A stretch of 64,000 nucleotides of DNA from Streptomyces katrae. Its GTDB lineage: Bacteria > Actinomycetota > Actinomycetes > Streptomycetales > Streptomycetaceae. Shown here one piece after another: positions 1 to 64,000 of this stretch. The DNA lies in assembly GCF_002028425.1 (NCBI RefSeq), contig NZ_CP020043.1:62001-126000 (forward strand), given 5' to 3'. The notes below the pieces were generated by a model. It did no database searches. It had not been told where the DNA came from and saw nothing but the letters and a program-made list of their open reading frames with translations. How positions within the stretch are numbered: the first letter of the stretch is position 1; each line of letters begins with the position of its first letter. The position numbers were made by a program, and so were the translations under genes.

Positions 1-2243
1 TCGACGAACTCGTCGAGCGCGTCCGGCTCCCCGGACACCACCACCGAGCGGGGCCCGTTGACGACGGCGACGCTCAGCCGGCCGTTCCACGGGGTGATGC
101 GCTCCGCCACCACGTCCGCGGACTCGGCGACCGACGCCATCCCCCCGTGCCCGATCAGGTCCACCAGGGCCCGGCTGCGCAGCGCGACGATCCGGGCGGC
201 GTCGCGCAGGGACAGCGCGCCGCTCACGCAGGCGGCGGCGATCTCGCCCTGGCTGTGCCCGACCACCGCGCCCGGTTCCACGCCCCAGGAGCGCCACAGG
301 CCGGCCAGGGAGACCATCATGGCGAACAGGGCCGGCTGGACCACGTCCACCCGGTCCAGGGACGGCGCCCCCGCCGCGCCCCGCACCACGTCGAGCAGCG
401 ACCAGTCGACCCACTCGGACAGGGCGTCCGCGCACGCGTCCAGGTGCCGGGCGAAGACCGGGAAGGCGGCGTACAGCTGCCGGCCCATGCCCACCCACTG
501 CGACCCCTGCCCGGGGAAGACGAACACGGTCCCGCCGGGCCTGGCGGCCGTCCCGCGCACCACCGCGGGGGAGTCGGCGCCCTCGGCCAGCGCGGCCAGC
601 GCCTCCAGCAGCCCTTCGCGGCCGCGCCCCAGCACCACCGCGCGGTGCTCGAACCGCGACCGGTGCGCCACCAGGGAGGCGCCGACGGCGGCGAGGTCGG
701 CCTGCGGATCGGCGGCGAGGCAGGCGCGCAGGGCGGCCGCCTGGCCCTGGAGGGCGGCCGCGCTCTTGCCGGAGAGGATCCAGGGCAGCAGTCCGCCGGC
801 GACCTCCGGGCCTTCGGCGGGCTCCGGCGCCGGCTCGTGCGGGGCCTCCTCCAGGATCACGTGGGCGTTGGTGCCGCTGACGCCGAACGAGGACACCCCG
901 GCCCGCCGCGGACCGTCCGGCCGGGTCCACTCCCGGCCTTCCACCAGCAGTTCGACGCCGCCGGAGGACCAGTCCACGTGCCGGGACGGCTCGCCCACGT
1001 GGAGGGTGCGCGGCAGGTGGCGGTGGCGCAGGGCCATCACGGTCTTGATGACCCCGGCGACCCCGGCGGCGGCCTGGGCGTGGCCCATGTTCGACTTCAG
1101 GGAGCCCAGCCACAGCGGGCGGTCCCGGTCACGGTCGCGGCCGTAGGTGGCGAGCAGGGCCTGCGCCTCGATGGGGTCGCCCAGGACGGTTCCGGTGCCG
1201 TGCGCCTCGACCAGGTCCACCTCGGACGCCGCGACGCCCGCGTTGGCCAGGGCCCGCCGGATCACCTTCTCCTGGGCGCGGCCGTTGGGCGCGGTCAGGC
1301 CGTTGCTGGCGCCGTCCTGGTTGACGGCGGAGCCGCGCAGCAGGGCGAGCACGGGATGGCCGTTGCGGCGGGCGTCGGACAGCCGCTCCAGCAGCAGGAC
1401 GCCGACGCCCTCGGCCCAGCCGGTGCCGTCCGCCCCGTCGGCGAAGGCCTTGCAGCGGCCGTCGGGCGAGAGCGCGCCCTGACGGGCGAACTCCACGAAG
1501 GCCGCGGGCGAGGACATCACCAGCGCCCCGCCCGCCAGCGCGAGCGAGCACTCCCCCGCGCGCAGCGACTGCGCCGCCATGTGCAGGGCCACCAGCGAGG
1601 ACGAGCACGCGGTGTCCAGGGACACCGCCGGCCCGGTCAGGCCCAGTTCGTACGCCACCCGTCCGGAGGCGACGCTCAGCGAGCTGCCGTACAGCAGGTA
1701 GCCCTCCAGTTCGCTCTGGCCCGCCTCCAGGAAGCGCCACCCGTACTCGGTGGAGCTCACCCCGGTGAAGACCCCGACGTCGGTGCCGCGGACGTCGGCG
1801 GGGACGATGCCGGCCCGTTCGAAGGCCTCCCAGGAGGTCTCCAGGAGCAGCCGCTGCTGCGGGTCGGTGGCAAGGGCCTCGCGGGGGCTGATGCCGAAGA
1901 ACTCGGCGTCGAACCCGGCCGGGTCGGCCAGGAACCCGCCGTGGCGGACGTGGGCGCTGCCGGGGGCGGCGGGGTCCGGGTCGTACACGTCGCGCCAGCC
2001 GCGGTCGGCGGGGAAGGCGTCCACGACGTCGCGGCCCTCGCGGACCACCTCCCACAGCTCCTCGGGCGAGGACACGCCCCCCGGGTAGCGGCAGGCCATG
2101 GCGACCACGGCGACGGGTTCGCCCCGGCCTGCCCTGAGGGCGTCGTTCTCCTGCCGGAGGCGGTCGCGCTCCTCCAGCAGGGTGCGCAGCGCCCGCTGGA
2201 CCCGGTCCGAGCCCTCCGCCGTCCGGTCCTCGGCGTTGGTCAT
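1..2243 (-). CDS. Modular PKS, extension module 3, KS-AT... (partial, cut by window edge)
   Basis: N-terminal part of a type I polyketide synthase whose 3' end lies left of base 1. ATG at 2243 follows a GAAGAGG ribosome-binding site and lies four bases after the stop of the preceding PKS gene, so the genes are probably translationally coupled. Residues 1-40 are a charged coiled-coil docking segment. The KS follows, with TACSSS active-site Cys near residue 213, then EAHGTGT and a NIGH-type motif (here SNMGHAQ). The AT starts near residue 560 and has GHSQGE near 663. GHSQG is commoner in methylmalonyl- than malonyl-specific ATs, but the decisive YASH/HAFH region is off the edge, so substrate is not called. 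Reductive domains and ACP are not visible. As the third extension module it should accept the chain from the 2248-8919 protein. Confidence 0.95.
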
Positions 2244-2247
2244 GTCA

Positions 2248-5200
2248 CTACCTCTTCTCATCGAGGGCCAGGTCGAGCAGCGCGTCCAGGTCCATGCCCG
2301 CGAGTTCCTCCGGGCCGGCGTCCTCCGCGGCGGCGGCCTCCTGCGCCGCCCCGGGTGCGGCCTCCGGCCCGGAGGGGGCCGCGCAGGCGAGGACGGCCTC
2401 CAGGAGGCCCGCCCTGCGCAGCGCGTCGACCGAGACGGTCCGCAGCACCTCCCGGACCTCCGCGTCCCGCTCCGGTGACGCGGCCGCGCCGGCGCCGGCG
2501 TCCTCGGGCGCCGCGGGGGTCAGCAGGCCGAGGAGGTGTCCGGCCAGTTCGCCCGGGGTGGGGTAGCTGAAGACGAGGGTGGAGGGCAGGCGCAGCCCGG
2601 TCGCGGCGGCCAGGCGGTTGCACAGTTCGACGGCGGTCAGCGAGTCGAAGCCGAGCTGGGTGAAGGGCTGGTCGGCGTCGACGGAGGTTCCGGCCGGGTG
2701 GCCGAGGACGATGGCGGCCTGGTCGCGCAGCCAGTCCAGGACGGCCGTCCGCGCCTCTTCGGCCGGCAGGGCCGCCAGGCCCGCGGGCAGGCCGGAGGGG
2801 CCGGCGTCCTGGGCGGTGCCCCTGCCGCCCCGGCGCGGACGTCCGGTTTCGGCGAGGCCGCGCAGCAGCGGCGGCAGTTCCCCGGCGGGCCTGCTCCGCA
2901 GGCCCGCGAGGTCGACCCGGGCCGGGACGAGGACCGCCTCGCCCTGCGCGCACGCCGCGTCGAACAGGGCGAGGGCCTCGGGGGTGGGCATCGGGGCGAT
3001 GCCCATCCGCCGGAGCCGGGTGAGGTCGGCCCGGTCCAGGCCCTCGGTCATCGCGCTGCTCTGTTCCCACCAGCCCCAGGCCAGGGAGGTGGCGGGCAGC
3101 CCGGCGGCCCTGCGGCGCGTGGCCAGGGCGTCCAGGAAGGCGTTCGCGGCGGCGTAGTTGGCCTGGCCGGCGGTGCCGAGCGTGCCGGCGAGGGCGGAGA
3201 ACGGGAGGAAGGCCGACAGGGTGTGGTCCCGGGTCAGTTCGTGCAGGTGGAGCGCACCGCCGGCCTTGGCGCGCAGCACCTCGCGCAGGCCGTCGGCGGT
3301 CAGCGACGCGAGGGTGCCGTCCGCCAGTACGCCCGCCGCGTGGACCACCGCGGTCAGCGGGTGCCCGGCCGGCATGTCGGCGAGCAGCGCGGCCACGGCG
3401 TCCCGGTCGGCGACGTCGCAGGCCACGACCCGGACGGCGGCGCCCGCCGCCTCCAGCTCCGTGACCAGTTCGGGCACCCCGTCGGCCGCCGGGCCCCGGC
3501 GGCTGGCCAGCAGCAGGCTCCGGACGCCGTGTTCCGCGGCCAGGTGCCGGGCCACGAGCGAGCCCACGCCGCCGGTCCCGCCGGTGACCAGTACGGTGCC
3601 GCCGCCGAAGCCGTCGCCGAGTTCGAGGACCAGCTTGCCGGTGTGGCGGCCTTGGCTCATCTCGCGGAAGGCCGCGCGCGCGTCGCGGACGTGGCGCACG
3701 GCGACCGGGCCGAGCCGTATCCGGCCGTCGGCGAACAGGGCCATGACCTCGCGGAACATCTCCTGGAGCGCGTCCGGGCCGGCCGAGCCGTAGAGGTCGA
3801 AGGCCTGGTAGCGGACCCCGGGGTGGTCGGCGGCGACCTGCCCGGGCTCGCGGATGTCCGTCTTGCCCATCTCTATGAAGTCGCCGCCGTGCGGGAGGAG
3901 TTGCAGCGAGGCGTCGACGAAGGTGTGCGCGAGGGAGTTCAGGACCACGTCGACCCCGCGGCCGCCGGTGGAGTCGAGGAACTTCTGTACGAAGTGCAGG
4001 TCGCGCGAGGACGCCAGGTGGGCGTCGTCCAGGCCCTGGGCGCGCAGGGCGGGCCATTTGGCGGGGCTCGCGGTCGCGTAGACCTCGGCGCCGACGTGCC
4101 GGGCCAGCTGGACGGCGGCCGTGCCGACGCCGCCGGCCGCGGCGTGGATGAGGATGCGCTGGCCCTTCTTCAGCCGCATCACGTGGAAGAGGGCGTAGTA
4201 GGCGGTGAGGAAGGTGCTGGGTACGGACGCCGCCTCGGCGTGGTTCCATCCGTCGGGGACCGCCGCCAGCAGGCGGTGGTCGGCCACGGCCACCCGGGCG
4301 AAGGCGCCGGGGAAGATGCCGGTCACCCGGTCGCCGGGCCGGAAGGCGGTCACGTCGGGCGCCGTCTCCAGGACCACGCCGGAGCCCTCGCTGCCGAGCC
4401 CGGCGTCGAAGGCCGTCCGGTCGATGAGGCCCAGGGCGATCGTGACGTCGCGGAAGTTGAGGCCCGCCGCCTGGACGGCGATGCGGACCTGTCCGCTCTC
4501 CAGGGGCGCCTCGGCCTCGGGGCAGGGCACCCAGGTGAGGTTCTCCAGTGTGCCCCGCTGCGGGATGCCCAGCCGGTGGGGGCCGTCCGACGGCGGTTCG
4601 AGGCGTCCGTCCGCGGGCGGGGCCGGCGCCAGCCGGGGGACGAGGTACGCGCCGTCGCGGACCGCCAGCTGCTCGTCGGGCAGGCGCAGGGCGCCGGGGA
4701 GGGCGGCCCAGGAGGTGTCGGCGTCGTCGGTGTCGACGAGGCGGAACCTGCCGGGGTGCTCGGTCTGGGCGGAGCGGACCAGGCCCCACACGGAGGCGCC
4801 GGGGAGGCTGCCGACGTCCTCGCCGGCAGCGGTGGCCAAGGCCTGGCGGGTGAGGACCACCAGGGTGGTCGCGGCGAGCCGTTCGTCGGCGAGGAACGCC
4901 TGGAGCAGGCCCAGTACGCGTGCGCCGGCGGCGGCGGTGGAGGCGAGGACGTCTTCGCCCGCGCCGTGCTGGTCGTCCAGGCAGAACACCAGGTGGCCCG
5001 GGGTGTTCGGGTCGGCGGGGAGTTCGCCGAGGGAGGTGTGGAGGGCGGCCGCGCCGTCGCCCGCCGCGACGAGCCGGGCGGCCCGGCCGTCCCGGGAGCC
5101 GAGCACGGCCCACGGCCCGGGGGCGCCGTCCTGCGGGGCGGCTGGGACCGGGCGCCACTCCACCGCGTACAGCGGGTGCTGCGGGCCGCCGCGGGCGGCG

Positions 5201-8200
5201 CGCACCTGCTCGGCGGTGGCCGGGCGGAAGGTCAGCGCCTCCACGCGGGCGCGCTCGCGGCCCTGTTCGTCGGCGACCGTGAGCGAGACGGTCCCTTCGC
5301 CGGCGGGGGTGAGGCGGACCCGGACGGTCGGGCCGCACGGCCCGGTGAGGGTCGCGCCGGACCAGGAGAACGGCATCCAGCCCTGCTCGTCGGTGACCGT
5401 GATGACCCCGCCGGCGACGACGGCGTGCAGGACGGTGTCGGTGAGCGCCGGGTGCAGGGCGAAGGCGCCCCCGGCGGCCTCCTCGGGGAGGGTGGCGAGG
5501 GCGAAGAGGTCCTGGCCGCGCCGCCAGACCTCGCGCAGTCCGCGGAAGGCCGGGCCGTAGTCGAAGCCGCGGTCGGCGAGGGAGTCGTAGAGGCCGTCGA
5601 AGGGGAGCCGTTCGGCGCCGGCCGGGGGCCAGACGGACAGGGGCCGGCCGGCCGCGTCCCGGCCGCCCCCGTCCGGGCCGGGCGCCGGTGCCGCTTCGTG
5701 CGGTGCCAGGGTGCCCAGGGCGTGGCGGGTCCAGCCGCCGTCGGCCGCGCCGTCCCCGGCGGGGCGCGCGTACACGTCCAGGGAGCGGTGTCCCGTCCCG
5801 TCGGCCGCGCCGACGACGACCCGCACCTGCACCTCGCCCTCGTCGGGCAGGACCAGGGGGACTTCCAGGGAGAGTTCGGCGACCGCGGGGCAGCCGGCGT
5901 GCGCGCCCGCCGACAGGGCCAGGTCCAGGTAGGCGGTCGCCGGGACGACGGCCGAGCCGAACACCGCGTGGTCGGCGAGCCAGCCGTGGGTGCGCAGGGA
6001 CCACAGGCCGGTGAAGACGGTCTCGCCGGTGCCGGGGTGGTCCACCACGGCGCCCAGCAGGGGGTGGCCGGGGTCCGACAGGCCGGCGGAGGCCACGTCC
6101 GCCGGGGCGGCCCCGGCCAGGAAGTCCAGCCAGTAGCGCTGCCGCTGGAAGGCGTACGTGGGGAGGTCCACGTGCGGGCGGGTGCCGGTGAGGGCGGCCC
6201 AGTCCACGGCGGCGCCCCGGACGTGCAGGGCGGCCAGCGCCCCGGCCAGGCCCTCCGCCGGGCCGCGGCCGCGCCGCGCGGAGGCCACGACCAGCGCGTC
6301 CACTCCCCCGGCGGCGAAGGCGTCCTTGGTGAGGCCCGCCAGGGTCGGGCCGGGGCCCACTTCGAGGAAGACGTCCGCCCCGGCGGCGCGGGCCCGTTCC
6401 ACGGCCTCGTGGAAGCGCACGGGCGCGCGGACGTGGTCGACCCAGTGGGCGGGCGACCGCAGTTCCCGGAGGGTGGCCTCGCGGCCCAGGAGGGTGGAGA
6501 CGACCGGGACCGCCGGTCCGCCGTCGGCGTCGGCGTCGGGGAAGGCCGGGAGGGCCGCCGCGAACTCCTCCAGGACCGGGTCCATCAGCGGGGAGTGGAA
6601 GGCGTGGTCGACCGGGAGGAGCTTCGCGGAGCGGCCCTCGGCGAGGAGCCGGTCGCGCAGGGCGTGGACCTCCTCGCGCAGTCCGGACACCACCACCGAC
6701 TCGGGGCCGTTGACGGCGGCGATCCCGACGCGGGCGCGCCCGTCGAGCAGCCGCTCCACCTCGGCCTGCGGGGCGCGGACGGCCAGCATGGCGCCGCGTT
6801 CGGTGACGGCCTGCATGGTGCGGCCGCGGGCGGCCACGAGCCGGGTCGCGGTGTCCAGGTCGAGCGCCCCGGCCACGTGGGCGGCGGCGATCTCGCCGAC
6901 GGAGTGGCCGATCAGGCGGTCCGGGCGCGGGCCGTACCGGGTCAGGGTCCGGTAGAGGGCGACCTGGAGGGCGAAGAGGGCGGGCTGCATGACGTCGGTG
7001 CGGTCGGCGCCCTCGGGCTCGTCGGCGAGGAGCAGGGGCCGCAGGGCGAAGGGGAGGTGGGTGTCGAAGCGGGCGCAGACCTCGTCGAGGGTCCGGGCGA
7101 ACACGGGGAACGCCGCGCACAGTTCGCGGGCCACGCCGGTCCACTGCGCCCCCTGCCCGGGGAACAGGAAGGCGGTGCCGCCGGATTCGGCGGCCGTGCC
7201 GCGGACCACGGCGGGGCTCTCCGCGCCCCCGGCGAGGGAGGCGAGGCCGTCGAGCAGCGCGTCACGGCCGTGGCCGAGGACGACGGCGCGGTGCTCGAAC
7301 CGTGCCCGGCCCGACACCAGGGAGGCGGCGATGCCCGCGAGGTCGGCGTCGGGGTCGGCGGCGGCGAAGGCGCGCAGCCGCTCGGCCTGGGCCCGCAGGG
7401 CCTGCTCCGAGCGGGCCGACAGCACCCAGGGCAGCGGACCGGCCGCGCCCAGGACGTCGGACCCGGGGGCGGACTCGGGGGCGGACTCGGGGGCGTTGCC
7501 CGGGGCGGTCCCGGGGGCGGCCTCCTCCTCGGGTGCCTGCTCCAGGATCAGGTGGGCGTTGGTGCCGCTGGCGCCGAAGCTGGACACCCCGGCCCGCCGG
7601 GGGCGGCCGGGCGCCGTGGTCCACTCCCGGGCCTCGGTGAGCAGTTCGACGGCGCCGGCCGACCAGTCCACGTGGGTCGAGGGGCGGTCCACGTGCAGGG
7701 TCCTGGGCATGATCCCGTGCCGCATCGCCATGATCATCTTGATGATGCCGCCGACGCCGGCGGCGGCCTGGGTGTGGCCGATGTTCGACTTCAGCGAGCC
7801 CAGCCACAGCGGGCTGCCGGGCTCCCGCCCCTGCCCGTAGGTGGCGAGCAGGGCCTGCGCCTCGATGGGGTCGCCGAGGGTGGTGCCGGTGCCGTGCGCC
7901 TCCACGACGTCGATGTCCCCGGCCTGGACGCGGGCGTTGGCCAGCGCGGCCCGGATCACCCGCTGCTGGGCGGGGCCGCTGGGGGCGGTCAGCCCATTGG
8001 AGGCGCCGTCCTGGTTGACGGCGGAGCCGCGGATGACCGCCCAGATGCGGCGCCCGTTGCGACGGGCGTCGGAAAGCCGCTCCAGGACCAGCATGCCGAC
8101 GCCCTCGGCGAAGCCGGTGCCGTCGGCCGCGTCGGCGAACGCCTTGCACCGGCCGTCGGCCGACAGGCCGCGCTGGCGGGCGAACTCCCGGAACACCTGG

Positions 8201-8919
8201 GGAGTGGCCATGACGGTGACCCCGCCGGCCAGGGCCAGGCCGCATTCGCCCTGCCGCAGCGACTGCACGGCCTGGTGCACCGTCACCAGCGAGGAGGAGC
8301 AGGCGGTGTCGGTGGAGACGGCCGGGCCCTCCAGGCCCAGCGCGTACGACACCCGGCCGGACGCCACGCTGAGCAGGGAGCCGGTCTGCGCGTAGCCCGA
8401 GATGACCTCGGGGGTGAAGTGGTGGTTGCCGTAGCCGAAGTAGGCGAGGCCCGCGAAGACGCCGGTGGCGCTGCCGCGCAGGGTGTGCGGGTCGATGCCG
8501 GCCCGTTCCAGGGCCTCCCACGAGGTCTCCAGGAGGAGCCGCTGCTGCGGGTCGGCGGCCAGCGCCTCGCGGGGGTTGATCTCGAAGAACTCGGCGTCGA
8601 AGTCCCCGGCGCCGTCGAGGAACCCGCCCGAGCGGGTGGAGCAGGTGCCGGGCCGGTCGGGGTCCGGGTCGTAGAGCCCTTCCAGGTCCCAGTGGCGGTC
8701 CCGCGGGAACTCCGAGACGGTGTCCGCGCCCGTCCGCACCAGCTCCCACAGGTCCTCCGGGGATCCTGCGCCGCCCGGATAGCGGCAGGCGACGCCCACC
8801 ACCGCGATGGGTTCGGCGGCGGCGTCCGTCAGCTCCTGGAGGCGTTTGCGGGTCTCGATCAGCTCGATCGAGGTCCGCCTGAGGTATTCCAGGACCTCGG
8901 CGCCGTTGTCGTTCGTCAT
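2248..8919 (-). CDS. Modular PKS, extension module 2: KS-AT(malonyl)-DH-ER-KR-ACP
   Basis: A 2223-residue single-module type I PKS with a full reductive loop. In order: N-terminal coiled-coil docking helix (1-38); KS with TACSSS Cys near 207; AT with GHSVGE near 671 and HAFH near 771, the usual malonyl-CoA signature; DH with the HxxxGxxxxP motif ([12 protein letters not shown]) near 983 and HPALTD Asp near 1160; ER with [11 protein letters not shown] nucleotide-binding motif near 1590; KR with TGGTGGVG near 1780; ACP with GFDSL, Ser near 2092. The short acidic C-terminus looks like a docking tail. The predicted result is a fully reduced unbranched two-carbon extension. In the KR, the Ser normally 13 residues before the catalytic Tyr is Ala (PFSALAG), so its efficiency is open to question. 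The LAD motif suggests a B-type KR. The start ATG follows GGGGAGAGCG and is nine bases after the module 1 stop. Confidence 0.97.
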
Positions 8920-8928
8920 CGCTCTCCC

Positions 8929-11900
8929 CTAGCCGAGCTCTTGGTCCAGCAGCCGGAGGAGCTCCCCCGCTGAGGCGGATGTGATCTGGTCGACGATGGC
9001 GACCGGTGCCCCGGCGCCCGCCATCGCGCGGACTCGGCCCTGCAGTTCGCCGAGCAGAGTGGAAAGGGTGGTCCGGTCGTCGGCGTCGAGCCGCAGGAAG
9101 GCCTCCTCCAGCCGGGCGCCCAGTTGTTCGATCTCCCTGGCCAGGGAGCCGGCCGGGGACGGCGGGGCCGCGTCGCCCGCGGGGCCGGTGGTGAGGCCCG
9201 CGTGCAGGAACCCCGCGAGGGCGGCCGGGTTGGGGTGGTCGAAGACGAGCGTGGCGGGCAGCTTCAGGCCGGTGACCGCCGACAGCTTGTTGCGCAGTTC
9301 CAGCGCCGTGAGCGAGTCGATCCCGAGCGTCTTGAACGCCGCGGCCGGGCCGATCCTGGCGGTGTCCCGGTGGCCGAGGACGAGGGCGGTCTGGGTGCGG
9401 ACCGCGTCGAGGAGCAGCGCCTGCGCCTCGTCCGGCGCCAGCGTCGCCAGCCGCTGTGCCAGGTCCGGGCCGGTGTGTTCCGCGGCCGCCGGGGCGCCGG
9501 GGGCGGCGGGGGCCGCGGTGAGGCCGGCGAGCAGGGGCGAGGCCGCGCCGGGGGCCGCCGGGTCCAGCCGGGCCGGGACCAGGACCGGCTCGTCCAGCGC
9601 GAGGGCCAGGTCGAAGAGGGCGAGCCCGTCCCGCGAGGCCAGCGGCAGCACGCCCTGGCGCCGCAGCCGTTCGACGTCGGTGTCGGCGAGGCCGGCGACC
9701 ATCTCGCTGCGGTCGGCCCAGAAACCCCAGCACAGGGAGGTGGCGGGCAGCCCTTCGGCCCGGCGGGCCCGCGCGAGGCCGTCGAGGAACCCGTTGGCCG
9801 CCGCGTAGTTGGCCTGTCCGGCCGTCCCGAGCACGCCCGCGACCGAGGAGAACAGCACGAAGGCGGACAGGTCCAGGTGGCGGGTCAGCTCGTGCAGGTG
9901 CCAGGCGCCGTGCACCTTCGGTGCGAGGACGGTGTCCAGCCGGTCCCCGGTCAGCGCCTCCACGACCCCGTCGGCCAGTGTCCCGGCACAGTGGACGACG
10001 GCGGTCAGCGGGTGCTCGGAAGGCACGGCGGCGAGGAGCCGGGCGACGGCCTCGCGGTCGGCGACGTCGCAGGCCGCGACCTCGACGTGGGCTCCGGCCG
10101 CGGCCAGTTCCTCGCGCAGCCCGGCCGCCGCCGGGCTCTGCGGGCCCCGTCGGCCGGCCAGGAGCAGCCGGCGCACGCCGTGCCGTTCGACGAGGTGCCG
10201 GGCCAGCTTCGCGCCCAGGCCGCCGGTGCCTCCCGTGATCAGTACGGTGCCGGATCCGAGGGCGGGGACGCCGTCCGGGCCGCCGGAGGCGGGGGTGCGG
10301 GCCAGCGCCGCAGCGGCGGCCTCGCCGGCCCGGATCCGGATCTGGGGCGCGCCGGAGGCGGCCGCCTGCGGGACGCGGGCCAGGGAGGCGGGCGTGCCGT
10401 CGGTGTCCACGAGCGTGAAGCGGCCGGGGTTCTCGGTCTGCGCGGTGCGGACGAAGCCCCAGACGGCGGCCGCGGCGGGGTCGGTGGGGGCCTCCGGGCC
10501 GTCACCGGTCGCGTTCCGGGTGACGAGGACCAGGCGGGAGCCGGCGAACCGGTCGTCGGTGAGCCAGTCCCGGGTGCGGCCCAGCAGGTGGTGGAGGGTC
10601 CGTGCGACGCGGGCGGGGGTGTCGGCCGCGGCCGGGTCCGGTCCGCCGGTGGTGGCGGTGGCCGTGTCGGTGCCGGTTCCTGTGCCCGCGATGACGACGG
10701 GGGGCACCGGGGCGCCGGAGGCGGCGAGTGCGTCCAGGCCGGTGTGGGCCTCTGCGCCGTCCGCCGGGGCGGCGGGGATCCCGTCGGGGGCGCCCAGCAC
10801 CGCGTACCGGTCCGGGGCGGAGGGGAGCGCGAGGGGGGTCCAGTCCACCCGGAACAGGGAGTCCTGCCGGTCGAAGCCCAGCGCGGTCAGTTCCGCGGCG
10901 TCCGCGGGCGCCAGGGTCAGCGCGTCGATGCCGCCGAGGGGGGTTCCGGTGGCGTCCGCGAGGGTCAGGGAGAGGGTGTTCTCCCCGGCCGGGGCCAGCC
11001 GTACGCGCAGTGCGCCGGGACCGGATTCGGCGCGGCCGGCGCGCAGGCCCGTGCAGCTCAGGGGCAGCCAGGCCACGGGACGGGAGCCGTCGACGATCCC
11101 GGCGGGGCCGGCCGGGAGCAGCGCGGCGTGCAGCAGCGCCGGGTGGAGGCGGTAGCGGCCGCCCGCGCCGTCGGCGGCGGGCAGCTCCACCTCCGCGTAG
11201 AGGGCGTCCTCGGCGCGCCATGCGGCGCGCAGGCCGCGGAACAGGGGGCCGTGGTGGATTCCGAGAGCGGCCAGCCGGGAGTACTCCTCCTCGACGGGGA
11301 CGGCCGCCGCCCCGGCGGGGGGCCAGGCGGCGGACGCGCCGTCGAGGCGGCCGGGTGCGGGGTCGTTCTCGACGGCGCCGCAGGCGTGGCGCGTCCAGCC
11401 GGCTTCGCCCTCGCCCCGGGAGTGGACGCCGATCGCGCCCCGGGCGTCGACGGTCACGCGGAGCTCGCGCTCGCCCGTGCGGGGCAGGACCAGCGGGGTC
11501 TCCAGGGTGAGTGCGCCGACGGCGGCGCCGCCCGCGCGGTGCGCGGCCCAGAGCGCCAGTTCCAGCAGGACCGCGGCGGGCACCAGGACGGCGCCGTGGA
11601 CCACGTGGTCGGCGAGCCAGGGGTGGCGGGCGAGGGACAGCCGCCCACTGCCCGCCACGCCGCCGCTGCCGGTGTCGGTGTCGGTGTCTGCGGGCAGTTC
11701 GATGACGGCGTCGAGCAGCGGGTGGTCGGAGGTGGCGGCGGCGGTGGTCTCGGCCGGGGCGTCCAGCCAGTAGCGCTGCCGCTGGAAGGCGTACGTGGGC
11801 AGTTCGGTCCACGGGCCCTCCCGGTCGGGGAAGGCGCTGCGCCAGGTCACCGGGGCTCCGGCGACGAAGGCCTCGGCGGCCGACCGGTGGAAGCGGGCGA

Positions 11901-14493
11901 GGCCGCCGTCGCCGCGGCGCAGGGTGGTGACGGCGAGGGCGTCGGCGCCCGCGTCGTCGAGGGTCTGCTCCAGACCGACCGTCAGCACCGGGTGGGCGGA
12001 GGCCTCGACGAAGAAGCGGAAGCCCTCGCCGGCCAGGGCCCGGACCGCCTCCTCGAAGCGGACCGTCCGGCGCAGGTTGGTGTACCAGTAGCCGGCGTCC
12101 AGGCGGGTGGTGTCCAGCCATCCGGCGGTGACCGTGGAGAAGAAGGGCACCTGCGCGGTGCGCGGCCGCAGTCCCTCCAGCAGCCGCCCGAGTTCCCCGC
12201 GGATCTCCTCCACGTGCGCGCTGTGGGAGGCGTAGTCGACCGGGACGCGGCGGGCGCGGATCCCGTCGCCCTCGCAGGCGGCGAGCAGCGCGTCCAGTTC
12301 GGCCGCGTCGCCGGAGACCACCGCGGACGAGGGCCCGTTGACGGCCGCGACCGACAGCCCGTCGGTGAGGCGGGCGCGCACGGCCTCGGCCGGGAGTTCG
12401 ACGGAGACCATCCCGCCGCGCCCGGACAGGGCCAGGATCGCGCGGGAGCGCAGCGCCACCACCTTGGCGGCGTCCTCCACCGAGAGGGCGCCCGCCACGC
12501 AGGCGGCGGCGATCTCCCCCTGCGAGTGGCCCACCACGGCGTCGGGCAGCACCCCGTACGAGCGCCACACCTCGGCCAGCGAGACCATCACGGCCCACAG
12601 CACGGGCTGGACGACGTCCACCCGCTGCAGGGCCGCCTCGTCCCCGAGGACGTCGGGCAGGGACCAGTCGACGTACGGGGCCAGCGCGTCGGCGCACTCG
12701 CGCATCCGGCGGGCGAACACCGGGGAGGATTCCCACAGTTCGCGGCCCATGCCGACCCACTGGGAGCCCTGGCCGGGGAAGACGAACACCGTCCGGCCGG
12801 CGGGCCCGGCGACGCCGGACACCGCGCCGCCGTCGCCGTCGCCGGCCGCGGCGGCCGTGAGGGCGGCGAGGAGGGCGTCGCGGTCGGCGCCGACGAGCAC
12901 CTGGCGGTGGTCGAACAGCGAGCGGGTGGCGGCCAGGGCGTGTCCCACGCCGGCGGCCGTCAGCTCCGGGTGTGCGGCCAGGTGCTCGCGCAGCCGCAGC
13001 GCCTGTTCCCGCAGCGCCTCGGGCGACCGGGCGGACAGCACCCAGGGCACGGACGCCGGGGCGGCGGCCGGGCGTTGCGGGGTCCCGGGCCCGGCCTCCT
13101 CCTCGGGGGCCTGCTCCAGGATCAGGTGGGCGTTGGTACCGCTGATCCCGAACGCGGACACCCCGGCCCGGCGGGGCCGTCCCCCGGCGGTGTGCCAGGG
13201 GCGGGCCTCGGTGAGGAGTTCGACGGCGCCGGCCGGCCAGTCCACGTGCCGCGAGGGCCGGTCCACGTGCAGGGTCCGGGGCAGCATCCCGTGCCGCATC
13301 GCCATGATCATCTTGATCATCCCGCCGACGCCCGCGGCGGCCTGGGTGTGGCCGATGTTCGACTTCAGCGACCCCAGCCACAGCGGGCGGCCCGGCTCCC
13401 GGTCCTGTCCGTAGGCTGCGATCAGGGCCTCCGCCTCCAGGGGGTCGCCCAGCGTCGTGCCGGTCCCGTGCGCCTCCACCGCGTCCACGTCGGCGGCCGT
13501 CAGGCCGGCGTCGGCCAGGGCCGCGCGCACGACCCGCTCCTGCGCGAGCCCGTTGGGGGCGGTCAGCCCGTTGGACGCCCCGTCCTGGTTGACCGCGGAG
13601 CCGCGGATCACCGCCAGGATCCGGCGCCCGGCCCGCCGCGCGTCCGAGAGGCGTTCGAGGACGAGCACGCCCGCGCCCTCGGAGAAGCCGGTGCCGTCGG
13701 CCGCGTCCGCGAACGCCTTGCACCGGCCGTCGGCCGACAGGCCCCGCTGGCGGCCGAGTTCCACGAGCACGCCCGGCGTGGGCATGGCGGACACCCCGCC
13801 GGCCAGCGCGAGGGAGCACTCCCCGGAACGCAGGGAGCGCACGGCCTGGTGGACGGCGACGAGGGAGGAGGAGCAGGCGGTGTCGGTCGACACCGCGGGG
13901 CCCTCCAGGCCCAGGACGTACGCCACCCGGCCCGAGGCCACGCTGGTGTAGGTCCCCGCGAGGGCGTAGCCCTCCACCTCGCCGGCCGCCGCGCCGCCCA
14001 TCCGGGGGCCGTAGTCGACGGAGTAGATCCCGGTGAACACCCCGGTGGCCGAACCCCGCAGTCCGGCGGGGTCGATGCCGGCCCGTTCGAGCGCCTCCCA
14101 CGAGGTCTCCAGCATCAGCCGCTGCTGGGGGTCCATCGCCAGGGCCTCGCGCGGGCTGATGCCGAAGAACGGCGCGTCGAACTCGGCGAGGCCGGGCAGG
14201 AAGCCGCCCGCGCGCGCGTACGTCGTGCCCGGCGCGCCGGGGTCCTGGGCGTACAGCGCCTCCAGGTCCCAGCCGCGGTCCCGGGGGAACTCCCCCATCG
14301 CGTCCACGCCGTCGCGGACGAGCTCCCAGAGCGCTTCGGGGGAGGCCGCCCCGCCGGGGAAGCGGCAGCCCACGCCCACGACCGCGATGGGCTCGCGGGC
14401 AGACTCCTCCAGCTCGCGCACCCGCTCGCGCAGCTCGCGCGCGTCACCGACGGCGCGTCGCAAGTAGGACCGGAGCTTGTCGACATCCTCCAC
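8929..14493 (-). CDS. Modular PKS, extension module 1: KS-AT(methylmalonyl)-DH(likely inactive)-KR-ACP
   Basis: An 1854-residue single-module PKS. I chose the GTG at 14493 because GGGGGAGG lies five bases upstream and the protein then begins with a classic docking helix ([15 protein letters not shown]). The open frame continues upstream to 14913 but only as arginine/proline-rich noise overlapping the loading-module gene. Domains: KS (TACSSS Cys near 207), AT with GHSQGE near 654 and YASH near 754 (methylmalonyl-CoA), DH near 930-1200, KR (TGGTGGLG near 1418, FSS, NYAAAN near 1562, LAD so B-type), ACP (GIDSL near 1724), then a long C-terminal docking region. There is no ER. The DH keeps [10 protein letters not shown] but its second catalytic residue is changed: HPALLH in place of HPALLD. 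A beta-hydroxyl is therefore expected to survive at this position, next to a methyl branch. Confidence 0.96.
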
Positions 14494-14534
14494 CAGGGCC
14501 TCCCCCAAACCGTTGCTCAGCAGTACAGGAGCGG

Positions 14535-17684
<3,150 letters not shown>

Positions 17685-17748
17685 AGACGTTCCCTTCCGG
17701 TTCTCTCGGCAGATCGCTGGGACGGGGGTGGACGGACGGCCGCTGGGG

Positions 17749-18513
17749 TCAGCGCCAGGAGGACGGGGACAGCGCGGCCAGCAGGTCCCCGGGCGCGTCC
17801 ATGAAGCCGTAGTGGCCGCCGCCGACCACCCGGAACTCGACCCGGTCCGCGTACCGGCGCCACCCCTGCAGGTCCTCGGCGCTCACATCGGTGTCGTCGC
17901 GCCAGTGCAGGACGACGACGGGGCAGTCCACCGGGGCCGCCTCGGTCCGCCGGTAGGCGCCGGCGGCGGCGTGGTCGCGGAGCAGGACGAACATGCCCAG
18001 GTCGATCATGTCGGGGCGGGGTTCGAGCCCGCGGCCGCGCACGAACGACTCCAGTTCGGCGCGCAGTTGCGGCTCGGTCAGGCCGAGCATCCGGTCGCGG
18101 GCGGCGTCGTGCGGGGCGGGCTGGCCCGACACGAACAGGCACCGCGGGCCGGGCAGGCCGCGCTCGGCGAGGCGCAGCACGGTCTCGTACGCGGGGATCG
18201 CCCCCGCGCAGTGCGCGAAGACCGCGTACGGCCGGTCGAGGTGCGGGGCGAGGGCGTCGGCCAGGCTGTCGGCAAGCTCCTCGTAGGTGCCGTAGTGGGG
18301 GTGCGCCAGCCGGTTCTCGCGGCCGGGGAACTGCACCGGGCAGACCTCGGCGCCCTCGATCGCGGCGGGCCAGGCGCTGAAGGCCGAGGCCCCGGACCCG
18401 GAGAAGGGGAAGCAGAACAGCCGGGCGGCGGCGTCCGCGGAGGGCGGCCGGACGAACCACGGCGAGGTGGCGGCGGTGCCCGCGGGCGCGGCGGTGGGGG
18501 TGCCGGAGGTCAT
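17749..18513 (-). CDS. Type II thioesterase with Cys nucleophile
   Basis: A 254-residue alpha/beta hydrolase of the type II (external) thioesterase family that accompanies PKS/NRPS clusters, normally removing wrong or stalled acyl groups from carrier proteins. The N-terminal FCFPFSGSGAS and PGRENR motifs and the C-terminal GGHYGFMD, which carries the catalytic His, are typical. The nucleophile motif is unusual: the expected GHSMG is AHCAG (residues about 109-113), so Cys replaces Ser; the codon is TGC. Cys-type thioesterases are known among NRPS-terminal TE domains, often linked with acyl transfer in preference to hydrolysis, so this protein may move an aminoacyl group between carriers. Its position in a PCP-P450-TE string supports that reading. 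ATG overlaps the P450 stop (ATGA). Confidence 0.92.
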   Translation of the reverse strand: MTSGTPTAAPAGTAATSPWFVRPPSADAAARLFCFPFSGSGASAFSAWPAAIEGAEVCPVQFPGRENRLAHPHYGTYEELADSLADALAPHLDRPYAVFAHCAGAIPAYETVLRLAERGLPGPRCLFVSGQPAPHDAARDRMLGLTEPQLRAELESFVRGRGLEPRPDMIDLGMFVLLRDHAAAGAYRRTEAAPVDCPVVVLHWRDDTDVSAEDLQGWRRYADRVEFRVVGGGHYGFMDAPGDLLAALSPSSWR

Positions 18514-19760
18514 GGGGTCCGCCGTTTCTTGCCGACGAGGGGCAGGTGGGTCATTCCGGCGATGAAGTACGACCGCAGGTGCTGCGGTTCACCGGCCGGT
18601 TCGAGGGATTCGAAGCGTGCGAGCAGTTCCTCGAAGAAGACGCGCAGGGTCATCCGGGCGAGGGGGGCGCCGATGCAGAAGTGCGGTCCGAAGCCGAAGG
18701 CGCCGTGGCGTTTGGCGCCGGCCCGGGTGATGTCGAAGGCGTGCGGATCGGGGAAGACGGAGGCGTCCCGGTTGCCCGAGCCGATCCAGGCCACGACCGC
18801 GCCGCCGGCCGGGACGGTGCCGCCGGCGATCTCGACGTCGCCCACCGCGTACCGCATGAAGTTGCAGGCGGCCGAGGTCCAGCGCAGGCCCTCCTCGACG
18901 AGGTTGGGGACCAGCGTCGGGTCGGCCGCCGCCTTGGCGTACTGCGCGGGGCGCTCCATGAGCGCGTCGACCGTGCCGGAGACGGTGTGCGGGGTGGTGA
19001 CGTTGGCGCCCAGCAGGATGCTGTAGCCGTCGAGGGCGATCTCCTCGTCGGACAGCGCCTCGCCGCCCGGGCGGACGCTCGTGAGGTGGTGGAGCAGGCT
19101 CTCGTCCTCCTGGCCGGAGGCCCGGTGGGTCCTGGCCCAGTCCCGGACGTAGGTGAGGAGTTCGTGGTGGGAGATGGCCAGGGTGGCGGCCTCGCTGCCG
19201 AGGAGGAAGTGCGGGTCGGAGGGGGCCGTCACCATGGCGGTCAGCCGGACGAGCTCTTCCCAGTCCTTCTCGGGGATGCCGAGCAGCGGGCCGGTGACCA
19301 GCGCGGGCAGGAGCAGGGCCTGCTCGGCGAGGTCGAAGACGGCGCCGTCCAGGGCGGGTTCGAGGAAGCGCACGACCGTGGCGCGGATCCGGTCCTCCCA
19401 GACCTGGACCGCGCGCGCGGTGAGCTTGGAGCCGAGCGGCCGGCGGACCTCGGTGTGCCGCGGCGGGTCGGTGGAGGTCATCAGGACGCCGGCGGCGGGG
19501 TCGTCCGTCCCGAGGTGGGTGGGGACGGTGCCGCGTTCGGAGGTGAACTCGCGGTGGTCGGACAGGACCCGGCGGACGTCCTCGTAGCGGGTCACCGACC
19601 AGAACTCCCGGCCGTCCGTCAGGACCTGGTGGTGCAGGGGCGCCCGCTCCCGCATCACGTCCCAGACCGGGTGGGGATCGCCGCAGGTGTAGAGGTCCAG
19701 GTCGAACAGGTCGACGCCGGCGAGGTCGACGTCGCGCGCGGGACCCGGCGTGAGCCTCAC
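18510..19760 (-). CDS. Cytochrome P450, likely hydroxylating a PCP-bound amino acid
   Basis: A 416-residue bacterial class I P450. The heme-binding motif FGFGPHFCIGAPLAR has its Cys near 361, and the ExxR of the K helix is in EEGLRW. The I-helix reads LGANVTTPH: the two Thr are kept, but the acidic residue usually before them is Val. The gene is overlapped at its start (ATGA) by a free-standing PCP gene and at its stop by a type II thioesterase gene. P450s translationally coupled to a lone PCP usually beta-hydroxylate the tethered amino acid (as in novobiocin NovI and skyllamycin P450sky). Because the pathway resembles azinothricin-type depsipeptides, Leu to 3-hydroxyleucine is a reasonable guess. 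Hydroxylation of the polyketide chain is the main alternative. Confidence 0.93.
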   Translation of the reverse strand: MRLTPGPARDVDLAGVDLFDLDLYTCGDPHPVWDVMRERAPLHHQVLTDGREFWSVTRYEDVRRVLSDHREFTSERGTVPTHLGTDDPAAGVLMTSTDPPRHTEVRRPLGSKLTARAVQVWEDRIRATVVRFLEPALDGAVFDLAEQALLLPALVTGPLLGIPEKDWEELVRLTAMVTAPSDPHFLLGSEAATLAISHHELLTYVRDWARTHRASGQEDESLLHHLTSVRPGGEALSDEEIALDGYSILLGANVTTPHTVSGTVDALMERPAQYAKAAADPTLVPNLVEEGLRWTSAACNFMRYAVGDVEIAGGTVPAGGAVVAWIGSGNRDASVFPDPHAFDITRAGAKRHGAFGFGPHFCIGAPLARMTLRVFFEELLARFESLEPAGEPQHLRSYFIAGMTHLPLVGKKRRTP

Positions 19761-19990
19761 GCCCCGGTCCTCTCCTGCTCGATCAGTTCGGCGACCCGGG
19801 CCGGGGTCTGCGCCAGGTAGAAGTCGCGCACGGACAGCTGGACGCCGTACTGCTCCGACACCCGCTCGATGATCTTGATGCCGCTCAGCGAATTGCCGCC
19901 GATCGCGAAGAAGTCGTCGTCCACACCGACCTCACGGCCGCCCAGGTGCTGTCCCCAGAGCTCCGCGATTTCCTGTCCCAACGATCCCAT
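19757..19990 (-). CDS. Free-standing peptidyl carrier protein
   Basis: A 77-residue stand-alone PCP. The phosphopantetheine site is IGGNSLSGIKI with Ser near residue 34, preceded by VGVDDDFFA, the canonical PCP core. It is the first gene of the minus-strand PKS operon, and its last four bases overlap the P450 start (ATGA), implying equimolar expression with the P450. The likely role is to hold an amino acid while the P450 oxidises it. No adenylation domain is adjacent; the loading enzyme could be the discrete A domain at 46335-47900 or one outside the window. Confidence 0.95.
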   Translation of the reverse strand: MGSLGQEIAELWGQHLGGREVGVDDDFFAIGGNSLSGIKIIERVSEQYGVQLSVRDFYLAQTPARVAELIEQERTGA

Positions 19991-20037
19991 TGCCCGTCTG
20001 TCCTTCCTCCGACGGCCGGGGGTCCCCCGGCCGCGCC

Positions 20038-20053
20038 GTCCCGCCGGCGAGAC
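20038..20053. promoter_or_regulatory. Candidate operator, palindrome copy 1
   Basis: GTCCCGCCGGCGAGAC, a 16-bp inverted repeat with one broken base pair, 48 bases upstream of the PCP start. It has 15/16 identity to the copy at 20179 and is related to the one at 53967. It contains CGCCGGCG, which I recall as the core of the reported LmbU target in the lincomycin cluster; two LmbU-family genes occur in this window. Confidence 0.5.
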
Positions 20054-20178
20054 ACTTCCTCGAACGGCCGGACCGAGTCTCGCGTGGATGCCCGTCCGGC
20101 CACACCGCTTCGGCGGTGTCCCGGCGCTCGCCGGCCGGTGGGGTTGAGAGTGCGCCGGCCGGTCCTTTCCCGGGGACC

Positions 20179-20194
20179 GTCCCGCCGGCGGGAC
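20179..20194. promoter_or_regulatory. Candidate operator, palindrome copy 2 (perfect)
   Basis: GTCCCGCCGGCGGGAC is a perfect 16-bp palindrome in the middle of the divergent promoter region, about 125 bases upstream of the flavin monooxygenase start. It has the same GTCC-N8-GGAC design as the site between the two piperazate genes. Confidence 0.55.
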
Positions 20195-20319
20195 AGCGGA
20201 AGTCCGCCCACGGGTTGCCCCGCCCCGGCAGTGGCGTTCCTTGACCGGCCGATTCGCGTTCAGTGAACGTGATGGTGATTCAACGTCGTTAGAGGCGCAG
20301 TCGAACGAGGGGGAACGAC

Positions 20320-21834
20320 GTGGGGCATACGGGTACGGACGCGGACGTGGTCGTCGCGGGCGCGGGGCCGACGGGCCTGATGCTCGCCTGCGAGCTGCGG
20401 CTGGCGGGCGTGGACGTGGTGGTGGTCGAGCGGCTGGCCGGGCGTACGGGCGAGTCCCGGGCCGGCGGGATCCACTCGCGCACCCTGGAAGTACTCGACC
20501 AGCGCGGGATCCTGGACCGCTTCCTGGCGGAGGGCGAACCGCAGCCGGTCGGGCATTTCTCCGGCCTCTATCTGGACTTCGACGAGTCCGAGTCGAGGCA
20601 CCCCTATCCGCTGATGATCCTCCAGTCCGCCGTGGAGCGGCTGCTGGAGGAGTGGGCCGGCGAGCTCGGCGTGCAGGTGCGCCGGTCGGCCGCGGTCAGC
20701 GCGGTCCGCCAGGACGCGGACGGGGTGACGGTCGGGCTGGACACGGCGGACGGGGCGGCGGAGCTGCGCGCCCGCTACCTGGTCGGCTGCGACGGCGGGC
20801 GCAGCACGGTGCGCAAGCTGGCCGGCATCGGTTTCCCCGGCACCGACGCGACGATGACGGCGCTGATCGGGGACGTGGAACTGCCCGGCCTGCCCGAGGA
20901 CTACGTGTGGGTGCGGCGCACCGCGGGCGGGGACTACTCGGCGATCGCCTTCGAGCCGGGCTGGTACCGGGTGATCACCTCCGAGTACGACCGGGTCGCG
21001 GACCGCGACGAGCCGGCGACGTTCGAGCAGCTGCGCGAGTCCCTGGTCAAGGTCGCGGGCACCGATTTCGGCATGCACAGCCCCAGGTGGGTCTCGCGGT
21101 TCAACGACGCCGCGCGGCAGGCCGACCGGTACCGGGCGGGGCGGGTGCTGCTGGCGGGCGACGCCGCGCACATCCATTTCCCGGCCGGCGGCCAGGGGCT
21201 GAACATGGGGGTGCAGGACGCGGTCAACCTCGGCTGGAAGCTGGCCTCGGTGGTCCGGGGCCAGGCGCCGGAGAGCCTGCTGGACAGCTACCACGACGAG
21301 CGCCACCCGGTCGGGGAGCGCGTGCTGCACAACACCCGGGCCCAGGCGGCCCTGGCCCGCCCCGGCGCCGCGACGGACGCGCTGCGCGAGGTGTTCGGCT
21401 CGCTCATGGTCTTCGACGACGTCAACCGGGTCCTGCGGCACATGCTGACCGCGCTGGACGTCCGCTACCCGGCCGGCGGCGACCATCCGATGGAGGGCCG
21501 CCGGGTCTTCGACGCCGACCTCAAGACGGACGAGGGCGTCATCGGCGTCTACCAGCTGCTGCACGCCGCCCGGCCCGTCCTGCTCGACCTGTCCGGCCGG
21601 GCCGGCCTGGCCGGCGTCGCCGCGGGCTGGGCCGGGCGCGTCGACCTCGTCGCGGCGCGCGCCGAGGAGGAGCTGTGGCCCGTTCCGCCGGTCGGCGAGG
21701 TGCCCGCTCCGGCGGCGCTGCTCATCCGGCCCGACGGGCACGTGGCCTGGGCGGCGGACGCCGGCGCCGAGCCGGACCTCGCCGCGCTGCGGGCGGCCCT
21801 GACCACCTGGTTCGGTCCGGCCCTGGCGGGGTGA
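20320..21834 (+). CDS. FAD-dependent aromatic-hydroxylase-type monooxygenase (rifampin monooxygenase-like)
   Basis: A 504-residue group A flavoprotein monooxygenase with the PHBH fold. The N-terminal dinucleotide motif is GAGPTGL, the mid-protein DG motif is GCDGGRSTVR, and the GD motif is LLAGDAAHIHFPAGGQGLN. The C-terminal thioredoxin-like extension typical of polyketide hydroxylases and rifampin monooxygenase (Rox) follows. GTG at 20320 is chosen for its GAGGGGG site and for the immediate DADVVVAGAGPTG start. It is the only plus-strand gene between the two minus-strand operons and shares the palindrome-bearing promoter region with the P450/PKS operon. It may hydroxylate the acyl chain or an amino acid, or inactivate a toxic compound as Rox does; the sequence does not decide. 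Confidence 0.9.
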   Translation: MGHTGTDADVVVAGAGPTGLMLACELRLAGVDVVVVERLAGRTGESRAGGIHSRTLEVLDQRGILDRFLAEGEPQPVGHFSGLYLDFDESESRHPYPLMILQSAVERLLEEWAGELGVQVRRSAAVSAVRQDADGVTVGLDTADGAAELRARYLVGCDGGRSTVRKLAGIGFPGTDATMTALIGDVELPGLPEDYVWVRRTAGGDYSAIAFEPGWYRVITSEYDRVADRDEPATFEQLRESLVKVAGTDFGMHSPRWVSRFNDAARQADRYRAGRVLLAGDAAHIHFPAGGQGLNMGVQDAVNLGWKLASVVRGQAPESLLDSYHDERHPVGERVLHNTRAQAALARPGAATDALREVFGSLMVFDDVNRVLRHMLTALDVRYPAGGDHPMEGRRVFDADLKTDEGVIGVYQLLHAARPVLLDLSGRAGLAGVAAGWAGRVDLVAARAEEELWPVPPVGEVPAPAALLIRPDGHVAWAADAGAEPDLAALRAALTTWFGPALAG

Positions 21835-21864
21835 GGCGGCGCCCCGCCGGTGCGGGGAACGCGT

Positions 21865-21907
21865 ACGGCGGCCGCCGGGACCCCCTCCGGGTCCCGGCGG
21901 CCGCCGT
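21865..21907. terminator. Bidirectional hairpin terminator
   Basis: A perfect 19-bp inverted repeat (21865-21883 and 21889-21907) with a five-base loop, lying between the convergent ends of the flavin monooxygenase and the ABC permease. It is the strongest hairpin I found in the window and closes both transcription units. Confidence 0.9.
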
Positions 21908-21932
21908 CGTCGTGGCGGCTCTCAGGCCGGGC

Positions 21933-22694
21933 TCACGCCCGCTTCTTGAACGTGGAGACCGCCCAGACGTACCCGAGGAGGGCGAGGCCCACGCACCAGG
22001 CGACGGCCGCGAGGGCGTCGCCGCCCGAGGGGTTGCCGTTCAGCAGCCCGCGCAGCGTCTCGATGATGGGGGTGAAGGGCTGGTACTCGGCGAACTGCCG
22101 GATGCCCGTGCCCATGGTCTCCGCGGGGACGAACGCGGTGCTCAGGAACGGCAGCATGATCAGCGGCACGGTGGCCAGGCCCGCGGACTCCACGGTCTTG
22201 GCGGCCAGGCCCGTGGCGACGGTCAGCCAGCCGGCCGCGAAGCTCAGCAGCACGATGACGCCGACGACGCCGAGCCAGTCGAGGGCGCTCGCGGCCGGGT
22301 CGAAGCCCATGGCGAAGGCCACGCCGACGATGGCCGCGCAGGCCACCAGGCAGCGCACCGAGGTGATGACGACGTGCCCGGTCAGCATGGCGCCGCGGGA
22401 GACGTCCATGACCTTGAAGCGGTTGATGATGCCCTTGGTCATGTCGTCGTTCACCGCCGTGGCGGTCGCCCCGAGCCCGTAGCTGATGGCCATCACGAGC
22501 AGGCCGGGCGTGGCGTAGTCGACGTAGTCCTCGCCGACGCTGAAGGCGCCGCCGAACACCCCGACGAACATGAGCATGATGATGATGGGGAACAGGACCG
22601 CGTTGAAGACCGTGACGGGGTTGCGCACGGTGTGCTTCAGGTTGCGGCGCAGCATGATCGCCGAGTCGGCCAACGGCGTCGAGACCGTGCTCAC
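21933..22694 (-). CDS. drrB: ABC-2 type transporter permease (DrrB-like)
   Basis: A 253-residue integral membrane subunit with about six hydrophobic segments, beginning at FNAVLFPIIIMLMFVGVF and followed by segments near 57-75, 105-125, 135-160, 170-185 and 225-245. It belongs to the ABC-2/daunorubicin-resistance permease family. The GTG at 22694 overlaps the stop of the ATPase gene (GTGA), so the two are coupled; the open frame upstream of this point is only antisense noise inside the ATPase gene. With the ATPase it should export the finished product and give self-resistance. Confidence 0.95.
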   Translation of the reverse strand: MSTVSTPLADSAIMLRRNLKHTVRNPVTVFNAVLFPIIIMLMFVGVFGGAFSVGEDYVDYATPGLLVMAISYGLGATATAVNDDMTKGIINRFKVMDVSRGAMLTGHVVITSVRCLVACAAIVGVAFAMGFDPAASALDWLGVVGVIVLLSFAAGWLTVATGLAAKTVESAGLATVPLIMLPFLSTAFVPAETMGTGIRQFAEYQPFTPIIETLRGLLNGNPSGGDALAAVAWCVGLALLGYVWAVSTFKKRA

Positions 22695-23647
22695 TGTGCG
22701 ATCGCCTCCTTGCTGGTGTTCTGGGCGCCCGCCGACTGGTCGGTCAGGGCGAGGAAGACGTCGTCGAGGTCGGGGCGCTGCACCGAGAACTCCTCGGCGT
22801 CGATCCCGTGCGCGTCGAGCCGGTCCAGCAGAGCCCGCACCGAGCGGGTCTCGCCGTCGCCGGGCACGCGCAGGGTCAGCTCCTCCTCGTCGCGGGTGGC
22901 CTCGAGCAGGACCCGGGCCGCGGCGTCGAGTCCGGCGAGGTCGGCGAAGCGGAAACGGACGTGCGTGCCGGGGATCTGGCGCTTGAGCTCCTCGGGGGTG
23001 CCCTGGGCGACCAGGCGGCCCTGGTTGAGGACCGCGATCCGGTCGGCGAGCTGGTCGGCCTCCTCCAGGTACTGGGTGGTGAGGAAGATGGTGGCTCCCT
23101 CGGCGACCAGTTCGCGGACGATGCCCCACATGGTGCGCCGGCTGCGCGGGTCGAGACCCGTCGTCGGCTCGTCCAGGAAGATCACCTGCGGCTTGCCGAC
23201 CAGGGTCATCGCCAGGTCCAGCTTGCGGCGCATGCCGCCGGAGTAGGTGGACGCCTGCTTGTCCGCGGACTCCGCCAGGTCGAACCGCTCCAGCAGCCCG
23301 TCGACCAGGCTGCCGCCGTCGCGCACGCGCTTCAGGTCCGCCATCAGCTGCAGGTTCTCACGGCCCGTCAGCAGCTCGTCGACCGCGGCGAACTGGCCGG
23401 TCACGCCGATGGCGCCGCGCACCTGCCGGGTCTCGGCGGCCACGTCGTACCCGGCGACCCGCACGGTGCCGGCGTCGGCTTTCATCAACGTCGTCAGGAC
23501 GTTGACCGTCGTCGTCTTGCCCGCCCCGTTGGGGCCGAGCAGGGAGAAGACCGATCCCGCGGCGACGTCGAAGTCGATGCCGTCGAGCACGACCTTGTCA
23601 CCGTATGCCTTACGCAGCCCTGAAACTGCGATCGCTGAGCTTCTCAT
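22691..23647 (-). CDS. drrA: ABC transporter ATP-binding protein (DrrA-like)
   Basis: A 318-residue ATPase of the daunorubicin-resistance DrrA type. Walker A is GPNGAGKTT near residue 40, the Q-loop TGQFAAVDELLTG follows, the signature is YSGGMRRKLD near 139, and Walker B is IFLDEPTTGLDP near 158. The C-terminal extension of about 100 residues after the NBD, with its VQRPDLDDVFLALT motif, is characteristic of this subfamily. The gene is downstream of a type II thioesterase with 75 bases between them, holding TGTCA repeats that may give separate control. Confidence 0.96.
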   Translation of the reverse strand: MRSSAIAVSGLRKAYGDKVVLDGIDFDVAAGSVFSLLGPNGAGKTTTVNVLTTLMKADAGTVRVAGYDVAAETRQVRGAIGVTGQFAAVDELLTGRENLQLMADLKRVRDGGSLVDGLLERFDLAESADKQASTYSGGMRRKLDLAMTLVGKPQVIFLDEPTTGLDPRSRRTMWGIVRELVAEGATIFLTTQYLEEADQLADRIAVLNQGRLVAQGTPEELKRQIPGTHVRFRFADLAGLDAAARVLLEATRDEEELTLRVPGDGETRSVRALLDRLDAHGIDAEEFSVQRPDLDDVFLALTDQSAGAQNTSKEAIAQ

Positions 23648-23670
23648 GCCTCCACTTTCCTCTTCGGGCC

Positions 23671-23697
23671 TGTCATCGACCTGTCACGCTGCTGACA
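23671..23697. promoter_or_regulatory. TGTCA repeats upstream of the exporter ATPase gene
   Basis: TGTCA occurs at 23671 and again at 23682, an 11-bp spacing like that of SARP-type direct repeats. The second copy also forms an inverted repeat, TGTCA-N6-TGACA (23682-23697). The site begins 24 bases upstream of the ATPase ATG, in the 75-base gap after the thioesterase gene. Either a SARP or a TetR-type regulator could use such a site; no TetR gene is visible in the window. Confidence 0.4.
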
Positions 23698-23722
23698 CGG
23701 CGCTGGAGCGCATCGCTGCTGA

Positions 23723-24418
23723 TCAGAGGGACTGCCGCGCGATCAGGTCGAGGACCTCGCGGCCGGCGTCGACCAGGTACATGTGGTCGCCGGGGAATTC
23801 CGCCCAGGTGAAGGCGGCGGTGGTCGCCGCCTGCCACTGGCGGGCCTCCTGCGCGCTGACCAGGCCGTCGTCGGCGCCGCGCAGCGAGCAGATCGGCACC
23901 GCCAGCGGTACGTCGGTGCTCGGTACGTAGCTCTCGTGCATCTCGCAGTCGGCCTGGAGGACGGGGAGGATCAGCTCCCGCATCTCCGGGTGGTCCAGGG
24001 CCTCGTGCCGGAACCCCGCGAACTCCTCGACCCTGGCCAGGAACTCCTCGTCGGGCAGGCCCGCCGCGCGCCGTTCGCGCTGGGTCCAGGGGCCGGGGGA
24101 GCCGCTGACGACCAGCCGTTCGACGTGGACGCCGCGGGCGCCCAGCAGGTGGGCCAGCTCGTAGGCGAGGACCGCGCCCAGGCTGTGCCCGAACAGTACG
24201 GTCCGGGCCCCTTCGCCGAGGTCGGCGACGACGTCGTCGATCACGCCCTTGGCGGCTTCCTGGACGTTGCGGTAGGGCTCCTCCAGGATCCGCCGCTCCC
24301 GGCCCGGCAGCTCCACCGAGGTGACGCGCCACCGGTCGGCGGCCAGTTCCCGCCAGGGGTGGAAGAACGAGGGGCCCGCTCCCGCGAACGGCACGCACAG
24401 CAGGGTGGTCGTTGTCAT
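23723..24418 (-). CDS. Type II thioesterase (Ser nucleophile)
   Basis: A 231-residue external thioesterase of the alpha/beta hydrolase fold. FGHSLGAVLAYE carries the nucleophile Ser near residue 79, and FPGDHMYLV near the C-terminus carries the catalytic His. PGRERR near 40 is a family hallmark. It lies 43 bases downstream of the terminal NRPS (C-A-PCP-TE) and upstream of the exporter, the usual site for an editing thioesterase that clears mis-primed PCPs. It is one of three type II thioesterases in the window and the most conventional of them. Confidence 0.94.
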   Translation of the reverse strand: MTTTTLLCVPFAGAGPSFFHPWRELAADRWRVTSVELPGRERRILEEPYRNVQEAAKGVIDDVVADLGEGARTVLFGHSLGAVLAYELAHLLGARGVHVERLVVSGSPGPWTQRERRAAGLPDEEFLARVEEFAGFRHEALDHPEMRELILPVLQADCEMHESYVPSTDVPLAVPICSLRGADDGLVSAQEARQWQAATTAAFTWAEFPGDHMYLVDAGREVLDLIARQSL

Positions 24419-24461
24419 CGCGACCAGCTCCGATCATCGGTTGCAGGGTTCGCCGGGTTCG

Positions 24462-28274
<3,813 letters not shown>

Positions 28275-28285
28275 TGCCTCACTCC

Positions 28286-37077
<8,792 letters not shown>

Positions 37078-37081
<4 letters not shown>

Positions 37082-40000
37082 CGGGCCTGCTCCGATACGG
37101 TCATCTGGCCCAGTCGGGGGCGCAGCTGGGGGCGGTTCGACGTCGACTCGGCCGCTTCCGCGATCCGTTCCGCGAGCCCGGCGACGGTGGGGTTGCGGAA
37201 CACCGTCGTGACCTTCACGTCGACGTCGAGGGCGTTGCGGATGCGGCCGGTGAGCCGGGTGGCCAGCAGCGAGTGGCCGCCGTGGTCGAAGAAGTCGACG
37301 TCGATGCCGATCTCGTCCACGCCGAGCAGCTCGGCGAACAGCCGGCAGAGGGCTTCCTCGGTCGGGTTGCGCGGGCCCCGTCCGGGCTCGGCCCGGGCGG
37401 GGAGGTCGGGTGCCGGGAGCGCCTTGCGGTCGAGCTTGCCGCTCGGGGTGGAGGGGAGTGCGTCGAGCGGGACGACGGCCGAGGGGACCATGTACGCGGG
37501 CAGGTGCTCGCGGGCCAGGTCGCCGAGGGCGGCCGGGTCCAGCCGGCCGGGTGTGCGGCCGGCCGCGGGCACCACGTAGGCGACCAGGCGCTGGTCGCCG
37601 GGGCGGTCCTCGCGGACGAGGGCGACGGCGGTCTCGACGTCGGGGTGCGCGGCGATGACCTGTTCGATCTCGCCGAGCTCGATGCGGAAGCCGCGGAGCT
37701 TGACCTGGAAGTCGGACCGGCCGATGTACTCGACCTGGCCGTCCGCGTTCCAGCGCACGACGTCGCCGGTGCGGTACATCCGGCCGCCCGGTTCGCCGTA
37801 GGGGCAGGCGACGAAGCGTTCGGCGGTGAGGGCGGTCTGGCCGAGGTAGCCGCGGGCGAGGCCGGTGCCGGCCAGGTACAGCTCGCCGGGGACTCCGGGT
37901 GCGACGGGGCGCAGGGCCGCGTCGAGCACGTACACCCGGGTGTTCCACACGGGTGCGCCGATCGGCACCCGGGCGGCGCCGGGTACGTGGCGGTGGGCGG
38001 TGACCTCGACGGAGGCCTCGGTGGGCCCGTAGAGGTTGTACACGCCGAGGCCGGGCAGGAGGGCGGCGACCTTGTTGGCCAGGGCGGGCGGGAAGGCCTC
38101 GCCAGCGACCTCGATCCAGCGCAGGCTGTCGCAGTCCTTGGCGGCGGGCTCGGCGGCGAAGGCCTCCAGCAGGGAGGGCACGAAGTCGGCGCCGGTGACG
38201 CGTTCGCGGCGGATCAGGTCGGCGAGGTAGGCGGGGTCGCGGCGCCCGTCGGGGCGGGCGACGACCACGGCGGCGCCCGTCTGGAGCGGGGCGAAGATCT
38301 CCGGTACCGAGACGTCGAAGCTCGCGGTCGTGCTGAGCAGCACCCGGTCCTCGGGGCCCACGCCGAAGTGGGACAGGCCCCACTGCAGCCGGTTCATGAT
38401 CGCCCGGTGGGCTACCTGGACGCCCTTGGGGCGGCCGGTGGAGCCGGAGGTGAAGATGACGTACGCGGCGTGGTCCGGGGTGAGCGCGGGCGCCGGGTCG
38501 GTGTCCGGGTGGCCGCCGGTGTCGGGGAGGTCCGCGTCGAGGACGAGCAGCGGGTCGGCAACGTCCAGGACGAGCCGTACCCGGTCCTCGGGCAGTTCGG
38601 TGTCGACGGGCACGTAGGCGGCGCCGGCCTTGACCACGGCGTAGATCGCCACCATCAGGTCGACGGAGCGCGGGATCCGGACGGCGACCAGCCGCTCGGG
38701 GCCCGCGCCGCGTTCGATCAGCCAGTGCGCGAGGCGGTTGGCGCGGCGGTTGAACTCGGCGTAGGTGAGGGTCTCGTGCTCGCCGATCAGCGCGACCCGG
38801 TCGGGCGTGCGCCGCACCTGGGCCTCGAAGGCGCCGGGCAGGGTGTCGTCCGCGACGGGGTGCGCGGTGTCGTTGACGCCTTCGACCAGCCGGTGGTGTT
38901 CGTCCGCCGAGAGGACGTCGACGGCGCCGACGGGGGTCTCGGGGTCTTCGAGGATCTGCTCCAGCACCCGCACGAGCCGGCCGGCGACGGCCTCGGCGGC
39001 TTCGCGGTCGAAGAGGGTGCTCTGGTAGTCGAGGGAGAGGCGCAGGTAGGGGTCGGAGGAGTTGAGGGTGAGCGGGTAGTGCGAGCCGGCGAAGGGCCGG
39101 ATGGCGTCGATGGTCAGGCCCGCCGACTCGTTGGCCTCCACGATGCCCTCGCGGTCGATCGGGTAGTTCTCGAAGACGACGATCGTGTCGAACAGCGAGG
39201 GCAGTCCGACGCCGCGCTGGATGTCCGCGAGGCCGTAGTAGTGGTGGTCGAGGAGGGAGATCTGCCGGTCCTGGAGGTCGGTGACGACCCGGGCCAGGGT
39301 GTCGCCGGGCCGGCAGCGGACGCGGGTCGGGAGGGTGTTGATGAACAGGCCGACCATCTCGTCCGATCCGGCCAGGTCGGCCGGGCGGCCGTTGACGGCG
39401 GCCCCGAACACCACGTCGTGCTGCCCGGTCAGCTTGGAGAGGACCACGGCCCACGCGCCCTGCAGGAGGGTGTTGAGGGTGACGCCGAGTCCGGCGGCGC
39501 GGCGGGCGAGTTCGCGGCCCTGGTCGATGGAGAAGGGGACCTCGACGCGGCCGAGGGCGGTGGCCTCGCCCTCGGCGGTGCGGTCGGCGGCCACGAGGGT
39601 GGGCTGCTCGAAGCCGTCGAGTTCCTGCTGCCAGCGGGCGGCCGAGGCCTCCCGGTCCTGGCGGGACAGCCAGGCCAGGTAGTCGCCGTAGCCGCGGACC
39701 GCGGGGAGTTCCCCGTCGCCGGCGTACAGCCGGACCAGGTCCTTGATGACCAGGGGCGAGGACCAGCCGTCGAACAGGGTGTGGTGGGCCGTGACGATGA
39801 GCTTGGCCCGCTCGGGCCCGCAGGTGAGCAGGGCCAGGCGGAACAGCGGGGGCCGCGTGGGGTCGAGCTGGTCGGCGCGGTCGTCGGCGAGGGCCCGGTC
39901 GAGGGCCGCGTCCTGCTCGGCCTCGGTGCGGCCGGTCAGGTCGAGGTGGCGCCAGGGCACGGGGACGTGCTCGGCGACGACCTGGACCGGGTCGCCGCCC

Positions 40001-43000
40001 GCGGCGGCGAGGAACGCGGAGCGCAGGTTGGGGTAGCGGTCCAGGAGGGCCTGTCCGGCCGCCCGCATGCGGGCGGGGTCCACGGGTCCGGACAGGTGCA
40101 GCACGAACTGCATGTGGTAGACGTCGAAGGTGCCGTCGGCGAGGGCCGCCTGGAACTGGATGCCGGACTGGCCGGGGGCCTGGGGCCAGACCTGGACGAG
40201 GCGCCCGTAGCGCTCCTCCCACTCCTCGATCTCCCGCTGCTGCACGGTGACCAGGGGGGCGTCGGAGGGGGTGAGGCCGCCGGCCCCGGGGCGGGCGGCG
40301 TGGGCGGCGAAGCCGTGCAGCACCTCCACCCAAAGGTCGGCCAGTGCGGCGGCGCGCTCGCGGGACAGGACCCCGGTGGGGAACATGAAGACGGTCTGGA
40401 GGCGGGCGCCCCCGTCGGTGTCGGTGACCACGGAGTTGACCTCGAGGGCGGACAGCGCGGGGAGGTCCGGGTCGGGCATCGGGACGAGTTCGGAGGACCA
40501 CTCGGACGGGGCCCAGCCCTGGCCGCGCAGGTGCTCGGGCACGTCGGCGTCGGAGATCCGGCCGAGGTAGTTGAAGCCGATCTGCGGGGCGGCGTACTCC
40601 TCCAGCTGGACCGCGGTCTCCGGGTTCAGCCAGCGCAGCAGCCCGTAGCCGAGGCCCTTGCCGGGGACCTCGCGCAGCTGCTCCTTGACCCGCTTGACGG
40701 CGGCGGCGGCCGCGGGGCCGCCGGCCAGCGCGTCGGCCAGGTCCACGCCCCCCACGTCCACCTTCGCCGGGTACATGCTGGTGAACCAGCCGACGGTACG
40801 GGAGAGGTCGGCGCCGGGGACGGCGTCCTCCTCGCGGCCGTGGCCCTCCAGCCGGACCAGGGTCGAACGCTCGTCCCCGCGCCAGCGGTTCACCGCGAGG
40901 GCGAGGGCGGCGAGGAGCACGTCGGTGCCGGTGGCCCGGAACGCCGCGGGGAGCCGGGTCAGCACCGCCTCGGTGACGTCGGCGGGCAGCTGGACCCGCA
41001 CGGTGTCGAGGGTGGACATGGTGTCCGCGGCCGGGTCGAACGCCCGCTCGCCCAGCGGGAGGTTGGCGGACTCCAGCACGTCGCGCCAGTGGTCGAGTTC
41101 CTCCTCGCGCTCCGGGGAGATCGCCCCGTCCTCCAGGGCGGCCGCCCAGCGGCGGGCGGAGGTGCCGACGGCGGGCAGGGCGGGCGTGCGGCCGGCGCGG
41201 ACCTGCTGCCAGGCCTCGGCGAGGTCCGACACGAGGATGCGCCAGGAGACCCCGTCCACCACGAGGTGGTGCAGGACCAGCAGGAGCCGGCCTTCGCCGG
41301 AGTCCGCGGCGAACCAGACGAAGTCGGCCATGGTCCCGGCGGCCGGGTCGAGCCGGTCCGCCGCGGCCTCCAGTTCCGCCTTCGCCGCCTCCAGGGCCGC
41401 GGGCTCGTCCCAGCCGCCGGTGACGGGGACGCGGCGGATCAGCTCCGCCGCCCGGACGGTGCCCTCGGGGCGTACGACGAGGGTGGGCTCGTCCGCGTCG
41501 CGCACGAGCCGGGAGCGCAGCAGGTCGTGCCGGTCGAGCACGGCGTCGAGGGTGGCGGCGAGCGCGGCCCCGTCGATGCCCTCGGGCAGGTCCACGACGA
41601 GCGACATGGCGAAACGGTTCAGCCCGCCGCCGTGCTCGAACACGTGCCGCGCCACCGGCGGCAGCGGCAGCGCGCCGACCCCGCCGCCCTCCAGCTCCGC
41701 GAGGACGGGCACCCGGTCCCGGCGGTCGGCGGCCGCCTCGGCCAGCCGGGCCGCGGTGCGGCATTCGAAGATCTCCCGCGTGGTGAGGTCCAGGCCCCGG
41801 GCCCGGGCCCGGGCCACGACCTGGATCGAGCGCAGGCTGTCGCCGCCCACGGCGAAGAAGTCGTCGTCCACGCCCACCCGGTCGACGCCGAGCACGTCGG
41901 CGTAGGCCGCGGTGATGATCCTCTCGGCCTCGGTGCGGGGCTCCCGGTAGGCCCCGCCCAGGAACTCCGGTTCGGGCAGCGCCGCGCGGTCGAGCTTGCC
42001 GGTCGGACCGAGCGGCAGCCGGCCGACGGCCACGAAGGCCGAGGGCACCATGTAGTCGGGCAGCCGGGCCGCGGTGAACTTGCGCAGTTCGGCGGCCGAG
42101 GCGCCGGCCTGCACGTCCACGTCGCCGATGCCGCCGGCCCCGTCGTCGCCGACGGCCCCCTCACCGGTGTGCACCACGTACGCGACGAGCCGCTTCCCGC
42201 CCATCGGCACCTCGCGGGCGATGACCACGGCCTCGCTGATGCCGGGGTGCGCGGTGAGCGCCGCCTCGACCTCGGCGGTCTCGATGCGGAAGCCGCGCAC
42301 CTTCACCTGGCCGTCACCGCGGCCGACGCACTCCAGCCGGCCGCGGGCGTCCCAGCGGGCGAGGTCGCCCGTGCGGTACATCCGCTCGCCCGGCGGGCCG
42401 AAGGGGCTGGCCACGAAGCGCTCGGCGGTCAGGCCCGGGCGGCCGTGGTAGCCGCGGCCGAGGCAGGCGCCGACCACGTACAGCTCGCCGACCACGCCCT
42501 GCGGCACGGGGGCGAGTCCCGGACCCAGCACGTAGGCGCGCATGTTGCCCAGCGGGGTGCCGATGGGCGCGACCTCTCCCCCGGCCCACTCCTCGGCCGC
42601 GGGGAGGGAGAAGGCTGTGGCGTAGAAGCTCTCGCTCTGCCCGTAGGAGTTGACGATCTGCGCGCCGGGCAGGGCCTCGCGCAGCTGCCGCACCAGGCGG
42701 GCCGGAAGCACCTCGCCGGCGAGGACGACGCTGCGCACCTCGGGCGCCTTGTCCAGCCGGCCCACCAGCTCCCCGAGGACCGAGGGGACCCCGCTGAGGA
42801 CGTGGCCGTCCCAGGCGTCCCGCTCGGCGAGGGCCAGGGCGTTGTCCACCAGCTCGGCGGTGCCGCCGGTGGACAGGGTGGTCAGCAGCTCGAAGACCGA
42901 GACGTCGAAGTTGACGGAGGTGCCGCAGAGCATCTTCCAGCCGGGCTCCACGTCGAGGACGCGCACCAGCTCCCGTACGCCGTTGACCACGCCCCGGTGG

Positions 43001-44865
43001 GTGATCGCCGCGCCCTTCGGCTTGCCGGTGGAGCCGGAGGTGTACATCACGTACGCCAGGTTGTCCGGCGCGGGCGGCGCGATCGGGCCGCTGTCGGCGG
43101 GGGCCCAGGCGGCGCGGTCGTCCACGCACAGGACGGGGATCTCGTGCGGCGGCAGCTCCCGCGCGGTGGCGGTGTCCGTCAGCACCAGCTTCGGGCGTGC
43201 CTCGCTCAGCACGGTCCGCGCCCGTCCGGCGAGGTACTGCGGGTCCAGCGGGACGTAGCCGGCGCCGGACTTGAGGATGCCGAGCAGGCCGGCGACGAGT
43301 TCTTCGGTGCGCGGCAGCGCCAGCGCCACCAGGTCCTCCGGTCCGGCGCCGCGCCGGACCAGCTCCCGGGCGACGGCGTCGGCCCGCCGGTCCAGCTCCC
43401 GGTAGGTCAGCGTGCGGCCGTCGCACACGAGCGCCGGGGCGTCGGGCGTCCGGGCGGCCTGCTCCTCGAACAGCTGCGGGACGGTCAGTGCGGGCAGCTC
43501 GGTGGCGGTGTCGTTGAAACGGCCCAGCAGGCGGTCGCGTTCGGCCTCGTCGAGTACGTCGACGGCGCCGACGGTGCGGTCCGAGCCGGCCACCAGGGCC
43601 TCCAGGACGCGCACGAACCGGGCCGCGAGGGTTTCGACGGTGGCCCGGTCGAACAGGTCGGTGGCGTACTCCAGCCGGACGCCCGCCCCGCCGGAGCCGT
43701 CCGGGATCATGTTGAAGAACAGGTCGAACTTGGCCGTTCCGGTCTCCAGCGTCTGCGCCTCGGCCTGGAGGCCGGGGAACTCCAGCTCCCCCAGGGGCTC
43801 CTGCCAGGCGAGCATCACCTGGAAGAAGGGGTGGTAGGCGATGGACCGGTCGGGGTTGAGCAGTTCCACGAGCCGTTCGAAGGGGATGTCCTGGTTGTCG
43901 TAGGCGGCCAGCGCCCGGTCCCGGACCCGGCGCAGCAGCTCGCGGAAGGTGGGGTTGCCGGAGAGGTCGACGCGCAGCACCCAGGTGTTGACGAAGAAGC
44001 CGACGAGGTCGCGCAGTTCCTCGTCGGTGCGGCCGGCGATGGGCGCGCCGATGGGGATGTCGTCCCCGCAGCCGAGGTGGTGCAGGAGCACCGCGAGGGC
44101 CGAGTGCATGACCATGGACACCGTGAGGTCCTGCTCGGCCGCCAGCTTCTCCACGGCGGCCAGCAGCTCCGGCCCGACGGGGAAGCGGACCAGGCCGCCG
44201 TCGGGGCTGGTGCGCTGCGGGCGCGGGCGGTCCGTCGGCAGGGCCAGCGGCTGCGCCATGCCGTCCAGCGCCTCGCGCCAGTAGGCCAGCTGTCCGGCGG
44301 CCAGACTGCCGGGGTCGGACTCGTCGCCGAGCACGTCCTGCTGCCACAGGGTGTAGTCCGCGTACTGGACGGGCAGCGGCTCCCACGCCGGGGCGGCGCC
44401 CTCCTTGCGGGCCGCGTACGCCTCGGTGAGGTCGCGCAGCAGCGGTCCGAGGGACTCCCCGTCCAGGGCGATGTGGTGGACCACCAGCACGAGGGTGTGC
44501 TCGCGGGGGCCGGTCCGCAGGAGCGTGGCGCGGATCGGGGCGTCGGCGGCCAGGTCGAAGGTCTCCTTGGCCGCCCGGTCGACCGCCTCCGCCAGCTCGT
44601 GCGGTGCCGTCTCGACGGCCGGCAGGGTGACGGGCTTCTCCCCGGACGCCAGGACCCGCTGGTGCGGGATCCCGTCGTCGCCCTCGGCGATCACCGTGCG
44701 GAGGACCTCGTGCCGGTCGACGACGTCGCGGAGCGCCGCTTCGAGGGCGCCCGCGTCCAGCTCACCGGTCAGCCGCAGGGCGAACGCGCCGTTGTAGGTC
44801 GGGGAAGGACCTTCGAACCGGTCCACGAACCACAGCCGGCGCTGCGCGAACGACAACGGGATCAT
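37078..44865 (-). CDS. NRPS, two modules: C-A(Piz)-PCP-E-C-A(unknown)-PCP
   Basis: A 2595-residue bimodular NRPS, first of the three in-line synthetases. Module a: C (HHIALDG near 131); A domain code DVFSVASYAK, which matches piperazate codes; PCP with AVGGDSLRS near 1009; intact E domain with [10 protein letters not shown] near 1198, so D-piperazate is predicted. Module b: D-accepting type C (HHTLFDGWS near 1694); A domain whose pocket reads DVPDEALVEK, with acidic residues at 278, 299 and 331 hinting at a cationic or unusual substrate, otherwise unassigned; PCP with [11 protein letters not shown] near 2531. A-domain cores ([18 protein letters not shown]) are intact. ATG at 44865 has GGAG upstream and yields the MIPLS start; the longer open frame to 45933 runs antisense-like through the neighbouring monooxygenase and is rejected. 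Confidence 0.96.
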
Positions 44866-44909
44866 TGTGTCTCCAAATTCGGCGAACCAGGGAGCAGGTC
44901 GGTCGTCGC

Positions 44910-46103
44910 TCAGCTCTGGTCGAGCAGGGTCAAGAGTTCTTCGTTGTAGAAGTCGTCGATCGAGATCGCGCCGGACAGGGTGGAGAAGTACCGGTCGATG
45001 TGCTCCTGGTGGCCGACGAGCTTGCGCAGCATGTCCGTGCGCCCCTCGGGCTTGAGTTCGGCCACGTTGAGGGCGCCCTGGTACTGGCTGTGGGCCTCGT
45101 TGCCGAGCTCGTTCTCGTAGCGGCGCAGGGCGCGCCTGAGCGCGGCGTCCTCGTGCAGCGCGTCCCCGACGAGGTCGGTGAGGGACTGGGCCTGGACGAA
45201 GGCCTCGGTGATCCCGCGGGCGGTGATGGAGTCCTTGTGGTTGACCGCGTCGCCGACCAGCACCCAGCCGGGCCCGTAGGCCTTGCGGAAGAAGTTCTCC
45301 TGGTGGCCGGTGCCGTACATCTGCTCCTCGCGGCGGCCGCCGCGCATCCGCTCGTACAGGTCGGGGGCGGTGCTGCGGACGGCTTCGAGGTAGGCGGGCT
45401 CGACGTCCTTGCGGACCTCGTTGTAGTCGGCCTGCGGGAAGTACGTCATGATCAGCTTGAGGTCGTCGTTGGTGGGGACGGCGGCGACCCAGCGCCCCGG
45501 CCGCTCGTACAGCTCGAAGCTGGAGGGGACGCCGGACCAGTAGCTGTAGTAGACGCAGGTGGCCCGGGGGTGCTCGATGACGTAGGGGGCGCCCGCCTTG
45601 CGGGCCACGAGCGAGCGCATGCCGTCCGCGCCGACGACCAGGCGTGCCCGGGCCTTGGCCTCGGCGCCGCCGGGCGTGGTGTAGCGCACGCCGACGACCC
45701 GGTCGTCCTCCCAGAGCAGGTCGTTCACCGCGCAGCCCTCCCGGAACTCCACTCCGGCCTCCACGGCTCCGGCCGCGAGGATCGGGTCGAGCACGTAGCG
45801 CCGCGGCGCGTACGTGGTGGTCAGCCCGTCCATGGGGAGGGAGAAGCCGTCGACGCGGACTCCGGGGCCCTCGTAGCGCTCGTGGGTGATGGGCGTGGCG
45901 CCCGACTCGCGGATCCGGTCGAGCAGTCCCCACCGGTTCAGGAGGGCCACGCCCTGCATGTGGATGTAGTGCGAGGAGAGCGTGTCCTGCGGGAAGCGGG
46001 CCTTCTCCAGGAGCAGGACGCGGTAGCCGCGCCGGGCGAAGAGCATGGCCGTCGGCGAGCCCGCGCAGCGGGCCCCGGTGACGATGACGTCGTAGTCGTC
46101 CAC
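44910..46103 (-). CDS. FAD-dependent monooxygenase, candidate on-carrier (N-)hydroxylase
   Basis: A 397-residue flavoprotein of the FAD-dependent oxidoreductase / geranylgeranyl-reductase-like superfamily. The N-terminal nucleotide motif is variant (VTGARCAGS), a DG-type motif is VVGADGMRS near 180, and the GD motif is [11 protein letters not shown] near 280. GTG at 46103 follows GGGGAG. The gene sits directly after a free-standing A domain and PCP and before the first NRPS, so an amino acid held on that PCP is a likely substrate. In polyoxypeptin-type clusters an FAD hydroxylase is assigned to amino-acid N-hydroxylation, and I infer the same here with moderate confidence. C-hydroxylation or another oxidation cannot be excluded. 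Confidence 0.85.
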
Positions 46104-46116
46104 GGTCTTCTCCCCT

Positions 46117-46335
46117 TTACCGGTGGGATTCGATGTAGGCGGAGATCGACGCGATCGTCGGGTTGAGGAACATCTGGTCCATGGGGACCTCCGCGCCGAG
46201 TTCCTCGATGTAGGCGCCCTGGATCTTGGTCATGATCAGGGACTGGCCGCCCAGGGCGAAGAAGTCGTCGTCGGGCCCTATGTCGTCGCGCTCGAACTCC
46301 CGGCACCAGATGGCGCGGACACCGTCGGCAATCAT
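46117..46335 (-). CDS. Free-standing peptidyl carrier protein
   Basis: A 72-residue stand-alone carrier protein with the core DDDFFALGGQSLIMTKI (Ser near residue 32). Its ATG overlaps the stop of the discrete A-domain gene by one base (TGATG), so A domain and carrier are coupled and presumably form a functional pair. Length and motif are normal for a PCP. The FAD monooxygenase gene follows after 13 bases. Confidence 0.95.
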   Translation of the reverse strand: MIADGVRAIWCREFERDDIGPDDDFFALGGQSLIMTKIQGAYIEELGAEVPMDQMFLNPTIASISAYIESHR

Positions 46336-47900
46336 CACTGTCCTCTCGCTATCGCGTCGGCGAGCGCCGCGCGGTCCACTTTTCCGTGCGGGCTGAGCGG
46401 GATCCGCGCGATGTTCGTGAACCTGGCGGGCACCATGTTCCGCGGCAGGTCCTCCAGGAGGCGGGCCCGCAGGTCGTCCTCGGCGAGGTCGGGACCCGCC
46501 GGGACGACGAACGCGGACAGCTCGGCCTCGCCGGCGGCGGTGCGGGTGACCGCCACGGCGGCCTCGCGGACCCCGGCGAGCCGGCCGAGGGCGCGTTCGA
46601 CGTCGGCGGGGTCGATGCGCATGCCGCGCACCTTCACCTGTGCGTCGATCCGGCCGAGGACGACGAGGTCCCCGTCGGCGTTCACGCGGCCGCGGTCGCC
46701 CGTGCGGTACAGGCGCAGCGGCTTCCCGTCGGCCTCGACCGTCGTGAACTTCGCGTTCTCGGGTCCGGCGCCGCCGAGGTAGCCGGCGCCGACGCCGGTC
46801 CCGGAGATGCAGATCTCGCCCTGCTCCCCCGGCGCGACCGGGCGCAGCCCCTCGTCGAGGAGGTGGATGCCGGTGTTGTACGCCGGGCGGCCGACCGGGG
46901 CGGCCGCGTCCGCGCCGGGCCGGTGCCCGGCGAGGTCGTAGGAGGTCGCGACGTCCGTGCACTCGGCGACCCCGTACTGGTGCAGCAGGGTGCAGGTGTT
47001 GCCCTCGCGGCGGGCCCAGTCGGTGAGCCGTTCGGCCTTGAGGGCCTCGCCGCCGAAGAGCACGTAGTCGAGCCGGGTCAGCGCGTCGCCGCCGCGGGCG
47101 GTCTCCCAGTCCACCAGCAGGTACAGCGTGCTGGAGGCGCAGTGGACGGTGCGGATGTCGTGCTCGCCCAGCATGCGGTAGGCGAGCATGGGGTCGAAGT
47201 TGCGGCTCGCGGTGAAGTACTGGGTGGCGCCGCAGAACAGCGGGGTCATCAGGGCGCGCTGGGAGAGGTCGAACCCGAAGGCGCTGACGACCAGGTTGTG
47301 CGAGCCCTGGTGCAGGCCGTACTCGAGCTGCAGCCAGTTCATCAGGTTGAACCAGCCCTCGTGCTGCACGGCGGTCAGCTTGGGCGTGCCCGTCGAGCCG
47401 GAGGTGAAGACCGCGTAGCACAGGTCGTCGCCGGTGACCTCGGCGGCGGGGGCGGTCGCGGGGAGCGCCCCCAGCCGCTCGGACAGCTCCTCGAAGCCGG
47501 TGACCTCGACGGGCGCCGGCCCGATCAGTCCGGCCGTCGCCGGGGAGGCGACGATCAGGGCGAGGCCGGGGACCTGGTCCAGCAGCAGCCGGAGCCTGGC
47601 GGGCGGGTAGGCCGGGTCGAAGGGGACGTAGGCCGCGCCCGCCTTGAGCGTGCCGAGGACGGCCACGAGCAGGTCGGCCGAGTAGTCGAGGCACACGCCG
47701 ACCTTCGCGCCCCGCCCCACTCCGCGCGCGGCGAGGTGGTGCGCGAACCGGTTCGCCCGCGCGTCCAGCTCCGCGTAGGTCGTCCGTTCGCCGGCCCGGA
47801 AGACGGCGACGGCGTCGGGGGTGGCCCGCGCGTGCTCCTCGAACCGTCGGTGCACGACGGGGTTCGGGGGCAGGGCGACCCGCTTTCCCTGAAGGATCAT
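46335..47900 (-). CDS. Free-standing NRPS adenylation domain
   Basis: A 521-residue stand-alone A domain that activates an amino acid as its adenylate and loads it on the coupled PCP. Core motifs: A3 FTSGSTGTPKL (the usual final Gly is Leu), A5 YGVAE in place of YGPTE, A7 YRTGDRG, A10 HGKVDR with the catalytic Lys. I read the pocket code as DLRHLGQDVK, which I cannot assign. The divergence of A3 and A5 from the in-line domains suggests a separate lineage, perhaps acquired together with its PCP and the FAD enzyme. ATG at 47900 is preferred over the TTG three bases earlier because GGAG lies seven bases upstream. The 94-base leader carries a CGCCGGCG element and a GTCCGGCGGGAC palindrome. Confidence 0.93.
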   Translation of the reverse strand: MILQGKRVALPPNPVVHRRFEEHARATPDAVAVFRAGERTTYAELDARANRFAHHLAARGVGRGAKVGVCLDYSADLLVAVLGTLKAGAAYVPFDPAYPPARLRLLLDQVPGLALIVASPATAGLIGPAPVEVTGFEELSERLGALPATAPAAEVTGDDLCYAVFTSGSTGTPKLTAVQHEGWFNLMNWLQLEYGLHQGSHNLVVSAFGFDLSQRALMTPLFCGATQYFTASRNFDPMLAYRMLGEHDIRTVHCASSTLYLLVDWETARGGDALTRLDYVLFGGEALKAERLTDWARREGNTCTLLHQYGVAECTDVATSYDLAGHRPGADAAAPVGRPAYNTGIHLLDEGLRPVAPGEQGEICISGTGVGAGYLGGAGPENAKFTTVEADGKPLRLYRTGDRGRVNADGDLVVLGRIDAQVKVRGMRIDPADVERALGRLAGVREAAVAVTRTAAGEAELSAFVVPAGPDLAEDDLRARLLEDLPRNMVPARFTNIARIPLSPHGKVDRAALADAIARGQ

Positions 47901-47994
47901 CAACTGGCTCCGGTGTGAGGGGTGTCCGGCGGGACGGGCCGCCGGCGCACCACGGACGGGACCTGCCCGGCGCGCGTGCGGGCGGTCCGCTCCG
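47901..47994. promoter_or_regulatory. Leader between LmbU-like gene and discrete A-domain gene
   Basis: This 94-base gap holds GTCCGGCGGGAC (47924-47935), a short relative of the GTCC-N8-GGAC palindrome, and CGCCGGCG at 47940-47947. An internal promoter controlled by the LmbU-like protein encoded just upstream is plausible. CGCCGGCG alone is common in DNA this GC-rich, so the evidence is weak. Confidence 0.3.
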
Positions 47995-48741
47995 CTAGGC
48001 GGACTTGAGGTCGGCGGTCTTCCGGTCGGCGCTCTCCAGCAGCCGGGTCACCCACTTGTCCACGGGCAGGCCGTGTGCGGCGGCCGCCCGGGAGAGGTGT
48101 TCGAGCTGGTCGGCGGAGAGCTCGATGGTGAGCTTCGTGACCTGCGGGCAGCGCTGCCCCACGGCCGCCGGGCCGGCCGGCCGGGCCGCCCCGGGCGGCG
48201 CGTCACCCCCGCCCGCGGGGAGGCCGGCCGTGCCGTTCTGCGCGGCGAGGCCCGCGCGGACCGACCGGCGCAGCTCGTTGCGCGACCACTTCTGCTGTTC
48301 GGCCCGGCGCAGCCAGTAGTCCTGCTCCGGCGGGGAGAGGCGGGCCACCTCGGCGTGGTGGGCGAAGCTGAGGCCGTCGCGCCTGCGGTGGTGGTCGAAC
48401 CGCCGCGCCACCCACGCGTAGTTGCGCAGGGTCTGGTAGTCGAGCCCGGTGCGCTCGATCGCCTCCTTGTAGCGCCGCCACCCGTAGGTGGCCTCGCCGA
48501 AGCGGAGCCAGTCGGCCAGCCACCAGGCCGAGGAGTTCCCGAGCTCGCGCAGGTTGGTCCCGATCTGCTCCCAGGACCGCTCCGGCAGGTTCGCCGGGAG
48601 GATCATCCCGGTCTTGCGCACTTCGGCCTGTGGTCCCGCGAAGGACAGGACCACATCGCCTTGGGCGGGCCCGCCGCCGTGGCCCGCAGGGCGGGCACGG
48701 TAGCTGCCCGTGGTTCTCGCAGCGCCGCTCACGATCTTCAT
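47995..48741 (-). CDS. LmbU-family pathway regulator
   Basis: A 248-residue protein of the LmbU/NovE/HmtD family, cluster-situated transcriptional regulators of lincomycin, novobiocin and himastatin. The conserved centre is visible: WEQIGTNL, SSAWWLADWL, YKEAIERTGLDYQTLRNY, VARRFD and LSFAHHAEVA, near residues 57-135. The C-terminal 45 residues (KLTIELSADQLEHL onwards) look like a ribbon-helix-helix segment, a possible DNA-binding part. It lies between mbtH (36 bases upstream) and the discrete A-domain gene. It likely activates the cluster; the CGCCGGCG-bearing palindromes in the window are candidate targets. The start region lacks a strong ribosome-binding site (GGGGG only). Confidence 0.9.
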   Translation of the reverse strand: MKIVSGAARTTGSYRARPAGHGGGPAQGDVVLSFAGPQAEVRKTGMILPANLPERSWEQIGTNLRELGNSSAWWLADWLRFGEATYGWRRYKEAIERTGLDYQTLRNYAWVARRFDHHRRRDGLSFAHHAEVARLSPPEQDYWLRRAEQQKWSRNELRRSVRAGLAAQNGTAGLPAGGGDAPPGAARPAGPAAVGQRCPQVTKLTIELSADQLEHLSRAAAAHGLPVDKWVTRLLESADRKTADLKSA

Positions 48742-48777
48742 CCCCCAACTCAGAGTGTGTGCCCGGGCGCCGGTGTC

Positions 48778-48993
48778 TCAGTCCGCCGCCATGGCCTCGC
48801 GCAGGCTGCGGGGGCGCAGGTCGGTCCAGTTGCGTTCGACGTACTCCAGGCACGCGGCCCGGTCGGCCTCGCCGAAGACGACGCGCCAGCCCGCGGGCAC
48901 GTCGGCGAAGACCGGCCACAGGGAGTGCTGGTCCTCGTCGTTGACCAGGACGTGGAAGCGACCGTCCCCGTCGTCGAAGGGGTTCGTGCTCAC
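48778..48993 (-). CDS. mbtH: MbtH-like protein 1
   Basis: A 71-residue MbtH-family chaperone/activator of NRPS adenylation domains. The family signature NPFDD, the paired Trp in [17 protein letters not shown], and [15 protein letters not shown] are all present. GTG at 48993 has AGGAAG seven bases upstream. It is the first gene of the long minus-strand NRPS operon and should support several of the A domains encoded downstream. A second MbtH is encoded at 55699-55920. Confidence 0.97.
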
Positions 48994-49410
48994 GTGACAC
49001 TTCCTTAACTGTCATGGGGTGACTAGGGAAGAAAGACCGTCAGGCCGAAGGTGCGGGAGGGCGCGCGCCGGATGCGCCGGTCGGCGTCGTTCTGGAGGGC
49101 GCCCGGAGCTCCGGATCGAGCGGTGGGTGCGGCGTACTGGCCGTGCGGGCGGGACCGCGGATGCCGTTCGGGCCGGGCAGCCCGCGGTGCCGGTCCGACT
49201 CGGCGCCCACTGTAGCCACCGCCCTTTTGAGACACGGTCGAGTCCCGCTCGGGAGGGCGGGCGCAGGCTTTCGCGGGGCGCCCGGCGCGCGCCGCCTGAG
49301 GATCGTTGGAGAGCCGCCACACCTGCGGCACAGGCCACCTGATGTGCGCACCCCGCCGACCGGGCGCAGCCCTATGGTGCGGGGGTGCGCAGCCCGACCG
49401 AGGGAGAGAG
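48994..49410. promoter_or_regulatory. Divergent intergenic region upstream of mbtH/NRPS operon and thioesterase-SARP genes
   Basis: These 417 bases hold no convincing gene. They must carry the promoters for the 27-kb NRPS operon (leftward) and for the thioesterase/SARP pair (rightward). A weak 12/16 match to the window's 16-bp palindrome is at 49140-49155. No terminator-like hairpin or RNA gene is seen. Confidence 0.6.
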
Positions 49411-50157
49411 ATGGACAGCACACGTCCTGCCTTGCGCTTGTTCGTCCTGCACCACGCGGGCGGATCCCATCTGCCGTACCGCCGCTGGCCCGCCGGACTG
49501 CCGGACTCCTGGGACGTGCGGCTGCTGGACGCCCCGGGCCACGGCTTCCTCCTCGACCTTGCGCCGCTGGACGACGCGGGCCGCCTCGCCGACTTCCTGC
49601 TGGAGCACATCGAGTCCGAACTCACGTGCCCGTATGCCCTTTTCGGCCACAGTATGGGTGCTCTCGTCGCGTACGAGATGACCCGCCGGGCCGCCGGGCG
49701 GGGCCTGCCGCTGCCCGTGTGGGTCGGGGTCTCGGCGCGGACCGCGCCGCAGCCCGCCGGTCCGCCGGAGCCGTACCACGAGCTGCCCGACGCCGAGCTG
49801 CGGACCCGGCTGAACCTGCTGGGCGGCACGCCCGACGGGATCTTCGACGACCCCGACCTGTGGGCGGTGTTCGAGCCGGTCATCCGGGCCGACCTGCGCC
49901 TGGTGGAGGAGTGGCGTCCCGATCCCGGGGCGGACCCGCTGCCGGTGGCGCTCTCGGCCTACGCCGGCGCGGGCGACGCGCACGCCTCGCCGGCGCGGAT
50001 GGCCGGCTGGGGGGCGTACACCGAGCGCTTCCTGGGCCTGCGGGTCCTGGACGGCGGCCACTTCTACTTCCAGGACGATCCGCGGCCGCTGCTGCGGCGG
50101 ATCGAACGGGACGCGACCGCCGCGCTGGACGCGGCGGGCGCGGCGCGCTCCTCCTGA
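49411..50157 (+). CDS. Type II thioesterase (third copy)
   Basis: A 248-residue external thioesterase. The N-terminal LHHAGGSHLPYRRW, LFGHSMGALVAYE (nucleophile Ser near 81) and the C-terminal LDGGHFYFQDD, which carries the catalytic His, are intact. ATG at 49411 is chosen because GAGGGAGAGAG lies directly upstream; the open frame continues 105 bases further 5' without features. It starts a rightward unit with the SARP gene (33 bases between). It is probably an editing hydrolase for the PKS/NRPS carriers; why three such enzymes are kept is unclear. Confidence 0.94.
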   Translation: MDSTRPALRLFVLHHAGGSHLPYRRWPAGLPDSWDVRLLDAPGHGFLLDLAPLDDAGRLADFLLEHIESELTCPYALFGHSMGALVAYEMTRRAAGRGLPLPVWVGVSARTAPQPAGPPEPYHELPDAELRTRLNLLGGTPDGIFDDPDLWAVFEPVIRADLRLVEEWRPDPGADPLPVALSAYAGAGDAHASPARMAGWGAYTERFLGLRVLDGGHFYFQDDPRPLLRRIERDATAALDAAGAARSS

Positions 50158-50190
50158 CCCTTGCGTTGCCCGCCCGTGCGAGGAGAAGAC

Positions 50191-51195
50191 ATGCAGTTCC
50201 GCATTCTCGGTCTGGTGGAGGTCCGGGACGAAGAGGCCGGCCTGCACCTCCTGCCCACGGGCGCCAAACAGCGCGCGCTGCTGGGGGCGCTGGTGGTGAA
50301 GGCCGGGCACCACGTCTCCGTGCGGCAGCTCATCGACGAGCTGTGGGGCGAAGAGCCGCCCGTCAACGCGGAGAACGCGCTCCAGGTGCACGTGGCCCGG
50401 CTGCGCCGGCTGCTGTCCGGCCCGGAGGGCGGGCGGGAGGGCCGCCCGGACGCCGACCGGGGGGCGCGGCAGCCGTGGATCGTGACGACCTCGCGGGGTT
50501 ACACCCTGCGGCAGGGCCCCGTGGAGACGGACGCGGCGTGCTTCCAGCAGCTCACCGACACCGCCCGGCGGATCCTGCACGAGGACCCGGGGCGGGCCGG
50601 TGAGCTGCTGCGCCGGGCCCTGTCGCTGTGGCGCGGCCCCGCCCTGGAGGGCAGCGTGCTCGGTGACATCTGCGCGGGGCGGGCGGCGCAGCTGGAGGAG
50701 CACCGGCTGACCGCGCTGGAGATGATGTACGACGCCTACCTGCGCACCGGGCGGCACGGCGAGATCACCGGCGAGCTGATGGTGCTCACCACCGACCACC
50801 CCATGCGGGAGCGGTTCTACGACCTGCTGATGGTCGCCTTCTACCGGTGCGGCCGGCAGGCGGAGGCGCTGCGCGTGTACGAGCGGGCCCGCCACCGGAT
50901 GGTGCACGACCTCGGGGTCGAGCCGGGCCCGGCCCTGCGCCGCCTGATGCAGGCGATCCTCCAGCACGACCCGGCCCTCGGCCCGGAGGCCCGCTCCCTG
51001 CCGTCCGGCCCGCCGCCGGCGGTCGCGCCGGTGCCCGTGGGGGCGGCCTCGACGGCCGGGGACGCGGCGCTGCCGCTGATGGAGGAGATCGCCCGGCTGC
51101 AGGACCGCATCGAGCGGCTACAGCGGGAGCAGCGTCAACTGCTGTGCCGGTTCGAGGAGTTGACCGGAGGGACGCTGCCGCGGGCGACGGCCTGA
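50191..51195 (+). CDS. SARP-family transcriptional activator
   Basis: A 334-residue Streptomyces antibiotic regulatory protein. The N-terminal winged-helix DNA-binding domain spans about 1-105 (ALLGALVVKAGHHVSVRQLIDELWG, NALQVHVARLRRLL, GYTLR). The bacterial transcriptional activation domain spans about 110-260 (LLRRALSLWRGPAL, HRLTALEMMYDAYLRTG, LGVEPGPALRRL). A Pro/Ala linker and a C-terminal coiled coil (EEIARLQDRIERLQREQRQL) complete it. ATG at 50191 has GAGGAGAAG upstream. It is a small SARP without an ATPase module and probably activates the cluster. Its last 61 bases overlap the convergent serine-hydrolase-like gene. Confidence 0.94.
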   Translation: MQFRILGLVEVRDEEAGLHLLPTGAKQRALLGALVVKAGHHVSVRQLIDELWGEEPPVNAENALQVHVARLRRLLSGPEGGREGRPDADRGARQPWIVTTSRGYTLRQGPVETDAACFQQLTDTARRILHEDPGRAGELLRRALSLWRGPALEGSVLGDICAGRAAQLEEHRLTALEMMYDAYLRTGRHGEITGELMVLTTDHPMRERFYDLLMVAFYRCGRQAEALRVYERARHRMVHDLGVEPGPALRRLMQAILQHDPALGPEARSLPSGPPPAVAPVPVGAASTAGDAALPLMEEIARLQDRIERLQREQRQLLCRFEELTGGTLPRATA

Positions 51196-52346
51196 GGGCA
51201 GTACTCGGCGGTGACGACGGGGAGGATGGTCTCCGCGCCCCAGTTGGCGTTGTAGTTGAACGTCAGCTGGTGGCGGGCGTCCTCGGTGAAGGCGGCCAGG
51301 GAGATCCAGCCCAGCGCGCCGCCGTCGTGGTACCAGAGGGTGGTGCCGCAGCCCAGGGTGAGCCGTTCGATGCCCAGTCCGTAGGACGCGCCCGGGAAGT
51401 CGGGGTTGTCGACGGTGGTCTTCATCTCCTTCAGCTGCTGCGGGGGCAGCAGGCGGCCGCGCATGAGGGCTTCGTAGAACCGGTTCAGATCGGCCGTGCT
51501 GGAGATGATGTCGCCGTTGCCCCAGCTCTGCGAGGGGTTCGCCTCGGTGACGTCGTCGATCCGCTCGGGCCGGTCGGCGAAGAGCCGGGAGTAGCCGCGG
51601 GCGCTGGGCCGGGGCAGGAGGGAGTTCGTGCCGGGGTTGGAGGTCGCCTTGAGGTCCAGGGGCTCGATGATGCGCCTGCCCACCTCCGCCGCGTAGGGCC
51701 GGCCGGCGGCCTTCTCCAGGACGAGCGCGGCCAGCACGTCGTTGGTGTTGGAGTACCAGTGGCGGGCGCCGGGCCGGAAGGGCGGTTCGTGGGAGAGGGC
51801 CACCTTCACGCGCTGCTCGGGCGTCAGGGTGTCGTAGCGGTGCTGGAGGAAGCCGTCGCCGCTGAGGTAGGTCGCGGCGTACTGCGCGTCGGCGAGGAAG
51901 TCGTAGAGGCCGCTGGTGTGGTTCAGGAGCTGGCGTACGGTGATGGCCCGGCCGTCGTTGCCGTTGCCCGTCACCAGGCCGGGCAGGAACCGTTCCACGC
52001 TGTCGTCGAGGCTCAGCTTCCCCTCCGCCTCCATCTGGAGGAGGGCGGTGGCGACGAAGGTGTTGGTGATGCCGCCGATACGGAACCGGTCGTTCTTGCC
52101 GCGCGGCGCCCCCGTCTGCCGGTCGCCCACGCCCGCCGCCGTCTTCCACACTCCCCCGGCGTCGCGCGCCTCGGCGGCGATGCCGGGGACTCCGGCGGCG
52201 ACGGCCGCCTCGATCGCGCGCTGCGTCGCCTGGTGGCCGGCCGCCGGGGGAGCCTCGTCCCGCGCCGCGGCGGACCCGGTGAAGGCGGTGGCCAGCAGGG
52301 CGGCCGCCGCCAGTGCGACCACCGCGGCTCTCGGTCTTCTCCGCAT
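51135..52346 (-). CDS. Secreted serine-hydrolase (class C beta-lactamase fold) lacking the catalytic Ser and Lys
   Basis: A 403-residue exported protein of the beta-lactamase class C / D-Ala-D-Ala carboxypeptidase family. A Sec signal peptide occupies about 1-28 (MRRR, hydrophobic Ala/Leu core, AAA cleavage region). Family motifs include the YxN motif (WYSNTND), LLNHTSGL, and an HxG-like HDGGALG. The nucleophile motif, normally SxxK as in GSVTKTF, reads GGITNTF here, so both the catalytic Ser and its Lys partner are gone; the codons GGC and AAC are clear. It cannot work by the standard mechanism and may be a binding protein, or decaying. It overlaps the convergent SARP gene by 61 bases. Confidence 0.9.
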   Translation of the reverse strand: MRRRPRAAVVALAAAALLATAFTGSAAARDEAPPAAGHQATQRAIEAAVAAGVPGIAAEARDAGGVWKTAAGVGDRQTGAPRGKNDRFRIGGITNTFVATALLQMEAEGKLSLDDSVERFLPGLVTGNGNDGRAITVRQLLNHTSGLYDFLADAQYAATYLSGDGFLQHRYDTLTPEQRVKVALSHEPPFRPGARHWYSNTNDVLAALVLEKAAGRPYAAEVGRRIIEPLDLKATSNPGTNSLLPRPSARGYSRLFADRPERIDDVTEANPSQSWGNGDIISSTADLNRFYEALMRGRLLPPQQLKEMKTTVDNPDFPGASYGLGIERLTLGCGTTLWYHDGGALGWISLAAFTEDARHQLTFNYNANWGAETILPVVTAEYCPQAVARGSVPPVNSSNRHSS

Positions 52347-52523
52347 CGTCTTGCCCCTCTCGTGGTTGTCGTCCGTGAAATCCGTGGAACCCCCGGGCCC
52401 TGGAACCCGTGGAATCCGTGAAACCCCTGGCATCCGTGCGGTTCGAACGCTGCTCCGGCAACGCTCCAGCCCGCCCCGCAACAGTTCTGGCCGGTTGTGT
52501 ACGCCCCTTCTCCTGGAGGCACG
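52347..52523. promoter_or_regulatory. Divergent intergenic region with nonamer repeats
   Basis: A 177-base gap between the serine-hydrolase-like gene and the second LmbU-like gene. It is dominated by a degenerate 9-bp repeat (see the repeat entry at 52372-52441). It carries both promoters. The LmbU-like ATG has GGAGG four bases upstream. Confidence 0.6.
52372..52441. repeat. Degenerate 9-bp direct repeats (TCCGTGRAA)
   Basis: Units in register: TCCGTGAAA 52372, TCCGTGGAA 52381, CCCGTGGAA 52406, TCCGTGAAA 52415, CCCCTGGCA 52424, TCCGTGCGG 52433, with a slipped CCCTGGAA copy at 52398. The array lies in a divergent promoter gap beside a regulator gene, so it may be a multi-copy binding site. 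Confidence 0.7.
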
Positions 52524-53222
52524 ATGGCACCACAGGCCGGTCACACCGCTGCGTCGCACGGCAGTCCCGCGGCCCCTCCCCCACAACCCCCGTCCTGGCA
52601 GCCGCACACGACCGGAGCCGCGCCGCGCCGGGCCCAGGTGCTCACGACCAAGGTCGGCCTCCAGATACCGGCCGGGATCGGCTACGACGAGTGGGAGCGG
52701 GCCGGGCACCAGCTCGTGGGTGTCCTCGACTCCTCCTGCTGGTGGCTGGGCGACTGGCTGAAGTACGGCAAGGACCACTACACCGACCGCTACCAGCGCG
52801 GGATCCGCGCCGCCGGCCTCTCCTACCAGACCCTGCGCAACTACGCGTGGGTCTCCAGACGCTTCGACCTCTCCCGCCGCCGGCCCGCCCTGAGCTTCCA
52901 GCACCACGCCGAGCTGGCCTCCCTGCCGGCCGGGGAGCAGGAACTCTGGCTCGACCGGGCCGAGCAGCGGCAGTGGACCACCAAGCAGCTGCGCGGCGCG
53001 CTGCGCGCCACCCGCCAGGGCGGGCAGCCGCCCCGTACTTCCGCCGAGCCGAGCCGCCGGCTGGAGGTCCCCGGCAGCCGCGTGCAGTGGTGGCACAAGG
53101 CCGCGCAGCAGCAGGGCGTGGACTTCGAGCAGTGGGTGATGGCCACCCTGGACAGCGCCGCCGCGAGCGCCCTGGAGGAACGGGCGGACCGGGAGGAGCA
53201 CAAGGAGGCCGTCAGCGCCTGA
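52524..53222 (+). CDS. LmbU-family pathway regulator (second copy)
   Basis: A 232-residue paralogue of the LmbU-like protein at 47995-48741. It shares the central motifs WERAGHQL, SSCWWLGDWL, YQRGIRAAGLSYQTLRNY, VSRRFD and LSFQHHAELA, but has a different proline-rich N-terminus. The C-terminal segment (RRLEVPGSRVQWW...VDFEQWVMATLDSA) aligns with the ribbon-helix-helix-like tail of the first copy. ATG at 52524 follows GGAGG. It is next to, and convergent with, the piperazate synthase gene. Such regulators are known from piperazate-containing himastatin (HmtD). Two copies in one cluster suggest separate targets or hetero-oligomers. Confidence 0.88.
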   Translation: MAPQAGHTAASHGSPAAPPPQPPSWQPHTTGAAPRRAQVLTTKVGLQIPAGIGYDEWERAGHQLVGVLDSSCWWLGDWLKYGKDHYTDRYQRGIRAAGLSYQTLRNYAWVSRRFDLSRRRPALSFQHHAELASLPAGEQELWLDRAEQRQWTTKQLRGALRATRQGGQPPRTSAEPSRRLEVPGSRVQWWHKAAQQQGVDFEQWVMATLDSAAASALEERADREEHKEAVSA

Positions 53223-53264
53223 GGCCCCGGCGCGGCCCGGCGGCGCCCCGGGGCGGCCGGCTCG

Positions 53265-53912
53265 TCAGGGCAGCCGGCTCATCAGGCCCGCGGTCTCGCG
53301 CTTGTACGCGCACCCGCTCTGCCCGAACGACTCGCGCACCCGCTCGCGCACCTCGTCCGGCTGCTCCTGGCTGAGCTTGAACATGCCCTCGGCTCCGGTC
53401 ACCGTGAACCGGAAGGCCCCCACGTCGGGCACGATCTTCCTGAAGTAGTCGAGCGAGCCGGTCATGTCCCAGCCGTCGCCGAACGTCCCCTCGAAGGCGC
53501 GCACGGTGGACTGCACCACCTCCAGCGTCTCCTCGATCGATTCGATCTTCTCGACCACGCCCCGGACGTGCACCGAGGTGAAGTTCCAGGTCGGAGCGGC
53601 CGGGGTCTTGGCGTAGACCGTGGGCGAGACGTAGGAGTGCGGGCCGGTGAAGGTCAGCAGCAGGACACCGCCCGTCTCCAGGGCCGCCCAGTGCGGGTTG
53701 GCCCGGTTCATGTGTCCGAGCAGCAGGGCGCCCGGAAGAAGCCCGCCGGGCCGGTCGCCGGAGGTCGCGGGATCGAAGATGACCGGGAGGTGGGTGGCGA
53801 ACGGACCGTCCTCGGGGCTGCCGTTGGCCACCGCGAGCGCCATGGGATTGCCCCGGACCAGGTCCACCATCCACGAACCGTCCGGTTCACGGTAAAAGCT
53901 CGGCACGAACAC
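53265..53912 (-). CDS. ktzT: Piperazate synthase (KtzT-like, PaiB-family)
   Basis: A 215-residue protein of the FMN-binding split-barrel / PaiB family. The start FVPSFYREPD, the central GHMNRANPHW and the sequence PTVYAKTPAAPTWNF are hallmarks of that family. KtzT of the kutzneride pathway is a heme protein of this family that forms the N-N bond of piperazic acid from N5-hydroxyornithine. The assignment here rests on the divergent neighbour, an ornithine N-hydroxylase, and on two piperazate-type A domains in the window. A general PaiB regulator is the alternative and is unlikely in this setting. GTG at 53912 starts the protein; the AAGGGTG upstream is a moderate ribosome-binding site. Confidence 0.9.
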   Translation of the reverse strand: MFVPSFYREPDGSWMVDLVRGNPMALAVANGSPEDGPFATHLPVIFDPATSGDRPGGLLPGALLLGHMNRANPHWAALETGGVLLLTFTGPHSYVSPTVYAKTPAAPTWNFTSVHVRGVVEKIESIEETLEVVQSTVRAFEGTFGDGWDMTGSLDYFRKIVPDVGAFRFTVTGAEGMFKLSQEQPDEVRERVRESFGQSGCAYKRETAGLMSRLP

Positions 53913-54131
53913 CCGGATTCACCCTTTCGGCAATTGGCTTCTGAAATCCCGGCCGACCATACCGGCGTCCCGTCGACAGGACAACGATTTCGGCCACGGG
54001 GCATACGGACAAGCCGTCGAACGGCTTTCAGGCACTCTTCGAGTTGCCTCGGCGCGCTCTCCGGGCAACACTTCAGAACGGTCTCTCGGGCCACCGGCCG
54101 AGTTTTCCAGACGCAAGGGGGAGAATTTCCT
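53913..54131. promoter_or_regulatory. Divergent promoter region of the piperazate genes
   Basis: A 219-base gap between the ktzT-like and ktzI-like starts that must drive both. It contains a 16-bp palindrome at 53967-53982 related to those upstream of the P450/PKS operon. No gene is seen. Confidence 0.65.
53967..53982. promoter_or_regulatory. Candidate operator, palindrome copy 3
   Basis: GTCCCGTCGACAGGAC shares GTCCCG-YCG-RC-R-GGAC with the copies at 20038 and 20179 (13/16 identity to the perfect copy). It lies 55 bases upstream of the piperazate synthase start. The changes occur mostly as paired C-to-T and G-to-A substitutions that keep dyad symmetry (GTCC/GGAC arms and a GTCGAC centre). 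Confidence 0.5.
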
Positions 54132-55490
54132 ATGGGCATAACGGGCAGGCGCGACCAAGAGATCCAAGAGATCCTCGACGTGGTCGGCATCGGGTTCGGC
54201 CCGTCGAACATGTCGCTCGCCATCGCCTTGAAGGAGCACGGGGCGAGCGCCCCGCAGCATCCGGTCAGGTCCCACTTCTTCGAGCGGCAGCCCACGTTCG
54301 GCTGGCACCGGAACATGCTGCTGCCGTCGGCGACCATGCAGATCTCGTTCCTCAAGGACCTGGCGACCTTCAGGAACCCGGTGTCCCGGTTCAGCTTCGT
54401 CTCGTACCTGCACGCCTCGAACCGGCTGGTGCAGTTCGTGAACAACCAGAGCTTCATCCCGACCCGGCAGGAGTTCCACCAGTACCTGGAGTGGGCGGCC
54501 GCCGGCCTGAGCGACCAGGTCACCTACGGCTGCGAGGTCACCGCGATCCGCCCCGTCACCGGCGCCGGGCTGCGGGCCCCCGACCTGCTGGAGGTCGAGG
54601 TGCGCTCCGGCGACGGCGCGAGCCGGGTGGTCCTGGCCCGCAACGTGGTCGTCTCCACGGGGCTGGTGCCGCGCCTGCCGGAGGGCGTGACGGCCGGGGA
54701 ACGGGTGTGGCACAGCTCGGAGTTCCTGACCCGGTTCAACGCCCAGGACCGGGCCTCCCTCAAGAGCGTGGCGGTGGTCGGCGCCGGGCAGAGCGCGGCC
54801 GAGGTCACCCGGTTCTTCCACGACTCGCTGCCCCATGCCCGGGTGACGGCGGTCATCCCGTCCTACGGCTACTCCGTGGCCGACGACACCCCCTTCGCCA
54901 ACCAGGTGTTCGACCCGGACACGGTGGACGAGTACTACTTCGGCACCGAGGGGGCGCGGGACGCGTTCTGGCGCTACCACCGCAACACGAACTACTCGGT
55001 GGTCGACGCCGACGTCATCCGGTCCCTCTACCAGCGCCAGTACGACGAGCAGGTGAGCGGCGTCCAGCGGCTGCACTTCCGCAACCTCACCCGGGTCGAC
55101 TCGGTGGCGGGCTCCGACAGCGGGGCGCGGGTGGTGCTGCGCTCGCTGCTGGACGACCGGAGGGAGGAGCTGGCGGTCGACGCGCTGGTGTTCGCCAGCG
55201 GCTACGACGGCCTGGACCCGGCCCGGCTGCTCGGCGAGGAGTTCGACCGGCACTTCCAGCGGGACGCGGCGGGCCGCCACCGGGTGGAGCGCGACTACCG
55301 CCTGGTCGCCACCTCGGGGCTGACCTGCGGGGTCTACCTCCAGGGCGGCACCGAGCACAGCCACGGCCTGACGTCGGCCCTCCTGTCGAACATCGCGATC
55401 CGCAGCGGCGAGATCGCCGACTCGATCGTGCTGCGGCGCACCCAGCGGGAGCTGGGGCGCCACGCGGAGGAGGCACCCTCGGCCGCCTGA
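54132..55490 (+). CDS. ktzI: L-ornithine N5-monooxygenase (KtzI-like)
   Basis: A 452-residue class B flavin N-hydroxylase of the KtzI/PvdA/SidA family, converting ornithine to N5-hydroxyornithine with FAD, NADPH and O2. The FAD motif GIGFGPSNMS is near residue 21, the substrate-region motif MQISFLKDLATFRNPVS is near 75, the NADPH motif VVGAGQSAAEV is near 215, and the C-terminal ATG-type motif LTSALLSN is near 417. ATG at 54132 has GGGGAG upstream; the open frame continues 5' only as noise. The gene is divergent from the piperazate synthase, and the pair supplies piperazic acid for the NRPS. No hydroxamate acyltransferase is nearby, so a siderophore role is less likely. Confidence 0.95.
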   Translation: MGITGRRDQEIQEILDVVGIGFGPSNMSLAIALKEHGASAPQHPVRSHFFERQPTFGWHRNMLLPSATMQISFLKDLATFRNPVSRFSFVSYLHASNRLVQFVNNQSFIPTRQEFHQYLEWAAAGLSDQVTYGCEVTAIRPVTGAGLRAPDLLEVEVRSGDGASRVVLARNVVVSTGLVPRLPEGVTAGERVWHSSEFLTRFNAQDRASLKSVAVVGAGQSAAEVTRFFHDSLPHARVTAVIPSYGYSVADDTPFANQVFDPDTVDEYYFGTEGARDAFWRYHRNTNYSVVDADVIRSLYQRQYDEQVSGVQRLHFRNLTRVDSVAGSDSGARVVLRSLLDDRREELAVDALVFASGYDGLDPARLLGEEFDRHFQRDAAGRHRVERDYRLVATSGLTCGVYLQGGTEHSHGLTSALLSNIAIRSGEIADSIVLRRTQRELGRHAEEAPSAA

Positions 55491-55698
55491 GGCGGCGACG
55501 CCGGGACGGGGCCGGGGTGCCGATGGGCCCGGGGTGCCGGTGGGCCCGGGGTGCCGGTGGGCCCGGGGTGCCGGTGGGCCCGGGGTGCCGGTGGGCCCGG
55601 GGTGCCGGTGGGCCCGGGGTGCCGGTGGGCCCGGGGTGCCGGGGCGGCCCCGAGAGCCGCGGAGGCGACCGCCCCGGGCCCGGGCCCGCCCCGCGCGG
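55491..55698. other. Convergent intergenic region with 17-bp tandem repeats
   Basis: A gap of 208 bases between the convergent ktzI-like and mbtH genes. The first two thirds are the tandem repeat described separately; the rest is GC-rich without a gene. The repeats could act as a termination block for both genes. Confidence 0.6.
55514..55642. repeat. 17-bp tandem repeat, about 7.5 copies
   Basis: GGGGTGCCGGTGGGCCC begins at 55514, 55531, 55548, 55565, 55582, 55599, 55616 and (partial) 55633. The first copy has A in place of one G; the others are identical. There are no spacers, so this is a minisatellite-like array and not a CRISPR. Each unit contains the palindrome GGGCCC. Confidence 0.95.
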
Positions 55699-55920
55699 TC
55701 AGGCCGCGCCGGCGTCCATGGCCTCGCGCAGGCTCCGCGGCCGCAGGTCGCTCCAGTGCTCCTCCACGTAGGCGAGGCACCGCTCACGGCTCTCCTCGCC
55801 GAACACGACCCGCCAGCCGGCGGGCACTTCGGCGAACGAGGGCCACAGCGCATGCTGGAGCTCGTCGTTCACCACCACGTGGAACCGGCCCTCGGCATCG
55901 TCGAACGGGTTACTGCCCAT
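55699..55920 (-). CDS. mbtH: MbtH-like protein 2
   Basis: A 73-residue MbtH-family protein with [22 protein letters not shown] and [13 protein letters not shown]. It is strongly similar to the first MbtH (48778-48993), sharing the tail [15 protein letters not shown], which suggests a recent duplication. An ATG lies at 55920 with GGAG seven bases upstream; an ATG three bases earlier is equally possible. It is monocistronic and convergent with ktzI, and is the last gene I would place in the biosynthetic cluster on this side. Confidence 0.96.
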
Positions 55921-56067
55921 CATTCCACTCCAATTCAAGCCGCCCACGATCCGCCGGTGAATACGGCGGATCTCCGTCCTTTTCTCCGGCGGGGTGGTGC
56001 GGGGAAATTCCGCCGGTCCCGATCATGGCATCACCGGCGAATTCTGTGGAGCCTCCCCGGCCCATTT

Positions 56068-56883
56068 TCAGTTCCTGCCGCCGACGGCGCGCAGCATGCG
56101 GTGGTCGGAGACCGCCGGGTCGAGCGGCAGGACCTCGGCCCCGCGGGAGGTGAGGTCCGGGTAGCCGAAGAACACGTAGTCGATCTTCTTCGCGCCGAAG
56201 GTGGGGTGCTCCGCGGCGTCGGCCTCGACGTAGCCGCCGGAGTAGAAGGGGTCCGTGGAGGGCGTGCGGGGCGAGTGGTTGAAGTCGCCCGCCAGGAGGA
56301 CGGGCAGGCCCTGTTCCCGCCAGGCCCCGGCCTGCGCGGCGAGCCGGCGCGCCTCGGGGGCGGCGCGGGTGCCGTCGTCCCAGTAGAGGTGCACGGAGCA
56401 GGCCCAGTTGGCGAGGCCGTGCAGGACGCCCCGGACGCAGGGCACCCGGATGGGCTCGGACTCGCCGCCGACGGTCAGGTCCAGGTCGGCCGTGGCGGTC
56501 ACGGTGCCGCGTACCAGGACGGCGTTGCCGTAGGGGTGGCCGCCGCAGACCTTGGGCAGGCCGGAGAGGGTGGCGCCGTAGTGGCCGTGGAAGCCCTCGG
56601 GGGCCAGCCGGGCGAGGATCTCGTCGTACTGCGGTTCGCAGACCTCCTGGAGGAACAGCTGGTCGGCGTTCCATCCGGTGGCCGCCCCCTGGGCGACGAC
56701 GCTGTCCAGGCGCGCGTCGTCGTCGTACGGGGCGGCGGCGCACATGTTGCCGCAGATGTTGTACGTGACCACGCGCAGCGGCGGCCCGGCCGCGGCGGCG
56801 TGGGCCGGGGCCACGGGGAGGGCCGGGGCGAGCAGGAGGAGGAAGAGGGCGGCGCGCAGGGTGCGCGGGCGGTGGCAGCGCAT
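56068..56883 (-). CDS. Secreted endonuclease/exonuclease/phosphatase-fold hydrolase
   Basis: A 271-residue exported protein of the EEP (DNase I / sphingomyelinase-like) superfamily. A signal peptide covers about 1-30 (RTLRAALFLLLLAPALP, AHA). Catalytic-fold motifs are VVTYNICG, LFLQEVC (metal-binding Glu), LAGDFNHSP (Asp/Asn pair), KKIDYVFF and VSDHRML (C-terminal His). Several Cys suggest disulphides. ATG at 56883 is preferred because GGGAG precedes it and the signal peptide begins at once; a GTG at 56943 would add 20 residues. Substrate (DNA, phospholipid or phosphate ester) is not determinable. It looks unrelated to the biosynthetic cluster. Confidence 0.88.
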   Translation of the reverse strand: MRCHRPRTLRAALFLLLLAPALPVAPAHAAAAGPPLRVVTYNICGNMCAAAPYDDDARLDSVVAQGAATGWNADQLFLQEVCEPQYDEILARLAPEGFHGHYGATLSGLPKVCGGHPYGNAVLVRGTVTATADLDLTVGGESEPIRVPCVRGVLHGLANWACSVHLYWDDGTRAAPEARRLAAQAGAWREQGLPVLLAGDFNHSPRTPSTDPFYSGGYVEADAAEHPTFGAKKIDYVFFGYPDLTSRGAEVLPLDPAVSDHRMLRAVGGRN

Positions 56884-57113
56884 GGCGGGGCTCCCGGGGG
56901 CGGACTGCGGGCGAGCGGGGGCGGGGGCTGTGCTGTCAGTCACCGGTCAGGTCCCCGGCACCGGCGCGCTTACCCGCACCGGCGGGTGCGCGCCCCCGGC
57001 GCGGGGCGAACTGGCGTGCGCGGGGCGGGAGTCGGCGCGGGAGCCGCTGTCGCCGCGGCGGAGGCGTCGGGTAGCTTTCCGGGGGAACTGATCTCGATCC
57101 CATTGGGGCTGAC
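56884..57113. other. Divergent intergenic region
   Basis: About 230 GC-rich bases between the secreted hydrolase and the protein kinase. It presumably carries both promoters. I see no gene, repeat or clear operator in it. Confidence 0.5.
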
Positions 57114-58994
57114 GTGGTGGAGCTGGACGGGAGCGGGGCCGCGCCGCTGGAGGCGGAGGACCCGCGCCGGATCGGGGAGATCGCGCTGGCGGGGCGGCTC
57201 GGGGCAGGCGGCATGGGACGGGTGTTCCTCGGGGTCTCGGAGGGCCGGTACGTCGCGGTCAAGCAGCTGCTGGCCTCCGTCGTCGGCGAGGACGAGGACT
57301 TCGTGCGGCGGTTCGGGCACGAGCTGGACAACCTCGCCCGGCTGCCCGCCGAGGCCACCGCGCCGCTGCTCGCGAGCGACCGCACCGCGCGGCCCCCGTG
57401 GTTCGCCACCGCCTACGTACCCGGGCTCACCCTCCGCGAGGCCCTGGACGTGCACGGCGGCCCGCTGCCCGCGCCGTCGCTGTGGCGGCTGCTGCGGGAG
57501 GCGGCGGCGAGCCTGGCGCCGGTGCACGCGCTGGACATGGTGCACCGGGACCTCAAGCCGTCGAACGTGATGCTGACCCTCGACGGGCTCACCCTCATCG
57601 ACTTCGGCGTCGCCCGGGCGGCCGAGCAGAGCCGGCTGACGCGCACCGGCATGGTCGTGGGCACGCCCGCGTACATGGCGCCCGAACAGGCCTCGGGGGC
57701 GCGGGGCCTGAGCGGTGCCACCGACGTGTTCGCGCTGGGGTCGGTCCTGGCGTACGCGGCGTGCGGGCGGCCGCCGTTCGGTGAGGAGTCCGGGCACGGG
57801 GTGCTGTACCGCATCGTGCACGAGGAGCCCGGGCTGGAGCCGCTGCGGGAGCTGGACGCGGAACTGGCCGAGCTGGTCGGGGCCTGTCTGGCCAAGGACC
57901 CCGGCGACCGGCCCGGCGCCGCCGAACTGCTGGAGCGGGCCTCCCGGCACGTCCCCGAGGGCGGTCCGCTGTGGCCGGAGGCGGTCACCGGGCGGCTGTC
58001 GGAGCGGGCCGCGTTCGCGGAGCGGGTGCAGGAGGTCGACGTGCCGACCCTCCCGCTCGGCGGGAAGGGGCCCGGGACGCCGGAGCCGGAACCGGAGCCG
58101 AAGGCGAAACCGGAGCCGGAACCGGCGCAGGCGGAACCGGCGCAGGCGGAACCGGTGCAGGCGGCCGGGAGCGGTGGCGGTGAGCCGGCCCGGCGCGGGC
58201 GGCGCGCCCGGGTGCTCCTCGCCGTCGTTCCGGTGGTCGTGGTCGCGAGCGGGACGACGCTGGCCATCCAGAACCTGCCGTTCGCCTCCGCCCCGCCGTC
58301 GAAGGCGGAGGCCGGGGCCGCGCCCCAGGGGAGCGGGGCGGCGTCCGTCCCCGCTCCGGGCGGCCCCTCGGCCCCGGCGTCGGCCTCCGCCTCCGCTCCG
58401 GCCCCGGGCGCCACCCCGTCGGGTCCGCCGTCGCCGGGCGCGCCGTCCCCGGGCGGGCAGGCCCCCGGGGGTACCGGGCAGGGCGCGGCGGGCGCGCCCC
58501 AGGGCGGAGGCCCGGGCCCCGCCCCCGGCACGGGACCCGGCACCGGCACCGGCCCGGCCCCCGGGACGGGGAACGCCGCGGGCGGTGCGAACCCCTCCGG
58601 CGGGGGCGGGTCCACACCGGCCCCACCGCCTCCGGCCACCGGGGCCGGGCGCTACCGCAACGGGAACAACGGCGAGTGCATCACCCAGGTCTTCGGCGCC
58701 TCGGACTCCGGCGACTGCGGGGACGGTTCCGCCCGGTGGGCCGTGCGGAGCAGGCCGGACGGCAGCTTCAAGCTCGTCAACGAGCAGAGCGGCCAGTGCC
58801 TGTACTCCAACGGCCCCAACCAGGCCGTCTTCGTGGGCGACTGCGCCCAAGACGTCGGCCGGCTGTGGCGGTCGGGGCCGGGCGGGACCCTGCGCGACTC
58901 CGCCGGCGCCTGCCTGGACCTGGGCTTCGGGGGCGGGCTGAACACGGCCTCGTGCGACGGGGACGCCTCACAGCGCTGGAGCCGCCAGTCCTGA
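57114..58994 (+). CDS. Membrane Ser/Thr protein kinase with C-terminal ricin-type lectin-like domain
   Basis: A 626-residue Hanks-type kinase. The kinase domain covers about 20-280: Gly-rich loop LGAGGMGRVFLG, VAVKQL Lys, HRDLKPSNVM catalytic loop, DFGVAR, and GTPAYMAPEQ. A Pro/Glu/Ala-rich juxtamembrane linker follows (PEPEPEP, QAEPAQAEP), then one transmembrane helix near 364-384 (ARVLLAVVPVVVVASG) and a long Pro/Gly/Ala/Ser extracellular stalk. The last 105 residues contain paired-Cys and QxW-like repeats (CGDGSARW, CAQDVGRLW, CDGDASQRW) typical of a ricin B / beta-trefoil carbohydrate-binding module. It probably senses a wall glycan or sugar. GTG at 57114 is the start, with a second GTG immediately after. 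It is not obviously linked to the cluster. Confidence 0.92.
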   Translation: MVELDGSGAAPLEAEDPRRIGEIALAGRLGAGGMGRVFLGVSEGRYVAVKQLLASVVGEDEDFVRRFGHELDNLARLPAEATAPLLASDRTARPPWFATAYVPGLTLREALDVHGGPLPAPSLWRLLREAAASLAPVHALDMVHRDLKPSNVMLTLDGLTLIDFGVARAAEQSRLTRTGMVVGTPAYMAPEQASGARGLSGATDVFALGSVLAYAACGRPPFGEESGHGVLYRIVHEEPGLEPLRELDAELAELVGACLAKDPGDRPGAAELLERASRHVPEGGPLWPEAVTGRLSERAAFAERVQEVDVPTLPLGGKGPGTPEPEPEPKAKPEPEPAQAEPAQAEPVQAAGSGGGEPARRGRRARVLLAVVPVVVVASGTTLAIQNLPFASAPPSKAEAGAAPQGSGAASVPAPGGPSAPASASASAPAPGATPSGPPSPGAPSPGGQAPGGTGQGAAGAPQGGGPGPAPGTGPGTGTGPAPGTGNAAGGANPSGGGGSTPAPPPPATGAGRYRNGNNGECITQVFGASDSGDCGDGSARWAVRSRPDGSFKLVNEQSGQCLYSNGPNQAVFVGDCAQDVGRLWRSGPGGTLRDSAGACLDLGFGGGLNTASCDGDASQRWSRQS

Positions 58995-59016
58995 CGACAC
59001 GCCGGGGCGGTCTTGC

Positions 59017-59045
59017 CGTGGCCGGAACATGCTGTCATGGCCACG
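59017..59045. promoter_or_regulatory. Inverted repeat upstream of melC1
   Basis: CGTGGCC (59017-59023) and GGCCACG (59039-59045) are a 7-bp inverted repeat with a 15-base spacer, in the 162-base gap between the kinase and melC1. It is too widely spaced for a strong terminator; it may be an operator or a weak terminator. The melC1 start has no clear ribosome-binding site. Confidence 0.3.
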
Positions 59046-59156
59046 TAAGATGACGGCCTGCACACCCCACTGCCCCGGCGCCCCCACCCGCCCCCGGGAG
59101 GTGGATGCGCGGGCCACCGATCTGGCGTTCGAAGGCTTCTGATACCTATTCAAGCC

Positions 59157-59576
59157 ATGAACATGATCACTCGTCGGCAGGCGCTGGGGCTCGGCTCCGG
59201 CGTGGCCGCAGCCATCGGACTGGCCGCCTGCTCGTCCAAGCCGTCCCCCGCCCCGGCGGCCGGGGCCTCCGGCGCCCCGGGGGCGGCGGGCCCGTCCGGA
59301 GCGCCCGTCTCCCTGCCCACCGGCACCATCGACGAGACCTACCAGGGCCACCGCATCCAGATCAGCGTGGGCCCGGGCCACCACGGCATGCCGATGCCCA
59401 CCGTCAAGATCGACGGCAACGACCTGCACGTCATGCCCAACGCCGACGGCAGCTGGGTCACGGTCGTCAACCACTACGAGTCCTTCCCGGACCCCATATC
59501 CGCCGCCCGCGCCGCCGTACGCGAACTCCAGGGCGCCGACCTCGTCCCGTTCACCGCCAAGGAAGCCAAGCTGTGA
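59157..59576 (+). CDS. melC1: Tyrosinase cofactor / copper chaperone MelC1
   Basis: A 139-residue MelC1-type caddie protein that delivers copper to, and co-exports, apotyrosinase. A twin-arginine-type leader (TRRQALGLGSGVAAAIGLAACSS) also contains a lipobox-like LAAC. The conserved core has YQGHRIQI, HHGMPMPTVKIDG, LHVMPNADGSWVTVVNHYESFPDP. The stop overlaps the start of melC2 (GTGA), the normal coupled arrangement. The start could be 59157 or the ATG two codons later. Confidence 0.95.
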   Translation: MNMITRRQALGLGSGVAAAIGLAACSSKPSPAPAAGASGAPGAAGPSGAPVSLPTGTIDETYQGHRIQISVGPGHHGMPMPTVKIDGNDLHVMPNADGSWVTVVNHYESFPDPISAARAAVRELQGADLVPFTAKEAKL

Positions 59577-60418
59577 CCGTCCGCAAGAACCAGGCCACCC
59601 TCACCCCGGACGAGAAGCGCGCCTTCGTCAACGCGGTCCTCGAACTGAAGCGGACCGGCGTCTACGACCGCTACGTCAACGCCCACAACTGGTACCTGCT
59701 GAACGACTCGGACTTCGGCGACCGGGTGGGCCACCGCTCCCCGTCGTTCCTGCCCTGGCACCGCCGGTTCCTGCTGGACTTCGAGGCCGCGCTCCAGCGG
59801 ATCGACAAGAACGTCTCCCTCCCCTACTGGGACTGGACCGTGGACCGCACGGCCAACTCCTCCCTGTGGGCCTCGGACTTCATGGGCGGCACCAGCCGGG
59901 GGCGCGACGGCCAGGTGCTCGACGGCCCCTTCGGCGTCCAGAACGGCAAGTGGGTGCTGACGGTCGGCGTGGACCGCCGCACCTACCTGCGGCGTGGCCT
60001 CGGCTCGGGGACCCCGCAGCTGCCGACGCGCGCCGACGTGGACTCCGTGATCGCCATTCCCGTGTACGACACCGCGCCCTGGAACAGCGCCTCGGGCGGG
60101 TTCCGCAACGCCCTGGAGGGCTGGCGGGGCGTCAACCTCCACAACCGGGTGCACGTGTGGGTCGGCGGCCAGATGACCTCCGCCGCCTCCCCCAACGACC
60201 CGGTGTTCTGGCTGCACCACGCCTTCATCGACAAGCTGTGGGCCGAGTGGCAGGCGAAGAACCCGAAGTCGGGCTACCTGCCCGCCACCCGGACGGCGAA
60301 CGTGGTGGACCTGCGCTCCGTCCTGAGCCCGTGGAACAACGTGACCCCGGCCGACATGCTCGACCACCACCGGTTCTACACCTTCGACACCGAGACCGGC
60401 GGACAGCAGCGCTACTAG
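59573..60418 (+). CDS. melC2: Tyrosinase MelC2
   Basis: A 281-residue type-3 copper tyrosinase oxidising monophenols and catechols to quinones for melanin. CuA ligands are His38 (AHNWY), His54 (GHRSP) and His63 (LPWHRRF). CuB ligands are in HNRVHVW (about 190 and 194) and FWLHHAF (about 216). PYWDW and NDPVFW are family signatures. It has no leader of its own and is exported with MelC1. GTG at 59573 overlaps the melC1 stop. An insertion sequence abuts the gene exactly at its stop: the TAG at 60416-60418 is part of the CTAG target, so the coding sequence is intact. Confidence 0.97.
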   Translation: MTVRKNQATLTPDEKRAFVNAVLELKRTGVYDRYVNAHNWYLLNDSDFGDRVGHRSPSFLPWHRRFLLDFEAALQRIDKNVSLPYWDWTVDRTANSSLWASDFMGGTSRGRDGQVLDGPFGVQNGKWVLTVGVDRRTYLRRGLGSGTPQLPTRADVDSVIAIPVYDTAPWNSASGGFRNALEGWRGVNLHNRVHVWVGGQMTSAASPNDPVFWLHHAFIDKLWAEWQAKNPKSGYLPATRTANVVDLRSVLSPWNNVTPADMLDHHRFYTFDTETGGQQRY

Positions 60419-60440
60419 AAGACTGATGAAGATGTTGGGT

Positions 60441-60472
60441 TCTGGCCCCGCCGCGTCAGCGGTGGGGCCAGA
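60441..60472. terminator. Hairpin at left end of IS, upstream of transposase
   Basis: A 14-bp stem with one G:T-type mismatch (60441-60454 with 60459-60472) and a GTCA loop, ending nine bases before the transposase GTG. It could stop read-through from melC2 or hide the transposase start in read-through RNA, as in several IS families. Confidence 0.65.
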
Positions 60473-60480
60473 CTCGTGTT

Positions 60481-62067
60481 GTGGTTCAAGGGGAGTGGGT
60501 CGGGGAGACGGTCGGACCTGATGTGTGGGCGACGTGCCGGGAGTTGATTCCGGCTGGGAGTGTGTTCGCGTTCCTGGCCGAGCACCGTGGCCGGTTGTTC
60601 CCCGCGGCGATGTTCGCGGACATGTATCCGTCGGCGAACGGGCGGCCGTCCATGCCGCCGCAGATTCTGGCCGCGGCGATCACATTGCAGGCCCTGCACG
60701 GCATGTCGGACTTCGAGACGGTCCAGGAACTGCGGTGTGACCTGCGGTGGAAGGCCGCGTGCGGGCTGGGACTGCATGACACCGCGTTCGACCCGTCGCT
60801 TCTGGCGTACTTCCGGCGCCGGCTGGCCCGCTCCACCAGCCCGAACCGGGCCTTCGAGGCCGTGCGGGAGGTCGTGAAGGCCACCGGTGTCCTCAGGGGC
60901 AAGCACCGGCGGGCACTGGACTCCACCGTGCTGGACGACGCGGTCGCCACCCAGGACACCGTCACCCAGATCATCGGCGCCATCCGGGTGGTGATCCGGG
61001 AAGTCCCCGGCGGCGCCGAGGCTGCCGCCGCGCAGTGCACCGCCCACGACTACACCGACCCGGGCAAACCCCGCATCACCTGGAACGATGCCCAGGCACG
61101 AGCCAACCTGGTCGACGCGCTCGTCGGCGACGCGGTCAGACTGCTCGGGCATCTGCCCGAGCAGGAACTGGGCGAGAAGGCAGCGAACGCGGTCGGCATC
61201 CTCGCGCTGGTCGCCGGGCAGGACGTGGAACCGGCCGAGGACTCCGACGGCCGTGACGGCCGCTGGCGCATCACCCAAGGGACCGCCCCGGACCGGATGA
61301 TCTCCACCGTCGACCCCGAGTCCCGGCACATCCACAAGACCCGCTCCCATCAGCAGGACGGATACAAGGCCCACCTCGCCGTCGAGCCGGAGACCGGGTT
61401 ATACACCGCCGTCGCCCTGCGGCCCGGGGCCGGGCCAGAGCACCACGAGGCAGCCGTCGGCCTTGAACTGCTGGCCGAGGAGGACACCCCGGTGGACGCC
61501 TTCGGTGACACCGCCTACTCCACCGGCGACGCCCGCCAGGCCCTCGAAGAGGCCGGACACCGGCTGTTCCTCAAACCCGCCCCGCTGCGGCCGGCCGTCC
61601 CAGACGGCTTCACCCTCGACGACTTCGCCATCGACACCTCGGCCGCCACCGTGACCTGCCCCCAAGGCCACACCGTCGGCCTGTCCGAGCCCGGCGGCCG
61701 CCACCACCAGCGCAGGGCCGTCTTCGGGAACGTGTGCACCCGATGCCCGCTGCGTGAGCAGTGCACCAAGGCCAAAGCCGGACGCGTCCTGACCATCCGC
61801 CCCCACCACGATCTCCAAGCCGCGGCCCGCCGCCAGGCCGCCACCGACCCCGCCTGGCAGGCCGACTACCGCCGCTGGCGGCCACCAGTCGAACGTGCCG
61901 TCGCCTGGCTCGTCCACCACGGCAACCGCCGACTCCGCTACCGGGGCACCATCAGCAACAACGCCTGGCTCCACACCCGAGCAGCCGCCCTCAACCTCCG
62001 CCGCCTGATCAACCTCGGACTCACTCACACAGGCGGCACCTGGCACCTCGCACCGGCCATCACATAA
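60481..62067 (+). CDS. IS1182-family-like transposase
   Basis: A 528-residue DDE transposase. The N-terminal DUF772-type region contains MPPQILAAAITLQALHGMSDFETVQEL and LLAYFRRRL. Catalytic candidates are ALDSTVLDD (first Asp near 151), FGDTAYS (second Asp near 342) and a C-terminal Glu in RRWRPPVERAVAW near 463. A Cys-rich patch (TCPQGH, CTRCPLREQC) looks like a zinc ribbon. The GTG at 60481 lacks a clear ribosome-binding site, so translation may be weak. No frameshift is seen. Codon usage is GC-rich, similar to the host. Confidence 0.92.
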   Translation: MVQGEWVGETVGPDVWATCRELIPAGSVFAFLAEHRGRLFPAAMFADMYPSANGRPSMPPQILAAAITLQALHGMSDFETVQELRCDLRWKAACGLGLHDTAFDPSLLAYFRRRLARSTSPNRAFEAVREVVKATGVLRGKHRRALDSTVLDDAVATQDTVTQIIGAIRVVIREVPGGAEAAAAQCTAHDYTDPGKPRITWNDAQARANLVDALVGDAVRLLGHLPEQELGEKAANAVGILALVAGQDVEPAEDSDGRDGRWRITQGTAPDRMISTVDPESRHIHKTRSHQQDGYKAHLAVEPETGLYTAVALRPGAGPEHHEAAVGLELLAEEDTPVDAFGDTAYSTGDARQALEEAGHRLFLKPAPLRPAVPDGFTLDDFAIDTSAATVTCPQGHTVGLSEPGGRHHQRRAVFGNVCTRCPLREQCTKAKAGRVLTIRPHHDLQAAARRQAATDPAWQADYRRWRPPVERAVAWLVHHGNRRLRYRGTISNNAWLHTRAAALNLRRLINLGLTHTGGTWHLAPAIT

Positions 62068-62070
62068 CCA

Positions 62071-62105
62071 GAGGGGCCGCCCGGCCTACGGCCGGACGGC
62101 CCCTC
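62071..62105. terminator. Hairpin terminator after transposase
   Basis: A 16-bp stem with a single mismatch (62071-62086 with 62090-62105) and a TAC loop, starting four bases after the transposase stop and ending just before the right inverted repeat. Confidence 0.85.
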
Positions 62106-62130
62106 AACAAGATCTTCATCAGTCTTCTAG

Positions 62131-62224
62131 GGCCTGTCTGACAATTCGCGCCGGATCAGGCCGGGTCGTTCGGTGCGTGCGATCGGCGTGCGGCCGGGAC
62201 CCGGCGGGAATTGTCAGACAGGCC
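62131..62224. mobile_element. 94-bp MITE-like element with perfect 17-bp inverted repeats, CTAG flanks
   Basis: GGCCTGTCTGACAATTC at 62131-62147 is repeated inverted at 62208-62224 without mismatch. CTAG lies immediately outside each end (62127-62130 and 62225-62228), fitting the YTAR duplication of IS5-group elements. The inside is too short to encode a protein. The ends differ from those of the adjacent IS, so this is a separate non-autonomous element, now sharing one CTAG with the IS. Confidence 0.85.
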
Positions 62225-62257
62225 CTAGCGGCCCGAGCTCAGGGCTGGCGGCGGCTG

Positions 62258-63019
62258 CTACGCCGTGCGCAGGACGGTGCCGCGGCGTTCGAACTCCAGC
62301 AGGGTCTCCACGCCGGAGGCGGCCTCGGGGCCGAGTTCGCGTTCCAGGAGCCACAGGGCGGCGTCGATGCCGGAGCTGACGCCGCCCGCGCAGACGAGGT
62401 CGCCGTCGTCGACCACGCGGGCGTCGCGGACGTCGTGGCCGAGGTCGCGCAGGTCCTGCTTGGCCCGGACGTGGGTGGTGCAGGGGCGGCCGTCGAGCAG
62501 CCCGGCCGCGTGCAGGAGGAAGACGCCGGTGCACACGCCGACCAGGGTGAGGCCTGGCCGGACGGCCCGGCGCAGGCCCTGCGGGAGGGTGCCCTTGTCG
62601 ATCTCGGCCCAGACCCCGGCGCCGTCGCGCTTGCGGTAGCCGCCGCCGAGGACGACGACCGCGTCGGCGGAGGAGGGGTCCCAGCGGCCCGGTACCTCGA
62701 TCTGCGTGCCGAAGGAGGCGCGGACGCGGCCCGGGCGGCCGGTGGTGACCAGGGTGGGCACCACCGGCCGGCCGAGGGCCGCCGCGAGGGCGAACACCTC
62801 CAGGGGGCCGAAGAGGTCGAGTTCCTCGACGCCGTCGAAGGCGACGAGGTGGACGCGCAGGGGGCCGGGCGCGGGGGCGGGGCGCGCGGCCGCGGGCCTG
62901 GGGGCGGCGGCCGGTGCGGGGCTCGCCGTCGCCGGGGCCGCGGCGGTCCCGCCGGCCGCGAGGGCCGCGCCGCCGGTGAGGGTGGCCGCGAGCAGGTGCC
63001 GTCGGTCGAAGTCGGTCAT
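62258..63019 (-). CDS. DJ-1/PfpI-family protein with export signal
   Basis: A 253-residue protein. The N-terminus has a twin-arginine-like leader (DRRHLLAATLTGGAALAAGG) followed by an Ala/Pro linker. From about residue 52 it is a DJ-1/PfpI (class I glutamine amidotransferase-like) domain: VHLVAFDGVEELDLFGPLEVF, VVVLGGGY, and the nucleophile elbow GVCTGVFLL with Cys near 165. It resembles the amidase-like part of GATase1 AraC regulators or isonitrile hydratase-type proteins, but lacks an AraC domain. ATG at 63019 is chosen because the leader starts there. It lies 47 bases after an APH-family gene and may be co-transcribed with it. Confidence 0.88.
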   Translation of the reverse strand: MTDFDRRHLLAATLTGGAALAAGGTAAAPATASPAPAAAPRPAAARPAPAPGPLRVHLVAFDGVEELDLFGPLEVFALAAALGRPVVPTLVTTGRPGRVRASFGTQIEVPGRWDPSSADAVVVLGGGYRKRDGAGVWAEIDKGTLPQGLRRAVRPGLTLVGVCTGVFLLHAAGLLDGRPCTTHVRAKQDLRDLGHDVRDARVVDDGDLVCAGGVSSGIDAALWLLERELGPEAASGVETLLEFERRGTVLRTA

Positions 63020-63066
63020 GCCGAGGTGGTCGTGCGCGGGGGCCGGGGAGTTCCCGGATCCCCCGG

Positions 63067-63975
63067 TCAGCCGGTGCGGCGGTGGTCGGCGAGGACTTCC
63101 GCGGTGGTGCGGTGGGCGACGGCGGCGAGGGCGGGGTTGGTCTCGCGGTAGTAGTGCTCGGCGGTGAGGCCGAAGCAGAGCGCCCAGCCGCGGCCGCGGG
63201 CCCAGGTGGCCTCGTCCGCCCCGGCCGCCTCGCGGAAGGCCTCGCGGGTCCCGGCCGTCAGCAGGGTCCAGGCGGCCATCGTGTCGCAGGCGGGGTCTCC
63301 CGCGCCCACCCCGCCGAAATCGATGACGGCCCGCAGCCGGCCGCCCCGGGCCAGCAGGTTGCCCGGCAGGAGGTCGCCGTGCAGCCAGACGGGCGCGCCC
63401 TCCCACTGCGGGAGCCGCAGGGTCTCCTCCCAGAGGGCGGTGGCGGCGTCCGCGTCGTGGGTCCCGTCGGCGCCGAGGTCGCGGATGGCGGCGCGGACCG
63501 CCTCGTCGCGGGTGGCGACCGGGCCGCCGCGGAAGGACACCGGCGCTCCGGTCGCGTCCACGCCGCGCAGGGCCGCCACGAACCGGCCGAGTGCGACGGC
63601 GGTCTCGTGCGGGTCGGTGACGGGTTCGCCGAACAGGTCCGCGCCCTCCAGCCAGCGGTACACCGACCACGGGTACGGGAATCCCTCTGCGGCGACGCCC
63701 TGGCCCAGGGGCTCGGGCACCTCCAGCGGCAGGTGCGGCGCGAGGTGCGGCAGCCAGCGGTTCTCCTTGGCCACGTCGGCGGCGGCGCCCGGGATCCGGG
63801 GCAGCCGCACGGCCATGGTGTCGCCGAGCCGGTACATGGCGTTGTCCGTGCCGGCGGAGACGACCCTGGTCACGGGGAGGCCGGCCCACCGGGGGAACTG
63901 GGCGCGGATCAGCGCGCCGACCAGGGCCTCGTCCGTGTCGGCCTCGTCGGCGTGCATCTTCGCGCTGGTGGCCAC
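63067..63975 (-). CDS. Aminoglycoside phosphotransferase-family kinase
   Basis: A 302-residue APH/choline-kinase fold protein. The ATP-binding region has GTDNAMYRLGD and VRLPR. The catalytic loop is WLHGDLLPGNLL (Asp near 197), and the metal motif is IDFGGVGAGDPACD near 216. GTG at 63975 follows GAGGAG. It is typical of the many chromosomal APH-like kinases in Streptomyces; the substrate is unknown and antibiotic resistance is not implied. The remaining 25 bases to the window end hold only its upstream region. Confidence 0.9.
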   Translation of the reverse strand: MATSAKMHADEADTDEALVGALIRAQFPRWAGLPVTRVVSAGTDNAMYRLGDTMAVRLPRIPGAAADVAKENRWLPHLAPHLPLEVPEPLGQGVAAEGFPYPWSVYRWLEGADLFGEPVTDPHETAVALGRFVAALRGVDATGAPVSFRGGPVATRDEAVRAAIRDLGADGTHDADAATALWEETLRLPQWEGAPVWLHGDLLPGNLLARGGRLRAVIDFGGVGAGDPACDTMAAWTLLTAGTREAFREAAGADEATWARGRGWALCFGLTAEHYYRETNPALAAVAHRTTAEVLADHRRTG

Positions 63976-64000
63976 GGGGCTCCTCGTAAACGGGTCTCGG

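What the first reader, a model, noticed from the sequence alone, without database searches (positions are those of the whole stretch)
1..55920. Probable azinothricin-type hybrid cluster with a readable hexadepsipeptide plan
Seen: a KSQ-initiated PKS, five in-line NRPS modules ending in TE, two piperazate-type A codes, a glycine A domain with N-MT, a P450-PCP pair, an A-PCP-FAD trio, and ktzI/ktzT-like genes. Known: azinothricin, aurantimycin, polyoxypeptin and verucopeptin combine a polyketide acyl chain, a hydroxylated starter amino acid such as 3-hydroxyleucine, two piperazates and N-hydroxy or N-methyl residues in a 19-membered ring. Inferred order: acyl - (beta-hydroxy amino acid) - D-Piz - X - N-Me-Gly - Piz - Y, cyclised by TE. 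Two unassigned A codes and a separate loading trio make a new congener plausible.
Basis: partly seen in the sequence, partly recalled or inferred. Interest (0 to 1): 0.85.

Follow-up and report, generated by a model that had tools for sequence, protein, structure and literature searches.

The report
Azinothricin-type antibiotic gene cluster

Summary
The finding is right. The window carries an azinothricin-family PKS/NRPS cluster in the gene order of aurantimycin (art) and polyoxypeptin (ply). It runs about 4.3 kb past the left edge, where the sixth NRPS module (ArtT/PlyX homologue) lies. Predicted plan: acyl - 3-hydroxyleucine - D-Piz - N-hydroxy amino acid (probably Ala) - sarcosine - Piz - (N-hydroxy)Ala. 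The nearest cluster found is in S. katrae ISP-5550 (20 genes compared, 85-99% identical). So: a new member of a known kind.

Two points go beyond the finding. (1) The first module's A domain lacks the A10 catalytic lysine in 48 of 52 readable rows (window and art included), and the neighbouring stand-alone TE has Cys for Ser in all 51 of 53 related genomes that have it. This argues that 3-hydroxyleucine is carried to the first module by this TE (as by CysB in cystobactamid), not hydrolysed and re-activated as proposed for art and ply. (2) The loading AT has the VPGH motif and the first extender AT YASH, the reverse of art, which predicts a positional isomer of the acyl chain. Both are inferences. 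Ten Streptomyces plasmids hold similar blocks.

The parts
1..2261 (-). PKS module KS-AT-ACP, ArtR/PlyW position (runs on left of the window to -879); AT motif YASH
2248..8919 (-). PKS module KS-AT-DH-ER-KR-ACP, ArtQ/PlyV position; AT motif HAFH (malonyl)
8929..14493 (-). PKS module KS-AT-DH-KR-ACP, ArtP/PlyU homologue; AT motif YASH; DH second motif reads HPALLH
14535..17684 (-). Loading PKS KSQ-AT-ACP, ArtO/PlyT homologue; AT motif VPGH (rare for a loader in the relatives read)
17749..18513 (-). Stand-alone TE with Cys nucleophile (AHCAG), ArtN/PlyS homologue; proposed aminoacyl shuttle
18510..19760 (-). Cytochrome P450, ArtM/PlyR homologue; proposed leucyl-PCP beta-hydroxylase
   Evidence: role from PMC3943440
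19757..19990 (-). Stand-alone PCP, ArtL/PlyQ homologue
20320..21834 (+). FAD-dependent monooxygenase (aromatic-hydroxylase type); proposed acyl-chain hydroxylase, unproven
21933..22694 (-). ABC transporter permease, ArtK position (family not searched; by sequence and position)
22691..23647 (-). DrrA-type ABC transporter ATPase, ArtJ/PlyJ position
23723..24418 (-). Type II TE with Ser (GHSLG), ArtI/PlyI position
24462..28274 (-). NRPS C-A-PCP-TE, ArtH position; code DMTQIGWTWK
28286..37081 (-). NRPS C-A(DILQLG, Gly)-MT-PCP-E(HRxxxDR, probably dead)-C-A(DVFSVAAYAK, Piz)-PCP, ArtG position, with an N-methyltransferase-type insert
37078..44865 (-). NRPS C-A(DVFSVASYAK, Piz)-PCP-E(HHxxxDG)-C-A(DVPDEALVEK)-PCP, ArtF/PlyF position
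44910..46103 (-). FAD-dependent oxidoreductase, ArtE/PlyE homologue; proposed N-hydroxylase
46117..46335 (-). Stand-alone PCP, ArtD/PlyD homologue
46335..47900 (-). Stand-alone A domain, ArtC/PlyC homologue; code DLRHLGQDVK
47995..48741 (-). LmbU-family regulator, ArtB homologue
48778..48993 (-). MbtH-like protein, ArtA homologue
49306..50157 (+). Type II TE (GHSMG)
50161..51195 (+). SARP-type regulator (BTAD)
51135..52430 (-). Beta-lactamase-fold serine hydrolase (true start approximate; longest ORF reaches 53201)
53265..53912 (-). KtzT-like piperazate synthase (PF04299; MFKLSQE)
54129..55490 (+). KtzI-like ornithine N5-monooxygenase (start approximate)

Best explanation
An azinothricin-family cyclic hexadepsipeptide cluster. 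Four PKS modules build a branched acyl chain, starting from a decarboxylated alkylmalonyl unit on the KSQ loader. The first NRPS module (left of the window) joins the chain to 3-hydroxyleucine; five further modules add D-Piz, an N-hydroxy amino acid (probably Ala), sarcosine, Piz and (N-hydroxy)Ala; the TE closes the ring on the 3-OH. Piperazate comes from KtzI and KtzT, N-hydroxy amino acids from the A-PCP-FAD trio. Leucine is hydroxylated on a free PCP by the P450 and, since the first module's A domain looks dead, is most likely handed to that module's PCP by the neighbouring Cys-type TE (this step alone: about 0.55). Shown by sequence: genes, domains, codes, motif losses and conservation. 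Inferred: substrates, product and transfer step.
For: Synteny with art and ply. Piz codes equal or near those of PlyF-A1/ArtF-A1 and HmtL-A1. The module-3 code shares 7 of 9 positions with PlyH-A, assigned to N-hydroxyvaline. The MT insert matches the NRPS chain 5wmm at 2.8e-80, and BLAST finds no match to it in the ORFs read from the art locus holding ArtF, whose MT is assigned to O-methylation. First-module A domain: A10 Lys absent in 48 of 52 readable rows, window included; A8 Lys kept in 3 of 52; A3 loop degenerate by eye; C and PCP motifs kept. Mean pairwise identity falls to 0.639 in this A domain against 0.751 (C) and 0.855 (PCP); in the next module it is 0.812 (A), 0.776 (C) and 0.881 (PCP). 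Cys TE in 51 of 53 related genomes, with the P450 within the same 3.3-3.7-kb stretch in all 51. plyC, plyQ, plyS and plyR knock-outs each abolish polyoxypeptin (fits the rival too).
Against: No product was seen. dN/dS of the dead-looking A domain is 0.40 and 0.49: higher than its C domain (0.17, 0.25) but well under 1 and not far above the A domain of the next module (0.33, 0.37), so it is not decaying freely. Amycolatopsis oliviviridis has the dead A domain but no such TE at E 1e-30 genome-wide, and no stand-alone A domain and no P450 above 30% identity in the two stretches read. Two clusters (S. aureocirculatus G046, Salinispora mooreana G047) have an intact A domain and also the TE-P450 cassette; in Streptosporangiaceae NEAU-GS5 (G050) the A domain is intact and the TE absent. 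LgnA, a proven shuttle, has Ser, so Cys is no proof of transfer. Transfer by this TE has not been assayed.
Confidence: 0.93

Rival explanations
1. Published route: the stand-alone TE hydrolyses 3-hydroxyleucine off the free PCP, and the A domain of the first module (ArtT/PlyX type) re-activates it.
For: Proposed for ply and art. TE knock-out abolishes production in ply, as this route also predicts. Three related clusters with another layout keep an intact A domain, two of them with the TE. dN/dS of the A domain stays under 0.5.
Against: A10 Lys, A3 loop and A8 Lys are lost in the first-module A domain of window and most relatives, art included (L117). The diperamycin authors note that this code reads valine in all three clusters although the residue is Thr or 3-hydroxyleucine. 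The TE has Cys, not Ser.
Confidence: 0.25
2. The stand-alone A domain (46335-47900) loads leucine directly onto the first module's PCP in trans, the P450 works there, and the TE only edits.
For: ArtC activates Val, Ser and Leu in vitro; trans-acting A domains are known (capreomycin, PMC12400406, start of abstract seen).
Against: Does not explain why the free PCP and the TE are kept beside the P450 and are essential in ply.
Confidence: 0.15
3. A different piperazate scaffold class (kutzneride-, himastatin- or dentigerumycin-like) rather than azinothricin type.
For: Piz codes are shared with kutzneride and himastatin A domains; the dpn authors report 65% gene similarity of dpn to incarnatapeptin/dentigerumycin.
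Against: art/ply gene order, four PKS modules, first NRPS module after the PKS, and six NRPS modules in the azinothricin order.
Confidence: 0.04

Closest known systems
Cluster of Streptomyces katrae NRRL ISP-5550 (NZ_JZWV01000088.1 and other contigs; product not known to me)
   Same: 20 genes compared, some over part of their length: 85-99% identical (second PKS 86, loader 87, nB 88, nL 89-91, nC 93, P450 95, nA 96, FAD enzyme 96, MbtH 99); same codes for the stand-alone A domain and modules 2 and 3, DILQLG start of module 4, and VPGH loader AT
   Different: Scattered over draft contigs; KtzT, KtzI and the last two PKS genes were not compared
Aurantimycin cluster art, S. aurantiacus JA 4570 (PMC5031334; L050)
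   Same: Gene order ArtA to ArtT, module order, two Piz codes, second E domain reported inactive, degenerate ArtT A domain
   Different: art has a Ser code with MT in module 3 and no MT listed in ArtG (Gly); loader AT YASH and ArtP AT VPGH, here reversed; ktzI/ktzT not identified in art
Polyoxypeptin cluster ply (PMC3943440)
   Same: Order of the core genes; A-PCP-FAD trio; PCP-P450-TE; N-hydroxy-type A domain
   Different: ply has extra genes plyL-P, MT in the last module, hydroxylated methylproline; KtzI homologue not found in the ply cluster
Diperamycin cluster dpn (PMC10888640)
   Same: Six NRPS modules, Piz codes, DMTQ-type last code, in-cluster piperazate genes, second E domain reported inactive
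   Different: Ser code with MT in module 3, Thr as first residue, A-PCP as one protein
Cystobactamid CysB / legonmycin LgnA aminoacyl shuttles (PMC7966384, PMC8748450)
   Same: Amino acid held on a separate carrier protein is moved to a module whose A domain lacks the A10 lysine (cystobactamid) or is missing (legonmycin)
   Different: LgnA uses Ser, the window TE has Cys; the window TE's nearest solved structures are type II TEs such as RifR; relation to CysB/SyrC not tested

Membership tests
Azinothricin family (art/ply/dpn type) | KSQ loader plus three extender PKS modules: DH-KR, DH-ER-KR, none | tested here: met
Azinothricin family (art/ply/dpn type) | Six NRPS modules: C-A-PCP, then five modules ending in TE, E domain after the first Piz | tested here: met
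Azinothricin family (art/ply/dpn type) | Two piperazate-type A domains | tested here: met
   reference codes
Azinothricin family (art/ply/dpn type) | Stand-alone A, PCP, FAD enzyme, PCP, P450 and TEs (art, ply) | tested here: met
Azinothricin family (art/ply/dpn type) | 19-membered hexadepsipeptide product with acyl side chain | not testable with these tools
   needs LC-MS/MS and NMR
Piperazate synthase (KtzT) | PF04299 family with KLSQ motif flanked by M and E (as given in PMC10888640) | tested here: met
   PF04299 122.1 bits, only match in the genome; sequence reads MFKLSQE, with one residue between M and K
Backbone N-methyltransferase-interrupted A domain | MT inserted between A8 and A9, related to N-methylating inserts | tested here: met
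   position; 5wmm at 2.8e-80. That 5wmm is the TioS N-methylating A domain is recalled; the hit itself says only 'NRPS'. TioS inserts as N-methylases:
Aminoacyl-shuttling TE | Receiving module lacks a working A domain | tested here: met
   by motif only: A10 Lys absent in the window and in 48 of 52 readable rows in all; activity not assayed
Aminoacyl-shuttling TE | Transfers, rather than hydrolyses, the aminoacyl group | not testable with these tools
   needs protein MS with purified PCPs
Aminoacyl-shuttling TE | Sequence kinship with SyrC/CmaE/CysB | not tested
   no such sequence was compared; nearest solved structures are type II TEs

The most novel reading that the evidence does not exclude
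In nearly all clusters of the azinothricin layout the first NRPS module is loaded in trans: its A domain is a kept but catalytically dead scaffold, and the P450-made beta-hydroxy amino acid is carried from a free PCP to it by a Cys-type thioesterase. This would correct the pathways proposed for art and ply and explain why the first code does not fit the residue. In the window's subgroup, in addition, the alkylmalonyl-selective AT sits in the loader instead of the first extender module, giving a positional isomer of the acyl chain.
Probability: 0.55. Interest if true: 0.55.

Novelty: new member of a known kind. Interest (0 to 1): 0.42.

Why it matters
Azinothricins are potent antibacterial and cytotoxic compounds, and few of their clusters have been tied to products. 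The plan here is readable enough to predict a mass and to design knock-outs. The loss of the first A domain's catalytic lysine across most relatives makes a puzzle noted in print (the first code reads valine) directly testable, and would mark a natural trans-loading interface at the PKS/NRPS junction.

Tried and rejected
Rejected: that the A-PCP-FAD trio is a separate loading module (it is the ArtC/D/E set). Rejected: that the unassigned codes point to new building blocks (DVPDEALVEK is in 32 of 80 loci). Rejected: that ORF 53568-55490 is a fusion with KtzT (its first part is probably out-of-gene translation; KtzT is on the other strand).

Led nowhere: the homologue search with the last 636 residues of the 37078-44865 product listed 120 of 3516 hits, all very long NRPSs, none a ply protein; so PlyF-A2's own code was not seen, and module 3 as N-hydroxyalanine rests on likeness to PlyH-A. 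Alkylmalonyl supply was not found in the genes of the cluster that I scanned. The genome has five crotonyl-CoA reductase matches over the cut-off, one of them beside a KAS III gene at C1:2589216-2591431, whose partner cluster I did not look up.

Rows and cases left out: of the 80 loci I took 53 for the first-module and TE searches; the other 27 were short contigs or more distant loci. Streptomyces sp. SDr-06 (G017) had no close loader match (49%) and is not in the count. In one search the second-PKS rows of NWU339 (G012) and WAC 01529 (G028) matched at only 52-54% and probably read another module; two rows (G003, G015) did not cover that AT. In one search row L130 (broken frame) was left out of the first-module identities. 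Three of 55 rows (L244, L247, L251) could not be read at A10.
Full report
Where it lies. The window is bases 62001-126000 of contig C2 (348,805 bases) of an 8.06-Mb genome in three contigs. The best listed protein matches of the FAD enzyme are Streptomyces. I joined the window to its own flanks to read genes across the edge. The core cluster lies on the minus strand from MbtH (48778-48993) down to a sixth NRPS gene at -4255..-971 (C2:57745-61029). Accessory genes are on the plus strand at 20320-21834 and 49306-51195 and on both strands at 51135-55490. Left of the sixth NRPS gene there are a type II TE and an aminotransferase (C2:56877-57638, C2:55523-56824), which may belong to it.

The PKS order is KSQ-AT-ACP, KS-AT-DH-KR-ACP, KS-AT-DH-ER-KR-ACP, KS-AT-ACP. 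The DH of the second reads HPALLH where the next PKS reads HPALTD, and the art homologue also reads HPALLH, so a hydroxyl should be kept, as reported for art and dpn. The NRPS line is C-A-PCP (left of the window), C-A-PCP-E-C-A-PCP, C-A-MT-PCP-E-C-A-PCP, C-A-PCP-TE. The first E has HHLVVDG, the second HRLAVDR and is probably dead, as reported for dpn and art.

What it is. Table 1 of the aurantimycin paper and of the polyoxypeptin paper (read: parts 1-3 of 5 and of 6 of the main texts, plus passages) lists the same core genes in the same order: MbtH, regulator, A, PCP, FAD enzyme, three NRPSs, TE, two ABC genes, PCP, P450, TE, four PKSs, C-A-PCP; ply has five further genes (plyL-P) in between. 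Of the diperamycin paper I read parts 1-3 of 7 and passages. The nearest relative found is S. katrae ISP-5550: 20 genes compared, some over part of their length, 85-99% identical.

Codes. Peptide position 2 DVFSVASYAK and position 5 DVFSVAAYAK: piperazate (reference codes). A pairwise alignment in the same call read these as DVFSVASATK and DVFTVAAATK; the ArtG-A2 code is DVFTVAAYAK. Position 3 DVPDEALVEK: 7 of 9 positions as PlyH-A, assigned to N-hydroxyvaline, hence an N-hydroxy amino acid, probably Ala. Position 4 DILQLGVIW: glycine, with an MT insert related to 5wmm and no BLAST match to it in the locus holding ArtF, whose MT is assigned to O-methylation, hence sarcosine. The MT insert upsets the automatic reading of its A10 lysine, which is present ([10 protein letters not shown]). 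Position 6 DMTQIGWTWK: like dpn module 10 (DMTQVGWV), N-hydroxyalanine there. In the 80 loci kept of 283 found, DVPDEALVEK followed by a DILQL start occurs in 4 (L022, L023, L024, L055).

The first module. In the window its A domain reads GTLWWGGVSR. The A3 loop, the A4 Asp, A8 and the A10 lysine are gone, while HHLISDG of the C domain and GGNSL of the PCP are kept. I took its homologues from 53 genomes: 30 and 23. In the alignment of 55 rows, window included, 3 could not be read at the A10 position; 48 of the other 52 lack the lysine (44 R, one each T, L, G, W) and 4 keep it. Of these 4, three are in clusters of another layout, where the match lies in a frame of about 2100-2400 residues (L248, L249, L250), and one is a second, 41%-identical NRPS in a genome already counted (L252). 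The aurantimycin module itself (L117) lacks it. The A8 lysine is kept in 3 of 52. At the A4 place, 25 of the 31 rows still have Asp (counted by eye), so that loss is not general. As a control, all 31 rows of the next module of the same lines keep the GK, SGS/TxGxPKG and QVKVRG motifs. Mean pairwise identity is 0.639 for the first module's A domain against 0.751 (C) and 0.855 (PCP) over 30 rows; for the next module it is 0.812 (A), 0.776 (C), 0.881 (PCP) over 31 rows. Against this, dN/dS of that A domain is 0.40 and 0.49 in two comparisons: still under purifying selection, and only modestly above the next module's A domain, 0.33 and 0.37. So I read it as kept for structure, not as decaying.

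The Cys thioesterase. 17749-18513 has AHCAG where the three other stand-alone TEs of the region have GHS.G. Its homologue was found in 29 of 30 genomes (E 1e-60) and in 22 of a further 23 (E 1e-30; the 24th genome given was G030 again, without a match again). All 51 best copies have Cys. Of more distant copies read, five at 36-50% have Cys (L161, L275-L278) and four at 31-37% have Ser (L279-L282). The P450 is in the same 3.3-3.7-kb stretch in all 51 and the small PCP in 50. The exceptions are G030 (Amycolatopsis oliviviridis: dead A domain, no TE) and G050 (intact A domain, no TE). G046 and G047 have the TE-P450 cassette with an intact A domain. So cassette and dead A domain are not strictly tied; a simple order of events would be cassette first, loss of the A domain later.

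Mechanism. The ply and art papers propose that the TE hydrolyses 3-hydroxyleucine and that the ArtT/PlyX A domain activates it again. The dpn authors note that this code reads valine in all three clusters although the residue is Thr or 3-hydroxyleucine. In cystobactamid, an A domain lacking the same A10 lysine did not load its substrate, and CysB moves the aminoacyl group to the module (passages). LgnA, a type II TE with Ser, does the same in legonmycin (part 1 of 8 and passages). The same logic fits here: the stand-alone A domain loads leucine on the free PCP, the P450 hydroxylates, the Cys TE transfers to the first module. The ply knock-outs of A, PCP, P450 and TE fit both models. In the parts and passages of the three azinothricin cluster papers that I read, I saw no mention of a dead first A domain. 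Among the titles and abstract starts listed by the searches I saw none proposing transfer for this family; subscription papers are mostly not held and most listed papers were not opened. A related proposal exists for other piperazate lipopeptides (PMC10609185, passages), and the review PMC8949500 (passages) lists other inactive A domains helped in trans, so the principle is known.

Acyl chain. Loader AT motif by genome (29 of 30 read): VPGH 3 (S. katrae ISP-5550, WM6378, Actinoplanes siamensis), YASH 21, AGH 2, HAFH 2, FASH 1; the window has VPGH. The second PKS has VPGH in 12, YASH in 12, other in 3, not covered in 2 (two of these rows are doubtful, see Tried and rejected). Window, S. katrae ISP-5550 and WM6378 have VPGH in the loader and YASH in the second PKS; art has the reverse. 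VPGH is taken in the ply and art papers as the mark of the branched alkylmalonyl unit. If so, the window's chain starts with the branched unit and carries methyl on the carbon next to the one bearing the ring oxygen, an isomer of the aurantimycin chain with the same formula. Members of the family with such a chain may already be known (L-156,602, by recall only).

Mobility. Ten plasmid records, all ten listed rows Streptomyces, hold at least 80% of the block 37078-48993, at 81-85% identity; one of them, NBC_01296, also has KtzT- and KtzI-type genes and ornithine-making genes beside it. The window's contig is of plasmid size, but I did not test whether it is a plasmid.

Verdict. The cluster is a new member of a known kind. 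The trans-loading reading is an inference of moderate strength, testable at once by feeding free 3-hydroxyleucine to a mutant lacking the Cys TE.

Noticed in passing
window 37078-48993 versus plasmid records: Azinothricin-type blocks sit on ten Streptomyces plasmids of about 230-530 kb, and the window's own contig is 349 kb: the family may often be plasmid-borne.
   Followed up: partly
L294 (NZ_CP130721.1), 28794-38713: In Streptomyces sp. NBC_01296 ornithine-making genes (argB, argC, argJ, acetylornithine transaminase) lie around the KtzT/KtzI-type genes, apparently to feed piperazate.
   Followed up: no
window 51135-52430: A beta-lactamase-fold serine hydrolase is found beside the cluster in relatives too (L022, L023, L024; annotated in NBC_01296); it might act on the product or give self-protection.
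   Followed up: no
L065 and L283 (Amycolatopsis oliviviridis): A related cluster with the dead first A domain but, in the stretches read, no stand-alone A domain or Cys TE and only a 29%-identical P450: its loading route is unexplained.
   Followed up: partly
own genome C1:2589216-2591431: A crotonyl-CoA reductase-type gene beside a KAS III gene, a possible unlinked source of the alkylmalonyl unit.
   Followed up: no
window 57114-58994: Protein kinase with a C-terminal ricin-type lectin domain, just outside the cluster.
   Followed up: no
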